Positions 1 to 64,000 of a stretch of 64,000 bases of DNA are shown in pieces. How positions within the stretch are numbered: the stretch's first letter is position 1; each line of letters begins with the position of its first letter. Origin of the DNA: Megalonaias nervosa (taxonomy: Eukaryota; Mollusca; Bivalvia; Unionida; Unionidae); contig JAECUM010091510.1 of assembly GCA_016617855.1 (NCBI GenBank), forward strand, positions 30,001 to 94,000, given 5' to 3'. Under the pieces are notes generated by a model, which was not told the DNA's origin, made no database searches, and saw nothing but the letters and a program-made list of their open reading frames with translations. Both the position numbers and the translations under genes were made by a program.

Positions 1-116
1 ACGATTATTTACAGGCGGTATCATGGACGTTGATGTTTATCAGTCTCTTATTAATGAAATCGCCGATGACTACTATAGTGACTAAGTATGTAATTAAATA
101 CAATTACTATAATAAA

Positions 117-581
117 ATGATCGTACATAGTACTCAACGTGGACCAACTATGGTCAGGGCAATAAACTCACGATTACCAGTATACAAAACAACCTACGGA
201 GATGGACTAGGTGATGTTGTTCAGGGTCTATTTAGAAGGATATCCCCAAAAGCAATACCGATCGCAAAGCAACTGGGTATGAAAGCTATTGATGTTGTTC
301 GTGAAAAAGGTATTGGTGCTATGGGTAATCTCGCTGGTAAAGCATTTTCAGCGATTAAAGATAGGCTAGCACGATTAATACGACGAAAACCTCAACCAGT
401 AAAATTACCTAGCACTGAAGTAATGCCTCCAAATGTCAGTAAAATAATAAATCAAGTTGCTAATCAAAAGCTATCAGAGTTGGCTGATGTACCAATGTCA
501 GAAAAAGAAAAAAATATAACCGCTAGTCTGATAGCAGGAAGTGGTCTCACTTCCCGAAGTGGTCTTCGTTTTAGACGATAA
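117..581 (+). CDS. pVI-like minor virion protein
   Basis: This is a basic protein of about 154 residues. Near its N-terminus it has the motif YGDGLGDVVQGLFRR, followed by a long Ala/Lys-rich helical stretch. The pattern Tyr...GxGLGD followed by a hydrophobic amphipathic helix is what the membrane-active, adenovirus pVI-like proteins of Polintons and adintoviruses look like, and element 2 has the same motif (GRGLGDMLKSAFR) just upstream of its capsid gene. An ATG at 117 follows AATAAA; a second ATG at 150 is also plausible. It lies 14 bp upstream of the capsid gene. The function is inferred from motif and position, not from a catalytic signature. Confidence 0.6.
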   Translation: MIVHSTQRGPTMVRAINSRLPVYKTTYGDGLGDVVQGLFRRISPKAIPIAKQLGMKAIDVVREKGIGAMGNLAGKAFSAIKDRLARLIRRKPQPVKLPSTEVMPPNVSKIINQVANQKLSELADVPMSEKEKNITASLIAGSGLTSRSGLRFRR

Positions 582-595
582 TAATTATAATAAAG

Positions 596-1993
596 ATGTT
601 CAAGCGAATATCTGATCCAGCATTTGACATGGACGCACCAGTACTTAAAGATGAGTCTATACGTGATTATCAATATTATTCTTATGACGCTCGAATTCCA
701 GATCAGCGTGGACGAATTGAACTACAAGTTCAGGATACAAGTAGGTATTTCTTACCCGCTGAGGCTTTTATTGAAGTAGAAGGTGAAATTTTAGATATCA
801 ATAATCCTGCAGCACCAGTAGCATATGGAGACAATGTTAGTGTCGGTTTTGTTAATAATGGCATTATGGCGTTATTTGATAGTGCTACGTATATGATTGA
901 TGGTAAAAATATTGAATCAATTCAGAAAGACGTTGACGTTGCAACGACAATACTTGGCCTTGCAAGATACAGCGACGATTATTCAAGATCGGCTGGCCCG
1001 TCAATGATGTTTGTAAAAGATACTTCTAATTCTCCAGAGTATCAACAATATGAAATAGGACGACCAAGAAATTTTGCTAGAAACGCCGATGCGGATGTAC
1101 AAAGTATGATTATTAATGTAGATGCAGATTTTAACTTAGGATTTAGATCACGTCGAGCAATGTTGCGTGGTGGAAGAAGAGCATTTTCATGTGCCATTCC
1201 ACTGTCACATATTTTTGGATTTTGCAGAAATGTCAGAAAAGTCATTTTCGGAGCTAAGCACACAGTTGTACTTGTACGAAAAGCAACCGACGATGATGCA
1301 ATCTGGCGACCCGCTGGTACTAATCCTTGTAGAGTAATTCTGACAAAACTTTCATTGTGGATGCCGGTGATGACTCCAACAATACCTAAAGAAGAACATC
1401 TACTTTCTTTTATGAATCAAGGTGGTAAATCAGCGTTGTCATGGTTAACAATGACCACAGATGCTGTTCAGAGTGCAATTAATGGTTTATTTACATGGCA
1501 AATAGTCTCTCAACAGGGAATAGCCGCACCACGACATATATTTATTGCATTTCAAGATGTTGCACGAGTAAACAGTCAAAATTTTAGTATTATGATATTT
1601 GATAATCTTGGTGTTTCCGAGGTTTTGTTAAGGATAAATGGACATCAAGAACCATCCGAGGATATATTACTGAATTTTGAACAAAATCATGTAGCACGTG
1701 CATATCATCGTCTAATGATGTTCATGGGTCGTGATCAAAATATTGATACTGGTTTACAAATATCACAATTGGATTTTACAACCTTATATCCGATTTATTA
1801 CTTTTCGTTAGAACATTTAGATTTAACCAGACAGTCAGTAGTCGATATACATTTTCGAGCTCGTGTTAACAGAGATGTTGGAGTTATTGCCAATTACAGA
1901 GCGATTGCTGTCATACTCAGTGATAAATCGATGTTACTTGAAGGTGTTGGTGGACGAATGAGAGTCGTTGATGCGCCAGTAGAAAACATGTAA
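596..1993 (+). CDS. Major capsid protein, double jelly-roll type
   Basis: This is an intact 465-residue frame without strong catalytic motifs, beta-rich in character, placed between the pVI-like gene and the pX-like/protease genes. Length and order match the double jelly-roll hexon-like capsid protein of Polintons and adintoviruses, which forms the icosahedral shell as trimers. N-terminal blocks such as RIELQVQDTSRYF and PAEAFIEVEGEI occupy the place of the opening strands of that family. The start at 596 follows ATAATAAAG. There is no stop or frameshift, unlike the capsid genes of elements 2 and 3, with which no obvious residue-level similarity is visible. That means a separate lineage. A structure prediction would settle the fold. 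Confidence 0.75.
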   Translation: MFKRISDPAFDMDAPVLKDESIRDYQYYSYDARIPDQRGRIELQVQDTSRYFLPAEAFIEVEGEILDINNPAAPVAYGDNVSVGFVNNGIMALFDSATYMIDGKNIESIQKDVDVATTILGLARYSDDYSRSAGPSMMFVKDTSNSPEYQQYEIGRPRNFARNADADVQSMIINVDADFNLGFRSRRAMLRGGRRAFSCAIPLSHIFGFCRNVRKVIFGAKHTVVLVRKATDDDAIWRPAGTNPCRVILTKLSLWMPVMTPTIPKEEHLLSFMNQGGKSALSWLTMTTDAVQSAINGLFTWQIVSQQGIAAPRHIFIAFQDVARVNSQNFSIMIFDNLGVSEVLLRINGHQEPSEDILLNFEQNHVARAYHRLMMFMGRDQNIDTGLQISQLDFTTLYPIYYFSLEHLDLTRQSVVDIHFRARVNRDVGVIANYRAIAVILSDKSMLLEGVGGRMRVVDAPVENM

Positions 1994-2016
1994 TTAGATC
2001 GTTTATGAATATTATA

Positions 2017-2474
2017 ATGTCGTATAATCACGTTAGTGTTAGTCTGACTCCTGGTCAGATTAAAAGGATACAATCAGCATCAAAAAATAACTGTGGATTA
2101 AAAATATCGCTAAAGAAAGATCAGATGAGCGGTTCAAATAAATTATCGTTGACCGAGCGTCAGTTTAAAAACTTCAATGAATCTAAAAAATCAAATAAAG
2201 GTATAAAACTTAATCTTTCTGCGGGTGCTATCAAAGATATATTAAGACGGGTGGTATATTTCCACTTCTTGCAGCAATACCAGCATTAATTGCCGCTGCA
2301 GCCCCAGCTGTTGCAAAAGCAGCTGCATTAGGCGCTGTTGGAACCGCTGCTGGAATGGCATTAAAGAAAGCAACAGGAAAGGGAATTAAAAAAAAGGGAA
2401 GGGGTCTAAGATTACCAGGGACTCCACATTCATGGTACGGAAAAGGCCTAAGATTACCAGGGACAGTTTACTGA
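2017..2474 (+). pseudogene. pX-like hydrophobic/basic virion protein, frameshifted
   Basis: The gene opens at the ATG at 2017, directly after ATTATA (an upstream in-frame ATG lies at 2005), and encodes a Lys/Ser-rich N-terminal part. Near 2247 the reading frame shifts. The second frame encodes a hydrophobic Ala/Pro/Leu stretch beginning GGIFPLLAAIPAL and then a basic tail (KKATGKGIKKKGRG) up to a TGA at 2472-2474. A glycine-flanked hydrophobic segment with basic surroundings is typical of the small pX-like proteins encoded beside the protease in adintoviruses. The tail contains a duplicated GLRLPGT motif. Only one frameshift breaks it, so it could be a base-call error as well as a mutation. 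Confidence 0.55.
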
Positions 2475-2482
2475 TATCTCCT

Positions 2483-2896
2483 ATGTCCAATTTTGATTTA
2501 CTAGATGCTGCTAAAAAATTAAAAATAAAAAATTTTAGAGGAGTTTTCATGCGTGATCAATTACCAAAACAACCAAACAATATTGAAACCGGTATTATTA
2601 ATCTCGATGAAAACTCTGGTCCAGGCACGCATTGGGTCGCTTATGCAATTGATCCACGTGGAATTATTTATTTTGATTCATATGGACTAGCTCCACCAAA
2701 AGAATTCTTAAAGTATATTAGCGGCTATCAAAGTACTCCAATATGGTATTCAACGTTACCTACACAAACATTAACCGATCCACCAATATGTGGTCGAGAA
2801 GTACTTAACGTACTTGATGCTATATCAAAATCAACAAAACCACCTCACAAAGTTGTACATGAATATACTACGACGTCACACTTAAACAGACATTAG
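2483..2896 (+). CDS. Adenain-type cysteine protease
   Basis: This is an adenovirus-type (C5, Ulp1-fold) maturation protease of 137 residues from the ATG at 2483. The catalytic His lies in PGTHWVAYA, the Asp follows in IYFDSYG, and the Cys is in PPICGRE. This is the same order and spacing logic as the protease of element 2 (GTHWVAV, YFDSYG, DSMVCGQYC). Such proteases cleave virion precursors such as pVI and pX. An ATG at 2432 in the same frame would overlap the pX-like tail, so the later start is preferred. The frame is intact. The Gln of the oxyanion hole is less clear here than in element 2. Confidence 0.8.
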   Translation: MSNFDLLDAAKKLKIKNFRGVFMRDQLPKQPNNIETGIINLDENSGPGTHWVAYAIDPRGIIYFDSYGLAPPKEFLKYISGYQSTPIWYSTLPTQTLTDPPICGREVLNVLDAISKSTKPPHKVVHEYTTTSHLNRH

Positions 2897-2904
2897 TAAA
2901 TATA

Positions 2905-3966
2905 ATGGTGGATATTTATGGAAGATCTTCTCGTGGTAAAGGTCATCAGCAAGCTGATTTATCTAAATATGCAACTCTCGATCAGCTCAGAAATGAAATT
3001 GATGATTTATTAAACATAACCAGTGTGGATCAAAACGAAGTAGTTGTTTTTCAGGATAAGGAAGGACGATTAAAAACTAGTAATATACAACTTCCAGATG
3101 TACTTATACGAGTTCCTAATGCGGTTGTTAATAATATAGTTACTTTTACTGATCAGGGTAAAATACAAGATTCCGGTACGTCAGTCAGCGATTATATTAA
3201 GAAAGCTGGTGATTCATTTACAGGTTCAATTATTATGAATCAAAATAAAATTACAGGTCTTGGAAACCCAACCGCAGATGAAGACGCCGCAACAAGGAAA
3301 TATGTCGACGATCAAGAATCTAAGTACGTATTGGCCAACGGTGGCATAATGCGTGCATTTCTTAATATGAATAATAATGGTATTAATAATCTTAGAACAC
3401 CAGAATATGATTTTGATGCCGCAACGAAGAAATACGTCGATGATAAGGAAATTCCAATAACAACTTCGCTAGCTACAATCAATAATGAAATGACTACACT
3501 CAATGGTACTTTTACTAATCACGTACAAACTTTTTTAAATTTTCGTAGAAATGTAAACAAAACCATTAAAGATTTTTTTTGGTGATCCACCAACCGTTGA
3601 CATAAAACTCTCCGACGTTAACGTGAAACTTAATGATATTGTCAGTGGAATACCTAATATTGTTCAAAAAACTAATCTGATTAAAATTCCACACGGACAA
3701 ATTAAAAATGTCGTGTACACAGTAGCATCAGGATCATCAACATGGACACCACAAAATAACACACTCGAACATACCGCAGAAGTAACTGGGTTATACAGGT
3801 TATCTATATACGATTCGGAAATTAATGCTGCCACTTCATTATCACCGAATGAATATCGTAATCCTCTATTGGTGATGCTAACCAAGAACATCAAAGAAAT
3901 CTTTACGTTAATATCAACGGAAATACCTCCGAGACGTTACTGGTGGTGCCTATAATTCGTAGCTGA
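2905..3966 (+). pseudogene. Fibre-like attachment protein with two frameshifts
   Basis: The start at 2905 follows AAATATA. The N-terminal half contains two copies of a tail-fibre repeat: MNQNKITGLGNPTADEDAA then RKYVDD, and MNNNGINNLRTPEYDFDAA then KKYVDD. This repeat is common in phage and adenovirus-like trimeric fibres. The frame then breaks at a run of eight T near 3572-3579. A second frame carries a Ser/Thr/Asn-rich region (positions 3623 to about 3875), and a second shift leads to a short terminal segment ending at 3964-3966. The protein would be a trimeric spike for host binding with a C-terminal knob. Both breaks may be homopolymer or indel errors. The receptor is unknown. Confidence 0.6.
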
Positions 3967-3994
3967 AACTTAATTAAATGCCGTTGTTAGTATA

Positions 3995-4406
3995 ATGGAT
4001 CAACCTCAGTCTCGCATCGACGTTCAACGTTACAGATGCAATCAAGTATATGAGCGTCTCACTAAACTAAATAATTTTATCGACTATTATAACACGAAAA
4101 TAAAAAAATACAAAAGACGTATAGTTCTTATTGATGTAGTTGTTTGCTCGGTTTCTGCTGTTATTGCTGGAACAGGATTATTATTATCAACATTGACGAT
4201 GACATACAGTGGCAGATGCATGTTCTAAACTATCTTTGTACATTTCTTCGTGTGTCAGTGATGGTGAAATATCCGATACTGAAATTGCTATGATGATGAA
4301 AACCTATGATGACGCTTTTAAGGTGATCGCTAATGATTTTAATGAATTAAATAATAATGATAATAATAATGACAGACAGGGAGTTACTTCAGCAGATCGT
4401 CACTAA
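3995..4406 (+). pseudogene. Small single-pass membrane protein, frameshifted
   Basis: An ATG at 3995 behind AGTATA opens a Lys/Tyr-rich N-terminal region (about 47 residues) followed by a hydrophobic segment, VVVCSVSAVIAGTGLLLSTL, that looks like one transmembrane helix. The frame ends at 4228, but an overlapping frame continues with an acidic, helical C-terminal part (EISDTEIAMMMKTYDD) to 4406. This suggests one gene with an indel near 4205. The end overlaps the penton-like start at 4369. I do not recognise a family; small membrane proteins are common in this gene neighbourhood. Confidence 0.4.
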
Positions 4407-5795
4407 TACAACTCCGTCAAAAACTACTATGATATCGTTAAGTTCGACCAATCCTGAATTTAGTGTCAATTTTCCAACATCAATTCCTGCAAAAGAGATA
4501 GCATTAGCGCAATTGCGAGTTTATTATAGCTGGCCAAATATTAGATCAAAACCATTTGGTGGACTACAGCCAAATAATTCATTAGTATTCGCTAATAAGA
4601 ATAAGCCTGATGGAACTCCTGATTGGCAAGTAGTTGCTATTCCAACGGGCAGTTATCAAATAGAACAGATTAATGATGAGTTCCAACGCAGAATTAAATC
4701 TATTACAGGAAAAGAATCAAAAATAGCAATTACTGTCTACGAACCAACACTATCTGCGGTGATTGAAATAAATTCCCCTGATTACCTCGTAGATATTTAT
4801 CAAAGTTCGATTAGATCAGTATTAGGATGGCCTGAAGATCCACCGGTTTATAATGGAGTTTCAGAACCAAAAATAGAAGAATTTAAAACGAGTGAAGAAA
4901 AATTCATTAAAGATCCAGAATATCGAGGAAAACAACCATGGAGTAATAATACAAGATTTGGATTTCCAAACGAAGATAGATATTACTTTACCGATTTTGA
5001 CGGTAAAAGAATCCCCAGGTTGAATAAAGCATTATTTATTGTTAACACAGACACCAGGAACATTTTTTAGATCCTCTTAAACCTGAATACGATAAAACGT
5101 TTAATGATTTAAGAAATTTACTTATTTCATTATCACAACATTATAATGAAAGTGTAAAGCAGCAAATAATCGAGTCAATAAAACATTTAAATGGTATCTT
5201 ATTCGATTTATACATCGTCAATCGAAGTATTATAAACACTGCGACTAAACTCGATGAAAATCGTTACACAAATCCAGAATCTAAACAAGTATTTCTTGAT
5301 CATTATAAAATAATAGAAAAAGATTTACAAACATTTGTTATACCAGATTTAAATAACGCTGAAATGAAGAAATCATTAAATGATCTTATTGAAGAACACT
5401 TTAAAAGAATATGTGATTCATGGAGAAAAATAGCCCCACCACCGATTATACTAAAACACAATAACAATCCCTTTGGTGCCGGACGCCATATCTCACCTCG
5501 TATTGTTAATATAACATCTACGATCGCGGTCAATCTAGTATGTGACGTAATTGATGACAGTTATCAAGTAGATCTTTCAAAGTCTAACCAGGCCCAACAA
5601 GGGTATATACTATATACATTTAGTCCTAAAGATCCGCCCGGGTGGTTAATTGTATCTGAGCCAATTAATCCAGTTTATCTACGTGTACATAATCTATTTC
5701 TGACAAGAATAAATTTCAAACTTACTGACCAGGCAGGAAACATTTTGGATCTAAGACAAGAGTCTCTTAATATTAATTTGTATATACGCTCGTAG
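4369..5795 (+). pseudogene. Penton/minor capsid-like protein with one frameshift
   Basis: The ATG at 4369 follows TAATAATA. The first frame (to 5070) begins with a strand pattern (ISLSSTNPEFSVNFPTSIPA, then EIALAQLRVYYSWPNI) like the penton-type single jelly-roll minor capsid proteins of adintoviruses, where the motif is a Pro-rich strand followed by ELALxxLExYxSxPNI. The frame breaks at six T at 5063-5068. The second frame is open to 5795 and ends with RINFKLTDQAGNILDLR, a terminal strand seen in the same family. Apart from that one indel the gene would encode roughly 475 residues. Role: capsid vertices. The homopolymer location makes a sequencing indel as likely as decay. Confidence 0.6.
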
Positions 5796-6173
5796 AACGT
5801 CCGATTAAATAATCAGGGGACAAAAAAAATAATCTGATGAGTAAATACATGAATAATAATCAATTTCTATGATTAAAGCAATTGTATATATAATAAAGCG
5901 AGATAACTCGGCTATCTCTCTCTGCGGAGTAAATTAAATGATTATTTCCCTTACTACTACGTCGTTACCTGTACAAATCCAGTTGTATATACGTGTATAG
6001 CATATTAGTCCGTCTGTCTGTTACATTAACGAATTATAACTCATACGTGTAATTATTTTATGAATTTTGAAAAACTGAAGTACAGTTCTACATTCTATTA
6101 GTAATACAAGTTCTGTGAGATAGCGCAAATATTTTATATATACTTAAATTTAACTATATTATTGAGAAGAGAG

Positions 6174-6243
6174 CGATGGCCGAAGTGGTAAGACGGTTGG
6201 ACGTAGATCGAAGTTGTGCAGACTCTCGTGTGTTCGAGTCTCC
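6174..6243 (+). other. tRNA-Ser/Leu-like segment with A- and B-box
   Basis: GATGGCCGAAGTGGTAAGAC resembles the D-arm/A-box of class II tRNAs, and GTGTTCGAGTCTCC resembles a B-box/T-arm about 45 nt later. The anticodon stem pairs poorly (TTGGA against TCGAA) and I find no matching 3' acceptor strand. It is probably a tRNA relic or a pol III promoter module, not a functional tRNA. Confidence 0.35.
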
Positions 6244-6292
6244 AAAAATGCTAAAGATATTATCTTGCATTTGGCGACTGATGCTATTTAAT

Positions 6293-6446
6293 TGGGGGAA
6301 CCCGGAGAATTTCCTCGATATCCACAACAGACAAAATACACTCTCCTACCATACACCCTTGAGGGGTGTACCTTTTACACTCCCCGGGGTTTTGTATGGG
6401 GGAAGAGTGTACAAAATCTGTTGGACGTAGACAAGATTCCCCCGTC
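6293..6446. repeat. Long imperfect hairpin
   Basis: The arms run inward from GGGGGAA (6295) and ATTCCCCC (about 6436). Inner blocks such as TACACTCTCCTACCATAC (about 6338-6355) pair with GTATGGGGGAAGAGTGTA, and a central CCCTTGAGGGG forms a small hairpin. Pairing is interrupted by several mismatches. It may form a cruciform or a long RNA hairpin. Confidence 0.55.
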
Positions 6447-6758
6447 ATCACCATTTGTATATATTTCATAACCATACAATCATATGTCATTAGGATAAGT
6501 TTATGTTTGTGCCGTCTGCAAAAAATATAATCATAAGCATCTGTATATAATCATACAATCATAATCATTTGTATATAATCATAACCATATGTATATAATC
6601 ATAATCATCCTCAAAAAACAGTCCCCTGACCTTCTGATCCTGCTAAGATGTCATATGGCAACTTAGAGATTCACATGGGGTTATGGGGACTACATTTTTT
6701 AAAATAATTATTCAGAGACTGATATTATTTTTTATTTTAAAGAAATAATTATTATATA

Positions 6759-7172
6759 ATGAACCAAGAAAACATTAATGATATTATTTCTGCTATTAAA
6801 AAATTAAAACATAACGGAATAAATCTATCTGATAATCTCGATCCTGAAAAAATATTATGTGATTATGAAATATTAAAACAAAGAAAAATTGACAATAAAT
6901 ACACATTACCATCCAATTATAAATTCGTAAAATTAATCTATCAGTCTATGTTAGAATCCTTGGCGGTGGTAAATGAAAAACAGGTAAAGCTATTTGCGCC
7001 TCTTGCACGTTCGATCGAAAATATCAGATCCGAACTATCTTGTGAATACGAGAAAAAGAAGATCGTGGATAATCGTGTAATGCAATTAAGAAAGATTATG
7101 TTATTTGATTCTGTCAAAAGTGAGAGTGACACTGAGAGCAGCGACGGTGAAGGTACCCATTGCAAAATATAG
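6759..7172 (+). CDS. Unknown element 1 protein, 137 aa
   Basis: This is an intact frame that starts directly after TTATATA and follows the structured gap. The product is Lys/Asn/Ile-rich and predicted mostly helical, with an acidic Ser-rich tail (SESDTESSDGEG). I do not recognise any domain. It is transcribed toward the HNH gene on the opposite strand, with about 40 bp between the two stop codons. Position at the edge of the replication module suggests a regulatory or replication accessory role, but that is only a guess. Confidence 0.55.
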   Translation: MNQENINDIISAIKKLKHNGINLSDNLDPEKILCDYEILKQRKIDNKYTLPSNYKFVKLIYQSMLESLAVVNEKQVKLFAPLARSIENIRSELSCEYEKKKIVDNRVMQLRKIMLFDSVKSESDTESSDGEGTHCKI

Positions 7173-7211
7173 AGTCAAACTATATACAATTTATTTATTA
7201 GGAAGACAGAA

Positions 7212-7709
7212 TTAGATATATTCAAATATTATCTTCTGATTATATGTTTTCGAAAATGCTGATCTAGCAATATTATTTGCGACATGTTGTACCGATCGTG
7301 GATTTATGCTAAAATATTTTGCAGCCGCATACATTGATGGAAAAGTTATTTCTTGGTCTGTTTCTGTATTTATGGATTTAATAGCTCTCCTTTTAAATGC
7401 TCTACATTTTCCAGTATTTCCACGTGCAGAATTCTGACTTTGTGTAATAGCTTGCAGGTTAGATAACCGATTATTTTTGGGATCTCCATCAATGTGATCA
7501 ACTACAAGTCCATTTTCAACTACTCCAAAATGACATTCGAATATGAATTTATGCGAGTAATAATGTTTATTTCCAGCACGAAATCTAAAATAACCAGTAT
7601 TACTAATATTACCGACTGGGTTTTTTGATTTACAGTTTCTGATTACACCATCTCGGGATGCTTCATAATTTGTATATACTGGATGTACTACAAATTCGTT
7701 TTGCTCCAT
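7212..7709 (-). CDS. NUMOD4-HNH-type homing endonuclease-like protein
   Basis: The 165-residue product has three recognisable blocks. A NUMOD4-like block sits near the N-terminus (YEASRDGVIRN), a central HNH nuclease core reads VVDHIDGDPKNNRLSNLQ with the DH and N residues of the metal site, and a C-terminal NUMOD1-like DNA-binding segment reads AAAKYFSINPRSVQHV. Such free-standing endonucleases cleave DNA site-specifically and spread in phages and large DNA viruses. The start at 7709 follows TATATAA. The gene is intact and convergent with the unknown gene at 6759. It may be a passenger selfish gene inside the element or a replication or recombination nuclease. Confidence 0.8.
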   Translation of the reverse strand: MEQNEFVVHPVYTNYEASRDGVIRNCKSKNPVGNISNTGYFRFRAGNKHYYSHKFIFECHFGVVENGLVVDHIDGDPKNNRLSNLQAITQSQNSARGNTGKCRAFKRRAIKSINTETDQEITFPSMYAAAKYFSINPRSVQHVANNIARSAFSKTYNQKIIFEYI

Positions 7710-7722
7710 TTATATAATAATA

Positions 7723-8043
7723 TTATTTGTCTAAATCATTGTTTTGAAATCTGACCAGATAATCTTCTACGGTTTTTATAGGAGATTTACCTGACAATGT
7801 CAAAGCATTATTTTTTTTATCATAATATCGTTTTAATTCCCTGTATTTTTTTCCGCCACATTTTAGACACAATTGAGTTTTTCCTCTGACTCCAACACCA
7901 CATTGCACACACGGTATTGGTCCTGTACTTCCATTTTTGAAACTTTGTGCATGATTTCCGCAGTATTTATTCACGCACGGTTTATTACAAAGAGAAGTAT
8001 ATCCAATTTTGAGCCAAGCACATTTGTTTTTTGTTTCAAGCAT
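7723..8043 (-). CDS. Zinc-ribbon protein, 106 aa
   Basis: The protein carries several Cys/His pairs: CAWLKIGYTSLC, CNKPCVNKYCGNH, and a C-terminal zinc ribbon CVQC...CLKCGGKKYREL. The last block resembles the CxxC...CxxCGTKKYK ribbon at the N-terminus of the phospholipase gene at 12517-13017. It starts behind TATATA at 8043 and ends 13 bp from the HNH start, so both are probably co-transcribed. It faces away from the polymerase gene, with only 42 bp between the two starts, which forms a divergent promoter. Likely a DNA-binding or transcription factor-like protein; the exact role is unknown. Confidence 0.65.
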   Translation of the reverse strand: MLETKNKCAWLKIGYTSLCNKPCVNKYCGNHAQSFKNGSTGPIPCVQCGVGVRGKTQLCLKCGGKKYRELKRYYDKKNNALTLSGKSPIKTVEDYLVRFQNNDLDK

Positions 8044-8085
8044 TATATATACTAAAATTTTAATTTAAATATTTGTTTTAATTAT

Positions 8086-11000
8086 ATGGAGGAATTATCC
8101 ATGATTGAAACTAAAAAAGCCAGATTTGATCTTGACAGACTATCAGAATATAAATTTAGTACTTTGATGCAAGATCTGGCATTAACGGATGAGGATATAG
8201 CCGAACGTATTCGTGAAGCAAAAAATGAATTTCGTGACGATGGTGCTGCTTATGTATGGTCAACATTCAGAGTTCGAAATGTTACTAATATGATGAATGA
8301 CAAACGAGGAAAAGTAATTATTAATCACCTTGATGATCAAAAATATTTTATTTTAATAAAATTTATTGTAAATACAGAAGAAGATATTTGGATTATTCGT
8401 GATAAGCGCGATCCAGTACGAATACAGTCAGGAAATAATATTGTTCTCTTAAATAATAAATCTAAACCCGGAATACTGACTGGTATTGATAAGCCATATT
8501 ATGAACGGGGGTACCCTGTGACTGCAGTTGTATATGCGATATATCCGCTGAATAATAAACCTGACGTCGGGGATCTAAAGCCGATGAAACTGTCAGAGTC
8601 AAGAATAAACTGTGTAGCTGAACGAGTTACAGAACATTTTACAAACGCGATACGTGGTAATGGTTTAACAGATTTACGACGTAAAAAAATAAGTATGTGG
8701 GCAGAATCAGTTAAAGATACCGGAGCGTCTATCAAAGATGTCGCTGAACTAGAAAAGAAATTAAAATTCCCAATAACAGTAAAGACGTTAACAGGAGAGA
8801 TTTTATATAAATCAAAATATGAATCAAGAGGAGCTCCAATAACAATCGTTGATCATAATTCGCACGCATGGACCTCAGCAGTAACAATATTTCCACGAGA
8901 TAGAGCGGTTAAATTTTATGATGGTCATATATTTGATTTTATCAAAAATATCAGTAAAAGTGACCCTGTGTCCGTTTGGTTATTTCAAAGTTCAGAATAT
9001 GATTATTACGATCAATTTGTACGACCTAATGGTGATATTTACCGTATAGAATCTCTTAGTGTAGAAATGGAAAATCTTGCGCTGAAATATACTTCAGACG
9101 ATGTCAAAGTTAGACTATTATTAAATAATTGTTTTACTGTTCCGTCTGTAGCGGCTCATTTCGCTCAGGAGAAAAATTTATGGAAACCAACACGATCGGA
9201 ATTTCTTGAAGACATTCATAAAAGCTGTGTAGAATATGGACACGGAGGATTATGGAATACTAAATATAAGTGTAATGACGTTATATCCGTCGATATGGTA
9301 GCATGTTATCCTGGAAGTTTTCTTGGATACGGAGAATGTTCTGAATACTTTAAGAGATTCGGACATCCATCACACGAGATGACCAGGGTTGCGATAAACG
9401 GACATTTACCAGATTTTGATCTAACAGGATTTGCTCATGTAGAATCATTCGAGTTTGCAGAAAAACTCCATCCGATTACTTATGTTTGGTTTGGAAGACA
9501 TTTTTCAGAAAAATGTTGGGTTCCAATAGTACTATTGCGATATATGTTTGATGTTGGAATTTTAACATTATTGAAGGTGAGTGAGGCGATTATATCGTAT
9601 AGTCCACAGAAGCAAGTTTGGTTACCAGAACCAAATAGATTTAATATTGATGATGCCAGGAAAGAATTCCCTAATTTTAATGAAGATGACATTATTAAAA
9701 TTACTAATAATATACGTAAATGCAGAGACGAGCATGATGGAAAACTTGCAAAAGATCTTGGTAGAAAGATAATTGGTAAATTTACTCAAGGAGGAGCCTA
9801 TGATCATAAAAGACACTGTACAAGATTGATTATGGACGATGCTGAACTCGATTTTATAATAGCTGATACAACGGAAAAAAACATATTTATAAATCGGAGT
9901 AATGCTTATTTGTCAGACGGAATCAAACTAGGTACAATTGTGAGCTATCTTGATGGTGACTCACCACAATTTACTCATTTAAGATCATCTATGTTGGCAT
10001 ATGTTTCTATAAATCTACTATCTATGATAAATAGATTTCCTCGTGATGCTGTCAGAGTCGCCACGGATTCGTTTTATATAAATAAAAAATATACGGATTT
10101 ATTAAAACCGCTACTTGGTAATGGTGAATGGGGATCATGGAGAATAAAACAGGAAAATATACTTAGCTATTTTGAATCCGCCGACGTTGAAATTAAGGAA
10201 ATATATTACAAAAATAATATTCAAATATCAATGTCATCGGCACCATCTGTGTACGATCCTGTATCTAGACATAAAACCGTTTATCTTAATGGGTGTGGAG
10301 GGTCAGGTAAAACAACTCGTGTGATTAAATTATTCATGAATAATAATTCAGATATAATTGTTTTGACACCGACACATAAACTCGCCAGAGAGATAAAAGA
10401 GCGAGGAGTAAAATCGTGTACTTATCATAGTTTCTTTAGATGGTGTGGAGACACATGGACTCCTGAGCGAATGGGTGAGAAATATATACCTAAATATATT
10501 ATATGGGACGAGATATGCACGGTGTCGTTAGAAATATTAAAAACATTTCTTGAATGGCTATTGACGAAAAATACTGCTATAATAATGTGCGGTGATCATG
10601 GTCAACCACCACCTTTTATTGGACAGTCTCCACATGAATGGCTGAAGAATAACGTAGATTATTACGAGGAAATAAATGATGACCATAGAGCTATTGATGA
10701 ACCGCTGAAGGAATTTAAAAGGTTAATCAGACTTCAGCCAGACAGAGTACAATGTGAAATAATGCTAGGAGTAATTCCAGAGACTTCTATGAATGATTTT
10801 CTAAATTTATGGAATCCCGATGATTTAATAGTTGCAAGTAGAAAGATAGTTCGTGATGAACTACAGGATAAATTATTTCTGTTACATAAAGAAAAGTTTC
10901 CAGATCTACCAGTACCATTATGTTATCGCCCAACAGATACTCGACGACAGAACATTGATGTTGAAATTCCTGGTGGTGGAATACAGAATCTTGTCTTGAA

Positions 11001-11595
11001 TGATATTATTTTAGTCGATATTAATGTCATTGAGAATGCACTGAATATGAATAAATCACCGTGGACATTAGGATATGCTATAACTATTCACTCATCACAA
11101 GGGTTAACTATTTCTGATACAAATATCTGGATTATAGATGATCGGATTGAATGGTCGAATTTAGTCTATCTCGCAGTTTCTAGAGTCAGAAGAATATCTC
11201 AACTACATAGGGTTATTATGAATTTTACAGAAAATAATGATCAAACTGTTAATAATGACGTAATAAGAAAAAACCTATCTGGTTATAAGCAATGTGATAA
11301 AAAAAATAAGCGTGACTTTGATATTGATACTGAATTTATAATAAAACTAAAAACACAACAGAATAATAATTGTGCAAGTTGTAACTGTAATATGTTATGG
11401 CAATATTCGAATAATAATCCAAGACAATTTACCGTAGACAGAATTAATAGTGATCTTGGTCATACACGTGATAATGTGATGCTGACCTGTCTTGAATGTA
11501 ATCGACGTAGAGGTTCTGGTTATGTAATTGTATGTGGTGGTAATTGTGTGTCTTTAGGAATTACCTGTAATTGTTCACGCACAAATCCACGTTGA
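8086..11595 (+). CDS. DNA polymerase B fused to SF1 helicase and HNH domain
   Basis: This is one intact frame of 1169 codons. Around residues 400-412 it has VISVDMVACYPGS, a polymerase B motif A with DxxxxYP. Motif C, near residue 660, reads RVATDSFYI, so the usual first Asp of DTDS is replaced by Ala. From about residue 734 an SF1 (Pif1/Dda-like) helicase begins with the Walker A GCGGSGKTTR, followed by IIWDE (Walker B), CGDHGQPPPF (motif III), TIHSSQG (motif V) and YLAVSRVRR (motif VI). Residues about 1096-1142 form an HNH-type zinc domain (CASCNCNMLWQYSNNN, then TVDRINSDLGH, CLECNRRRG). A proofreading exonuclease is not obvious. Role: replication of the element genome. An alternative start is 8101. 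Confidence 0.85.
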   Translation: MEELSMIETKKARFDLDRLSEYKFSTLMQDLALTDEDIAERIREAKNEFRDDGAAYVWSTFRVRNVTNMMNDKRGKVIINHLDDQKYFILIKFIVNTEEDIWIIRDKRDPVRIQSGNNIVLLNNKSKPGILTGIDKPYYERGYPVTAVVYAIYPLNNKPDVGDLKPMKLSESRINCVAERVTEHFTNAIRGNGLTDLRRKKISMWAESVKDTGASIKDVAELEKKLKFPITVKTLTGEILYKSKYESRGAPITIVDHNSHAWTSAVTIFPRDRAVKFYDGHIFDFIKNISKSDPVSVWLFQSSEYDYYDQFVRPNGDIYRIESLSVEMENLALKYTSDDVKVRLLLNNCFTVPSVAAHFAQEKNLWKPTRSEFLEDIHKSCVEYGHGGLWNTKYKCNDVISVDMVACYPGSFLGYGECSEYFKRFGHPSHEMTRVAINGHLPDFDLTGFAHVESFEFAEKLHPITYVWFGRHFSEKCWVPIVLLRYMFDVGILTLLKVSEAIISYSPQKQVWLPEPNRFNIDDARKEFPNFNEDDIIKITNNIRKCRDEHDGKLAKDLGRKIIGKFTQGGAYDHKRHCTRLIMDDAELDFIIADTTEKNIFINRSNAYLSDGIKLGTIVSYLDGDSPQFTHLRSSMLAYVSINLLSMINRFPRDAVRVATDSFYINKKYTDLLKPLLGNGEWGSWRIKQENILSYFESADVEIKEIYYKNNIQISMSSAPSVYDPVSRHKTVYLNGCGGSGKTTRVIKLFMNNNSDIIVLTPTHKLAREIKERGVKSCTYHSFFRWCGDTWTPERMGEKYIPKYIIWDEICTVSLEILKTFLEWLLTKNTAIIMCGDHGQPPPFIGQSPHEWLKNNVDYYEEINDDHRAIDEPLKEFKRLIRLQPDRVQCEIMLGVIPETSMNDFLNLWNPDDLIVASRKIVRDELQDKLFLLHKEKFPDLPVPLCYRPTDTRRQNIDVEIPGGGIQNLVLNDIILVDINVIENALNMNKSPWTLGYAITIHSSQGLTISDTNIWIIDDRIEWSNLVYLAVSRVRRISQLHRVIMNFTENNDQTVNNDVIRKNLSGYKQCDKKNKRDFDIDTEFIIKLKTQQNNNCASCNCNMLWQYSNNNPRQFTVDRINSDLGHTRDNVMLTCLECNRRRGSGYVIVCGGNCVSLGITCNCSRTNPR

Positions 11596-12500
11596 GGGGC
11601 TCTCGAATCTAATCTGTAGATTGGAGGTCTACCAGTAGATCTAACTACACTAGAAATTGTATGTGTAGTCACGCTCCAGATAGGATCAGTTGCTCTTTTT
11701 TTACCACCTTCAAGTTCGCCAGGTTCATATAAATATCTTACAGTTACATTACCTAATACTGGTTGAGGTTGATGTCTGTCATTGCTACAGGGTATATATT
11801 TTTTTGTGATCGCAATAGAAGGTTTCATGGAAGTTGAACGAGTAATTTCGTTATTTAATGCAGCTATCACACTTGGTAACCTCGCAACCCATTCACGAGA
11901 TCTCTCACCGGACTTAAAGTCAGTAGATATTTCTTTTGCGTATTGGTATCCAAATAACCGCTCAGCAAGTGTTCGATTAAATCGTTCAACAATTGCCTGA
12001 TCACGATGAATTTCAGTATGTCCTCGTCTGATTTTAACGTTATATTTCTTCATCAACGATAATACTGTACCAAGAAATTCTTTGCCAGGATCAACCTGTA
12101 ATAACTGTGGCCATCGCAAAGGTCCTCGCTGATAAATTCGTTCAAACGCAGATGCAACTTCAAACGCTGTCTTTGTTGATAATGGTTCAGCTTCTTTATA
12201 TCTACTTGCAACGTCAACGACAGTTAATGCGTATTTGTATGTGCGTGATTGACGTTTACCAATTTTAATAGTATCGTGTGGTAAAAATAAAATATCTGCT
12301 TGATGAACCTCATTAGGGACGCTGACATCAAAATGTGCATATTGAATTTTTTTAGGTGGTGGTAGATAAATTTGCCATATTGCCTGTCGTGCTAACCAAG
12401 CTGCAGCAACAGAACGTGAGACTTTTGCTGCTTCAGATAATTTACTAATAGCTGATCTGCCTCTCCAATATCCTCTTGGGCTATAATAAATGGATTCCAT
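11520..12500 (-). CDS. Retroviral-type DDE integrase of element 1
   Basis: The 326-residue product has the catalytic triad of the Polinton/retroviral integrase family: Asp69 in VHQADILFL, Asp137 in LQVDPGKEFLG and Glu172 in AIVERFNRTLAE. The second Asp and the Glu are 35 residues apart (D,D-35-E). The N-terminal part (YYSPRGYWRGRSAISKLSEA) resembles the YYxPxGYWxG opening of Polinton integrases. No chromodomain is visible at the C-terminus, unlike element 2. The stop lies inside the polymerase gene, so the two converge with 76 bp of antisense overlap. It starts behind ATTATA. Function: insertion of the element into host DNA. Confidence 0.88.
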   Translation of the reverse strand: MESIYYSPRGYWRGRSAISKLSEAAKVSRSVAAAWLARQAIWQIYLPPPKKIQYAHFDVSVPNEVHQADILFLPHDTIKIGKRQSRTYKYALTVVDVASRYKEAEPLSTKTAFEVASAFERIYQRGPLRWPQLLQVDPGKEFLGTVLSLMKKYNVKIRRGHTEIHRDQAIVERFNRTLAERLFGYQYAKEISTDFKSGERSREWVARLPSVIAALNNEITRSTSMKPSIAITKKYIPCSNDRHQPQPVLGNVTVRYLYEPGELEGGKKRATDPIWSVTTHTISSVVRSTGRPPIYRLDSRAPQRGFVREQLQVIPKDTQLPPHTIT

Positions 12501-12516
12501 TATAATATTTATATAA

Positions 12517-13017
12517 TTAATTACCAGCCCCTAACATTATTTTACTTTTCATGGCAGATTTTACTAGAAAACTAGCTAATTTATCTCTGACAGATTTATT
12601 AGGTATAGAATTTAATGCATGAATCAATTTTACATCTGCGAGATGCCTTTGTTGTAAATCTTTATTTTTATACGCAACATCATGAACATGACACGCTTTA
12701 TCAATCTTATTTACTGGATACTCTCCTGATCTTGGTTGATCTTGATTATCAAGTCGGATATCAAGTCGAGTTCCAGGACCGCAATAATTATATCCTGGTA
12801 AGTGTTTCTCACCGGGGTATTTAGCCCATGGATTTCCTGGTAATTTTCCTAATAAAGCGGCTATATCTCCACCTGTCTTTGTTTTAACAAATTTGTATTT
12901 CTTCGTGCCACATTTTACACATTTGCCCGTCAGAGCACGTCGTTTATTTTTTGTTGTTATTGTAGTTAGTTCAGCAGTGGGTGTAGATGCTCTACATCGA
13001 ACACAATATAGACTCAT
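12517..13017 (-). CDS. Zinc-ribbon/phospholipase A2 protein
   Basis: The product (166 residues from the ATG at 13017, which follows AATAAT) joins two parts. Residues 1-45 form a DUF5679-like zinc ribbon with CVRC and CVKCGTKKYKF. Residues about 75-135 carry a phospholipase A2 core: the calcium loop YNYCGPGTRLD and the catalytic His-Asp in ACHVHDVAYKN. Parvoviruses and some adintoviruses carry such a PLA2 in virion proteins to breach endosomal membranes, so an entry role is likely. The gene is 16 bp from the integrase and only 12 bp from the divergent ATPase gene. An upstream in-frame ATG would overlap the ATPase gene and is not favoured. Confidence 0.8.
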   Translation of the reverse strand: MSLYCVRCRASTPTAELTTITTKNKRRALTGKCVKCGTKKYKFVKTKTGGDIAALLGKLPGNPWAKYPGEKHLPGYNYCGPGTRLDIRLDNQDQPRSGEYPVNKIDKACHVHDVAYKNKDLQQRHLADVKLIHALNSIPNKSVRDKLASFLVKSAMKSKIMLGAGN

Positions 13018-13029
13018 ATTATTTATTAT

Positions 13030-13698
13030 ATGGATATAATTGACTTTTCGGCGACACGAAAACAGGAGCCAGTGAAGCATCATCCAGCATTACCAAATTC
13101 GATAAGGATGATTATAATAGGTCCATCTGGATCGGGTAAAACACAACTATTATTAAATTTAATAATGCGATGGTTAAAATGGAGTAAATTGTATTTAGTA
13201 GCACCATCCGTAGATGATCAACATTGTTACGAAGTACTTAAAGATTTTAATGAAAATGCAAAATTGCTGAATGAAGACGGTGATGATGTGGTTGATTTTA
13301 TTACCGATATTGATGAGGCTCCATCTGTAGATGACCTAGATGGATTTATTAATAATTTAGTGGTGTACGATGACGTTATGTTGGACAGACAAACAAATCC
13401 AGCTAGAATATTTTCTCGAGGTAGACATAAAAACACGGACGTGATTTATGTTACACAACGATATACACAAATACCTAAAGTGATCAGAGACAACTGCAAT
13501 ATTTTGGTTGTGTTTAATGGAGTAGATAATTATACTTTACAAAATATTTATTATACTTGGTGTTCAGGGGATATGGATATGATGAAGTTTAAAAACTTCT
13601 TTTCAAAAGCACAAGCTGTTCCGTTCGGATTTATTACAATAAATCTACATGATCCAAGATCTAGATATCGTGTAGGTCTAGATAAAATCTTTGGTTAA
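13030..13698 (+). CDS. A32-like genome packaging ATPase (FtsK/HerA family)
   Basis: The frame is an intact 222 residues. Walker A is IIIGPSGSGKTQLLL near residues 27-41 and Walker B is NLVVYDDVMLD near residue 110. These are followed by DVIYVTQRYTQIPKVIRDN, the sensor region typical of poxvirus A32-like and Polinton packaging ATPases. The enzyme pumps the genome into the preformed capsid. It is the last gene of element 1 and is divergent from the phospholipase gene. The start follows ATTAT. Element 2 has a homolog with a damaged P-loop. Confidence 0.88.
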   Translation: MDIIDFSATRKQEPVKHHPALPNSIRMIIIGPSGSGKTQLLLNLIMRWLKWSKLYLVAPSVDDQHCYEVLKDFNENAKLLNEDGDDVVDFITDIDEAPSVDDLDGFINNLVVYDDVMLDRQTNPARIFSRGRHKNTDVIYVTQRYTQIPKVIRDNCNILVVFNGVDNYTLQNIYYTWCSGDMDMMKFKNFFSKAQAVPFGFITINLHDPRSRYRVGLDKIFG

Positions 13699-13702
13699 TT
13701 AC

Positions 13703-13971
13703 AGCAGCAGGCAGGGTGAATGACAAAAATTGAGTGACCCGACGAGTAAACTAAACGCATTATAACATAAAAAACAAAAAAGTCAAAAATAAAATAATAA
13801 AAATGAGCTAACCCAAACGATTTATTATTCGTTTTTCAAACTATACGGTAATAATAAAAGTTAGGAGGTTCGGTTTAGCGTTATTGACCTTATTTTTCAG
13901 CCCTTGTAGGAACCTTTATTTTTGTAAAATAAGGTCTCGTACAAAGTGGTCTGTTCACCCTGCCTGCTGCT
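13703..13971. repeat. 18-bp perfect inverted repeat bounding a 269-bp AT-rich segment
   Basis: AGCAGCAGGCAGGGTGAA at 13703-13720 is the exact reverse complement of TTCACCCTGCCTGCTGCT at 13954-13971. The interior is AT-rich and holds a smaller stem (AACGATTTATTATTCGTT). It directly follows the ATPase stop codon. It could be a terminal structure of element 1 or a small inverted-repeat transposon; no clean flanking direct repeat is visible. Confidence 0.6.
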
Positions 13972-15292
13972 TGACAATACGTAACGTCTGTCTGTCATGT
14001 CATGTAAATAGCGTGATAATGGGATTATCTTAGAAGAGTCACACTAAGTTGTATATACATTTTGCACTTGCGAAAACACATGTATATCCACATTTATGAT
14101 ATGCGTGCATATTTAAAAAAAACAAAACAACAAATTACGTATATTATACAATGTCATTTTAAACTTTTCTGCAATGATAACGCACCTGCTTCAGTTAGCT
14201 GAACAATCTTATAGACACGTGCAGACCTACTGGTGCACATTTTATGAGCAAGATGAAGATTTCCCGCTCTATTTACAAGGTGACTGTTTGAAAATTATGA
14301 TAAAGTTTCTGCAATAATGTACTTTAGGATAATTGGTGCGTGGGCAATGCATAAATGTTCGATACAACAGATGCTGTCTTTATATACGTCAGGACATACC
14401 TGATATACGGGGATCATATAAAGCTGTAAATGAAGAAACATACACCTGGTTCAACTTATTATCATATTGTCAACAATTTGACGTCAGCGGAATAGTCTTG
14501 ATCGCATCATATATTATAGAAATAAGTATTTTTAGTTAAATATGCACATATTTACTTATAGAAAGTAGATTTACCTGCCGTTCGTAACCAACAGTGATTG
14601 GTTTATAGTAATCTGTAAGAATCAGAAACAGAAACACAACATGCCACATCTATTGAATGATTATAGTGCAAAGCACACAATATACACTCTTCAAGAACAC
14701 CACGCACATTGCACTCCTCCCCCCCCCACACGCGCAAACAGAAACTATTACATGCGCCTGTGAAATCAATATTGTTAACAACGTATCAAATTATGGTTTT
14801 TCAGTTATTTCATTATGGATGTGGGGAATCTGCATTTATCAGATTTCTGTTTACAGTTTTGCAATTGGGGGATTTTCTGTGTGCTTCCACTAAACTGCGT
14901 AAAAGCTGTACTTTTTCAAAGAGTCATTTATGATCCCTCTTCGACGACATTGGTCTTGAGGTGTGACATTGGTCTTGAGGTGTGACATTGGTCTTGAGGT
15001 GTGACAGGTTATTATTATTAAGAGAGTAATATATTATTACTCAAAGCACGGGCCTAAGGAGAATTACTCAAGACATTGTATTACGAGGTTTATTTTTTAA
15101 ATTTCATTTAATTAAATAAATATTTGTTCTATGCCATATCTAACAGCAGGAATGCTAATAGGCATTAAATGGTTTGTTTATTTGGGTCCAAGAATAAATC
15201 ATGGACCAACACTACAGTCACTATTTCGTAAAAGAGATTATATTGGTTCAACATTTCAGAAGAGTGCTGTATTAAATGTTTCAAGTGCATAT
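13972..15292. other. Non-coding stretch between element 1 and the LTR element
   Basis: There is no supported gene. The first 600 bp are AT-rich and could still belong to element 1. A tandem repeat of three 19-bp units (GACATTGGTCTTGAGGTGT) lies at 14946-15002. The rest shows only short chance reading frames. Confidence 0.5.
14946..15002. repeat. Three tandem 19-bp units
   Basis: GACATTGGTCTTGAGGTGT occurs three times without interruption, followed by a partial GACA. It is a simple local tandem repeat in non-coding DNA. Confidence 0.9.
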
Positions 15293-16234
15293 TGTTACGT
15301 GTATAGACTCGTACAAAGTAACAAAAGAAAGAGTGAAGTCAACAAGCTTTGTAAATTTTAACAAAATAATTTATTTCCCTGGAAAACAAGGTAAAAATAT
15401 AAAAAAGGACTTAAGGTTTGTGAATCTAATCCAAAAATTAATCCTAGAATTTAAAAATATAAGTCCTATCACTAAAAAGTTCTAATTGAATCAAAGTTCG
15501 AATCCCGATGAAGTTCCAAGATGGAAGGCGATGACGTCCTCTATCCTGTTCTGTGTTGACGTGTCAACAGTCCTTGTTGAATCACCATTTCCGTCTTTAG
15601 AATTCCGAATAATTTCCAATAAATGTCTTTGTCCAAGAATTTTGATGAAGAAGAGCACTTGTATGTTTTCGAGAGAATATAAATTATTAAATCCAAAAAT
15701 AGAGGAATTTTAAATCAAACTGTCATCAACATTGAAAACACCTTGAGCTCTAAAGGTTTTAAAATACGACTGACTGGAAACACTACAAAACATCTGTTTT
15801 AACCCTTAACTAAACGCAGTTTAGACCCCGTGATGGGTCACGTGATCGCTTAATCCGAACAACGCAGTAAAATAATATGTCAATTAGCACGTAGGCTAGT
15901 ATAGCCTTCGCTAAGAATCAGTGATTCCCACACTGGAAATGAATTTAAAAAAAGGTTGTTTACAACAGAGCTGAAGCAAGCCAAGAATGACCTTGATTAC
16001 GACCAATGATTTTTATTTAGTGTTTACTAAGTCAGAACCAAGGTCAGGAACTAGAGCAGCTAAAAATATAATGTAGTAATACTACTGCGTTTTAATCAGG
16101 TCAAAACAGAAAACTGAATTTTCCGAAAAAGGTCAAATCCAGTGAATAAAGTTATCATAACATGTAATGAAAATAAAAATAAAATAAAAAATTTAAAACT
16201 AACACACAAGTAATTTAATTACATATACGTAACA
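15293..16234 (-). repeat. 3' LTR (minus-strand orientation)
   Basis: This copy is about 97 percent alike by eye to 17815-18756, differing by scattered substitutions and 1-4-base indels. Its ends are TGTTACG...GTAACA. The neighbouring purine tract at 16235-16245 shows that this is the 3' LTR of an element read on the minus strand. Confidence 0.92.
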
Positions 16235-16245
16235 CTTCTCCCCAT
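16235..16245 (-). promoter_or_regulatory. Polypurine tract of the LTR element
   Basis: On the minus strand this reads ATGGGGAGAAG and directly precedes the TGTTACG start of the LTR, the expected place of the plus-strand primer. Confidence 0.75.
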
Positions 16246-16369
16246 AAAGAAAAAGAATGATTTATATAATAAAGCTTTCTTTTTACCATAGGTCAATTAT
16301 ACATGCTGCATACAAATTACATAAGAAGAACTCTGATGAAGCATACAAAGTGTACATGAAATAATATTT

Positions 16370-17310
16370 CTATAAACGGGAAAGTGCATCTGCAATTAAA
16401 TTGTCTTTTCCCTTGATGTGCCTGATGTCAAGATTATTTTCCCGTAACAACAAACACCACATTAATAATCTTTGATTCTTATTTTTCATCTTGTCGATGA
16501 AAGTAAGGGGGTTGTGATCACTAAACACAACAACCGGAGAAGGAGCTGAACTAATGTAAACTTCAAAATTTTGTAATGCCAATATTAAAGCCAAACATTC
16601 CTTCTCGATTATTGAGTAATTTCTTTGGTACTTATTTAATTTCTTAGAGAAATAGCACACTGGATGATGAACACCATTTCTATCTTTTGAATCAATATTG
16701 CTCCAACCCCAACATCACTTGCATTAACAGATAGTTTAAATGGCTGACTGAAATTTGGAGCTGTAAGAACTGGTGAACATTAAAGTATGGCTTTTAACCT
16801 ATCAAAAGCTTCCTGACATTTTTCAGTCCAAAGAAAAACTTGTTTTTCTTGCTCACCAAATTTGTCAGGGGTTCAGCAATATTAGAAAAATTGGAACAAA
16901 ATTTCCGATAGTATCCAGCCATACCAAAAAATCGCATCAGTTGCTTTTTACTGACAGGCACAGGGAATTCAGAGATAGCTTTGACCTTAGCATCTATTGG
17001 TTTGACTTGTCCATGTCCCACAATATATCCTAGAAAAGTTACACAAGCACGGCAGAACTCACTTTTAGATAAATTGTCAAACTTGCATCAGTGAGTGTCA
17101 AAAAATTTCCGAATCGTTGCTAGATGTATTTTCCAGGTGTCGTTGTAGGTGATGACATCATCGATGTAAGCATCACAATTATCCAGACCGGAGGTAATCA
17201 TATTCATCAAACGCTGAAAGATACTTGGAGAACCCTTCATCCCGAACGGCATTACGTTATATTGATAGAGTCCATCTGGAGTCACGAATGCCGTAATTTT
17301 CTTTGCCCTT
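16370..17310 (-). pseudogene. Reverse transcriptase-RNase H remnant of the LTR element
   Basis: Read on the minus strand, the first part carries a reverse transcriptase palm: YNVMPFGMKGSPSIFQRLM and then the active-site YIDD in AYIDDVITYND. A stop at 17088 and shifted frames follow. The next part contains the connection motif MRFFGMAGYYRKFCSNFS (16794-17021). The last part is RNase H with SIIEKECLALILALQNFEVY and HIKGKDNLIADALSR, ending at 16370. These are hallmarks of Ty3/mdg4 pol. The palm motif A region is missing and replaced upstream by a (CT)n run. No integrase follows before the LTR. The gene is dead. Confidence 0.88.
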
Positions 17311-17327
17311 TTTTCTTTGCATTTGCA

Positions 17328-17450
<123 letters not shown>

Positions 17451-17787
17451 AAATTGTCTTTGCATTTCTTCCCTTCTTTCTTCAAATTACACCTGCATTA
17501 CTTCCATTTCTTTTTCCATTTGTATCTTTTCTATCTGAAACTGAACCTGTCTTATCACTAATTCCATCTTTTTTAAGCTGGACTTCCATTTTCAAAATGT
17601 CCAAACACTCCTGGGTAAAAGTAAAAAAATTCTCTACTTTTGATGATATTGTGAAAAAGCCCGTTGATTTCACTAAAGATTTCAAACAAAATGTGAAATA
17701 GTACTTGGGATTTTAAATATTCTGAAAACTAGGGGAATTTAAATTTCAAAAAAATTTTCTGAAATATTTTAGCTAAAATTCATATAT

Positions 17788-17805
17788 CCCAAGGACGAGA
17801 ACACC
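17788..17805 (-). promoter_or_regulatory. Putative primer-binding site
   Basis: On the minus strand the sequence downstream of the 5' LTR reads TGGTGTTCTCGTCCTTGG, beginning with the TGG that pairs with a tRNA CCA end. The primer tRNA was not identified. Confidence 0.5.
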
Positions 17806-17814
17806 AATTTTCTT

Positions 17815-18756
17815 TGTTTCGTGTATAGGCTCGCACAAAGTAACAAAAGAAAAGAGTGAAGCCAACAAGCTTTGTAAATTTTAACAAAATAATTTATTTC
17901 CCTGGAAAACAAGGTAAAAATATAAAAAAGGACTTAAGGTTTGTGAATCTAATCCAAAAATATTAATCCTAGAATTTAAAAATATAAGTCCTATCACTAA
18001 AAAGTTCTAATTGAATCAAAGTTCGAATCCCGATGAAGTTCCAAGATGGAAGGCGATGACGTCCTCTATCCTGTTCTGTGTTGACGTGTCAACAGTCCTT
18101 GTTGAATCACCATTTCCGGCTTTAGAATTCCGAATAATTTCCAATAAATGTCTTTGTCCAAGAATTTTGATGAAGAGCTTTTGTATGTTTTCCAGAGATA
18201 ATAAATTATTAAATCCAAAAAATAGAAGAATTTTAAATCAAACTGTCATCAACATTGAAAACACCTTGAGCTCTAAAGGTTTTAAAATACGACTGACTGT
18301 AAACGCTACAAAAATCTGTTTTAACCCTTAACTAAACGCAGTTTAGACCCCGTGATGGGTCACGTGATCGCTTAATCCGAACAACGCAGTAAAATAATAT
18401 GTCAATTAGCACGTAGGCTAGTATAGCCTTAGCTAAGAATAAGTGATTCCCACACTGGAAATGAATTTATAAAAAGGTTGTTTACAACAGAGCTGAAGCA
18501 AGCCAAGAATGACCTTGATTACGACCAATGATTTTTATTTAGTGTTTACTAAGTCAGAACCAAGGTCAGGAACTAGAGCAGCTAAAAATATAATGTAGTA
18601 ATACTACTGCGTTTTAATCAGGTCAAAACAGAAAACTGAATTTTCCGAAAAAGGTCAAATCCAGTGAATAAAGTTATCATAACATGTAATGAAAATAAAA
18701 ATAAAATAAAAAATTTAAAACTAACACACAAGTAATTTAATTACATATACGTAATA
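17815..18756 (-). repeat. 5' LTR (minus-strand orientation)
   Basis: This has the same length as the 3' LTR. One terminal base differs (TATTACG in place of TGTTACG on the minus strand), so the canonical TG end is mutated. It is followed at 18757 by the ATAT target duplication. Confidence 0.92.
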
Positions 18757-19013
18757 ATATACTATGACAACAATCCGTGATAGGAACAGTGTTGCATCAA
18801 AAAACTTTCAGCATAGTTGACAACTGAATCTTTGTGTTCACACTTTCTTTATGTGGTCTAGATTTGTTGCTTCCACCTGAGCCAGCAACATCTTCACAGT
18901 CACATAGGGTAAAGCTTCAACAGCAAATAAGAATGAAACACATTTTTCTCCCAGAATGTATTAATGATACAATTATGCGGTGAATTTTTTGAATAGTAAA
19001 GTATTCTAAGGTT

Positions 19014-19014
19014 A

Positions 19015-19061
<47 letters not shown>

Positions 19062-19086
19062 ATAATAATAATAATAATAATAATAA
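19014..19086. repeat. (TAC)n-(TAA)n microsatellite
   Basis: A run of TAC/ACT triplets passes directly into TAA/AAT triplets. Confidence 0.95.
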
Positions 19087-20389
19087 GTTCATATAGCAAA
19101 TTTGAAAGGCGTACCTACCTGTACTGAAACGTCATCTGTGAAAAAAGCCAGTTTGGTCTATTTCCCATTTTTGAGAGATTTAGAGTACTGAATGGTATGT
19201 ACAGGTATAAAAGAACACATGTGAATTTAATCACATAAGATATTATTAGTACCGATATACCTCGCTACAGGCAGTAAACATCCTACAATGCATTACTTGG
19301 AGCAAAGAATAACAATATGATTATAGTAATCAGTAAATATTGTAGTCACTAGGTCAAACGGGGCACCTTTGGTAGCTCATCGGTTGCATATGTCGCTGCT
19401 TCAAACGTTTTTGCTGATGGCATCTGAACTCACACACTGTATTTGTTTATATTCCAAAATGAACTCGTTGGTTCTGTTAATTGACATTACTTTACACGCA
19501 TGAACCGATAGTTTATTAACGTCCTAAGAACAAAAATTGTGAAGGGATCTGAAACCAATCACACATGTCCTGCAACATTTCAGTTGTCAAGTTAGTTAAT
19601 AGAACAATATATAAAATAGTTAGGTTAAACATATATGGAACATGGAATTACAAAACGCTCGTTGACTGTTTGGACTAAAACACTATCATTTTATTATTTT
19701 GAATTCGATCAATGATTTTCTGGATTAAATCATTGGGATACATCAAGACTGTTGGTAAATCAAACTATTCAAGACTACCGGTACATCAGCACATTTAAGG
19801 CTTGGAATTCATCAGGAATATTCTATAATTTTGTACTTCTGGTAGAACATTTAGGACTATTTGAGATTTAATTCCATGTACTCTAAGTTAATTATACATT
19901 TCCACTTTGTATTCTAAGAATACAAATTATTTTGTTACATTGTAAGACAGTTGTAGGTATTGTGTTTTAATGTTATTTAGTTTAAGACCACAGAGTACGA
20001 ACAATCGTTTTTCAAACGGCCCAATATAATCATCCTTACGCCAAGCTTAAATAAAATGATCTTCCATTTTCAGTTTCGACAGGGTCTAGATGTTGAAATT
20101 TTAATTAGTATATAGCATAGTTTAGAACATAACCGGTAATTTACCTCTCTTATTTGCCCCTCACATTAATTGATAATTCTCATTGCTTGCTATTTTCCAG
20201 TTGTAAATAACTAGTGTTTCATTCTCGCACTGAACGAGATATTTAAAGAACAGGTCAACCTCAAGGAACTTACTGTTCCAGACAAACCGTTATATAAATG
20301 TTAGATGCAAGAAGACTAGTTAAGTAGCATAACTAAATCTGTGATGACAAATTAATACCAAGACTTGACATCAGTTGAATATAAGTGGT

Positions 20390-20392
<3 letters not shown>

Positions 20393-20448
<56 letters not shown>
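20393..20448. repeat. (AG)n microsatellite
   Basis: About 28 uninterrupted AG dinucleotides. Confidence 0.95.
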
Positions 20449-20449
<1 letters not shown>

Positions 20450-21406
20450 ATTGGGGACAATAAGAAATGACATTAATTACCATTTAAAAATGAAGGGTTT
20501 TGGCGACAATAGGAATTGAATGTGGGTTTAAGGATGATATGGTTCTCTGTTGACAAGTGGAATTTAACATTAGTCTTTAAAGTAATATTTCTTTTTCTAT
20601 CCATAGTTCTATCTGAAAAATGACATTAAGGGGGTCAGGAGAAAATATAATATTAAAATATACAGGGATCAAGGGGACATATATGTTAAAACTATATTTA
20701 CTAACCAACATCTACACTTACTAAACAATGCGCCATTTTGACTGACCAGTACCCACATCCATTAACCCATGCGCTGTTTTGACTCACCAATATCAGTTCA
20801 ACACACACACACATACTGACCATCACCCAATTTGGCTGAAGAATATTCATTAATAAAATGACAAACAAAAATCCATGAGTACTGATAAGTCCTGAGACGC
20901 TATGCACACAAACGTAACATCCCACTATTAGACACAAGAGAATGTTTACAAATACACACAAACACATTTGGTAGCAAAGTTTCAGTTTTTAAAGACAAAC
21001 GATATTAAACAAATATTAACAATCATTTGATTAGCATCTCTGTATTTTTGAGATCTGAACGGACTCGAAATAGCCGATTACTTTCTTCATTCTGTTACAC
21101 TCTCAATTAGAAGTCGCAACTCCCGCATCGGGCTCCACAGGCAGCACATACGTTTTCCCATTTAGTCTGTTTCCATGAGCACATATAAACAAATGTGGAA
21201 CAGTGAGACTCGGTAGGTTCACCTTCCTAATCCTCCATTTGTGAGATGAAGGACCCTGACTCCTGCTGTGGTCATTGCTTCGATTCCTGCTGATGTTATT
21301 GGCACTGAAAGAATAGTCGATATTATTCCTTTTGCATCATCCCTTCCTCCCACTCATCTTCTCTCTTTTTTTCTCTTCAATCATCATACCTTTAATTAGA
21401 TCATGA

Positions 21407-21496
21407 CCCATTGTCTAATAAATATGGGTTTCTTTTCCCATTGTCTAATAAATATGGGTTCCTTTACCCATTGCCTAATAAATATGGGCTTCTTGA
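21407..21496. repeat. Three tandem 30-bp units
   Basis: CCCATTGTCTAATAAATATG is followed by GGTTTCTTTT-like sequence and repeats three times with a few substitutions. Confidence 0.9.
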
Positions 21497-24211
21497 ACCA
21501 GTTTCCTATTTGGATAAAAATTATTTCCTGAATCAGTCCAAGAAGTACTTGTTAAAATTGACCGTGGCTTCAAGAAACCTTCGGTTAATACTTCAACTCA
21601 TTTTTGTCTTGATGAGTCTACAGTGGATGGCAAGTCTAGTGAATATGCTTTAAGCCCGGATGTGAAGGAAAACATCCCTCAAAAGTGGAATTAGAAACAG
21701 ACTATCTTCCTAAATAACAACCAATGTCAATTGTCAAAGTTTATGTTTTAATACGCCTTGTAAAGCAGAAATCAACAAAGAATAACGAGGATAGGTTAGG
21801 GCCAGAACATCCCTCTTCATTTAAACTTACCAAATAAGAAAACAAAATGTTAAACATGAGTGAATATTTACAAGGTTTACAGCTGGTAGAAGTAGAAGAG
21901 GACTTCCAAAGATTTAGTGTAGTGCCATTTTGCTATCGATGAACGCTTTGTTTTAAACTAAAGAAAACAGGTTGAGGTAAGGATCACAAAACCAAATTGA
22001 TATTGTTTTATACTTTTTTGAGAAAACAAGTACAAAGCGACTCACAAGTCCAAGGATGTGGTGATGTAAAAATAAAAACAATATTGTCCAAACGCAATAT
22101 TATCCGATCCTTGCAACTTCACAGTTTCGCATGTTTGAATTGAGTGGACGCAGAACTTTTCTTATAAAGTATATGATGTCGTCTTTCGGATAAAATACTC
22201 CATGCAAATCAAAATATTCCACACTGTGGATGTTCGGAAAGTAGAATAGATCCTGAGCAGCTGTATGGTAACTCTGGGCAAGGAGAAATTGAACGTCCCC
22301 GGTATTCATATTGTTTCTAAGACATAACGATAGGCAAATATTTCATTCTTTTTCTATTAAATATTCCGTCTAGTAATCGGTGCTCTGTTGAAAGAAAGGT
22401 TCGGTGCCTTTAGTTTTCAATTACATGGATGGCGGTATATTCACTCAGGCCTTTATTCAAATCTTTCAAGATGATCTCTTCTTGTGTTAGGCTCCGTACT
22501 TCGTCCACACACTCTTCTAACTTTAAGGCTTGGTTCTGCTTCAAACGATGGTCCTATTGCATTTGACTAGGACGACCGATTTGACACATACAACCATATT
22601 TCTAGTTCTTGCAACCGCGTTGATAGAAAATTGGGAGACTAAGTGTTGTGCTTGTTCGGATCATCGTGATTGTACGACTGTGCTATTTTCTTCTTACCAT
22701 CCATTAGTAGAATGTAACTGTTGTGGTTTCTGTTTTGGATGGAAAACATTATGGTCGATTATGTCTTCGTGTTCCTTGTTTTTAAATGTCTCCTTTCACT
22801 TCTCTGAGATTGTTGATTTCAAAATTATTGCCAAATTGTGTTTACAAAATCACGTTTATCGTGTTCATGAGGGTCAGTTTGAACTAAAGTTCCAAACGGA
22901 GTTAGTTTGACTTTAAAGGGTGGAAATTCCATCGTCGTTGCCTTGGTATTGAGTTAAATTAAAACCCCAGAAAGTAGATCGTTCTGCATAATTATCGTAC
23001 GCCATTCCGTGTATTAAGCTGATTCCTAATTCTCCTATGGTTTCAGATAGAATCAAGCATTGTTTCTGGGACAAAGTTACACAAGTCTGCCGTCCTGAGT
23101 GATTTCTATCTAGGCCACTTTCAGGTATTTGAACTGGAAATGGTTTCTAAACAATAGTTTAATTGCAGGCAGCATTAATGACGATGCCAGTAAATGGAAG
23201 TTAAAGTAGCTGACCTTGGCATACATAATCTTCGATCTTGAATCAGCGTCAAGAATTAACAGTGAAGGTCGGACTTATATTCATCGGACGGGATATTTGG
23301 ATATTGTTTTTGTTTTTGTCATAGCTTGGGCAGTGTAGTTACTCAATTTAGGTAACACATCCACATTCTTCAATGTTAGTTTTGTGATCGTTAGCATTTG
23401 CAATCAGTATGTGACGTACATCCACGTCATTGAACAACTAATTTATCTTGCTGCCACGTGTCCATTTTTAAATGATTCAGTCTTTCTAAACGACGTCTTT
23501 GTTTGCTTTTCCTTTGGCATTCGTTACATCCAAATCGGTGTATTTGACTTTGCCCAACGTGTCACGTTTCCACAACAAATAAGCATGGAGATGTGTGTTC
23601 GTGGTTTCTTTCCCTATGTCAGTACATTCTAGAGGAATGCTTTGTAAAGGGTAGGTGTAAAACGATGTGTTATTCAAGCATAAATCCACGTTGATGAATA
23701 ATAAATGCATAATATTGTTGATTCAAGCCACTCTTGTATCATCGACTGGATTTTTCTCTCGACTTTATGAATGTTTACTTTCAGGTAAAGATCGCTGTAT
23801 TATTTAGTTTGTCTCTTGATTTTATACTAGATAGAGGCTGGGATCATCAAAAAGGAAACTGGGGGAAAAACTACCCATTGCATATAATCGTTTTGGATGA
23901 CCAACAGATCAAGTTATATCTCTTAGACTAGTAGTGAAATATTTCTTACAGCAATTAACGAGGTCCAAATTTCTGACTATTTTTATTTTCTTATGCTTTT
24001 TATGGTCCTGTTTATGAGGTCTAAAGAGCTTTTGACATCTCCTTCTGCATTCTCCTTGCTGTGTCATTAACGTTGAATCAATTCATTGTACAATAGTGTG
24101 AAAAGAATTTATATGGGTATCTCTGATCACCATGGAGATCTTTTCCTGTCGTGATCAACGTATGTTTTTCAACGTATGTTTTTCATGCCTTCTTTAACAC
24201 TTGGATAGAAC

Positions 24212-24217
24212 TTTGTT
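24212..24217. repeat. Left target-site duplication TTTGTT
   Basis: It is identical to 43513-43518 and directly abuts the AG terminus of element 2. Confidence 0.95.
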
Positions 24218-24695
24218 AGTAGTATAGTGGGGCGATAGGGCCCTCATCATGCCAAAGAAGGAAAATCAGCCTGGGGTGATATCACCCTCAAATCTTTAGC
24301 AAAAAATGGCACACCCTGGGGTGATGTGACCCCCTCCCCCCCCCAAAAAAAAGATTAATTATGGGTCAATAGGAATGGAACAGGTGGAATGGCGTCTTGG
24401 TACTTGACACTTGTAACAATGTTGCGAGTGGCTGACCTGAAAACGCGCAGCTACTCTAGGTAGGGATAAATACAATAGAGAGACAGAGACATAGATAAAC
24501 ACAACCATAGATTGATGCACATCAATCTATCATACCCAAATTATACAACCGACTAAAAAACAATTAGGTAAGATAATAATGTTTTTGGGAGTTAAACATA
24601 AATTATACAACTGACTTACATATTTTTAGGCAAGAAAGAATAAATATCTTTTCGAGGTATATGAAAGTGGCCCTGAAAAGGGCCTTTGGTTTTTT
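24218..24695 (+). repeat. Left terminal inverted repeat of element 2
   Basis: It pairs with the reverse complement of 43182-43512 with some mismatches. The left copy has about 125 bp extra (about 24505-24630), including a small palindrome ATAGATTGAT/ATCAATCTAT. The inner edge contains the histone-like stem-loop of the leftmost gene. Confidence 0.88.
24669..24684 (-). terminator. Histone-type 3' stem-loop, leftmost gene (L1)
   Basis: On the minus strand it reads GGCCCTTTTCAGGGCC: a perfect 6-bp stem and a UUUC loop, preceded by CCAAA and followed by AC. GAAAAGATA begins 15 nt downstream, where histone pre-mRNAs have the U7-binding downstream element. It lies 29 bp after the stop codon of L1. 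This is the best match of the nine in the window. Confidence 0.8.
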
Positions 24696-24713
24696 TTTGT
24701 TAACACCATTCTC

Positions 24714-24947
24714 TTAACATAGAGGACATCTCACTGATCTTCTTCTCTTTCTCAAACTTTGTCTAACCTCTGGACCGTAGATGAGGACTCGTTTCAGACA
24801 GCCCTGTCTCTCCACATAGCATCTTCTTTTGCAAACAGTCGTATCGGTGATCCGGATTATGGTCAAAGATGATTTAACATACATGGGTAAGTCCATACGG
24901 AAAAACAACGACGATACGAAAGTAGACGATTCAACGTTTGTCCACAT
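24714..24947 (-). CDS. L1: small basic Cys-containing accessory protein, 77 aa
   Basis: The frame opens with an ATG at 24947 and ends at 24714, just inside the left terminal repeat. The product is basic (QSLRKRRRSVRCPLC at the end) with several Cys and a middle hydrophobic part. I do not recognise a family. Element 3 has the same gene at 57684-57901, but its ATG reads ATT and the frame is broken. The gene is transcribed outward and its mRNA would end at the histone-type stem-loop. A TATAAATA box lies about 50 bp upstream on the minus strand (around 24992-24999), divergent from gene L2. Confidence 0.5.
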   Translation of the reverse strand: MWTNVESSTFVSSLFFRMDLPMYVKSSLTIIRITDTTVCKRRCYVERQGCLKRVLIYGPEVRQSLRKRRRSVRCPLC

Positions 24948-25105
24948 CTTGTGACGAGAACAGGTGAAGGGAATGAAGTGAACCACGTTTATTTATAGTG
25001 GAAGACCGGACCGAAACGGATTGAGATTGTTCACCAATCCCAACACGCGTTACAAAATTCAGTCACTTCGCGGAGTCTGTCTTCCAATCCGAAGAGAGCT
25101 ACCTG

Positions 25106-25126
25106 TGACGTCACATTCCCTATATA
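25106..25126 (+). promoter_or_regulatory. CRE-like motif and TATA box of gene L2
   Basis: TGACGTCA at 25106-25113 is a perfect CRE/ATF palindrome and TATATA at 25121-25126 a TATA box, about 55 bp before the L2 start. Element 3 keeps the TATATA (58076-58081) with TCACGTCA in place of the CRE. Confidence 0.6.
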
Positions 25127-25178
25127 GGTGCACTAGCGTCTGTGCGCAGTGAATCGATGCGACATTGTTTTTTGAAAC

Positions 25179-25358
25179 ATGACGGAAATTAAGAAGACAA
25201 TGAATTGGGGTGCACCGGCCGTGGAGACAAGAAGCGATGGCACAGCAGCAGCTACCAAAGTTAACATAGGGCCACTTCCAGAAGAGGTCGATTTTAATTG
25301 GGATTTAGTAGATTTTCTCTCTTCTTCGCAAGAATTTATTCCGGTACCAGTGAAATGA
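25179..25358 (+). pseudogene. L2: accessory protein, truncated by a 1.2-kb deletion
   Basis: The frame starts at 25179 and closely matches the first 58 residues of the intact 208-residue protein of element 3 (58134-58760), including the shared LVDFLSS and FNW motifs. It ends after PVPVK because about 1.2 kb present in element 3 (58305-59515) is missing here. The deletion also removed the stem-loop of L2 and the whole zinc-knuckle gene. The remaining protein is probably non-functional. Confidence 0.75.
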
Positions 25359-25475
25359 GAGTGAAATGAATACTGAGAGGGAAGGAACCAGCCCATTATA
25401 GATACACTGGTCTGACATAGATATATAGGGGTTCATGGCGTTGCAAATGTAATCATTTGACTTTTTGCAGTCAAG

Positions 25476-25665
25476 ATGAAACGATCGCAACATTTCGTAA
25501 AGAAAGGAGAAGAAAGTAAGAGGCACAGTAGCTGAAGTCTTGGCTCAAATTCATGCCATCGGTATTGAAGATGACATGAGTGAGCCAGAATCCAGGTCCA
25601 GAGAGTCTACACCAAGTCAAAGTCCATCACCACCAGTAAACCCCAAAAAGTATTTGCACATTTGA
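25476..25665 (+). pseudogene. L4: small basic/acidic protein, broken by a 23-bp deletion
   Basis: It starts at 25476 with MKRSQHFVKKGEESKR and then loses the frame because 23 bp found in element 3 (59638-59844, intact 68 aa) are absent. The remaining sequence up to the polymerase start still aligns with element 3. The function is unknown; the N-terminal half is basic and the C-terminal half acidic. Confidence 0.65.
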
Positions 25666-25668
25666 GAG

Positions 25669-28600
25669 ATGGACAAACGCTCCTCTAGAAAATTTAGAAC
25701 CACAGCCTACACGTACACAGTGAAGTTTAAAGATTTCAAGTCAGACGTACCGCAGGAGAAAGCAGAAGGGTTCATCACCGATGTGTGGGATTCTTTGTTA
25801 ACCACACTGAAACAGCAATGTGAAGCCAAAGAAGACGATCGTTTGAGACTTTCCATTTATCACGACAGTTTGAAGTCCCCCGTTTGGATCGAGTTTAGGA
25901 GCCCGGCAGAACTGACACCTTCCAAAGTCATGGAGAAGATTCAACACCTACAGCAATCCAACGACAAGTTTCACATCACCGATGGAAAAGCGACACTGTC
26001 CATGACCCACGTTTCTCTTCCCCAAGGGACCGGACAACGCAAAAAGGTGTTAGTGGTAGACGACCTTCTCAGCATCAAGCGCAGCATCGTTCAAATTAAC
26101 AACACTCAAGACCAGATGTGTTTAGCCCGTGCCATCGTGGTGGGACGAAAGTACGCCGTCAAGAACGACACCACAGAATTGAAAAGAGCCAGGAAAACTA
26201 TTCGACGATCGGGCCGAACCAAACAAAGAAGAGAAGCAGAACTCCTGTTACAACAAGCGGGGATATCCAAAGTCAGACCCTGCGGCATTCCTGAAATGCA
26301 AAAATTGCAAGACGTCTTGGATGTAATCTACACCTTGAAAGTGTACCCTCAAGAAGTGCGCGGACCTCTGTTATTTCGAGACAAAGATTTCAAAGACGGA
26401 AAATACATTCATGTCTATCATCACGATGAACATTTTGATGTCATTACCAGTATCATCGGATTCCTGTCATACAGTTATTACTGTGAGAAATGTGACTATG
26501 GCTATAACAATCGAGAGCAACACAAACATTGTGGATCGAAATGTGAGGGATGTTGTCCTCTAAGCCCTGTCTGGACGAAGGACAAGAACGAGTGCATTGC
26601 TCAGCTTGTCAGTGCACTTTTGTCAGCCCTGCCTGTTACAAACAACATTTGAAGACGCAAGGTTCACAGCAGAAATGTGCTTGTCAACTCCTGAGATTGT
26701 GCCCTACTTGTGAACAAGGCATACGCACCAATAATAGCAAGGCACACGTCTGTTCAGGAAAGAAGCGATGTCAGATTTGTCACCAAATAGTGGACTCGGA
26801 ACACAAATGCTACATTCAAAAATACCATTCCAAACATGAAGAAGAAGAAGATGACCAGAAGAAAGGGAATTTCATCTTTTTCGATTTCGAATGCATGCAA
26901 GAGACCGGCATTCACATTGCTAATTTCTGCGTGGCTCACCGAGCGTGCGAGAAGTGCATCCAAAACCCTATCTTTACTCATTGCCCTCACTGCAGCAAGA
27001 TTCCTGGAGGACGTGAAAAAATCTTTCGGGGACCGAACACGCTGGCCGATTTCGCCCAATGGCTCTTAGACCCTATCGACGAGACGTGGAATCAAGAGGA
27101 CATTGAACATTACGGAGATTGCCATCGCTATGCCACGGTGATGGCTTACAATTTTACGGGATACGATGGGCAATGACTTCTCAAATACTATACGGAACAA
27201 GGCACAGAACGTCCTAAAGTGACTTTGAACTGAGCCAAAATCATTTCCATGCAAGTGGGACAAGTGCAGTTTAAACATTCGATGAGTTAGTTTTTCATGC
27301 CTTTGAGCCGAATGCCTAAAACGTTTGGAATGACAGAAATGGTCAAAAGCCTTTTTCCGCACTTTTTTAATATCGAAGCCAATCAACATGCCGTTCTATC
27401 CCATTTGCCTGAGGTTCACTGCAACGACCCCGACAACATGCACACCGAACACCGAGAAGCTTTCTACGCTTGGTACCACACTCACGCCTCGGACCCTATC
27501 GACTTTCAAGAAGAAATGTTGAAATATTGTCGTTCCGACGTGGACATTTTACGGGGTTGCTGTGGAAAATTTCGAGAATTATTCATGGAGCATGGAGGGA
27601 TCGACCCTTTGAAAGAAGCCTGCACCATTGCCAAAGCGTGTTCTTTAGTGTAACGCCAACGACTCATGCCCGAAAACACCCTAGCTGTCGTAAGTCCTCA
27701 AACGACCAATTTTGTCCAACGTCAATACTCGGTCAATGCCCTATGCTGGTTACATTACTTGTACGACAAGGAAGACAAATGGATCCAACATGATCGCAAT
27801 GGAGGAGGCGAAGAAGCCCTCAAAAGATATTCAGTGGATGGTTGGGACTTAGAAAACCCCCAGATCATGTACGAGTTTAACGGTTGCTTATTTCACGGAT
27901 GCCCCATCTGTCACCCTCAACGTGACACTAAAAATCAGTTTTTACAACGGACCATGGAAGACTTGTACGAGACCACTTGTCAGCGGCAAATGAAGTTAGA
28001 AGAGCAAGCATATCAAGTGGTGGAAATGTGGGAACACGAGTGGGATCAGCGATTGAAAACCGATCCCGAGCTTAAACGCATCGTGGAAAGTTACAAGCTG
28101 GTTGACCCTCTGAACCCGCGGAACAGCTTGTACGGAGGACTGACGACTGTCACCTGTTTGCTGTACCAAGCCGTACATGTGCAAATATTGTCACTTTTCC
28201 GCAGGGCACCCGCAATTGCTGACGGAACACACCGACGTGGACAACATTCGACAATACGAAGGATTGATCAAGTGCAAAGTCTTGCCTCCCACGGACTTGT
28301 ACCATCCCGTTTTACCACATCATTGCCAAAGAAAACTGATGTTTCCCTTGTGTCGTACTTGTGCCGAAACGTGCAACCAAGACCGACCTTGTCAGCACAG
28401 CCAGGAAGAACGAGCCTTCACGGGAACGTGGGTCAGCGTGGAATTGTTCAAAGATCTGGACCTGGGATACCAACTGTTAGATGTGTACTAAATTTACCAC
28501 TTTCCCAAGACAGAAAAATGCCACTAGGGCGACAAGACTCAGAAAGGCATTTTCGCAGACTACGTGAATGCCTTTTTGAAACTGAAACAAGAAGCCAGCG

Positions 28601-29479
28601 GCTATCCTTCCTGGTGCCACACTCCCGAAGGCCAAAAGAAATTCAAAGAGAAATACTGGGAGCAGGAAGGCATCCTTTTAGACCGCGTAGAGAAAAACGA
28701 AGGAAGGCGATCGTTTGTCAAAGTGATGTTAAATTGTTTGTGGGGCAAAAAGGCACAACGACCGTGGTTACCCAAGACGGAGTATTTGACAGAACCTTCC
28801 CGCTACTTCCAGATGATTCATGACAAAACCAAATACATGAAACACGTGGACGTCCTTCGTGAGGACTTGATCTTAGTCAATTACGAAGAAGAACTGGACT
28901 TTGTAGAAGCCGACGAATTTGGAAATGTCATCATTGTGGCTTACGTGACAGCCCATGCTCGCTTAAAACTGTACGAAGCTTTAGAACTGTTAGGAGATCG
29001 TGTGTTGTAATTTGACACGGACAGTTGCATCTACAGCGATCGTCTGGGTCAACAAGACACTAAAATCGAAGGAGACCGTTTAGGAGCCTGGACGGAGGAG
29101 CATCGCGACGACAAGATTGTAAGTTTTGCAAGTGGCGGTCCCAAAAATTACGGCTACGAAAACCGAGACCCATAAGGAGAAGTGCACACCAATGTAAAGT
29201 GAAATGATTGACTCTCAATTATCGCACCACTCGACTGGTGAACTTTGGCGTCTTGAAAGAAGCCTTGCAGTCTGACAGGATGGAAATTTTAAAGTGACCA
29301 CCCACGAACTGCACAAGATTGTACGTTTACCCATACACCAAATCGTCAGCCGACCCTTGGAAAAAGTCTATCAAATAGTGTACCAGAAGCCAGTACGGCT
29401 TCCCAATCACTTCACTTTACCGTACGGTCACGTCTATGTTGGTCAGCATATAAAAAGGAACAACGTCCAAGACCAATAG
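25669..29479 (+). pseudogene. Protein-primed-type DNA polymerase B of element 2, multiply broken
   Basis: The first frame (25669-26652) is the N-terminal region with a zinc-binding CEKCDYGY...HKHCG block. After a frameshift comes the exonuclease with ExoI FFDFECMQETG, ExoII YNFTGYDGQ (about 27170) and ExoIII YCRSDVDIL (about 27520). Next are the family blocks MYEFNGCLFHGCPICH and DPLNPRNSLYGG. Motif B is FVKVMLNCLWGKK (about 28720). Motif C FDTDSCIY at about 29010 is preceded by a stop. The C-terminal block ends near LPNHFTLPYGHV (about 29430). The motif A region (DxxSLYP) is missing near 28170-28195, so the catalytic core is destroyed. At least six frame breaks are visible. Originally it replicated the element. 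Confidence 0.92.
29449..29455 (+). promoter_or_regulatory. TATA box before the BIR-like gene
   Basis: TATAAAA stands 60 bp upstream of the ATG at 29512. Similar boxes precede other element 2 genes: 30660, 31511, 32326 and 35743. Confidence 0.5.
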
Positions 29480-29511
29480 ATTATTGTCACTACAAACAGC
29501 AAGCGAGAAAG

Positions 29512-29806
29512 ATGAATCCTTTCACACAAGCGTAAGACTCAAGTCCAACGAGAAGCTCGAGTACGATGCTGTGCCTTGCGATGGAAGGGATGCCATACGC
29601 TATGACCTCAGCGATTCAGTACGACATCATAGGAACTTTGCTACGACTGTACCTACCATGGAAAGTGATGCGAAGGAGATAAAGTCAAGTGTTTCAGTTG
29701 CGGTATGTCACTGCACGAGTGGGGGAAGAAAGATTCCGCTTACCTGGAGCATGCTCGATGTTCTCCGGATAGTCACTACCTACCTTTAGTGGGGCCTCGT
29801 CATTGA
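29512..29806 (+). pseudogene. BIR-like (IAP-type) zinc domain protein, broken
   Basis: The last open part (about 29684-29806) reads DKVKCFSCGMSLHEWG, then KKDSAYLEHARCSPDSHYL. This follows the BIR consensus DxVxCFxCGxxLxxW...EHxxxxPxCxF: CxxC, Trp and His ligands are in place, but the final Cys position is Ser. Upstream segments in other frames look like the start of the same domain, with a stop and at least one frameshift between them. BIR proteins inhibit caspases, and viral copies delay apoptosis. The position between polymerase and ATPase shows that it is a cargo gene of the element, not a host exon. Confidence 0.65.
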
Positions 29807-29817
29807 AGTGGCATACC

Positions 29818-30207
29818 ATGTCGTTTAAGAAACCAGCTGCTTGGCTAGGAGTCAAACGTTGGATAACCCCTCGACAAGTATTTAAACCCCATTTAAAAAA
29901 TAATCTTCAAACATTACCAAACGAATTGCAAGAGAAGATCTACAAGGACATTTGGCAGGGACTTGCCAGAACAAAATCTTGATGGGTGACTGTAGAACTT
30001 TTATGGCGAGAAATTCACGAGAGGAAATTGACAACAGTCAACAAACAAGTCAGATTTATCTGGATCAAGTGTGCGTTATTCCGAATATTCCGCTTTATAC
30101 CATTTACATTTGAAGATCTTATTGATATTCTTGACCGTTACCCTGAATGGCAGTGGCCAGAAATTACTCACTGCATTCGTTACTCTCGCTCTATGAGAAA
30201 TGTATGA
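29818..30207 (+). pseudogene. F-box-like protein A with one internal stop
   Basis: One frame runs from the ATG at 29818 to 30207, interrupted only by a TGA at 29980-29982. Near residue 35 it has LPNELQEKIYKDIWQ, reminiscent of the LPxELxxxI opening of F-box-like motifs. The rest is Trp- and Arg-rich and unknown. A second gene directly downstream has a similar motif. An F-box role (ubiquitin ligase adaptor) is a weak inference. Confidence 0.4.
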
Positions 30208-30359
30208 CTGATATAGTCATGGATACTTTACAAGAGAACATTCGTGGTTTGCCTGTGGAGTTGAGAGAAAGCATTTACCGAGAGTTGACTAAAATACAAG
30301 TGGAACGCAAGAACAGTTTCATCCGTTACGTCACCGATCTTAAAAGCACTTGTTCCTAA
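30204..30359 (+). pseudogene. F-box-like protein B (paralog fragment)
   Basis: The ATG at 30204 overlaps the previous stop as ATGA. LPVELRESIYRELTKI parallels the motif of the preceding gene, so this is probably a tandem paralog. The frame stops at 30359 and the following sequence to about 30600 holds only remnants in several frames. Confidence 0.35.
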
Positions 30360-30659
30360 ACGCTATAAGAGGATTGATTCTGCCGAAAGTGTTCCAGTGG
30401 TCAGACATTGATGAATCGCGTAAAATTTATAGATATTTGGATGCCACTCATTAAACTTACAAGGTGATCCTAATACACAGAATTCCAGAAGACGAGTTAG
30501 AGGATTACCAAAATCTTTAACACAATGTAAACTTTGTTCAAGAGGAAACTTCTGTACGACGTGTGGTGTGTGAGTTAGTGACTAAACATTTTTGGTACTG
30601 TACTAAAATAAAACCGATGCTGTTCATAAAGTACACTTTTTACCTTACACCAATGAGGG

Positions 30660-31357
30660 TATAAAAACGGACTACCATGCCTCGACCTTTATCATTCGTG
30701 ATACAACAGATTCCGTGGAAGGAAATCAATGACAATATTTAAACGGTGTTGGATTGCGATCGCCTATTACGAGAACTGTGTCCATTGAATTGGGGTCGAC
30801 ATGTAGTGTGTGTCTTAGTGGTTTGCTTTATGGGATTTCGTTTACCAGCCGATTCCTTGTGGACTCTTTACGAACAGTACCTACCACTCCAAAAAGCATG
30901 AAAGTGGTCCCTTTAAATGTACACGAAAAACTCATTCTGCTCAAAGCTTTGCACTTTCATTTCGATACTTCTCGACAACCTCTACAGGAAAGAAAGATTC
31001 GTTAACTTTTAGGCACTGAAGATGTGTACGATGATGTGTTTGTAGCTTGTGACTTACACCCTCACTGGCAATATGTACGTCACTGGAAATGTTGGGGTTT
31101 CGAGGCTTGGACAAAAGAAATGGCACACTATGGCCAAGATTTGTCATCCTAAAAAGGTAAAACATTCAGTGAAAAAAGTAACTTTTAAACCTGCGTTAGT
31201 GGCAGTAGCAGAAGAAGAACCACTACCTTCAGGACAGGACAGGACCGTCATTGACATCCCCGAAAGACCATTCCGGGAAGACCCTTGTATGACTGTGCCA
31301 AGGAATGTAGAGACTCTAAGAACATTACACACTGTCCCTACGATACCCACCTCTTGA
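30660..31357 (+). pseudogene. Unknown decayed gene behind a TATA box
   Basis: TATAAAA at 30660-30666 precedes an ATG at 30677. Short frames follow, with stops at the end of each: one has WTLYEQYLPL and a final one (31049-31357) is basic then Pro/Thr-rich (HPKKVKHSVKKVTFKP). I do not recognise a family and cannot tell one gene from two. Confidence 0.35.
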
Positions 31358-31570
31358 TCACCAAAAATGTTGTACAGAGACTTGTTTATATTCCACTTTG
31401 ATCGTTTTGATGTGTCTTTTATTCATGTACTTAGCCATTTGGCTTTTATGTGTTTTTGTCATTCGTGTTGATCACTTTCAAAGATGGCAATAAACGAGTC
31501 CTGAAAAAAGTATAAAAAGTCTTGTCTTGTCTGTCTTCCTGTCAAACGTGACATTCTTTACACTACTACT

Positions 31571-32301
31571 ATGGCTACTTCTACTGTCTCTGCTCCCTCT
31601 TCCTCCACAGTCAAAGTCATCGACTAAAACGTAGATCGTGCTAGTTGGGAGGCCTTGTATCTTCGCCATCCCTTTAACATGTTAACTGCTGGACCCAGAG
31701 ATCCAGACAAAACCGAATTTGTCAAACGTTTGATCGAACATAAACGTCATTTGATCGATCGTCCACCTCAACGTATCGTTTGGTGTTACAAAGAGTGGCA
31801 ATCGGCGTACAGTCTCCTGCGAGAAAGTCAAGGCGATTCCATCGTGTTTGTGGAAGGCATTCCTGGCGAAGACGACGGGATCGTGTCTAACCCTAGTCAA
31901 ACCCATCTGGTCATCTTTGACGACATGTTAAGAGAAGAAGAAGAAGAAATTATACTCTGGTTTACGCGCTAAGGCCATCATCGTAATGCCAGTGTCATTT
32001 ACATCACTCAAAATTTGTTTTTCAACAAAGTAAAGCCCATCGCACCATCAGTCTCAATGCTCATTACGTGGTGCTGTTTAAAAGCCCTAGATATAAATCG
32101 CAAGTGCAAGTGTTAGCCAAACAGTTAGGAACGATTTGGCTGACTCATGCGTACGACGATGCCACTCAAACCCCACAAGCCTATTTACTCGTGGATTTAA
32201 AACCCACCACTCCCGATTATTTGCGATTTCGTACCCATCTGTTTCACCACTGGTGCCAAGACGGAGGGCCTGTCGTGTACACGTCCCCTTCGTCGACTTA
32301 A
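31571..32301 (+). pseudogene. Packaging ATPase of element 2, broken
   Basis: TATAAAAA at 31511 precedes the ATG at 31571. The P-loop region reads MLTAGPRDPDKTEF, so two residues of the usual GSGKT are changed. Walker B is THLVIFDDML and the sensor region is ASVIYITQNLFF. A stop at about 31625 and another at about 31970 interrupt the frame. A shifted frame (32068-32301) holds the family's C-terminal block (VLFKSPRYKSQVQVLAKQL, AYLLVDLKPTTPDY). The intact enzyme would package DNA into capsids. The altered P-loop would abolish nucleotide binding even without the stops. Confidence 0.9.
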
Positions 32302-32370
32302 CAACAACAACAACCAAAAAAAGTCTATAAAAACCTTGGTCACTTTAGGTCTGTCTCACACATCGTCAAC

Positions 32371-33102
32371 ATGACGTCCCTTCAGTCTCATCTTCCCGTC
32401 AAATTGATTCGTACCTTGAACGGCATCAGTCGCGAAAAAATCCACAAATACGTGCTCGTGTCTTAGAAGTTAGTCTCAAATAAGTCTTACGATGGTTTAC
32501 GGTGACAGCACGTCAATTACTGCAAAGCATAATTCACATTCCACATCAAATCAAACCTTTTTTGAGAGAAACAAAGTAGCCTTGAGGCAGCAAGTCGATC
32601 CTCGCATCGACACTCAAACCAAAAAGCACATCATTTTGAAACCTGGAAGTAGCGGTTCTCTAGGAGGTGTCATCATTCGTTCCCTCTTAAAATGGGATCC
32701 CAATGCTCCCAAAGTCCTACCCAAGAAAACAGCCACTCCTCGACGTACCCAGAAGAAAACCTCAGGTTCTTCGACTTCTCCGTTGCTGGTGATCCCTGCC
32801 AAACCCGATTTGACACGCATCTTTCTTAATTTGATTTGAAACATTGGAAACCTGCGTCTCCAAGAACTTCTCCTCCAGTGGTGACACCTTCCTTCTCTTT
32901 AGCGGCAACAGCCGCTGCTCACAAAGTACCTGCCCCCAAAATCAAAGTCCAAGAAAGATCGGGTGTCTTAAAGAGTTTACTGGATTTGTCCAAGAAAGAA
33001 CTGTCCCGACTGAATCCGTTGCGAACTCCTCTACGAAGTGTGATGCCTGCCATGAAACTGATACGACGAGCCGACAATCAGTGGCAACGCATCCCAGTAT
33101 AA
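32371..33102 (+). pseudogene. pX-like virion protein paralog A, broken
   Basis: TATAAAA at 32326 precedes an ATG at 32371. Scattered over three frames are KLIRTLNGISREKIHKYV, KKHIILKPGSSGSLGGVI and a C-terminal Pro/Lys-rich part with LLDLSKKELSRL. The pattern of a Leu/Arg helix followed by Lys-rich sequence and a glycine-containing hydrophobic segment resembles paralog B at 33476. It is probably a core or membrane-active virion protein precursor. The homology is judged by eye and is tentative. Confidence 0.45.
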
Positions 33103-33475
33103 GAAAGACCCGTGGCAAACGATAGGGATCAGTGTTTTTGTGCTCCTGAACAACCAAAGATGTCCCCTCAAAGACGTGCACACTGTCACCATCGTCGTTC
33201 TTCTGTCCAAAAAGGAAAAAGAAAAAGAAAAGGACAGTTACGTCATCCAAAAAAAACTCTTAGGTAAAAACACCCACGACTGTCCGTGAAAAGACACTCT
33301 GGTTCAAATAAAAGAAGTCACCAAAGAGGAGGATTCTTTGGCGATTTTGGAAAACAAATTGTCACCTTTATGACGAAGCGATAGTCAAGAAAAGGATAAA
33401 AGGCCGTGTGACAAGTCATCGACGTTAGTGTATTTTTTGGTGTGTGCCGCGGAACCAACGAACCAACCAAGAAAG

Positions 33476-33909
33476 ATGTCACCTCCCAAAAAACATCCTT
33501 CTTCTACCCCCAAAGGAAAGAAAAGGAAAGGACTGCCTTCTGGTTTAGTCAAACATTGGGACATGTTATCCGTCCTGTCCAAAGCTTCTCCACCCATGCG
33601 AACAAAAACTCATTCAAACTTCCTCCAAAGATGTCATCGATACCGTGAGCGAATGTTGTCTGAATGTCTTGAAAGGCACGATAACTTTCTCTAAACAAAG
33701 GTATCGTGCCTTTCAAAGAATGCTTAGCCAAACATCGACACGTTCTTCGCCAAATGGTCCAAAAGAAAATACCCATTCGTCAAAAGAAAAAGATGTTGGT
33801 GCAACGCGGAGGAATTGCCATTTTACCCCTGTTAGCACCCTTGCTGGGAAACATAGGAGGACCCTTGCTGAAAGAAGTACTGGGAACAATGGGAAGAATC
33901 CTGGGATGA
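33476..33909 (+). pseudogene. pX-like virion protein paralog B, broken
   Basis: An ATG at 33476 opens a Lys/Pro-rich leader. Further segments in shifted frames carry KHWDMLSVLSKASPPMR, SECCLNVLKG-like sequence, and CLAKHRHVLRQMVQKKIP. The last stretch KKKMLVQRGGIAILPLLAPL is the hallmark of a widespread Polinton virion protein: basic LVQRGG followed by a hydrophobic segment as in adenovirus pX. The frame ends at 33909. A 15-bp inverted repeat (33669-33683/33702-33716) lies in the middle. Confidence 0.65.
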
Positions 33910-33979
33910 AGATAAAAGGTCAAGAGGATAAAAGGGACCTCAGAAATCAAAAGATCTCAGACGTGACCCTTGAAATCCA

Positions 33980-34669
33980 ATGGAAGGACGAAAACTGGCT
34001 TTAGTGCCTGATAAACGATGGATGGAATACCATCGTTGGCAAGAACAACGAACCCCGCATTTACCTCCCAATCCTCATTTGACCGAGATGTCCCAGTTAC
34101 AACACGAATTGCAATTTTTGATGGATCGCAGCGATATGTCAGAAACGGACAAATCGCAATGGTACGGTCAATTGTTGCAACGACTGCAATACTTTCACCA
34201 GAAAGCTTTAGACAAAACAGCTCTACCCACTCTGAAAGATTTTAAGATCCTGATGAAAAGTTCATCACCACCCCCAGCGGTCAAGACAGATGCAGCCCCA
34301 AGGATGTCTGAGGAAGAAGAGGCAAGAGAAGTCTTTCAAACACCGTCAGCAGTACCCATCCCTAGTAAGATTGCAGCGTCCTTGTTGACCCTTTCCCCTA
34401 CACCCCAACGAGAAGAACGTAAAGCTTGGGTTAAAAAGATGATGTCCACTCCACCTTCGACAGAAGTCAAAAAGAAAGAAGGGGAAGCAGAAGTACAAAA
34501 AGAAAAGAAGACCAAAGCCATTCCAATACCGCCACCATCAACACCACCATTACCTTCGACTTCTACTCCCGTGGCACATCGGACACGTAAAGCCGTTTCT
34601 AAACCACACTCTTTCAGAGTACCATTAGCGAAGAGTGGATCACTTATTAAAAAATGGAGAAGGTGTTAG
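33980..34669 (+). CDS. Conserved Polinton protein of unknown function, 229 aa, intact
   Basis: This is one of the few uninterrupted frames of element 2. The N-terminus contains KLALVPDKRWMEYHRW and, near residues 38-75, HELQFLMDRSDMSETDKSQW followed by YGQLLQRLQYF. This matches a conserved helical protein that Polintons usually carry between the pX-like gene and the integrase. The C-terminal half is low-complexity Pro/Lys/Glu and ends in a basic tail. It overlaps the integrase start by 16 bp. The function is unknown; a virion or scaffold role is possible. Confidence 0.6.
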   Translation: MEGRKLALVPDKRWMEYHRWQEQRTPHLPPNPHLTEMSQLQHELQFLMDRSDMSETDKSQWYGQLLQRLQYFHQKALDKTALPTLKDFKILMKSSSPPPAVKTDAAPRMSEEEEAREVFQTPSAVPIPSKIAASLLTLSPTPQREERKAWVKKMMSTPPSTEVKKKEGEAEVQKEKKTKAIPIPPPSTPPLPSTSTPVAHRTRKAVSKPHSFRVPLAKSGSLIKKWRRC

Positions 34670-35733
34670 CCAGCATTTACTATGATCCATCCCATCCTGC
34701 AGGTTACGGAGGAGTTCAGAAATTGTATCGTGCCGCCAAAACTCGACTGAAAAGTGTTCGTTCACCTCAAATGCAACGCTGGTTACAAGAACAAGCCACG
34801 TAAACCTTATGCAAACCCATTCGACGAAAATTTTCCAGAAGTCGTACCCAAGTGGAGAGTATAGATCATCAATGGCAAGCCGATTTAGCCGATGTCTCTC
34901 ATTTGGCCACCTACAATCGTGGCTACAAATATTTGTTTTGTGTCATCGACGTCTTTTCTAAATTTCCTTGGGTCATACCATTGATTTCCAAATCGAGCAG
35001 TGAGTTAGTGCGAGCCCTCAAACTGGTGTTGAAACAAAGCGGGCGTCACCCTCTTCGATGGCAAACCGACAAAGGCACCGAATTTCTGAACCAAGCTTTC
35101 CAAAAAGAATTGAAGAAACGTGACATTCATTTTTTCACCACCGAGAATCCCGAAACCAAAACCAGCATCTTGGAACGTTTTCAACGCACCTTGAAAGAAC
35201 GCATGTGGAAATATTTTACGCATCAACACACTCTCAAGTACATCGACGTCTTGCCACAACCAATATTTATTACCATCGGAGCATTGGACATGCCCCCCCC
35301 CCTCCAAGAAGTGACTCTCGACAACGAAGTGACCGTCTTCGAGCGCCTGTTTGTTAGGTCCCCGACAGTGACTGTCTCCAAGAAAGGTGGAGTGTTGGCA
35401 GTAGGAGATTGGGTGCGCAATGGCAAAACCAAACGTACTTTCAACAAAGGTTACTTATCCAACTGGACCACCGAATTGTTTCGTGTCACTGTACGTGTGC
35501 GTGGTCGTTATCCTCCCGTGTATATATTGGAAGACATGAACGGGAAAATATTAAAAGGAACTTTTTGCTTGCCCGAGTTACAACGCGGGACCAAAAAAGA
35601 AGACGACGTGTACGAGATTGAAAGCATTTTCGATGGAAGAACCCGAAAGGTGGGAAAACGACGTGTCAAAGAAGTCAAAGTAAGTTGGAAAGGATATCCT
35701 CCCAGTTTTGACTCTTGGATCGACTCTTCGTAA
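34654..35733 (+). pseudogene. Chromodomain integrase of element 2 with one stop codon
   Basis: One frame of 360 codons from the ATG at 34654 is interrupted only by a TAA at 34801. The N-terminus YYDPSHPAGYGGVQKLYRAA is the typical Polinton integrase opening. The catalytic core has Asp in HQWQADLADVSH, Asp in WQTDKGTEFLN and Glu in ILERFQRTLKERMW, the latter two 35 residues apart. The C-terminus is a chromodomain: YEIESIFDGR, then VKVSWKGYPPSFDSW, with the aromatic residues for methyl-lysine binding. A chromodomain could steer insertion to heterochromatin. A single premature stop suggests fairly recent inactivation. Confidence 0.93.
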
Positions 35734-35742
35734 ATCATCGAC

Positions 35743-35749
35743 TATAAAA
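35743..35749 (+). promoter_or_regulatory. TATA box after the integrase gene
   Basis: TATAAAA lies 14 bp before the ATG at 35763. Element 3 keeps CTATAAAAAG at the same place (about 61541). Confidence 0.45.
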
Positions 35750-35762
35750 GGAAGTGACCTTC

Positions 35763-36166
35763 ATGCCCCTGAACACAGCCTCAGTCATCGCAGGAACCAC
35801 TCCTTCCCCCAGTTCTTCTCTGCAAGATCTACAAAAGCAACCCTTGTGGGTATGGTGTGGAGAACGTGTGCCTAAAACACAAATCGTCATTTTCTGTCAA
35901 ATCTTTGTGGTGTATCGTGTCATTGGTGCTGCCATTGAAAATTTGAATTTGCAAGAAGAAGACAAATAATTATGGACCATTTTACTCAGCAGTTGCATGG
36001 TTACCTTCTTCCCAATCCATCTCTGAAATATTTCTCTAACGGGAACAACAACCGGAGTCTTGCGTCCAACGTCAGTCCCCCTTCCAACAGTCACCCTAAC
36101 CATCCTCTTTTAGACACTCCTCTGACTTTCAGCGACCATTCGGACACTAGAACTCTGGAATTATGA
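35763..36166 (+). pseudogene. Small hydrophobic protein, frameshifted
   Basis: The first frame (35763-35969) has one hydrophobic stretch, TQIVIFCQIFVVYRVIGAAI, and ends early. A second frame (35972-36166) continues with a Ser/Asn/Pro-rich tail. In element 3 both parts form a single intact 134-residue frame (61560-61964). The family is unknown; the hydrophobic segment suggests a membrane protein. Its stop overlaps the penton start as ATGA. Confidence 0.6.
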
Positions 36167-37032
36167 ACAACCAACTTTACTTAACGTTACCCAGTGACAG
36201 TTCCATGGATGTGTTTCCCAATAACACCTTATGATGTTACATGGCCAAATTACCTCAGGCCGTCCAATTTAATCATGAAGCCCATTGGGAAGTGGCTTTA
36301 GTGGAAATGATTTACCCTATACAAATCAAAAACATCGTCGAAAATCAAAACACCTTTACGGTAGAAATTCATGAGGAGCAAGTGCAACAACACTTGGATG
36401 AACGCTCCAGTGTAGGTGACTCTATGAAGTCACAAGACCCCAAAACTAAACGGACCACTTATCGGTTGAAAATTCCCTCAGGCTATTATTTTAGTGGTCA
36501 ACATTTAGTGAACGCCATTGCTGACAGGTTCAATACCGTGTTTGGCAACGTCTTGGAAAAACCAGAAAAAGCGTCAAAGTTTCAGAGGACAAAGTATTGG
36601 CCATTACATTTTGTCCTGAATTGTATGACATTCTGGGTGGATACCCCAAGTTGATCAAGATTAGAAACGAAATACCAACCGTGAACAGTAACTCGGATTT
36701 TGCGAAATATTTTCGATTCCCTGTAGAAATCAACCAAAGACTGAATTTCATCTTTGTGTTCTCCGATGTGGCGGAGTACAACGAGGTAGGACACACCTCC
36801 GTACCGTTACTGCGTGTCATTCCTTTCAAAGAGGATTCTGCCACGAACGCTGACGAGGAAGGTGGAAACAATATTCACGTTCACCGCCAATTTATACATC
36901 CTCACTATTTACCTGTCAGTAAGTCGTATTTCGACAATGTCAACATTACTATAAAAGGAGATCTGGACAAAATATTCCATTCACCGAAGGGAAAGTCACA
37001 GTGAAACTCCATTTTCGAAAACGATTACTCTA
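36163..37032 (+). pseudogene. Penton-type minor capsid protein of element 2, broken
   Basis: The start reads MNNQLYLTLPSDSSMDVFPN, the characteristic opening of the Polinton penton protein (LYxTLPSxxSxDxFPxN). A TGA at 36232 interrupts the frame, which then continues to 36654 (AHWEVALVEMIYPIQIKN, YYFSGQHLVNAIADRF). A frameshift near 36560 leads to a last part with YNEVGHTSVPLLRVIPF and a final strand ending near 37032. Function: pentameric capsid vertex. Element 3 carries a similarly damaged copy at 61963-62830. Confidence 0.88.
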
Positions 37033-37046
37033 ACCCTTTGTCAGTC

Positions 37047-37299
37047 ATGTATCCTGTGTACCAAGGAGTAGCTTGACAGCAAGGACGTGGTTTAGGAGAT
37101 ATGCTAAAATCAGCCTTTCGTTGGGTGGCTCCCGTTGTGAAACCGATGGTGACACGGGGATTGCACGCCTTGAAAGATGCCGCGTTGACGCAAGGTAAAG
37201 AATTTCTCCAAAATGTCATCATCGACAGACAAAATCCTAAAGAAGCTTTCTTGAGAGCAGGCAAAAATGTCTTACTTCAAACTGGCAAAGTGTTATAAA
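37047..37299 (+). pseudogene. pVI-like protein of element 2
   Basis: From the ATG at 37047 the frame has a TGA at 37074 after MYPVYQGVA, then continues with GRGLGDMLKSAFRWVAPVVK and an Ala/Lys-rich helix to a stop at 37299. YQG...GRGLGD followed by an amphipathic helix is the Polinton pVI-like signature. Element 3 has a stop (TAA) at the same codon. In element 3 the protein runs on to a basic GRKRRRKHPF tail, whereas here a frame break comes earlier. Confidence 0.75.
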
Positions 37300-37483
37300 T
37301 GCCCTGGGCTCTGCCGAGTCAGGCAATCCTGCTTAACTGACGCCACAGCAAGGACAAGGCAGAAAAGGACGATGAAAATATCCCTTCAGAGGACTTCACA
37401 CCCCCAGAGCTAGAAAGACTAAGAAAAGAAAAACCGTCCGAGACTTAGACGCTTTTGATTATTAAATCAGAGAAAGAAAGAAA

Positions 37484-38787
37484 ATGATGCACCGAGTGTT
37501 TTGCACCTGTTCCAAGTCGGACCTGGATCTGTTTGCCATGCCACCCGCCACGATGATGATGCAAGAATCCCAGTGGGTCGAATTTCATCCGGTCTCCTCT
37601 TTGACGGATTCAGCTCCCATTGAGTTTGAAATCAAAGGACAGCCCGAAGATTACATCGATCTGAATAGCAGTTGCTTGTACTTGAAACTGAAAGTGATCA
37701 AAACGGACAACACCAATCCGGGAGCCGATGCTAGAGTAGCTCCGGTCAACAATTTCATGCATTCCTTGTTCAGCGAAGTGAATTTGTACTTGAATAACAA
37801 ACTGGTCAGCAGTAGCATGGATACTTACCCTTACCGAGCGTACCTGGAAAATCTCTTGACGTACGGAAAAGAGACAAAGAACACTCATCTGGATGCATGC
37901 GTGGTGTGGAAACCTGACATAGCAGGCGAGGACATGTTTAACGACATAGCCCTGACAGCAGATGACAATCCTCACAATGTGGGCTGTAACGACCCTCGAA
38001 AGAAAATCCTACAATGCCGTAGTTTAGAACTGATGGATCGCTTGCATTTTGACATGTGGTTGCAAGATAAGTATTTGCTCAACGGAGTGGATATTCGCCT
38101 GAGACTAAATCTCAGCAGTGTCGCTTTCAATTTGATGGATCATGCCAACGAGTACAAAACCATCATCCAAAAAGCCAGACTTTACGTGCGTCGTGTAGAA
38201 GTGTTACCTGAGGAGGGAAACCACATCAGTCACAAATTGAGCAGAACGACCGCCAAGTTTCCGATACGACGCGTAGAAGTGCTGCTGAACTCCGATCCAA
38301 GATCGAAGATCATCTGTTCCAAGGACAGTTACCCAAACGTTTAATCATTGGCATCGTCAGTAATGCAGCCCTCAACGGAGCCCACGATTAAAGTCCTTTC
38401 CAGTTTAAGCACTACAGAGTGTCCAAGATCGAAGTCAGGCGCGATGGCAAGACCTTGTGTACCAGACCCTTTGAACCTAACGTTCCCCAGAAGAATTACT
38501 TGAGATCGTACTTGTCCCTGTACGATGCTACCGGGCTATTAGGAACCAACACCAGTCACGGCATTTCGTACGAAGATTATGTAGGAGGTTACACTTTGTG
38601 GGCCTTTGATTTCACTCCAGACCAAGGCATTGACGAGGGACATTTCCACCCTATAAAATCTGGTCAAATGCGTGTTGAACTTCAGTTTGCAGAAGCTCTC
38701 GTCGAGACGGTGAACGTCATCTTGTATGCCGAATTCGATAATACCATAGAAATCAACCGTTTGAGAGAAGTCATTCTAGACTATTAG
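37484..38787 (+). pseudogene. Major capsid protein of element 2, broken
   Basis: The N-terminal frame (37484-38344) carries the most conserved Polinton capsid blocks: QESQWVEFHPVSSLTDSAPI, EFEIKGQPEDYIDL, NFMHSLFSEVNLYLNNKLV and YPYRAYLENLLTYGKE. Near 38290 the frame shifts; a TAA at 38389 (CAA in element 3) follows, and then a last open part (38419-38787) with VPQKNYLRSYLSLYDATG and a terminal strand. The double jelly-roll protein forms the capsid shell. About 435 codons in total match the usual family length. Only one frameshift and one stop separate it from an open gene. Confidence 0.94.
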
Positions 38788-38837
38788 AAACTACGGAAGA
38801 CACTTATCCCTCTCTGAACGGTAGAGAATCCTTGAAA

Positions 38838-39299
38838 ATGGAATGGGAGGATAGCGTGAAAGCAGAACCCCAAGACAAAGAGGAAGAGGACGTAGTGGTC
38901 ACGTCCAGATGGCCAGAACAAGAACAACATTTAGTGTCGGGTTTTACCAAACACCTGGCGGATAAAATTACGGAATTGATCAAGAAAGATTGCTATGGAT
39001 ATCAAAACGATCATCCCAGTCAAATCCAACACGATAAATGTCTGATGATGAGCCCAGAAGAATAATTGGAGGAGTATCTGGACGACGCTTGAAGTCTCAT
39101 CTCGGAAGAAGCAGTGTTGCATGAGTGGTATAAAGGCTTGCGTGATCATTCCTGCCCTCCATTGACTACTCTAGAGATCTATCGCATCGAAGCTCTCTTA
39201 GCCCAAAGTACAGAGACGAAGGAAAGAAACTGTTACATGTCAGAGATTTTCAAACAAAAAGACAGAATTGAATTGATGACTTATCGTTACCTGTGGAAA
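38838..39299 (+). pseudogene. Conserved protein between capsid and protease, broken
   Basis: The frame runs from about 38838 (MEWEDSVKAEPQDKEEEDVV) to a TAA at 39063 and then has remnants (LHEWYKGLRDHSCPPLTTLE) up to about 39290. TKHLADKITELIKKDCYGYQ is a conserved block found at this place in many metazoan Polintons, with Cys and His residues that could bind zinc. The function is not known. Two stops break it. Confidence 0.5.
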
Positions 39300-39326
39300 A
39301 AAAAAACCCAAAACAACAAAACAAAA

Positions 39327-39884
39327 ATGGATACCTGGGAACTTTATTACCTTTTGAACAACAGTTCGTACACTGCTTCTTGGAATCCTGTCGTGTGCGC
39401 TAAAGATGAACTACCTTATCGCAAACCTCAAGACCATCAAGCTTATGTCATCAACACGGACGACAGTCATCTCCCAGGAACTCACTGGGTCGCCGTCTAG
39501 TTCCCTCAAGATAGTTGTGTGGAATATTTTGATTCGTATGGATTACTCCCTCTGGAAGACGACATCATCGACTTTATGAGAAGAAATGCCCAGACGACAC
39601 GATACAATAATGTGAAATTACAAGGCACAGATTCCATGGTGTGTGGACAATATTGTGTGTATTTTCTTCATCAATGCAGTCTTGGATATTCGTTAGAACA
39701 TTTAGTGACTTATTTTGATCGTAACTCTTCTAGAAACGATGAGAAAGTAGATCGATGGTTTTGTGACCATTATGGCTATCTTTTGTCTTTAGCTAGGAAA
39801 CGTAGTGTACATGAATGGCCTTATGACATCTATCAGTGGAAATCTCATATGATGTCACAACGTTGCCAACCTTGTCAAAAATAG
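39327..39884 (+). pseudogene. Adenain-type protease of element 2 with one stop codon
   Basis: The frame starts at MDTWELYYLLN (39327) and is complete except for a TAG at 39498-39500. The catalytic His is in PGTHWVAV directly before that stop, Asp in EYFDSYGLL, and Gln/Cys in LQGTDSMVCGQYCVYFL. The order and spacing are those of adenovirus protease. It matures capsid proteins. A polyadenylation-like AATAAA follows at 39923-39928, so this gene probably used poly(A), unlike the stem-loop cassettes further right. Confidence 0.9.
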
Positions 39885-39922
39885 TTTATTTGATGTTATT
39901 ATTAGTGGTTAATTGTTTAATG

Positions 39923-39928
39923 AATAAA
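39923..39928 (+). terminator. Polyadenylation signal after the protease gene
   Basis: AATAAA 39 bp after the stop codon, followed by GTTGTGTTTT and TGTGTCTG-like GU-rich sequence. Confidence 0.5.
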
Positions 39929-40068
39929 AATGTTGTGTTTTGAAACAAATGTGTCTGTCGTTTGTTTTCAAAAAAATTCTGTGAATATATGCTCTTTGAC
40001 TTTCTCTCTATCCCTCACCATGACATTAGCTATCATAGTGTTCCGACCCAATAAAAACCCAGTAAGGA

Positions 40069-40146
40069 TGTTTTCTATCGCGTCCGCGTTTGAACCATAT
40101 AAAGCTGGTCGGTCTCCAGTCTGGCCATCCATGGTTGACTCGTCTA
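40069..40146 (+). promoter_or_regulatory. Shared cassette promoter, R1
   Basis: CGCGTCCGCG, then TATAAA (40098-40103), then CCAGTCTGGCCATCC and GTTGACTCGTC before the ATG. The same blocks in the same order precede R2, R3 and the element B cassettes. Confidence 0.6.
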
Positions 40147-40149
40147 CCT

Positions 40150-40583
40150 ATGAACATGCCTTCCAGACTAGCAAAGCTGAACGAAGCTTCCGTGAATTTA
40201 CATCGTGTCAGGTTAAACCTGATACAAAAACCTGAAGAGAAAGAGAATGTCAGGATGTTAGCAATAGCCCAAGACCTGGTAGAAGAGGTCTTCAGATAGG
40301 AAATCAAGAAAGAACAAGAAGAATGGACAGAGAAGTACAGACTTCAAAAGCAGAGGGAACAGCAACAACAACAGCAGCAGCAACAGCAGCAGCAAGAACC
40401 AGACAGAGGTTTTGTCGACGGTCGTGTTGACAGCAAAGAGTTCTCCTTCTCTTTCCGCAGAAGCAGGCCGTATCGTATAGGAAAGCCTGCTGCCAGACGG
40501 GGACGCAACCTTAACAGTAAAAAAGATTGCCATCACTCCCCGTCAACAAAAACAGCCCTTTTCAGGGCTACCCCAATACTCTA
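40150..40583 (+). pseudogene. R1: accessory cassette gene with poly-Gln tract
   Basis: From the ATG at 40150 the product begins MNMPSRLAKLNEASVNLHRV, meets a TAG at 40297, and continues with an acidic/basic helical part, a run of about a dozen Gln (CAG/CAA), then RGFVDGRVDSKEF. The open frame runs through the stem-loop, so a frameshift probably hides the original stop. Element B has a relative of the C-terminal part (around 47650-47830) with the matching RGFVD motif, where a purine repeat has expanded next to the Gln tract. The family is unknown. Confidence 0.45.
40554..40569 (+). terminator. Histone-type 3' stem-loop, R1
   Basis: AGCCCTTTTCAGGGCT: perfect 6-bp stem, UUUC loop, then ACCCCA exactly as in histone mRNAs. 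GAAAGGA follows about 14 nt downstream. Confidence 0.78.
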
Positions 40584-40824
40584 GAAAGGACATACTAATT
40601 CAATTGGTTAAAAAAAATTTTGTATTTGTATGTTAAAAAAAAATAGATGTTTGTCTATAAGCACTTCCTTTCTTTTGTCAGTAAAAAAATCCACACATCG
40701 TTTCTCTGTCTTGTCTGATAGTGAATGTCTGTGTTTGTAAGTAAAAAAGTCAACGTGAGTGTTTCTTTTAGGTCCGCGCTTTTGATGTGATGGTAATAGT
40801 GGTATTGTAAGTTTTGGTGTCAAT

Positions 40825-40912
40825 GGATGTTTACCTTCACATCCGTGCTTCAAGTATAAAAAGTGGCGCGATCGTCAGTCTGGCTACCCACGTTGACTCG
40901 TCAATATTGAAA
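40825..40912 (+). promoter_or_regulatory. Shared cassette promoter, R2
   Basis: GGATGTTTACCTTCACATCC, GTGCTTCAAG, TATAAAAA (40855 on), then GTCAGTCTGGCTACCC and GTTGACTCGTCAA. This is nearly the same as the blocks upstream of R3 and of the element B cassettes. Confidence 0.68.
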
Positions 40913-40934
40913 AAACTGTTGAATCACAAAACTG

Positions 40935-41405
40935 TTGGAGCTCCTGATGCACCTAGAGTATGCTAGGAGACTCGTGGACGAACTAGCCATGGAGGCAATC
41001 CAGGAAGAAGCCAGGATAGAGGAAGAGGAAGAGAAGAAAAAGAAAGAAGAGGAGAAGGAAAAGAAGCGAGGGATACTGCCTCACCTCATGCTAAGACCTG
41101 TGTGTCATGTCAAGCCTGAGGTGAGGACACTAACGTCTCTACAGCCATCAATTCCACAACAAAGACTGCCACAGCCTCTGCCACCAGTAACACCAGTACC
41201 AAGAGTCGCTGTCTCCCAGACAGAAAACTGGGAGGAGGAGGCAATGGAGGAGTTGGAGAGACACCGACAAGAGTGGGAGTCGCAGAGACCTCATCCCCGT
41301 GTGTGGCATAGAAGAAGAAGGCAGAGGAAACAACAAGTGTTCACTATCCGACAAACAGAAGAGTGGGATAGTGAAGCCACTCTGCACTCCCAAGAACAAT
41401 ACTGA
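40935..41405 (+). CDS. R2: Glu/Lys-rich accessory protein
   Basis: The frame is open to 41405. An ATG lies at 40947, while the aligned start in element B (48246) corresponds to a TTG here at 40935. The product has an N-terminal helix, a long EEEEKKKKEEE charged coil, the motif RPVCHVKPEVRT, and two copies of a Trp motif (QTENWEEEA and QTEEWDSEA). Element B conserves CHVKP and the Trp motifs (TEDWALE, AEDWEGEA). I do not know the family. Its mRNA would end at the stem-loop 80 bp downstream. Confidence 0.55.
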   Translation: MELLMHLEYARRLVDELAMEAIQEEARIEEEEEKKKKEEEKEKKRGILPHLMLRPVCHVKPEVRTLTSLQPSIPQQRLPQPLPPVTPVPRVAVSQTENWEEEAMEELERHRQEWESQRPHPRVWHRRRRQRKQQVFTIRQTEEWDSEATLHSQEQY

Positions 41406-41484
41406 ATTGGGAGCAAGATTGGAGTAGGAGATGCGTGTGTGGTGCCCGACCTGAGAGGTGTTACCATTAGCCAGTTCGAAAAAC

Positions 41485-41500
41485 AGCCCTTCTCAGGGTT
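41485..41500 (+). terminator. Histone-type 3' stem-loop, R2
   Basis: AGCCCTTCTCAGGGTT: stem with one G-T pair and the loop UCUC (still UHUH). GAAAAGAG starts 13 nt downstream. Confidence 0.7.
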
Positions 41501-41593
41501 AACCAGATCTCTAGAAAAGAGAGACTATTCAAGTTGCCAATTTGTGTTGCCGTAGAGTAGTGTGACTATAAACACTCACTCCTTTACTGACGT

Positions 41594-41608
41594 GTGTGTG
41601 TGTGTGTG

Positions 41609-41700
<92 letters not shown>

Positions 41701-41710
41701 TGTGTGTGTT
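41594..41710. repeat. (TG)n microsatellite between R2 and R3
   Basis: About 58 TG dinucleotides with rare interruptions. Element B has (TG)n at the same relative place (48937-48993). Confidence 0.95.
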
Positions 41711-42175
41711 TTGCGTTCGCGTGTGAATAGTAGATATGGTATGTTTTATGTATTCGCGTTCGTTTGTGTGGATAGTATAGTGTGTGTGTTTTATGCATTC
41801 GCGTCCTTTTGTGTGGATAGCAGGTATGGTGTGTTTTTTCTTCTCTTCCCGTCTGTGTGGATAGTATAGTGTGTGTTTTATGCATTCGCGTCCGTTTGTG
41901 TGGATAGTAAGTATGGTGTGTTTTATGGATTCGCGTCCGTTTGTGTGGATAATAGGTATGGTGTGTTTTCGTCTCTTCCCGCCTGTGTGGATAGTATAAT
42001 GTGTGTATTTTATGCATTCTCATTCGTTTGTGTGGACAGTAGACATGGTGTGTTTTAGGCGTTCGCGTCCGTTTGTGTGGATAGTATAGTGTGTGTTTTA
42101 GCATTCGCGTCCGTATGTGTGGATAGTAAGTATGGTGCGTTTTATGCGTTCCCGTTCTTTTGTGTGAAGTCAATG
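41711..42175. repeat. About 45-bp minisatellite
   Basis: About ten degenerate units contain GTGTGTTTTATGCATTCGCG, then TCCGTTTGTGTGGATAGTA. A single similar unit occurs in the left end of element 3 (about 57413-57470), and CGCGTCCG resembles the cassette promoter block. Confidence 0.8.
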
Positions 42176-42265
42176 TAAGGGATGTTTTCCTTCACGTCCG
42201 TGCTCCACGGATGTAAAGCAGAGCGCTTGTCAGTCTGGCTACCCGCCTTGACTAGTCAACACCAT
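42176..42265 (+). promoter_or_regulatory. Shared cassette promoter, R3
   Basis: GGATGTTTTCCTTCACGTCC, GTGCTCCACGGATGTAAAG (a weaker TATA), then GTCAGTCTGGCTACCC and TTGACTAGTCAAC before the ATG at 42271. Confidence 0.65.
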
Positions 42266-42270
42266 TAAAG

Positions 42271-42841
42271 ATGAATGTATTTAACGAATTAAGACATAGT
42301 TGGTTCTGGATGGTGGATGGAGCCTACGTAGTGGAAAGGCTTGATAAGGAATGGAGGTTTCCAGGCAGCCTAGACTATGCAAACAGCTGAAAGTAGCCAG
42401 GGATCTGTTGCAAGTCATGATAGAGGAGGAAGTAGACAAGTTAAGTGGCTTCATTCAACCTAAATATGTAAGAATAGGCACCTTGAAGCAGGCCACTGAT
42501 CTTGTCATCAGAGTGAGGTGTTGTTTGCAAGATATATTTAATTGGACAGAGTGGTCTTTTGTCCAGTGGGGATTAGTCCAGTTAAAGAATGCTGAAGACA
42601 AGATGAAAAAGGTGATGGAAGAAGAAGTGAAGAAGATTAAATAGACATGGGCAAAAGAGAAAAAGGACAAATAAAACAAAAAGAAGAAAGAGGAGTTTGA
42701 CAGACTTAACAACAACTGGATGAAGGTGCAGGAAAAATTTAGAGCAATGGGACATCCTGACTGGATTGAAGAGGATGAAAAGAAGAAGAAGAAAGGAATC
42801 ATTGAAAAAGTGAGGAACTGGTTGAAGAAGTGGAGAACATA
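42271..42841 (+). pseudogene. R3: right-terminal accessory gene, broken
   Basis: The ATG at 42271 opens a frame that stops near 42390. A shifted frame (42351-42644) is open with QLKVARDLLQVMIEEEV and a Trp-rich middle, stops at 42642-42644, and continues with stops to 42841. The last block, EEDEKKKKKGIIEKVRNWLK, is conserved in the element B relative (EKDEKKKKTNVVKKIRNWWK). So the family is an acidic/basic helical protein with a conserved KxRNWxK tail. Its 3' end was separated from its stem-loop by a SINE insertion. Confidence 0.5.
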
Positions 42842-42846
42842 GAAGA

Positions 42847-43169
42847 TGTGATGTGATGTGATTATGATTTTTAACGTAGCTTTAACAATTTTTCAGTCAT
42901 ATCGCTACGATGCCTGCAGTGTGGCAGTTTATAGTGATGTCTAGCACTGGGGCATCATGCGCAGACATGTAGCATGATGTCCCACCCAGTCACATTATCC
43001 TGACACCAGGCCGACCAGTCCTAACACTAACCTCTTAATGCTGAGCGCCAAGCGAAGCAGCTGTTAGTACCATTTTTGTAAGTCTTTGGTATGACTCGAC
43101 CGGGGATCGAACCCACGACCTCCCGCATCCGAGGCGGACGCTCTAACCACTAGGCCACCGGAGCGGTCC
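42847..43169 (-). mobile_element. tRNA-derived SINE inserted in R3
   Basis: On the minus strand the head reads CGGTGGCCTAGTGGTTAGAG (A box) and GTGGGTTCGATCCCCGGTC (B box), a tRNA-like region. A conserved body follows (TACCAAAGACTTACAAAAAT, CGCTTGGCGCTCAGCAT) and a simple ATCAC-type tail. The 12-bp duplication GAACATAGAAGA at 42835-42846 and 43170-43181 proves retroposition into element 2. The body resembles widespread mollusc SINEs as I recall them, which is the main hint for the host. Confidence 0.88.
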
Positions 43170-43181
43170 GAACATAGAAGA

Positions 43182-43512
43182 AGAAGAACCCAAAGGCTCT
43201 TTTCAAGGCCACTTTCATATGCCTCGAAAAGATTTATTCTTTCTTGCCTATATATGTGTTGTCTATGTTTCTGTCTCTACCTAGAGTAGCTGCGCGTATT
43301 CAGGTCAGCCACTCGCAACATTGTTACAAGTGTCCAGTACCATGATGTCATCCCACCTTTTCCATTCCTATTGACCCATAATTAATCTTGGAGGGGGGGG
43401 GCATATCACTCCAGGGTGTGCTATTTCTTGCTAAACATTTGAGGGCCATATCACCCAAGGCTGACTTTCCTTCTTTGGCATGATGAGGGCCCTATCGCCC
43501 CACTATACTACT
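43182..43512 (-). repeat. Right terminal inverted repeat of element 2
   Basis: The reverse complement of the left terminus, with scattered mismatches and a missing 125-bp block. It starts inside at the R3 stem-loop and ends CCCCACTATACTACT. Confidence 0.9.
43195..43210 (+). terminator. Histone-type 3' stem-loop, R3 (in the right TIR)
   Basis: GGCTCTTTTCAAGGCC: 6-bp stem with one mismatch and one G-T pair, UUUC loop, preceded by CCAAA and followed by AC. GAAAAGAT starts 15 nt downstream. It is the TIR partner of the loop at 24669. Confidence 0.72.
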
Positions 43513-43518
43513 TTTGTT
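43513..43518. repeat. Right target-site duplication TTTGTT
   Basis: It is identical to 24212-24217. Confidence 0.95.
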
Positions 43519-46372
43519 GGTTGATGAGCACCTTATGGAGGATAATTGTCTCCGTGCTCATGGAGTAACCTTTTAGACCATGATATCTTTGAGTGACCAT
43601 AGGTTTCATTTCGATTCCCACCGTATGATAGACACTTTTAAATATACCTCCCAAACCGTATCATCGTTGTGGAGCTACTCTCTGTTCACAGAATAAAGGA
43701 GTTAAAAAGCTGAAAATGTAGTTTCACGTTGACGTTTCGATTAGAGAATATATCATTTTTTCCAAGATCTATAATTCATGCTAATGCTCACATTGTCAAA
43801 ATACAATATACGGAAAGAAACATCAAACTTTATACTTGTCTCTGCCTTCGATTCGATAAATAACCTTAGTGAAAAGCAATTTTCGTTGCTTTTGCAGTGA
43901 GAATCTAATCGCCATTTTTAACATTTGTTTCTTATTATGGTATACGACGTCCCCAAAGCAAATGTTCTCATTTCGCTCTAAGGAGTCAGTTCTTCTGGAG
44001 CACTTTCGATGCAACGATTGAATAGTTGATTTGTGTCAGTCGAATATTCTTTTAGCCATTGTCGCACATCTTGCAGAATTTGCAGTTAGGATTTGGCTGC
44101 AGGAAACAATTTTGAATTGCTCTGTAGCTATCTTCATGGAGAGGACAGAACAAATGCTGCCTAAGGTGTATCCATGTTGTTGCTGCTCAGTACATTACGC
44201 AATATTTGATGCCGTTAGGGTCGTGTAGTATTTATCTATCATTATTTTTGAGGAGTCTAGAGATCAAAGCAGGAAAGAAGGAAGTTTTGTTGATTGCATT
44301 GGATCTATTATCATTTTTATATTTTTCGCTTCTATCTGATCTTCCTTCTTTCTCTTCGGAAGCAGAGTCTGTTGACATCGTCTTTTTGGCATCGACATTC
44401 AGTTATTATCTCCTCGAGGTAAGAAAAGGTGCCAACATGACTGCCAAACTTGGGCAAATTGTGTTTGACTAAACGTGGTTTTATACACTTCTAACTGCTC
44501 CCTTTTCTATTTCCCTTCTTCCGTTATCTGTGACCGTGTCTATCATCGTCATTGCGGTTGCTACTACGTTTTGTTATTGTTCGCTTTTCATGAAAAGACT
44601 GAATTCTTCAATAGTTGTTTTGGACGTCTCATTTAAACCTTTATGATGAAACATTTGAAGCCTTTACAATAGTGGTCTTTACCTTTGCGATTTATTACAT
44701 TTCTGACATCTGGACTCGATACATCAACGATTGTAACTATTATTTGTACGTGTGACATATCTACGCTATTAGGATTAGCGGGTAAGTGATGTATCTGTTG
44801 TCAGTGTTATCATATCAAGAAAAAGGAAATTGATATTTAGATTTTTAAGAAAGCAAAAACAAAGGAGAAGACGGAAGAACCTTCAAGAGCAAATGAAACA
44901 GATGACGAACCTATTCCAACATAGAGATTCAAATAATGATAGACGAAATAGAAGCAATAACCCATTCTAATGAAGCAATTCAAATAATTAAGACAATACG
45001 AAGAACAAAAAAATGACTTCTCTAATGTATTTGAAATTTCATAGTGAATGTTATTTATGAGAGTATCTCAGAAAGTAAGCATATCCGTGTATTGACGTCT
45101 TGTTTTAATCTTGATACCATTTTGACACAAACTTATTTTTATAACACGATCTTTAAGATTTATTTAGTTTTTCGGAGAGATGAATGGAGTTGGAAGAGTT
45201 CTGGTTGGTCCAGTAAAAGGTCCATGGGTTTGAATGGACATTATGGATTTTAAAACATCATCTGTAAGCTTCAAGAAACCCTTTTCCAGGCCCAAGTACT
45301 ACCCCTGATGTTGTGGTGTAGTAGCCACTGCTGCCACTGCGGGCTCTTAGTCAATTTTGGATCAAATGTATGCTGTTATTTGCTTAGTTTTGGCGACGTA
45401 AATTTTGTTTAAAGTTTCCGATTGTTTCTTATAAAATCAGAATTCGCTGACAATGACAGTTAGAGAGAAAAAGATGGTACCGGCCAAAATTCTTGTTAGA
45501 ATAACAAATCGCAGTAAGGCGAATCCAAATCCAAATTAAAATCAATTGCCTCTATAATAATATTCGCTACTTCAGTAATATTCGTGATATCACTCCATGT
45601 ATAAGATGTTTCCACAGCAGGCGCACCCCAACACGACGTTTTGATCTCAAATTATTCGAATTATTCTGCAACAATCACGGGTATTTTGTTATGAATGTTT
45701 TTAATTCATCGTGTGTGTTTGACCTTTGTCCGTGATTGATGGTTGCGTTTTGTCTAGCTAACTATTGTCATGTTCTGTGTACCTGGTTCTTGTCTTGATT
45801 ATGAAGTATTAAACAAGATGTTTATTTAGATTTGATTTAAGGAAATTGGTTTTACCCTGGGAAATTCTATTGGTCAAGTGAAACATGCATATAAATGATT
45901 TGGTAAATAACGTCCTCATTCCTATTTCATATTAATCTTTGGGAATCTATTGTCAGAGTTTAGAGTTGTGTCCTGATATAATTCTGGAGGAATTATTTAA
46001 ATCATTCATTGAAATAACAATATTCGTTGACTGGATTAACAAATTATTTTGAGATGTTTGTGTTCGATTCAAAGCTATTTTGGATTACATCTTTGTTCCA
46101 TCAGCACAGTGAAGATTACTAGAATTCATTCGGAATATTTTCGGACTTCTAAAATGGAAGTTAGGATTTATTTGGATTTAATTCACAATACTTTAACTGT
46201 TTGTTAACTTTCATGATAATGCTGTGCATTTGATTAATTAGTCTCTGTCCGGTTTTATTGAAAATGAAAAGAACTACAGTTGAAAAACCAGATATTACTA
46301 GAATTAGCAATACTTTAGCTTTAGAAAACAATTGTTCATTCAGGCAGAGGTAAAAGAGAACGAAATGCCAAT

Positions 46373-46375
<3 letters not shown>
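43519..46375. other. Non-coding stretch between element 2 and element B
   Basis: No supported gene, no repeats of note and no recognisable element ends in about 2.9 kb. The true left border of element B may lie within it, but I could not place one. Confidence 0.5.
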
Positions 46376-46471
<96 letters not shown>

Positions 46472-47589
46472 TAGAGACAGCAAGAGAGACACAGAGACGG
46501 AGAAAGAGACAGAGAGAGACAGAGATAGAGAAAGAGGGAGAGATAGAGAGAGAGACAAAGACAGAGAGAGAGACTGAGACAAAGAGAGAGACAGACGGAG
46601 AGAGAGACAGAGTGAGACAGAGACGAGACACTGAGAGAGGGAGAGATAGAGACAGAGAGAGAGAGAGAAAACAGAGAGACAGAGATAAACTGAGACAAAG
46701 AGAGAGAAATAGAGACAGAGACGGAGACAAGGAGATAGATCGAGATAAAGCGACATATAGAGGAACAGAGAGAGACACAGATAGAGAGATAGAGAGAGAC
46801 AAAGAGAGGCACAGAGACACGCAGAGCCAGAGACAGAGAGAGAAAGAGGGAGAGAGAGAAACATAGAGGGAGAGACAGAGAGAGACAGAGAGAGAGAGAG
46901 AGAGACAAACAAACAGACTGACAGACAGATTGAGAGAAAGAGAGAGACAGAGAGAGAGGGAGACAGAGACACAGAGACAGAGAGAGAGACAGAAAGAGAT
47001 AAAGAAAGATAGAGAGAGAAAGAGAGAGCGAGGGACAGAGACAGACTGAGAGAGAGAGACAGACAGAGAGAAAGAGATAGCGAGTGACAGAGACAGAAAG
47101 AGAGAGAGACAGAGAGACAGAGAGGGAGACAGAGGGACAGAGACAGAGAGACAGATAAAGAAACAGAGACAGAGAGAGACTGAGAGAGACATACACAGAG
47201 AGACAAAGATAGAGAGACACGGAGAGAAACGGAGAGAGACTGAGAGAGGGAGTTAGAGGGAGAGACATAAAGAGAGTGACAGACAGAGATAAAGAGAGAT
47301 ATAGAGAGACAGACAGACAGACAGAAACAAAGAGAGAGAGGGAGAGAGAGACAGAATGATGGAGAGAAAGACAGAGGGAGACAAGAGACAGATACATAGA
47401 GACTGGGAGAGAGAGACAGGGAGACAGAAAGAGAGAGAGAGACAAAGAGAGAGAGAGAAAAAGAAATACGGAGAGAGCGCCAGAGGTAGAGGGAGAGAGA
47501 GATGGAGAGAGAGACGGAGAGAGACAGAAACAGAGAGAGATAGACGAAGTGAAGTAGGGAGAAAGAGAGAGAGACGGAGACAGAGAGAC

Positions 47590-47648
<59 letters not shown>
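46376..47648. repeat. 1.27-kb purine tract (GAGACA-type satellite)
   Basis: It begins and ends with pure (AG)n runs and is made of degenerate GAGA/GAGACA units between them. It abuts CAGCAACATCAGCACC-type Gln codons at 47647, where element 2 has a short AGAGGG-CAGCAA transition in gene R1. The long Ser/Leu and Arg/Glu frames across it are artefacts of the repeat. Confidence 0.95.
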
Positions 47649-47830
47649 AGCAACATCAGCACCAACAACAACAACAGCAGGAGCAAGACAGAGGCTTTGT
47701 GGACTGTCATGTAGACACTAAGGAGTTCTTCTTCTTCTCCGGAGAAGCAGGTCGTTTTCCGTGGGAAAGCCTGCTGCCGGACGGGGACGTAATCCCAGAC
47801 GTTAAGAGAGATTGCCCAAACTCTTAACCA
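47648..47830 (+). pseudogene. R1-like C-terminal fragment of element B
   Basis: After Gln-rich codons the frame reads DRGFVDCHVDTKEFFFFSGE, then PDGDVIPDVKRDCPNS and a stop at about 47827. It aligns with the end of R1 in element 2 (RGFVDGRVDSKEF). The upstream part is replaced by the purine tract. The stop lies just before the stem-loop, as expected for this cassette type. Confidence 0.55.
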
Positions 47831-47837
47831 ACAAAAG

Positions 47838-47853
47838 CTCCCTTTTCAGGGCT
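47838..47853 (+). terminator. Histone-type 3' stem-loop, R1-like (degenerate)
   Basis: CTCCCTTTTCAGGGCT followed by ACCCCA. An extra T in the 5' arm weakens the two outer pairs. The loop is UUUC. GGAAGGAC follows 14 nt downstream. Confidence 0.5.
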
Positions 47854-48129
47854 ACCCCAAAGATCTAGGAAGGACAAACTACTCTATTGCCAAAATTTGT
47901 CTGTATTTGTGTGTTGGACTGTGAGTGTGATTTTTATGTCAAAAGATAGAACTGTGCCTATAAACACTTCGTGTCCCTGGCTTGTAAGATAGTGTGTGTA
48001 TGTGTGTTTGTTTTAGGGTTATATGCATGGATGGTAATAAAGTGTGTTTGTAGGAAAAATATGAACGTGATTGTTTTAGGTCCGCGCGTTGCATGTTTTG
48101 ATTGTGCTGTGGGTATTGTTAGTTTTTGT

Positions 48130-48230
48130 GTAAGGGAGTGTTTTCCTTCGCGTCCGTGCTTCAGGGATATAAAGCGTAGCGTTCGTCAGTCTGGCTACCC
48201 ATCGTTGAATAGTCAACATCCAAAATCAAT
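48130..48230 (+). promoter_or_regulatory. Shared cassette promoter, R2-like
   Basis: GTTTTCCTTCGCGTCC, GTGCTTCAGGGA, TATAAAG, then GTCAGTCTGGCTACCC and GTTGAATAGTCAAC. It is nearly identical in layout to the R2 and R3 promoters of element 2. Confidence 0.68.
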
Positions 48231-48245
48231 AGAGCACAGAAGATA

Positions 48246-48700
48246 ATGGAACTCCAAATTAACCTGGAAAATACTCGTTGCCTCCTAAACTAACTAGCCA
48301 TGGAGGCTATTGCTGAAGAAGAAGAAGTTGCGTTAGAGTAGGAGAAGGAGAAGGAGAAAGAAAAGAGCATAATCTATCTGATGCGACCCATCTGCCATGT
48401 GAAACCTGTGGTGAAGACACCATTACAGAAACCACCGCAAGCGTTCGCGGTGCCTCGTACCGAAGATTGGGCCTTGGAGCTGGAGCTACAACGCCAAGAG
48501 TGGGAACCTCAGCGACCACAGCAGCAGTATCAGCATGTACGGGCAAGGGATGCAGTCTTCACAATCCCTCAAGCCGAAGACTGGGAGGGTGAAGCGAATC
48601 AACCCTCTTCAGCACTCCCTATCTTTACCATTTCGTGGGAGAACGAATGGAGTCGTGGATGTGTGTGTGGTGCCAGGCCTGGGAGGTGTCATCATTAAGA
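48246..48700 (+). pseudogene. R2-like accessory gene of element B
   Basis: The frame from 48246 (MELQINLENTRCLLN) has a TAA soon after and a TAG near 48340, then is open with MRPICHVKPVVKTP, RTEDWALELELQRQEWEPQR and PQAEDWEGEA before a terminal Cys-rich piece. It aligns with R2 of element 2 in the CHVKP and Trp motifs. The segments are conserved although stops separate them. The function is unknown. Confidence 0.6.
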
Positions 48701-48723
48701 AGGTGTATTTGAAATTTAAAAAC

Positions 48724-48739
48724 AGCCATTCTCAGGGCT
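48724..48739 (+). terminator. Histone-type 3' stem-loop, R2-like
   Basis: AGCCATTCTCAGGGCT: one A-G mismatch, loop UCUC as in R2 of element 2. GAAAAGAGAG follows 13 nt downstream. Confidence 0.62.
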
Positions 48740-48936
48740 ATCCAGATCTTCAGAAAAGAGAGACTGATCAATTTGCCAATAATATTAGTGTTTGTTGGTA
48801 GTGTGTGTATGTGTGACTGTCTGTGTGTGTGTGTCTTTCCCTGAACAAAACCCATGGTTCCAACACTTATGAGTGTTTGTATTGTGTGAAAGTAAAGTAG
48901 TTTCACTTTAAATACTAACTCCTTTGCTGATGTGAG

Positions 48937-48993
<57 letters not shown>
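48937..48993. repeat. (TG)n microsatellite of element B
   Basis: It is in the same place between R2- and R3-like cassettes as in element 2. Confidence 0.93.
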
Positions 48994-48999
<6 letters not shown>

Positions 49000-49340
49000 T
49001 AACCAAACCCTTGTCCCTACACTCATGAGTGATTGTTTTGTGTGAAAGTAATGTGACTCTAAACACTGACTCATTTGGTGGTGAGTTTGTAGGTAATGGT
49101 GTATTTTTGTAAATAAAAAGTTTCCTTCTCCACTATTTGTTAGCATGAAGTATTGTTGATTTTGTTGGTATTAGTGTATTGACTTGTATAAAAATTTATT
49201 TTAGGTCAGCACTCTCATCTCTGGGGATTGTATGGTATGTGATGTGCGTAGTTAGTGTGAGGGGATGTTTTCCTTCTGGTCCGTGTTTGACGTATATATT
49301 ACGTAGCGTTTCGTGCACTTCATCTTTGAATTTTCAAACG

Positions 49341-49745
49341 ATGGCAACGAACTACGTCGACAAAACGCAGATGTTAAAAGAGGTTGTGGATACCTTACGG
49401 ATAGTTGAAGAAATGATTGTAAGGTTGGAGTATGGTTCATATAGCCCCCACAGATTGAAAATGGAAATTAGTAATTTAAGGAGAGGGAAGGAAATATTAA
49501 GGGAGCTTATAAAACAGTAAAAAGAAGAAAAGGAGGATTTGGAGGAAAAAGAACAGATTAGAAGATACAACGAAAAAATAATGAAAGAGGAGGAAAATGA
49601 AAATGGACAAAAGAGGAGGAGGAGGAGGAGAAGGAGGAAGAGGAGGAGGAAAAGGATGAGAAGAAGAAAAAGACAAATGTAGTGAAGAAGATAAGGAACT
49701 GGTGGAAGAGAAGAAGAGAAGAGAGACAGCAGAAGAAGATGAAGA
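49341..49745 (+). pseudogene. R3-like right-terminal gene of element B
   Basis: The ATG at 49341 opens MATNYVDKTQMLKEVVDTLR, open to a TAA at 49518. Purine-rich codons follow; in a shifted frame they give EKDEKKKKTNVVKKIRNWWK, the conserved tail of R3. A preceding GGATGTTTTCCTTC and a TATATA (about 49292) mark a diverged promoter. The gene is outward-directed and ends in the terminal repeat. Confidence 0.5.
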
Positions 49746-49753
49746 AACCCAAC

Positions 49754-49769
49754 GGCCATTTTCAGGGCC
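49754..49769 (+). terminator. Histone-type 3' stem-loop, R3-like
   Basis: GGCCATTTTCAGGGCC: one A-G mismatch, UUUC loop, preceded by CCAAC. GAAAAGATG starts 13 nt downstream. Confidence 0.7.
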
Positions 49770-50071
49770 CCTCAACTGTCTCGAAAAGATGCCCATTCTC
49801 TCTTGCCTAAATTAATTTGTAGTCGAATGTATAGTTGCTTGTGTGATAGATTTATGTAGATAAATCTATGTAAGTCTGTCTCTATGTCTCTAACCCTGTC
49901 TCTAGCCACGTCTCTATGTCTATGTCTCTATTTGTTCTTAGAGTAGGGCGTATTCAGGTCAACACCTTGCAACACTATTCCGCCGATTGAGGTCAGCCTC
50001 TTGCAACATTGTTGCCATTGTTTCCCCAGTGTCCAGTACCGTGACGTCACCCCTCTCCAATACCTATTGAC

Positions 50072-50260
50072 AGGCCCAATACATTGTATCTATACATTCC
50101 CTGTGTTAAATTTCCCTTGTCCGTATACAGTCCCACTCCTGTTCAATTCCCCTTGTCCGTAGACAGACCCAATACATTGTCGATATACATTCCCAATGTT
50201 AAATTTCCCTTGTCCGTATATAGTTCCACTCCTGATCAATTCCCCTTGTCCGTATAGGGC
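50072..50260. repeat. Two tandem 94-bp units in the element B terminus
   Basis: Each unit contains CCCAATACATTG, AAATTTCCCTTGTCCGTATA and AATTCCCCTTGTCCGTA. Similar CCTACGGACAAG motifs occur in the left end of element 3, which links their termini. Confidence 0.8.
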
Positions 50261-51532
50261 CGCGGCACTTTTTAACATGGGAAGCCCCATTGTCCGTATA
50301 AATTTTCCATATAGGGTTGCGACACTTTTTAACATGGAAGTCTCATTTTTCGTATATCGTCCCCATTCACTACTTACAGTACCTGAGATCTTCTATGTTT
50401 ATTTTCTATTATTTCTAATGGTTTATATTCACCACTTCTCTTATAGCATATTTGAATCCAAACTAATTCTAAACAAGTTCTACTCAAGTCCAAAAGAATC
50501 GAACGTTCCGAATGAATTTCTGATTCTCGAATGTATTGGTCTACCAACAGTCCTCTTGTGTCAAAATGGCATTGTCCAGAACTCCTTTAAATGATTCATT
50601 GGAACGAAGTGCGACCAGCCAATAAAACCTCAGTCTTGAAGATGAAAACTAAGTTGGTTTACCAATAATTTTTATGACACACCTGCAAAATATTTTCAAC
50701 GTAGGAGAGTATAGGTTGCATTCATTCATTTCAACCCTTTTTTTGTCCGTTAGTGGTTCTAATTTTAACAAGCTTGATTAACGGTTTGTTCAAGATGGCA
50801 ATGACTTAAATAGATGCACTGACGTACGAAACTCATTACGAGTTAGGTTTAATTGTTATAAACTCGACATATTTCAAAGTATAAACTGAAATGTTATTAC
50901 ATGACCTTTTAAATTCTCTGATTTAAACACAGGAAGCAGCTTTACCGAATATATAAATGCAATTGATTCGTTTTGTTTTAGGTTCCTTTACTACACACGC
51001 AAAAGGGATTAACATAATTTATGTTTGCACTGTGTTCATGAGCTTCATTGTTGGATCTGCTAAAGATAGAGTTATTTACTATTGATTCTCAGCTAGCAAA
51101 ATCCCAAAAGCTTAATAAAGATGCTTTTAACAAAGTTTCTGAAATGTGTTATATGAAAAACAGATTATAACATATATATTCCATTACTTCTTTGAGTGAA
51201 AATTCTTCAGGGAAGCTAGACTGAATAAGATTAGAAAGATTGTTATATAAGGCATATAGCTTTTGATATTCATCAATCCATTTATTCTAAACGTATGAAA
51301 GAAAACCGGTCTAAAACCAGTCATGCTTATTTACATCTTACGGAGAAACAGTATCTACAGATATACAGAGCTAAAACGGTAAAAACAACATTTGAAACAA
51401 TATAAAAGCCTAGTAGGGTGATCCTAATATTTTAAATGCGAGTAGGATAAGAAAGCTATACCGTGTACAAAACAAAAATATATTTTAACTTTCAAATACG
51501 ATTTTCCAATGTATCTTTGTTTTACCTCGCCG

Positions 51533-51748
51533 TATTCCAATAAATGTTATCCTATTCACATAACACTGCCCACTGTATCGTTTAGTTGTACTACGCAATA
51601 TTTTCCAGTTAATGGTATCCTATTCACATAACACTGCCTACTGTGTCGTCTTGTTGTACCAAGCAATATTCCAGTTAGAATTATCATATTCATATAACAC
51701 TGCCCACCGTATCGTTATTTTTTATATCGCAACATTCCATTTAGAATT
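51533..51748. repeat. Three tandem units of about 67 bp
   Basis: Units share ATCCTATTCACATAACACTG, CCCACTGTATCG and AATATTCCAGTTA with substitutions. Confidence 0.8.
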
Positions 51749-51823
51749 ACTACTACTAATATTAATTTTATTATCATTATTAGTATTAGTAGTAGTAGTA
51801 GTAGTAGTAGCAGTAGTAGTAGC

Positions 51824-51859
<36 letters not shown>
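51745..51859. repeat. Triplet microsatellite (TTA/TAG/ATA)
   Basis: Runs of TAC, TTA, TAG and finally AAT triplets. Confidence 0.9.
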
Positions 51860-52638
51860 TTTATTTCCTGAGAACAATACATCTGGTTCTGAATTAGCAG
51901 ATCCTACATGCAGTCGTCGTTGATGTAATATTTAAACTATACATTTGCTGCAGTGTCACCAACACTCACATGTAATCAGAAAATATACATCCATTAGTCT
52001 AAAACATACAAAAGATATATTTGTAGTTTTGGATAGTAGTGGTAACAAATTAGGAATCTCAGTTTGTCTAAGCTCAAGCATAACCAGAAATAATAAATTT
52101 GTGAAACGTGTTCTTAAAAGAAGATACTATTGGCATTTATATTATATCATTGGGAATGATATTCCATAACAATGTTGCTGAATATGGTACAGATGGCATG
52201 TACAGAATCGTTTTGCGTTTTGGCAAATGATTCGAGTACGAAATAGTACATGGTGTGAACTGATTTTGGAAGCTAAAATTAGGAAGGCATTGATATATTA
52301 TAGAACAATGTTGTAAAAAGATTTATATGTCAATATAGTATTAATGTAATGTACTCTATAATTTGAAGATAACAACTGTAAATTAAGGAACATTTGAGAG
52401 GATTGATAGTCTTTTTATGCAATAAATTCAACAGTTTGTTTTGGGAAAAAAATTATCCGATTATGCGTACTAGCATCGCAGGAAGGATACGACGTTTCTC
52501 CCCAAGACAAATGCATGTGAATAATCGCACCTAAAGGTTGTTATGCTCTATGTTATTTAATTTGGTTCCCTGAACAAATATATTGATATCTTCTCTTTTT
52601 TTGTACTCTTTGTCTTGCTCAAGTTGTTAGCTTTTCCC

Positions 52639-52742
52639 GTGTTTAATTGATTTTGATGATTGTGAAATCATCAAAATCAATTAAACACAAAAAAGGTAAC
52701 AATCTACAACAGAATGTTGAGAACTATCTACATTCTGTTGTA
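52639..52742. repeat. Two adjacent perfect hairpins
   Basis: The first has 23-bp arms (52639-52661 and 52666-52688) and a 4-nt spacer. The second has 13-bp arms, TACAACAGAATGT (52705-52717) and ACATTCTGTTGTA (52730-52742). Confidence 0.9.
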
Positions 52743-52839
52743 AATTTTTCTCCAGGGAATTGATTGCAATTTCCATGGCTTGTAGGGACGTTATTGACAA
52801 TACTATTAGTTTCAGTTGCGTTCATATGAAGTGGTACAT

Positions 52840-53530
52840 TGTTAATGAAAAGGATACAGGGTCTATATTAGAACCCTGAGAGATTCCATTTTTGACATAT
52901 TGTAAAGGTGTTGTACTATTAGCCACACACGAACTGTTGCTTTCCTGTTATTCAGGACTAAACATCGCTAGCGTATTATCACTGAGATTGAATGCCTTAA
53001 GTGTTTTCATCAATATTTCATGACCAACTAAATCTAACCTTTCCTAACATCTCAAAAACTGCACCGTATCAACGAAGTTTGTGAGGGATGTTTGACACAA
53101 ACGCTTTTCCCTAAAGCCTGAAAGTGTCTTATATAAAAGACTAAATTTCTTTTTAAAATAGAGAAGAAAACATCGGCAAAATTGAAGGGCAGTGTATTTT
53201 TCAAACGTTTAAGAAAGTTTGGTAAGATTAATATAGGTCGATAGTTGTTTGCTGAAGACATGTCACCATGTTTAAAGATGATTTGGTTAATTTCAGAGGA
53301 ACCGGAAAGATTCCCGTATCAATAAATGTACTTATTACGCCAGAATTGTAAGGGACAGCAACCTGAGCTAATAGTTTTTAATACTTCTGGCGAAAGTTCA
53401 TATAATCCTGTTGCTTTGTTGCCGTCAAATTTCTCTAAAATATCTATCACATCTTGAACACATATTAGAGGGATCTTTGGACTCTGCAGAATCAATACGG
53501 AGTGAAAATCTTGTGATATGGGCAAATGTT
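52840..53530 (-). pseudogene. Non-LTR retrotransposon reverse transcriptase remnant
   Basis: On the minus strand, fragments in changing frames carry VIDILEKFDGNKATGLYELS and PEVLK (53319-53525), then TGIFPVPLKLTKS, SANNYRPILILPNFLKRL (53052-53261) and QYVKNGISQGSNIDPVSFS (about 52880). These are the KATGxDxLxPxxLK, NYRPISLLP and GVPQGSxLGPLLF blocks of Jockey/CR1-like reverse transcriptases. The active-site YxDD was not found. It is an old, 5'- and 3'-truncated copy with many stops. Confidence 0.8.
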
Positions 53531-54975
53531 CTCCAATAATGTGAAAACGGTATTTAGGGCGTGTGCGACATGTAATGACTCTATACTATTATGACTACTG
53601 AGTTTTTATTATAAAGGGAAAACATGAGTTTTATTTCCTTAAATAAAGTTACGTTTCCCTATTTTTCTGCAGTCACTTTTATTCTTGGTAAATCTGATTG
53701 TACCAAGAAGATCAGTTCGAAAATTCATCATAGACTATGTTTCCTAACACCCGCTCATATTGTCTTATTTGATAAAATTCGATTTCTGACATTTGACTGT
53801 GACAGGTGATGTATATTATTGGCAAAGCGTATTAATTTAAAAAGCACAGATTGTTCTTCTCTGTACCGGAAGTAGCTTTAAGTGTACCAGGAATGTGCAT
53901 ATGGAAATGTGAAGTGAAAAGTCACATCTCATTCCAGGCGCCTGTCACTCATAAGTGGTTCTGACTGGAACTTCCGGTCTCATAATACCTGCTAATATTG
54001 CCTCGTTTGAAAAAGTTCGTTTACTCACAGTAGAATGAAGTAAACTTTAATTGTGAGCATGATTTATATAGCATTTAAATGCGAAAACTCAAATTTCTCT
54101 CGTCTTAACCAGAGATAGATTTGAGCGTGTCAGCAATATGCTTATGGAAAGTTGGAGTGGAGTCGTTGTACCTCAGCAGCAACTTCTCTCTAGCGTCAGG
54201 AACTCTTATTTCCAGGTAGGGCGGGAGATAATGTATTCGATCATACTAACCTGCCTCTTCATTGTCTGCACAATGTGGCTTTAAATTTCACCAATATTTC
54301 CGATTTAGCGTATATCATGGTCACTGTATTTGTTTACGAGAGCTACTGTCGCTGTCAGAAGCGGTTTCGATATTGAAGATTTAATATAAAGGACACTGCA
54401 AACTTCCAATGCATTGGAGAACGATGCAAAAGAATAAACCTCTGTGAAGCAACCACATGTATGTGGAGGCTGTGTGTTCAAATTCTAGGAAGTAAGGTAA
54501 ATTTTTTTTAACTAGGTACATTTTCTTTATATATTTATATAATCTGTTGCATCGGTCGTGTTCCTGTTCTAATCTATGCTCAAGAAACGTTAAACACTGT
54601 TTATACGTGTGAAAAAGTGATATTGCATCACATCTTATAAATGTTACACTCACATAGACATCGCATTAAGGTAGTTAGCCCCCGTACAAGGTAATTCTTA
54701 AGATCTGACGCAGATTCGCACGAAATGGAATTATACTCAATTTTAGCGTGACGTAGAAGCATCGGGGTGCTCAATGGAGCACAACTGTTGGAAACTGGCG
54801 GATCATGGAATCAGTGTATTAAGAACAAGATAGGAGCAGAACGTTTTATTCTGTCACTTAAATATTTTAATGTCTTCTGGTTAGATGGTAACTATGGAAA
54901 CTGGCTTTTAATTTATGCAGATTCTACCTGTATTTGGATAATTAAGACTGTGCAAGAAGCATGTCTCGCGGTTAA

Positions 54976-55060
54976 ACCTACCAACCCATCAACCTACCAA
55001 CCCATCAGCCTACCAACCCATCAACCTACCAACCCATCAACCTACCAACCCATCAACCTG
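54976..55060. repeat. Tandem CAACCTACCAACCCAT array
   Basis: Five to six units with single changes. Confidence 0.9.
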
Positions 55061-55385
55061 GATATGAGGATTATGTTTTCTTCATGATGGATGACTTGTG
55101 TGAAATAGTGGAAATGGTCTGTTTATTGCATGTCAGCATCCGCATTACAAATACCGTATACTGTCATTTGAATGCGTCTCAATATAAATGTGGCAATTTT
55201 TTTTCCGTAGGCGGCTGATATCTTTGTCTTGCTGAAAAATGTATTTGTTTACGAGAACTACTATACTTTTCGTTTGGATTCCCATGGTTGGAATAAACTA
55301 CTTAGTTGATCACGAATGGGATGAAATTATCATTTACTTAAAGTTTTGAAATATGTACAGTATGCATACTCCACATGTTGGTTAT

Positions 55386-55388
<3 letters not shown>

Positions 55389-55423
<35 letters not shown>

Positions 55424-55440
55424 AATAATAATAATAATAA
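55389..55440. repeat. (CAA)n-(TAA)n microsatellite
   Basis: CAA triplets pass into TAA triplets. Confidence 0.95.
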
Positions 55441-55717
55441 ACTACTTCATGATATTTATACATCTCGCTACTTTTGTCAATAGTTAGCATACGATTACTT
55501 CATGTGGCGATGTTTAAGCACACTGCTAGATAAATGTTTTGTTACTTACACCTTAAGTGAAACAGTCAGCATAAAACAGCAGTATTGAACCAACAGGCTG
55601 AAGTAAGCGCAGTTTAGGGCATGCGCATGTGTAAATAGTCACACATTCAAGGTCGGTTGTTTTCTGGGTTTTTATGTTTCCTCTTTCCCAAAAGATCACT
55701 TGATCTCTCTGTCTCAA

Positions 55718-55972
55718 CCGTTCATACTGCGTTTTGTAGCGTGCTTTAAGTAACCAATCATTTGTCATGCAGTAGGCCATCGCGGAAACACTTCAACATT
55801 GACCGTTCATACTGCGTTATGTAGCGTGCTTTAAGTAACCAATCATTTGTCATGCAGTAGGCCATCGCGGAAACACTTCAACATTGACCGTTCATACTGC
55901 GTTATGTAGCGTGCTTTAAGTAACCAATCATTTGTCATACAGTAAGTCATCGCGGAAACACTTCAACATTGA
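55718..55972. repeat. Three tandem 85-bp units
   Basis: Units start CCGTTCATACTGCGTT at 55718, 55803 and 55888 and are almost identical. Confidence 0.93.
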
Positions 55973-56332
55973 CGTTAGTCTTGGGAAGATCCCAAACAAG
56001 ATCGCTCCACTTGACGTGGTCTCGTCGATACTGAAGCTACCGACTGAAACTGAGGAGAATTGCAGAGGCCATCCAGCAACAATCTCATCAATGCAGCAAT
56101 CATCTATTAATTAAGCAAACACAAGCGGCATCTCATGTCTAGTGTGCAACAAACAGTTCCGAGCACACACTGGCTTGATCAATCACTCACGTATGCAAAG
56201 AAACCAAACCAGTTAGTAATGTCATGATCATCTTCGAACTCGAATGACGAACAACATTGGCATGAAAGATCCAAATGAATGTCTGAACGCAATACATAAT
56301 ATCAATAGTTAATATACTTCATTTCACCCTCC

Positions 56333-56335
<3 letters not shown>

Positions 56336-56408
<73 letters not shown>
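56336..56408. repeat. (TA)n microsatellite
   Basis: About 36 TA dinucleotides. Confidence 0.97.
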
Positions 56409-56409
<1 letters not shown>

Positions 56410-57644
56410 CATTTGCATATTCAAAGAAACGACTATATTATCAGAATAGTTCTATTCCTCACCTGGCAACTGTATAAAAATCTATTTAATAAACCACACC
56501 AGAAAACCTAAATACGGTAAATCTGCTATGGAACAATTTAACATTTAAACTTGGAGGTCTACATCGTTTTCCTCCTAAGGCATATACATTGAAGCTATAT
56601 GGCATGTCTGAGACATTATGAACTGCTTACAACATTACCAGCTGGAACATATATTTTATTAAGGTGCACCGTAATTTGTTCATGAGAAAGATTTATGATG
56701 ATAAGTAAGAACGATTGAAGGATTTTAATATGCTAATGATAAATGAGGGTGGCATAAGAGGCTGAATTAGCATGATGCGAAATAGATACATCAAAGCACA
56801 TCAAGAATATGACTTGACAATGTCTTCTGGTGAATACAAAAGATTATGGTCATCCATTATAGAAATAGATACTAATAATCTCTACGAAAGGACACAGGCA
56901 ATGCATGCCGGTAACACAGGTCTGTATTGATAAGTGATGATCACATTAAATGAGTGGCAGGGTTAGTGTAAAGCACGATCTGAGGACAACTGTTACAAAT
57001 ATCAGATGATAATGATACTGTTAGAAGTGGATTTGAACACTCTATTACATCTGAATGACAAATTGACGTACAAACGGTGGGGGCGGACGGGGCGGCTGTC
57101 CCTGGTGTCATAGTCTTGGGGCGCCAAAACCCCAATGGGCCATCATTATCCCCTGGGCGCCATTTACCATTACTACGCCAGTAGTATATGGGGATACCCA
57201 ACAGACAATGGGAATTAGCATTACGGAACCCTGTTTTGTACCCTACGGACAAGATTTCTACGGACAAAAAATGACCCTGGGACACACTACGGGCAATGGG
57301 AATTTTGTATAGCGACTAGCACACCATGGGTCAGTATGACGTCATGGTACTGGACACTTGCAACAATGTAGCAAGTACCGTGACGTCATGCCACCTGTTT
57401 CATTTCTATACAAAGTGTTATGCATTCGCGTCCGTGTCAGTGGATAGTATAGTATGTTTTATGCCTTCACGTTCGTTTCCATAGACTGATGAACATCACT
57501 CTATCCTACCCAAATTATACAACCGACTAAAAAATTTTTAGGTTAAGAGAATACTGTTTTTGTGAGTTAAACATAAGTTATACAATCGAATAAAATTTTT
57601 TTTAGGCAAAGTGATAATAAATATCTTTTCGAGGTATAGGAAGT

Positions 57645-57660
57645 GGCCCTGAAAAGGACC
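57645..57660 (-). terminator. Histone-type 3' stem-loop, L1 of element 3
   Basis: On the minus strand GGTCCTTTTCAGGGCC: full pairing with one T-G pair, UUUC loop. GAAAAGATA starts 14 nt downstream. Confidence 0.75.
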
Positions 57661-57683
57661 GTTGTTTTTATGTTAACACCATT

Positions 57684-57901
57684 TCTTTAACATAGGTCTT
57701 CTTCTCTTTCTCAAACTTCGTCTAACCTCTGGTCCATAAATCAGAACTCGCTTCAGACAGCCTTGTCTTTCCACATAGATCCTTCGTTTCCAAAGGGCTG
57801 TATCAGTGATCTGGGTAATTGCCAATGATGATCTGACATGGATAGTCCGGGTGGAACAGCATCGACGATAAGAGGGTAGACGATTCTACGTTGGTCCAAA
57901 T
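57684..57901 (-). pseudogene. L1 homolog of element 3, start lost
   Basis: It aligns with L1 of element 2 over its length, but the start codon reads ATT (minus strand, 57899-57901) and small indels break the frame after the first 20 codons. The stem-loop downstream is kept. Confidence 0.65.
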
Positions 57902-58133
57902 CTTGTGACGAGGAACAGGTGAAGGGAATGAAGTGAACCGTGTTTATTTATAGTGGAAGACCGGATCGAAACGGATTGAAATTGTTCACAAATCCCATCA
58001 CGCGTTACAAAATTCAGTCACTTCGCGGAGTCTGTCTTCCAATCCGAAGAGAGCTACATGTCACGTCAAATTCCCTATATAGGTGCACTAGCGTCTGCGT
58101 GCAGTGAATCGATACGACATTGTTTTGTGAAAC

Positions 58134-58760
58134 ATGACTGAAACTAAGAAGACGATGAATTGTGGTGCACTGGCTTTGGAGATGAAAAGCGATGGCATAA
58201 CAATGGCTACCAAAGTTAACACAGCGCTACTTCCAGAAGAGACCGATTTCAACTGGAATTTAGTAGATTTTCTCTCTTCGCAAGAATTTGTTCCAGTACC
58301 AGTACCTTCGCCACCTTCTCATTCTTTACCATACGTCGAGGATTTTAAACAGAGACAGAAAGAAGAATTGGAGAAATTTTTGCAGCAGCAGAAAGAGGCA
58401 GAACAAGCATTCCTCCTTGAACAGCAACAGCGAGAAGAAGAGGCAAGAAGGAAACGACAGGAAGAAGCAGTAGAGGAGAAACAAGGTCTAGGAGAGAAGG
58501 AGAACAGTGAACCTCAAACGGTAACGGTACTCTTGGACATTTTGGCAGAGTTAAGAAGTCTGAAACAAATGTACCAGATTTCTATATTAAGACCGAAGAG
58601 AAAAAGACCTTCCCGAGTCAAACAGTCTAACCCGGTTACTACACCGGAGATACCACCCCTAGTGATTTCTACTAAATCATTGACAGGAGCAAGTTCAGGA
58701 GTAGGTCTTGGCCGTGGCAAAGGCTTAAGGCAGTTAAAGCTAATTGCTTCTCGTTCCTGA
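58134..58760 (+). CDS. L2: intact 208-aa accessory protein with coiled coil
   Basis: This is an open frame from the ATG at 58134. The N-terminal 60 residues contain DFNWNLVDFLSSQEF. A Pro-rich linker follows, then a long Gln/Glu/Arg coiled coil (about residues 62-125), a Leu-rich helix (TVTVLLDILAELRSLKQM) and a basic Gly/Lys tail (RPKRKRPSR, GLGRGKGLRQLKL). I do not recognise a family; the layout suggests a nuclear, oligomeric, nucleic-acid-binding protein. It has a TATATA box 55 bp upstream and a histone-type stem-loop 32 bp after the stop. It is the best surviving example of a complete stem-loop cassette. Confidence 0.7.
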   Translation: MTETKKTMNCGALALEMKSDGITMATKVNTALLPEETDFNWNLVDFLSSQEFVPVPVPSPPSHSLPYVEDFKQRQKEELEKFLQQQKEAEQAFLLEQQQREEEARRKRQEEAVEEKQGLGEKENSEPQTVTVLLDILAELRSLKQMYQISILRPKRKRPSRVKQSNPVTTPEIPPLVISTKSLTGASSGVGLGRGKGLRQLKLIASRS

Positions 58761-58791
58761 GTTTGTTCTAAGAAGAAAACAAACACCCAAC

Positions 58792-58807
58792 GGTCCTTTT
58801 CAGGACA
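58792..58807 (+). terminator. Histone-type 3' stem-loop, L2
   Basis: GGTCCTTTTCAGGACA: five pairs plus an outer G-A mismatch, UUUC loop, preceded by CCCAAC. GAAAAGAGAT starts 14 nt downstream. Confidence 0.7.
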
Positions 58808-59030
58808 ACTCACTTCTTTTGAAAAGAGATAATATTCCTTTTGCCAAAATCAATTAAAACTCAAAATCCCTTTTATTTTTTTAACCCTGTGATGCACGTG
58901 TGTGAGTGAGTGAGTGTAGACCCTTATCATTCTTAAAAATCAAAACCAAGATACACTTACGTTTTTTTCAGTCTGGACTATTCTGGTACAAATATTTACA
59001 ATTCAATGTCACAACACAACACAACACGTT

Positions 59031-59495
59031 TTAGAAAAGTTCATAGACTTCTTCTGTTTCTTTTTTTCTTCTCTGTTTTCTGATTTTCTTCACTTTCACA
59101 GTTTTTTCCTCCTCTTCTTCCTCACCTTTTTCTCGTCTTCTTTTCTTTTCTGTCTTCTCTTTCTGAACGTGTCGGGGTTCTTCCTTTGCCGAGGGTACCT
59201 CTTCTTCTTCCTCCTCCTGCTCCTGTTGTTTCTTAGGGCAGTCTGAAGACCAATGTCCTCTCTCTTGACAATGATAACAGGTATCTTGACTTTTGTCTCT
59301 TTTGACACTGATCTTGCTTTTTTGATGATCTGGACATTCTGTAGCCCAATGTCCTTTCTTCTGACAGATATAGCAAGTATCTTGACTTTTATCTCGAAAG
59401 GAGGGAGAGTAGACCGTCTGCTTGTCTGAAAAAAACTTTCGTATGACACCTCGCAAAGCTCTAATCAGAAGTTCGATTTGTGTGGGTTTTTCCAT
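59031..59495 (-). CDS. L3: CCHC zinc-knuckle protein, 154 aa, intact
   Basis: Two zinc knuckles of the retroviral nucleocapsid type, CYICQKKGHWATEC and CYHCQERGHWSSDC (CX2CX4HX4C), lie in the centre, separated by a KRDKSQDT linker that is itself repeated before each knuckle. The C-terminal half is strongly charged (Glu runs, then KKRRREKGEEEEEEK and KKIRKQRRKKE). The protein probably binds single-stranded nucleic acid. It lies on the minus strand between L2 and L4 and is absent from element 2 through deletion. No stem-loop follows its stop, unlike its neighbours. Confidence 0.75.
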   Translation of the reverse strand: MEKPTQIELLIRALRGVIRKFFSDKQTVYSPSFRDKSQDTCYICQKKGHWATECPDHQKSKISVKRDKSQDTCYHCQERGHWSSDCPKKQQEQEEEEEEVPSAKEEPRHVQKEKTEKKRRREKGEEEEEEKTVKVKKIRKQRRKKETEEVYELF

Positions 59496-59637
59496 CGTGC
59501 TGATCGACTTGAGAGTGAAATGAATACTGAGAGGGAAGGCACCAGCCCTTTATATATATACACTAAGCCTGACATAGATATATAGGGGTCCATGGCGTTT
59601 CAAATGTAATCATTTGACTTTTCTTTTTGCAGTCAAG

Positions 59638-59844
59638 ATGAAACGATCGCATCATTTCGTAAAGAAAGGAGAAGAAAGTAAGAGGCAGAAACGTGATTTA
59701 TCGCCTCGAACAGTAGCTGAAGTCTTGGCTCAAATTCATGCCAGCGATTTTGAAGATGAGATGAGTGAGTCAGAATCTAGGCCTAGAGTGTTTACACCCA
59801 ATCAGAGTCTACCATCACCACCAGTAAACCCTAAAAAGTATTAA
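59638..59844 (+). CDS. L4: small protein, 68 aa, intact
   Basis: The ATG at 59638 opens MKRSHHFVKKGEESKRQKRD, followed by a helix (RTVAEVLAQIHASDFEDEM) and a Ser/Pro tail. The basic N-terminus looks like a nuclear localisation signal. It lies just upstream of the polymerase and divergent from L3 (142 bp between starts). The sequence before the ATG, TTCTTTTTGCAG, looks like a 3' splice site. The element 2 copy is broken by a 23-bp deletion. Confidence 0.55.
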   Translation: MKRSHHFVKKGEESKRQKRDLSPRTVAEVLAQIHASDFEDEMSESESRPRVFTPNQSLPSPPVNPKKY

Positions 59845-59862
59845 TACATTCGAGAGACGGAA

Positions 59863-61316
59863 AACGCTCCTCTAGAAAATTTAGAACCACAGCCTACACG
59901 TGCGCGGTGAAGTTTAAAGATTTCAAGTCAGACATACCGTTGGAAAAAGCAGAAGGGTTCATCACCGATGTGTGGGATTCTTTGTTAACCACACTGAAAC
60001 AGCAATGTGAAGCCAAAGAAGACGATCGCATGAGACTTTACATTCATCACGACAGTTTGAAGTCACCCGTTTGGATCGAGTTTAGCAGTCCAGCAGAGTT
60101 GACGACTTCAAAGGTCATCGACAAGATTCAACACGTGCAGCAATCCAACGACAAGTTTCACATCACCGATGGAAAAGCGACACTGTTCATGACCCACGTG
60201 TCTCTTCCCCAAGGGATCGGACGCAAAAGGCGTTCTTGGTGGACGACCTTCGCAGCACAAAAACGAGCCTCGTTCAAATTAACAACCCTCAAGACAAGAT
60301 GTGTTTAGTCCGTGCCATCGTGGTGGGACGAACGTATGCCGACAAGAACGACACGGCAGAATGGAAAAGAGCCTGGCAAACTATTCAAAAATCTAGCCGA
60401 GCCAAACAACGAATAGAAGCAGAACTCCTGTTACAGCAAGCTGGCCTTTCCAAAGACACACCATGTGGCATTCCTGAAATGAAAAAGTTGCAAGACGTCT
60501 TGGCTCCACGCTACACCTTGAAAGTGCACCCTCAAGAAGTGTGCGGACCTCTGCTGTTTCGAGGCAAAAATTTCAAAGACGGAAAATACATTCACATCTA
60601 TCATCACGATTAACATTTTGATGCCATTACCAGTATCACCTGCTTCCTGGGATACAGTTATTACTGTGAGAAATGTGACTATGGCTATAACAATCGAGAT
60701 CAACACAAGCATTGCGGTCGAAATGTGAGGAATATTTAGCCTCTAAGTCCTGTCTGGACCACGGACAAGAACGAGTGCATTGCTCTGGTTGTCAGCGCAC
60801 GTTTGTCAGTTCAACCTGTTACCAACAACACCAAAAGATGCAAGGTTCACAGCAGAAAAATGTTTGTCAGCTCCTGAGATTGTGCCCTACTTTTGGACAA
60901 GGCATACGTACCAACAGTGCCAAGGCACACGTACGTTCAGGAAAGAAACGATGTCACATTTGTCGCCAAATCGTGGACTTGGAACACCAATGTACATTCA
61001 AAAATACCATTCCAAACACGAAGAAGACGAAGATCGCCAGAAGAAAGGCCATTTCATCTTTTTTGATTTCGAATGCATGCAAGAGACTGGCATTCACATT
61101 CCTAATTTCTGTGTGGCTCACCGAGCTTGCGAGAAGTGGATCCAAGAGCCTATCTGTAGTAATTGCTCTCATTGCAGCAAGATTCCTGGAGGACGTGAAA
61201 AAATCTTTCGTGGACCGAACACGCTGGCCGATTTTGGCCAATGGATCTTAGGCCCTATCGACGAAACGTGGGGCCCAGAAGACATCGAACGTTACGGAGA
61301 TTGTCATCGCTATGTC
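59863..61316 (+). pseudogene. Polymerase B N-terminal half of element 3
   Basis: It aligns with 25669-27132 of element 2. The element 2 start codon corresponds to ACG here and a base is missing next to it. Blocks kept include DVWDSLLTTLKQQCEAKEDD, IPEMKKLQDVL, the zinc segment CEKCDYGYNNRDQHKHC, and ExoI FFDFECMQETG near 61065. Several frameshifts and stops occur (60310, 60613, 60737). The gene ends abruptly at the deletion junction near 61316; ExoII, ExoIII and the palm are gone. Confidence 0.88.
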
Positions 61317-61551
61317 CTGTCCATAAATTGGAAGACATGAACGGTGAAGTGTTAAAAGGAACGTTTCACTTGCCCGAGTTACAACGTGTGACCAAAAAAG
61401 AAGACGACGTGTACGAGATCGAAAGCTCGATCGAAGAACTCGTAAAGTGTGAAAACGGCGTGTCAAAGAAGTCAAAGTACATTGGAAAGGATATCTGCCA
61501 AGTTTTGACTCTTGGATCGACGCTTCGCACATCGTCGACTATAAAAAGAAC
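61316..61551 (+). pseudogene. Integrase C-terminal/chromodomain fragment of element 3
   Basis: Directly after the polymerase fragment the sequence matches the last about 200 bp of the element 2 integrase (from LEDMNGKILKGTF): LEDMNGEVLKGTFHLPELQR, VYEIESS and a frameshifted WKGYLPSFDSW region. The catalytic core is absent, so this copy cannot integrate on its own. Confidence 0.85.
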
Positions 61552-61559
61552 TGATAATC

Positions 61560-61964
61560 ATGCCCTTCAACACAGCCTCAGCTACTGCAGTGACCACTCC
61601 TTCCCCCAGTTATTCTCTGCAAGATCTACAAAAGCAACCCTTGTGGGTGTGGTGTAGAGAAGGTGTGCTTAAAACGCAGGTCGTCTTTTTCTGCCAAATC
61701 TTTGTAGTGTATTGTGACACCGGTGCTGCCATTGCCAATTTGAGTTTGCAACAAGGAGACAAACAATTGTGGACCATTTTACTCAGCAGTTGCATTAGTT
61801 ACCTTCTTCCCAATCCATCTCTGAAATACTCTTCTAACGGGAACAACAACGGGAACCTTGCTTGCAACGTCAGTCCGTCTTCCAACAGTCACCATAACCA
61901 TCCTCTTTTAGACACTCCTCTGACCTCCAGTGATCCCTCGGACACTAGAACTGTGGAATTATGA
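61560..61964 (+). CDS. Small hydrophobic protein of element 3, 134 aa, intact
   Basis: An uninterrupted frame from 61560 with a hydrophobic segment (TQVVFFCQIFVVY), a second one (LWTILLSSCISYLL) and a Ser/Asn/Pro-rich tail. The element 2 copy is frameshifted between the two halves. Two membrane-prone segments suggest a small membrane protein. A TATAAAAA box lies just upstream and the stop overlaps the penton start (ATGA). The family is unknown. Confidence 0.6.
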   Translation: MPFNTASATAVTTPSPSYSLQDLQKQPLWVWCREGVLKTQVVFFCQIFVVYCDTGAAIANLSLQQGDKQLWTILLSSCISYLLPNPSLKYSSNGNNNGNLACNVSPSSNSHHNHPLLDTPLTSSDPSDTRTVEL

Positions 61965-62830
61965 ACAACCAATTTTACTTAACGTTACCCAGTTCCCAAT
62001 AACACTTTGTGCTGTTTCTCGACCAGACTACCTCAAGCCATCCAACTGGATCACGAAGCCCATTGGGAAGTGGCTTTGGTGGAAATGATTCACCCTACAC
62101 AAATCAAACACATCGTCGAAAATCAAAACATTTTTACGGTGGAAGTTCATGACCCGCAAGTGCAACAAGCCATGGATGAACGCGCCACAATAGCTGACGT
62201 TATGAAAACACAAGACCCCAAAACGAATCGCTCCACGTATCTGTTGAAAATTCCTGTGGGCCATTATTTTAGTGGTCAACATTTGGTGAATACCATTGCT
62301 GACAGGTTCAATTTCAAGCCAGAAGAAGTGGCACGATCGAATACCACAAAATAGCTTGTCGCCTACTGATCAAATTTTCAGAGGACAAAATATTGGCCAT
62401 TACATTTTGTCCTGAATTGTATGACATTTGGGGTGGAGACCCCAAGATGATCAAGATTAGAAACGAAATACCATCCGTTACCGGCAACTTGGATTTTGCG
62501 AAATATTTTCGATTCCCTGGAGAAATGAACCAAGGACTGAATTTGATGTTTGTGTACTCTGATGTGGTGGAGTACAACGTGGTGGGACACACCTCCGTAC
62601 CGTTACAGCGTGTCATTCCTTTCAAAGTGGATTCTGCCACGGCTGCTGACGAGGAAGGTGGAAACACCTATCATGTTCACCGCGAATTTGTACATCCTCA
62701 TTATTTACCCGTCAGTAAGTCGTATTTCGACACTGTCAACATTACTATAAAAGCAGATCTGGGACAAAATATTCCATTCACCAAAGGGAAAGTCACAGTG
62801 AAACTCCATTTTCGACAACGATTACTCTAA
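61963..62830 (+). pseudogene. Penton-type protein of element 3, broken
   Basis: It begins MNNQFYLTLPS and then has a small deletion relative to element 2 that removes the SSMDVF region. Open parts are 62007-62354 (AHWEVALVEMIHPTQIKH, HYFSGQHLVNTIADRF) and 62393-62830 (YNVVGHTSVPLQRVIPF). At least two frameshifts are visible. Confidence 0.85.
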
Positions 62831-62843
62831 CCTTTTATCAGTC

Positions 62844-63212
62844 ACGTATCCTGTGTACCAAGGAGTCGCTTAACAGCGAGGACATGGTTTAGGAGATATG
62901 ATTAAATCAGCCTTTCGTTCGGTGGCTCCCGTTTTGAAACAGATGGTGACACGTGGATTGCACGCCTTGAAAGATGCCGCGTTGACGCACGGCAAAGAAT
63001 TTTTCCAAAATGTCATCATTGACAAACAAAACCTCAAAGAAGCTTTCTTGACAGCTGGCAAAAATGTCTTGCTTCAAACGGGTAAAGACATTTTGGGCCG
63101 GCAAGAAACTCCTATAAATGCCCTGGGCGATGCCAAGTCAGACATTCCTGCTTCCCTGACACCACAGCAAGGACAAGGCAGAAAAAGACGACGAAAACAC
63201 CCCTTCAGATGA
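62844..63212 (+). pseudogene. pVI-like protein of element 3
   Basis: It aligns with 37047-37299 of element 2. The first ATG is ACG here, and a TAA stands at the codon where element 2 has TGA. From the ATG at 62898 the frame is open for 104 codons: helix KSAFRSVAPVLKQMVTRGL, then a tail ending GRKRRRKHPF. The basic C-terminus would suit DNA or capsid binding and resembles a protease-released pVI tail. Confidence 0.7.
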
Positions 63213-63292
63213 TATCACGCCCCCAGAGCTAGAAAGACTAAGAAAAAAAAACTGTCCGAGAGTTAGACGTTTTTGATTATTAAAAAAAGAAA

Positions 63293-64000
63293 ATGAGGCA
63301 CCGAGAGTCTTGTGCTTGTTCCAAGTCGGAACTGGATCTCTTTGCCATGCCACCCAACATGATGACGATGCAAGAATCCCAATGGGTCGAATTTCATCCC
63401 GTCTCCTCTTTGACGGATTCAGCTCCCATCGAGTTTGAAATCAAAGGACAACCCGAGGATTACATCGATCTGAATAGCAGTTACTTGTACCTGAAACTCA
63501 AAGTGATAAAAACCGACAACACCAATCCGGGAGCCGATGCCAGGGTAGCTCCCGTGAACACTTTCATGCATTCCTTGTTCAGCAAAGTGGATTTGTACTT
63601 GAATAACAAACTGGGTTAGCAGCAGTATGGATACTTACCCTATGGATACTTACCCTTACCGAGCGTACCTAGAAAATATCTTGACGTACGGAAAAGAGGC
63701 CAAGAACACTCATCTGAATGCTTGTGTGGTATGGAAACCTGAAGCGGGAAACGATATCAGTCAAACATTGAGCAGATCGACCGCCAAGTATCCGATGCGA
63801 CGTGTAGAAGTGAAAATGTTCACCGTTGCTGCTGGACTCCGATCCAAGATCGAAGATCATCTGTTCCAAGGACAGTTACCCAAACGTTTAATCGTTGGCT
63901 TCGTCAGTAATGCAGCCCTCAACGGAGCCCACGATCAAATTCCTTTCCGGTTTAAGCACTACAGAGTGTTTAAGATCGAAGTCAGTCGCGATGGCAAGAC
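63293..64000 (+). pseudogene. Major capsid protein of element 3, partial
   Basis: Open from 63293 to 63619 with ESQWVEFHPVSSLTDSAPIE and YLYLKLKVIKTDNTNPGADA. A base insertion after NNKLG breaks the frame, and the following ATGGATACTTACCCT is duplicated in tandem. About 295 bp present in element 2 (37.91-38.21 kb) is missing between two CCTGA direct repeats. The window ends inside the gene. Confidence 0.9.

Follow-up and report, generated by a model that had tools for sequence, protein, structure and literature searches.

Among the protein-coding mRNAs of animals, those for histones have been described as the only known ones in which a stem-loop replaces the poly(A) tail (PMC6303110), and poly(A) forms are possible from some histone genes (PMC3661734, PMC9756948). 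In the mouse H2a HDE the purine core is AAAGAG, and it is this core that base-pairs with CUCUUU in U7 (PMC7026596). Among 8300 Polinton-like virus and virophage genomes, six Rfam histone 3'UTR stem-loops were counted at Rfam cut-offs, the cryptophyte set contributing none (PMC12220804). In the literature that we searched, no description of histone-type 3' ends for Polintons or Mavericks was found; the first-pass annotation of the DNA studied here had stated that it knew of no such report, a statement which the count of six loops qualifies.

The window (the whole 64,000-nt stretch of Megalonaias nervosa DNA that was analyzed) contains one Polinton with both ends and parts of two further copies:

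24218-43512, no strand assigned: element B, a Polinton with both ends, partly decayed, delimited by terminal inverted repeats and a 6-bp target duplication
24218-24494 and 43248-43512: terminal inverted repeats of element B
24212-24217 and 43513-43518: 6-bp target duplication TTTGTT of element B
34804-35733: rve-type integrase of element B (Pfam: rve 8.1e-13, chromo 3.2e-5)
57479-64000, + strand: element C, left part of a second copy, which leaves the window (84-87% to element B over the four longest matches)
47636-50071, + strand: element D, right-end fragment of a third copy, the R3-R2-R1 region (64% to element B over the longest match)

The terminal inverted repeats and the 6-bp target duplication of element B are of the Polinton/Maverick type. 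For a putative capsid piece at 37466-38344, 451 relatives were found at E<=1e-3, and the 120 listed include animal 'F54H12.2-like' proteins, a name that we take to denote the Polinton capsid; the same piece is without a Pfam match at E<=0.1. Two pieces of a broken frame, tried for the protein-primed B-family DNA polymerase, gave no Pfam match.

Five classes of accessory genes (L1, L2 and R1-R3), located at both ends of the Polinton, terminate in stem-loops, which are listed below with their genes, scores against RF00032 (the Rfam histone 3' stem-loop) and purine elements:

24669-24684, - strand: L1 stem-loop of element B, GGCCCTTTTCAGGGCC (40.0 bits); GAAAAG at 24648-24653
57645-57660, - strand: L1 stem-loop of element C (29.6 bits); GAAAAG at 57625-57630
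58134-58760, + strand: gene L2 of element C, an open, intronless accessory gene of 208 aa
58792-58807, + strand: L2 stem-loop of element C (25.1 bits); GAAAAG(AG) at 58821-58826
40300-40584, + strand: gene R3 of element B, an open frame piece that in this copy continues through the loop
40554-40569, + strand: R3 stem-loop of element B (28.2 bits); GAAAGG at 40584-40589
47838-47853, + strand: R3 stem-loop of element D, two mismatches (missed by RF00032); GGAAGG at 47868-47873
40947-41405, + strand: gene R2 of element B, 152 aa, with one metagenome relative (48% identical)
41485-41500, + strand: R2 stem-loop of element B, UCUC loop (missed by RF00032); GAAAAG(AG) at 41514-41519
48724-48739, + strand: R2 stem-loop of element D, one mismatch (missed by RF00032); GAAAAG(AG) at 48753-48758
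43195-43210, + strand: R1 stem-loop of element B, one mismatch (21.8 bits), just inside the right terminal repeat; GAAAAG at 43226-43231
49754-49769, + strand: R1 stem-loop of element D, one mismatch (19.8 bits); GAAAAG at 49783-49788
40790-40910, + strand: 5' block of R2 in element B, with a TATA-like sequence
42145-42265 and 49220-49340 (R1), 40030-40150 (R3), 48097-48217 (R2 of element D): counterparts of this 5' block
39501-39884, + strand: piece of a protease gene in element B, identified by eye, without a stem-loop; AATAAA at 39923
59031-59549, - strand: zinc-knuckle (CCHC) gene of element C, without a stem-loop on its own strand; AATAAA at 58877 (-)

The L2 loop of element C begins 31 nt 3' of the stop codon. 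Gene L2 of this element has no Pfam match at E<=1, and a protein search with L2 found 19 metagenome relatives. An ATTAAA is present at 58853, ~45 nt past the loop.

The nine 16-nt stem-loops had been proposed by the first-pass annotation, and all nine are present at the positions and on the strands given above. The UUUC and UCUC loops (seven and two of the nine, respectively), the A-rich 5' flanks and an exact ACCCCA after two stems (40554 and 47838) are as it described. Its assignment of a 6-bp stem to all nine holds in full for four; four others have one mismatch and one has two. GAAAAG or GAAAGG does follow 13-15 nt past the stem in the eight cases for which this was claimed, the ninth (47838) having GGAAGG at 14 nt. 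Scanning 60 dinucleotide shuffles of the window with a pattern composed after the nine loops were known gave an expectation of 0.017 perfect stems with a purine element (4 observed), 0.37 with at most one mismatch (8 observed) and 1.6 with at most two (9 observed; shuffle maximum 6). Regardless of the purine element, there are 10 perfect-stem hairpins versus 5.0 expected (shuffle maximum 10), and 51 hairpins with at most one mismatch versus 52.6. The signal is thus the loop and the purine element combined, since the combination exceeds the shuffles and hairpins with at most one mismatch alone do not.

The covariance search of the window with RF00032, which the first-pass annotation had suggested, found six of the nine loops at E<=5; one lies over the curated cut-off of 34 bits and the other five below it, so the search does not refute a histone-type signal. 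These nine loops represent five gene classes and so are not independent. The first stem pair is G-C in four and A-U in three of them, and among 105 distinct rows, mostly selected by loop score, 94 have G-C and 7 have A-U there. The window loops show little covariation: 70 of 500 shuffles reached the observed number of pairs changed on both sides, and 3 of 500 the observed number of cells containing such a change.

For comparison we examined host histone genes. The 3' end of an H2A gene (L084, 94% to the probe) reads CCAAC-GGCCCTTTTCAGGGCC-ACC, its stem and loop, GGCCCT-UUUC-AGGGCC, being as in the Polinton; GAAAAGAT (GAAAAG) begins 12 nt past the stem and is followed by TTGCC (RF00032 37.8 bits). 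An H2B copy (L081) has the identical stem, TAAAAGAA 13 nt on and then TTGCA (30.7 bits). A loop model built from the nine Polinton loops only (model R1, not to be confused with gene R1) scores 52.5 bits at the H2A end (E 1.2e-11), 43.4 at L081 and 38.8 at a broken H2B gene, L086; the next match in the same 35 kb of histone loci has E 0.54, and in 50 kb around four loci only these three ends are matched at E<=0.5. They are three of 11 PF00125 loci, of which L084 alone looks intact, the frame of L081 continuing through its loop. The loop is absent from ~1.5 kb on either side of the other eight, including the H2B pieces L083 and L091 and the H3-like pieces L082, L085 and L087-L089. A genome search for the host U7 gene gave no match, and its controls matched nothing either. 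The likeness of the Polinton signal to these host histone 3' ends suggests that the accessory genes are tied to the histone mRNA pathway, as the first-pass annotation had inferred; the RF00032 matches, the L2 copies described below and the host H2A end support that view, and SLBP and U7 snRNP would be the factors used. Judged from sequence comparison, we consider it highly probable that these Polintons use host histone 3' processing for their accessory mRNAs.

A search of the 2.19-Gb source genome for gene L2 gave 150 scored matches, one of them the element C copy. Sixty copies were chosen without regard to the loop, and these are among the closest of the 150 ranked (85-91% identical), so the conservation of their loop is partly due to recent common ancestry. 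As the first-pass annotation's proposal would predict for other copies of the family, the loop model matched all 60 of these, the stem being fully paired in 52. The first 40, hand-picked down the ranked list and biased to open frames (39/40 without internal stops), match model R1 at E<=8.2e-14; 35 have six pairs and 35 the purine element at exactly 13 nt, and AAAGAG, identical to the mouse HDE core, is present in 37 and TTGCC in 38. The second 20 all have internal stops; they too match without exception (E<=3.5e-5), with six pairs in 17, the purine element in 15 (exactly 13 nt on in 14), AAAGAG in 14 and TTGCC in 16. At copies L144 and L151 the loop was missed by a simple script and seen by model R1 (24.9 and 53.9 bits). 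The distance from stop codon to loop is 17-50 nt in 33 of 34 L2 copies. These ends bear on the idea that the loop is used only occasionally, the mRNAs being mainly polyadenylated elsewhere. The poly(A) forms of some histone genes cited above and the ATTAAA past the L2 loop of element C speak for it. On the other side, AATAAA occurs in none of the first 40 and none of the second 20 copies within ~100 nt past the loop, a short stretch and therefore weak evidence, and AATAAA does follow the stops of the protease and zinc-knuckle genes. We regard occasional use as unlikely.

Searched with RF00032, the source genome yielded 66 of 75 scored matches at or above cut-off, in a list that is incomplete (75 of 423121 candidates scored); the absence of histone genes from it is uninformative, because the host H2A loop is also missing there. 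We fetched 68 of the 75 loci, whose stem statistics are biased by selection on loop score. In these loci, further loops besides the selected ones follow 24/24 L2 tails, 8/8 L1 tails, 6/6 R2 tails and the single R3 tail, and the single R1 tail (L018) has none. The possibility that the loops are pieces of histone genes was rejected, five histone probes giving no match at E<=1e-4 in the 68 loci. Across 37 aligned L2 ends, conservation is 0.94 in the loop, 0.92 in the purine element, 0.88 in the spacer, 0.85-0.89 in the upstream stretch and 0.77 and 0.73 further 3', a modest difference in a set where 12 of 36 fetched ends were selected by the loop itself.

Conservation of this kind is relevant to a second alternative, in which one ancestral Polinton gene gained a histone 3' end and duplication spread the signal to five genes as an unused passenger. 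Such a relic of capture would account for the 5' block that R1, R2 and R3 have in common (68-86%) and for the sequence that L1 and R1 share around the loop beside the terminal repeats; it also agrees with the L1 loop window, which between elements B and C is kept no better than the rest (27% of windows are equal or better). Between elements B and D, however, the 40-nt loop windows are among the best kept (R2 in the top 1.1%, R3 in the top 4.3%; R1 unaligned), the loop and purine element of the L2 ends are kept above their surroundings, modest as that difference is, and the loop is retained in L2 copies both with and without stops. A passenger origin thus seems improbable. We give very little credence to a third alternative, a hairpin with another role for the element (a DNA or RNA replication or packaging signal, or a plain transcription terminator), which fits the two of five loop classes that adjoin the terminal repeats, since the loops follow open frames on the sense strand, three classes lie deeper within the element, and the agreement with the host H2A end goes beyond the hairpin to the purine element, its spacing and TTGCC.

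Beyond the source genome, one of the 19 L2 metagenome relatives, all known as protein sequences, reads through past the usual end (P0015), and the codons of its extra peptide are compatible with the loop and with GARAAR 13 nt downstream. Three distant Polinton loci (L001-L003, capsid 41-47% identical) have no loop; L001 ends ~800 nt past a protease-like frame, so its evidence is weak. IMG/VR contained nothing detectable by the capsid piece, the L2 alignment, the capsid alignment or a strict loop pattern. A loose loop pattern picked out nine IMG/VR contigs, which score at most 16.9 bits with model R1 and were taken as chance.

If host histone 3' processing is indeed used, each of at least five end-located accessory units would end with a copy of the host signal: a loop soon past the stop, a spacer of 13-15 nt and the purine element GAAAAG(AG). 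Transcription would be by polymerase II; host SLBP would bind the loop and host U7 snRNP would pair with the purine element, the U7 5' end pairing with GAAAAGAG. Cleavage by CPSF73 between loop and purine element would give a capped mRNA without poly(A), presumably made, kept and translated alongside histone mRNAs, either during S phase or in germ cells and embryos rich in histones, probably to the benefit of the element. With AATAAA behind the protease and zinc-knuckle genes, the element would have two expression classes. We lean, by a little, toward extending this to a large Polinton family in which core genes would be expressed via poly(A) and end-located accessory genes via SLBP/U7, the accessory proteins being confined to S phase or to germ cells and the early embryo, times at which chromatin is assembled and replication of the element is possible.

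If true, this would be the first known set of genes outside the histones to use the SLBP/U7 histone pathway. The histone signal after five or more genes of one mobile element would demonstrate that the pathway is open to takeover, and the signal would hint at how such elements time gene expression. The elements would also supply natural loop variants, hundreds or more. Poly(A)-selected RNA-seq would overlook such transcripts, so Polintons may wrongly seem silent.

Set against known systems, these elements resemble the Polintons/Mavericks of animals in their terminal inverted repeats, 6-bp target duplication, rve integrase with chromo domain and a putative capsid gene with animal relatives, and differ in that such a loop is absent from the three distant relatives fetched. 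With the Polinton-like viruses they share the same type of signal in a wider group; there it is a bare count, in a section that is silent on genes, hosts and function (PMC12220804). The likeness to replication-dependent histone 3' ends extends to the UUUC loop, the 6-bp stem, the A-rich 5' flank, AC past the stem, the purine element 13-15 nt on, short genes, a loop near the stop and a stem identical to that of the host H2A gene. Unlike those ends, the Polinton loops belong to genes that do not encode histones and reside in a mobile, virus-like element.

The nine 16-nt histone-type 3' stem-loops listed in the first-pass annotation lie where it placed them, at 24669(-), 40554, 41485, 43195, 47838, 48724, 49754, 57645(-) and 58792, and their flanks, the 13-15 nt spacing and the downstream purine element (GAAAAG/GAAAGG type) are as it described. 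The intact 6-bp stem it claimed for all nine was an overstatement: four are fully paired, four have one mismatch and one has two. The check it had proposed, a window scan with the Rfam histone 3' stem-loop model RF00032 (cut-off 34 bits), found six of the nine, with only one over the cut-off. Using a scan pattern composed after the nine loops were known, we compared the window with 60 dinucleotide shuffles. Perfect stems with the purine element numbered four versus 0.017 expected per window, stems with up to one mismatch eight versus 0.37, and stems with up to two mismatches nine versus 1.6. When the purine element was not required, there were 51 hairpins with up to one mismatch versus 52.6 expected, and ten perfect stems versus 5.0. 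Model R1, a covariance model trained on the nine loops (and distinct from the gene class R1), recovers them at 61-75 bits, as expected of its own training set, and finds no tenth loop above 15 bits in the window.

The Polinton copies bearing these loops are:

24218-43512: element B, with inverted repeats, its first 20 bases the same at either end, and flanked beyond the repeats by a TTTGTT duplication
47636-50071: element D, right-end fragment of a copy
57479-64000: element C, left end of a copy

Element B is partly decayed; it encodes an rve integrase with a chromo domain, and its capsid-like gene has 451 relatives at E<=1e-3. The loops mark five gene classes: on the left the divergent L1 and L2, and on the right R3, R2 and R1. 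Genes L1 and R1 read outward, with 3' ends just inside the terminal repeats, and genes R1-R3 have a common 5' block of about 70-90 nt containing a TATA-like sequence. AATAAA occurs 39 nt past the stop of the protease-like gene and about 150 nt past that of the zinc-knuckle gene. The L2 gene is open in element C (58134-58760; 208 amino acids) and has 19 metagenome protein relatives. One of these 19, P0015, overruns the usual end into the peptide ...QWPISGPPTSLEKR..., whose codons, read back from protein, are compatible with a TnTC loop on a 6-bp stem, with GARAAR following 13 nt past the stem. The C-terminal half of L2 has a basic tail with GLGRGKGLRQLK, by eye loosely resembling the histone H4 N-terminus, and its product may bind chromatin. 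A tRNA-Pro(CGG)-like sequence (43092-43164(-)), perhaps a SINE head, lies about 30 nt upstream of the gene R1 loop in element B.

As the first-pass annotation's reading implies, the loop is present in other copies of the family. A search of the 2.19-Gb source assembly with the L2 protein gave at least 150 scored matches (14234 candidates), and L2 copies were sampled without regard to the loop as stretches of 181 bases around the frame end, in set 1 (n = 40, 39 without internal stops) and set 2 (n = 20, with internal stops). Model R1 matches 40/40 in set 1 (E<=8.2e-14) and 20/20 in set 2 (E<=3.5e-5; 19 at E<=5.3e-13). In set 1, 35 of 40 have all six stem pairs, 37 a UUUC loop, 35 the purine element exactly 13 nt on, 37 AAAGAG and 38 TTGCC; in set 2, 17 of 20 have the six stem pairs, 14 AAAGAG and 16 TTGCC, and the purine element is present in 15, at 13 nt in 14 of these. 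AATAAA is absent from these stretches in both sets (0/40 and 0/20). This shows that the L2 family carries the signal. Because the sampled copies are closely related, at 85-91% protein identity to the query, loop retention by itself does not demonstrate selection.

RF00032 gave at least 75 scored matches in the source genome, 66 of them over the cut-off (from 423121 first-look candidates), and 68 of the 75 loci were fetched, chosen by loop score. Element parts were matched directly in 63 of the 68, and four of the remaining five share element sequence on closer comparison, one (L034) chiefly from the loop onward. The fifth, L031 (G000:C1306:78082-78127), yielded no element sequence on closer comparison; it has a 42-bit histone-type loop with UUUA and no adjacent Polinton or histone match. 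In these score-selected loci, the loop is UUUC in 66/68 and the purine element follows by 13-15 nt in 61/68. Loops not used for selection stand behind 24/24 L2, 8/8 L1, 6/6 R2 and 1/1 R3 tails in the fetched loci, and the single gene R1 tail so scored lacks one. Among 34 L2 copies, the loop starts 17-50 nt past the in-frame stop in 33 and is overrun by the frame in one; AAAGAG is present in 30.

No histone-type loop was found in three distant Polintons, L001-L003 (capsid 41-47%). All three are of the animal type and come from assemblies labelled bacterial (Escarpia and Bathymodiolus symbionts, Breoghania), which probably reflects contamination by host DNA; L002 has a Twister-P1-like ribozyme match downstream of its capsid gene (11731-11795; 28.9 bits, below the cut-off of 67.2). 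Within the window, positions 1-13700 hold a separate Polinton-like element, which encodes a double-jelly-roll capsid (PF21738, 8.8e-18) and a large protein that includes a helicase (AAA_19); RF00032 has no match at E<=5 in this region. A reversed fragment of a more distant Polinton (21803-24063; 58-63% to element B) likewise yielded no histone-type loop. Direct repeats at 15292-16232 and 17814-18754 (97.5% alike), either side of retroelement-like frames, are probably a long terminal repeat pair.

The host's own histone genes provide the key comparison. PF00125 has 11 matches in the source genome:

L084: H2A gene, 94% to the probe, with its reading frame open as far as the stop codon
L081: H2B copy, frame passing through its loop
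L086: H2B, broken
Remaining loci: other H2B, H3-like and H4-like pieces

The L084 3' end reads GGCCCTTTTCAGGGCC, then GAAAAGAT 12 nt on, with TTGCC further downstream. L081 has an identical stem, followed after 13 nt by TAAAAGAA, and TTGCA; L086 carries a near copy. Model R1, trained on Polinton loops alone, matches L084 at 52.5 bits (E 1.2e-11), L081 at 43.4 bits (E 3.5e-9) and L086 at 38.8 bits (E 6e-8), each over its full length, the next match at the host histone loci having E 0.54. It finds nothing else at E<=0.5 over 50 kb around four histone loci, and at eight of the 11 PF00125 loci no loop lies in the roughly 1.5 kb on either side. Stem, purine element and TTGCC are common to the Polinton and host 3' ends; this agreement, based on one intact histone gene and two damaged ones, makes the strongest case for the element signal being that of the host.

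In animals, according to the processing account in PMC7026596, SLBP sits on the loop, U7 snRNP base-pairs to the downstream element, and the cut between the two is made by CPSF73; the mouse H2a purine core is AAAGAG, whose pairing partner in U7 is CUCUUU. By analogy, element transcripts would be cleaved, lack poly(A) and follow S-phase timing, in line with the host histone mRNA pathway that the first-pass annotation proposed. A search of the source genome for the host U7 gene gave no match, and its controls gave none either. An Rfam scan of 8300 Polinton-like virus and virophage genomes counted six histone 3'UTR stem-loops, with zero hits among its cryptophyte set, and its section on Rfam counts says nothing further of them (PMC12220804); the bare Rfam hit is thus already known from the wider group. 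The literature searched, which excluded preprints and most subscription papers, yielded no account of the loops' gene context, of their agreement with host histone ends or of such a functional reading. We rate the histone 3' signal on Polinton accessory genes as a known signal with a new user.
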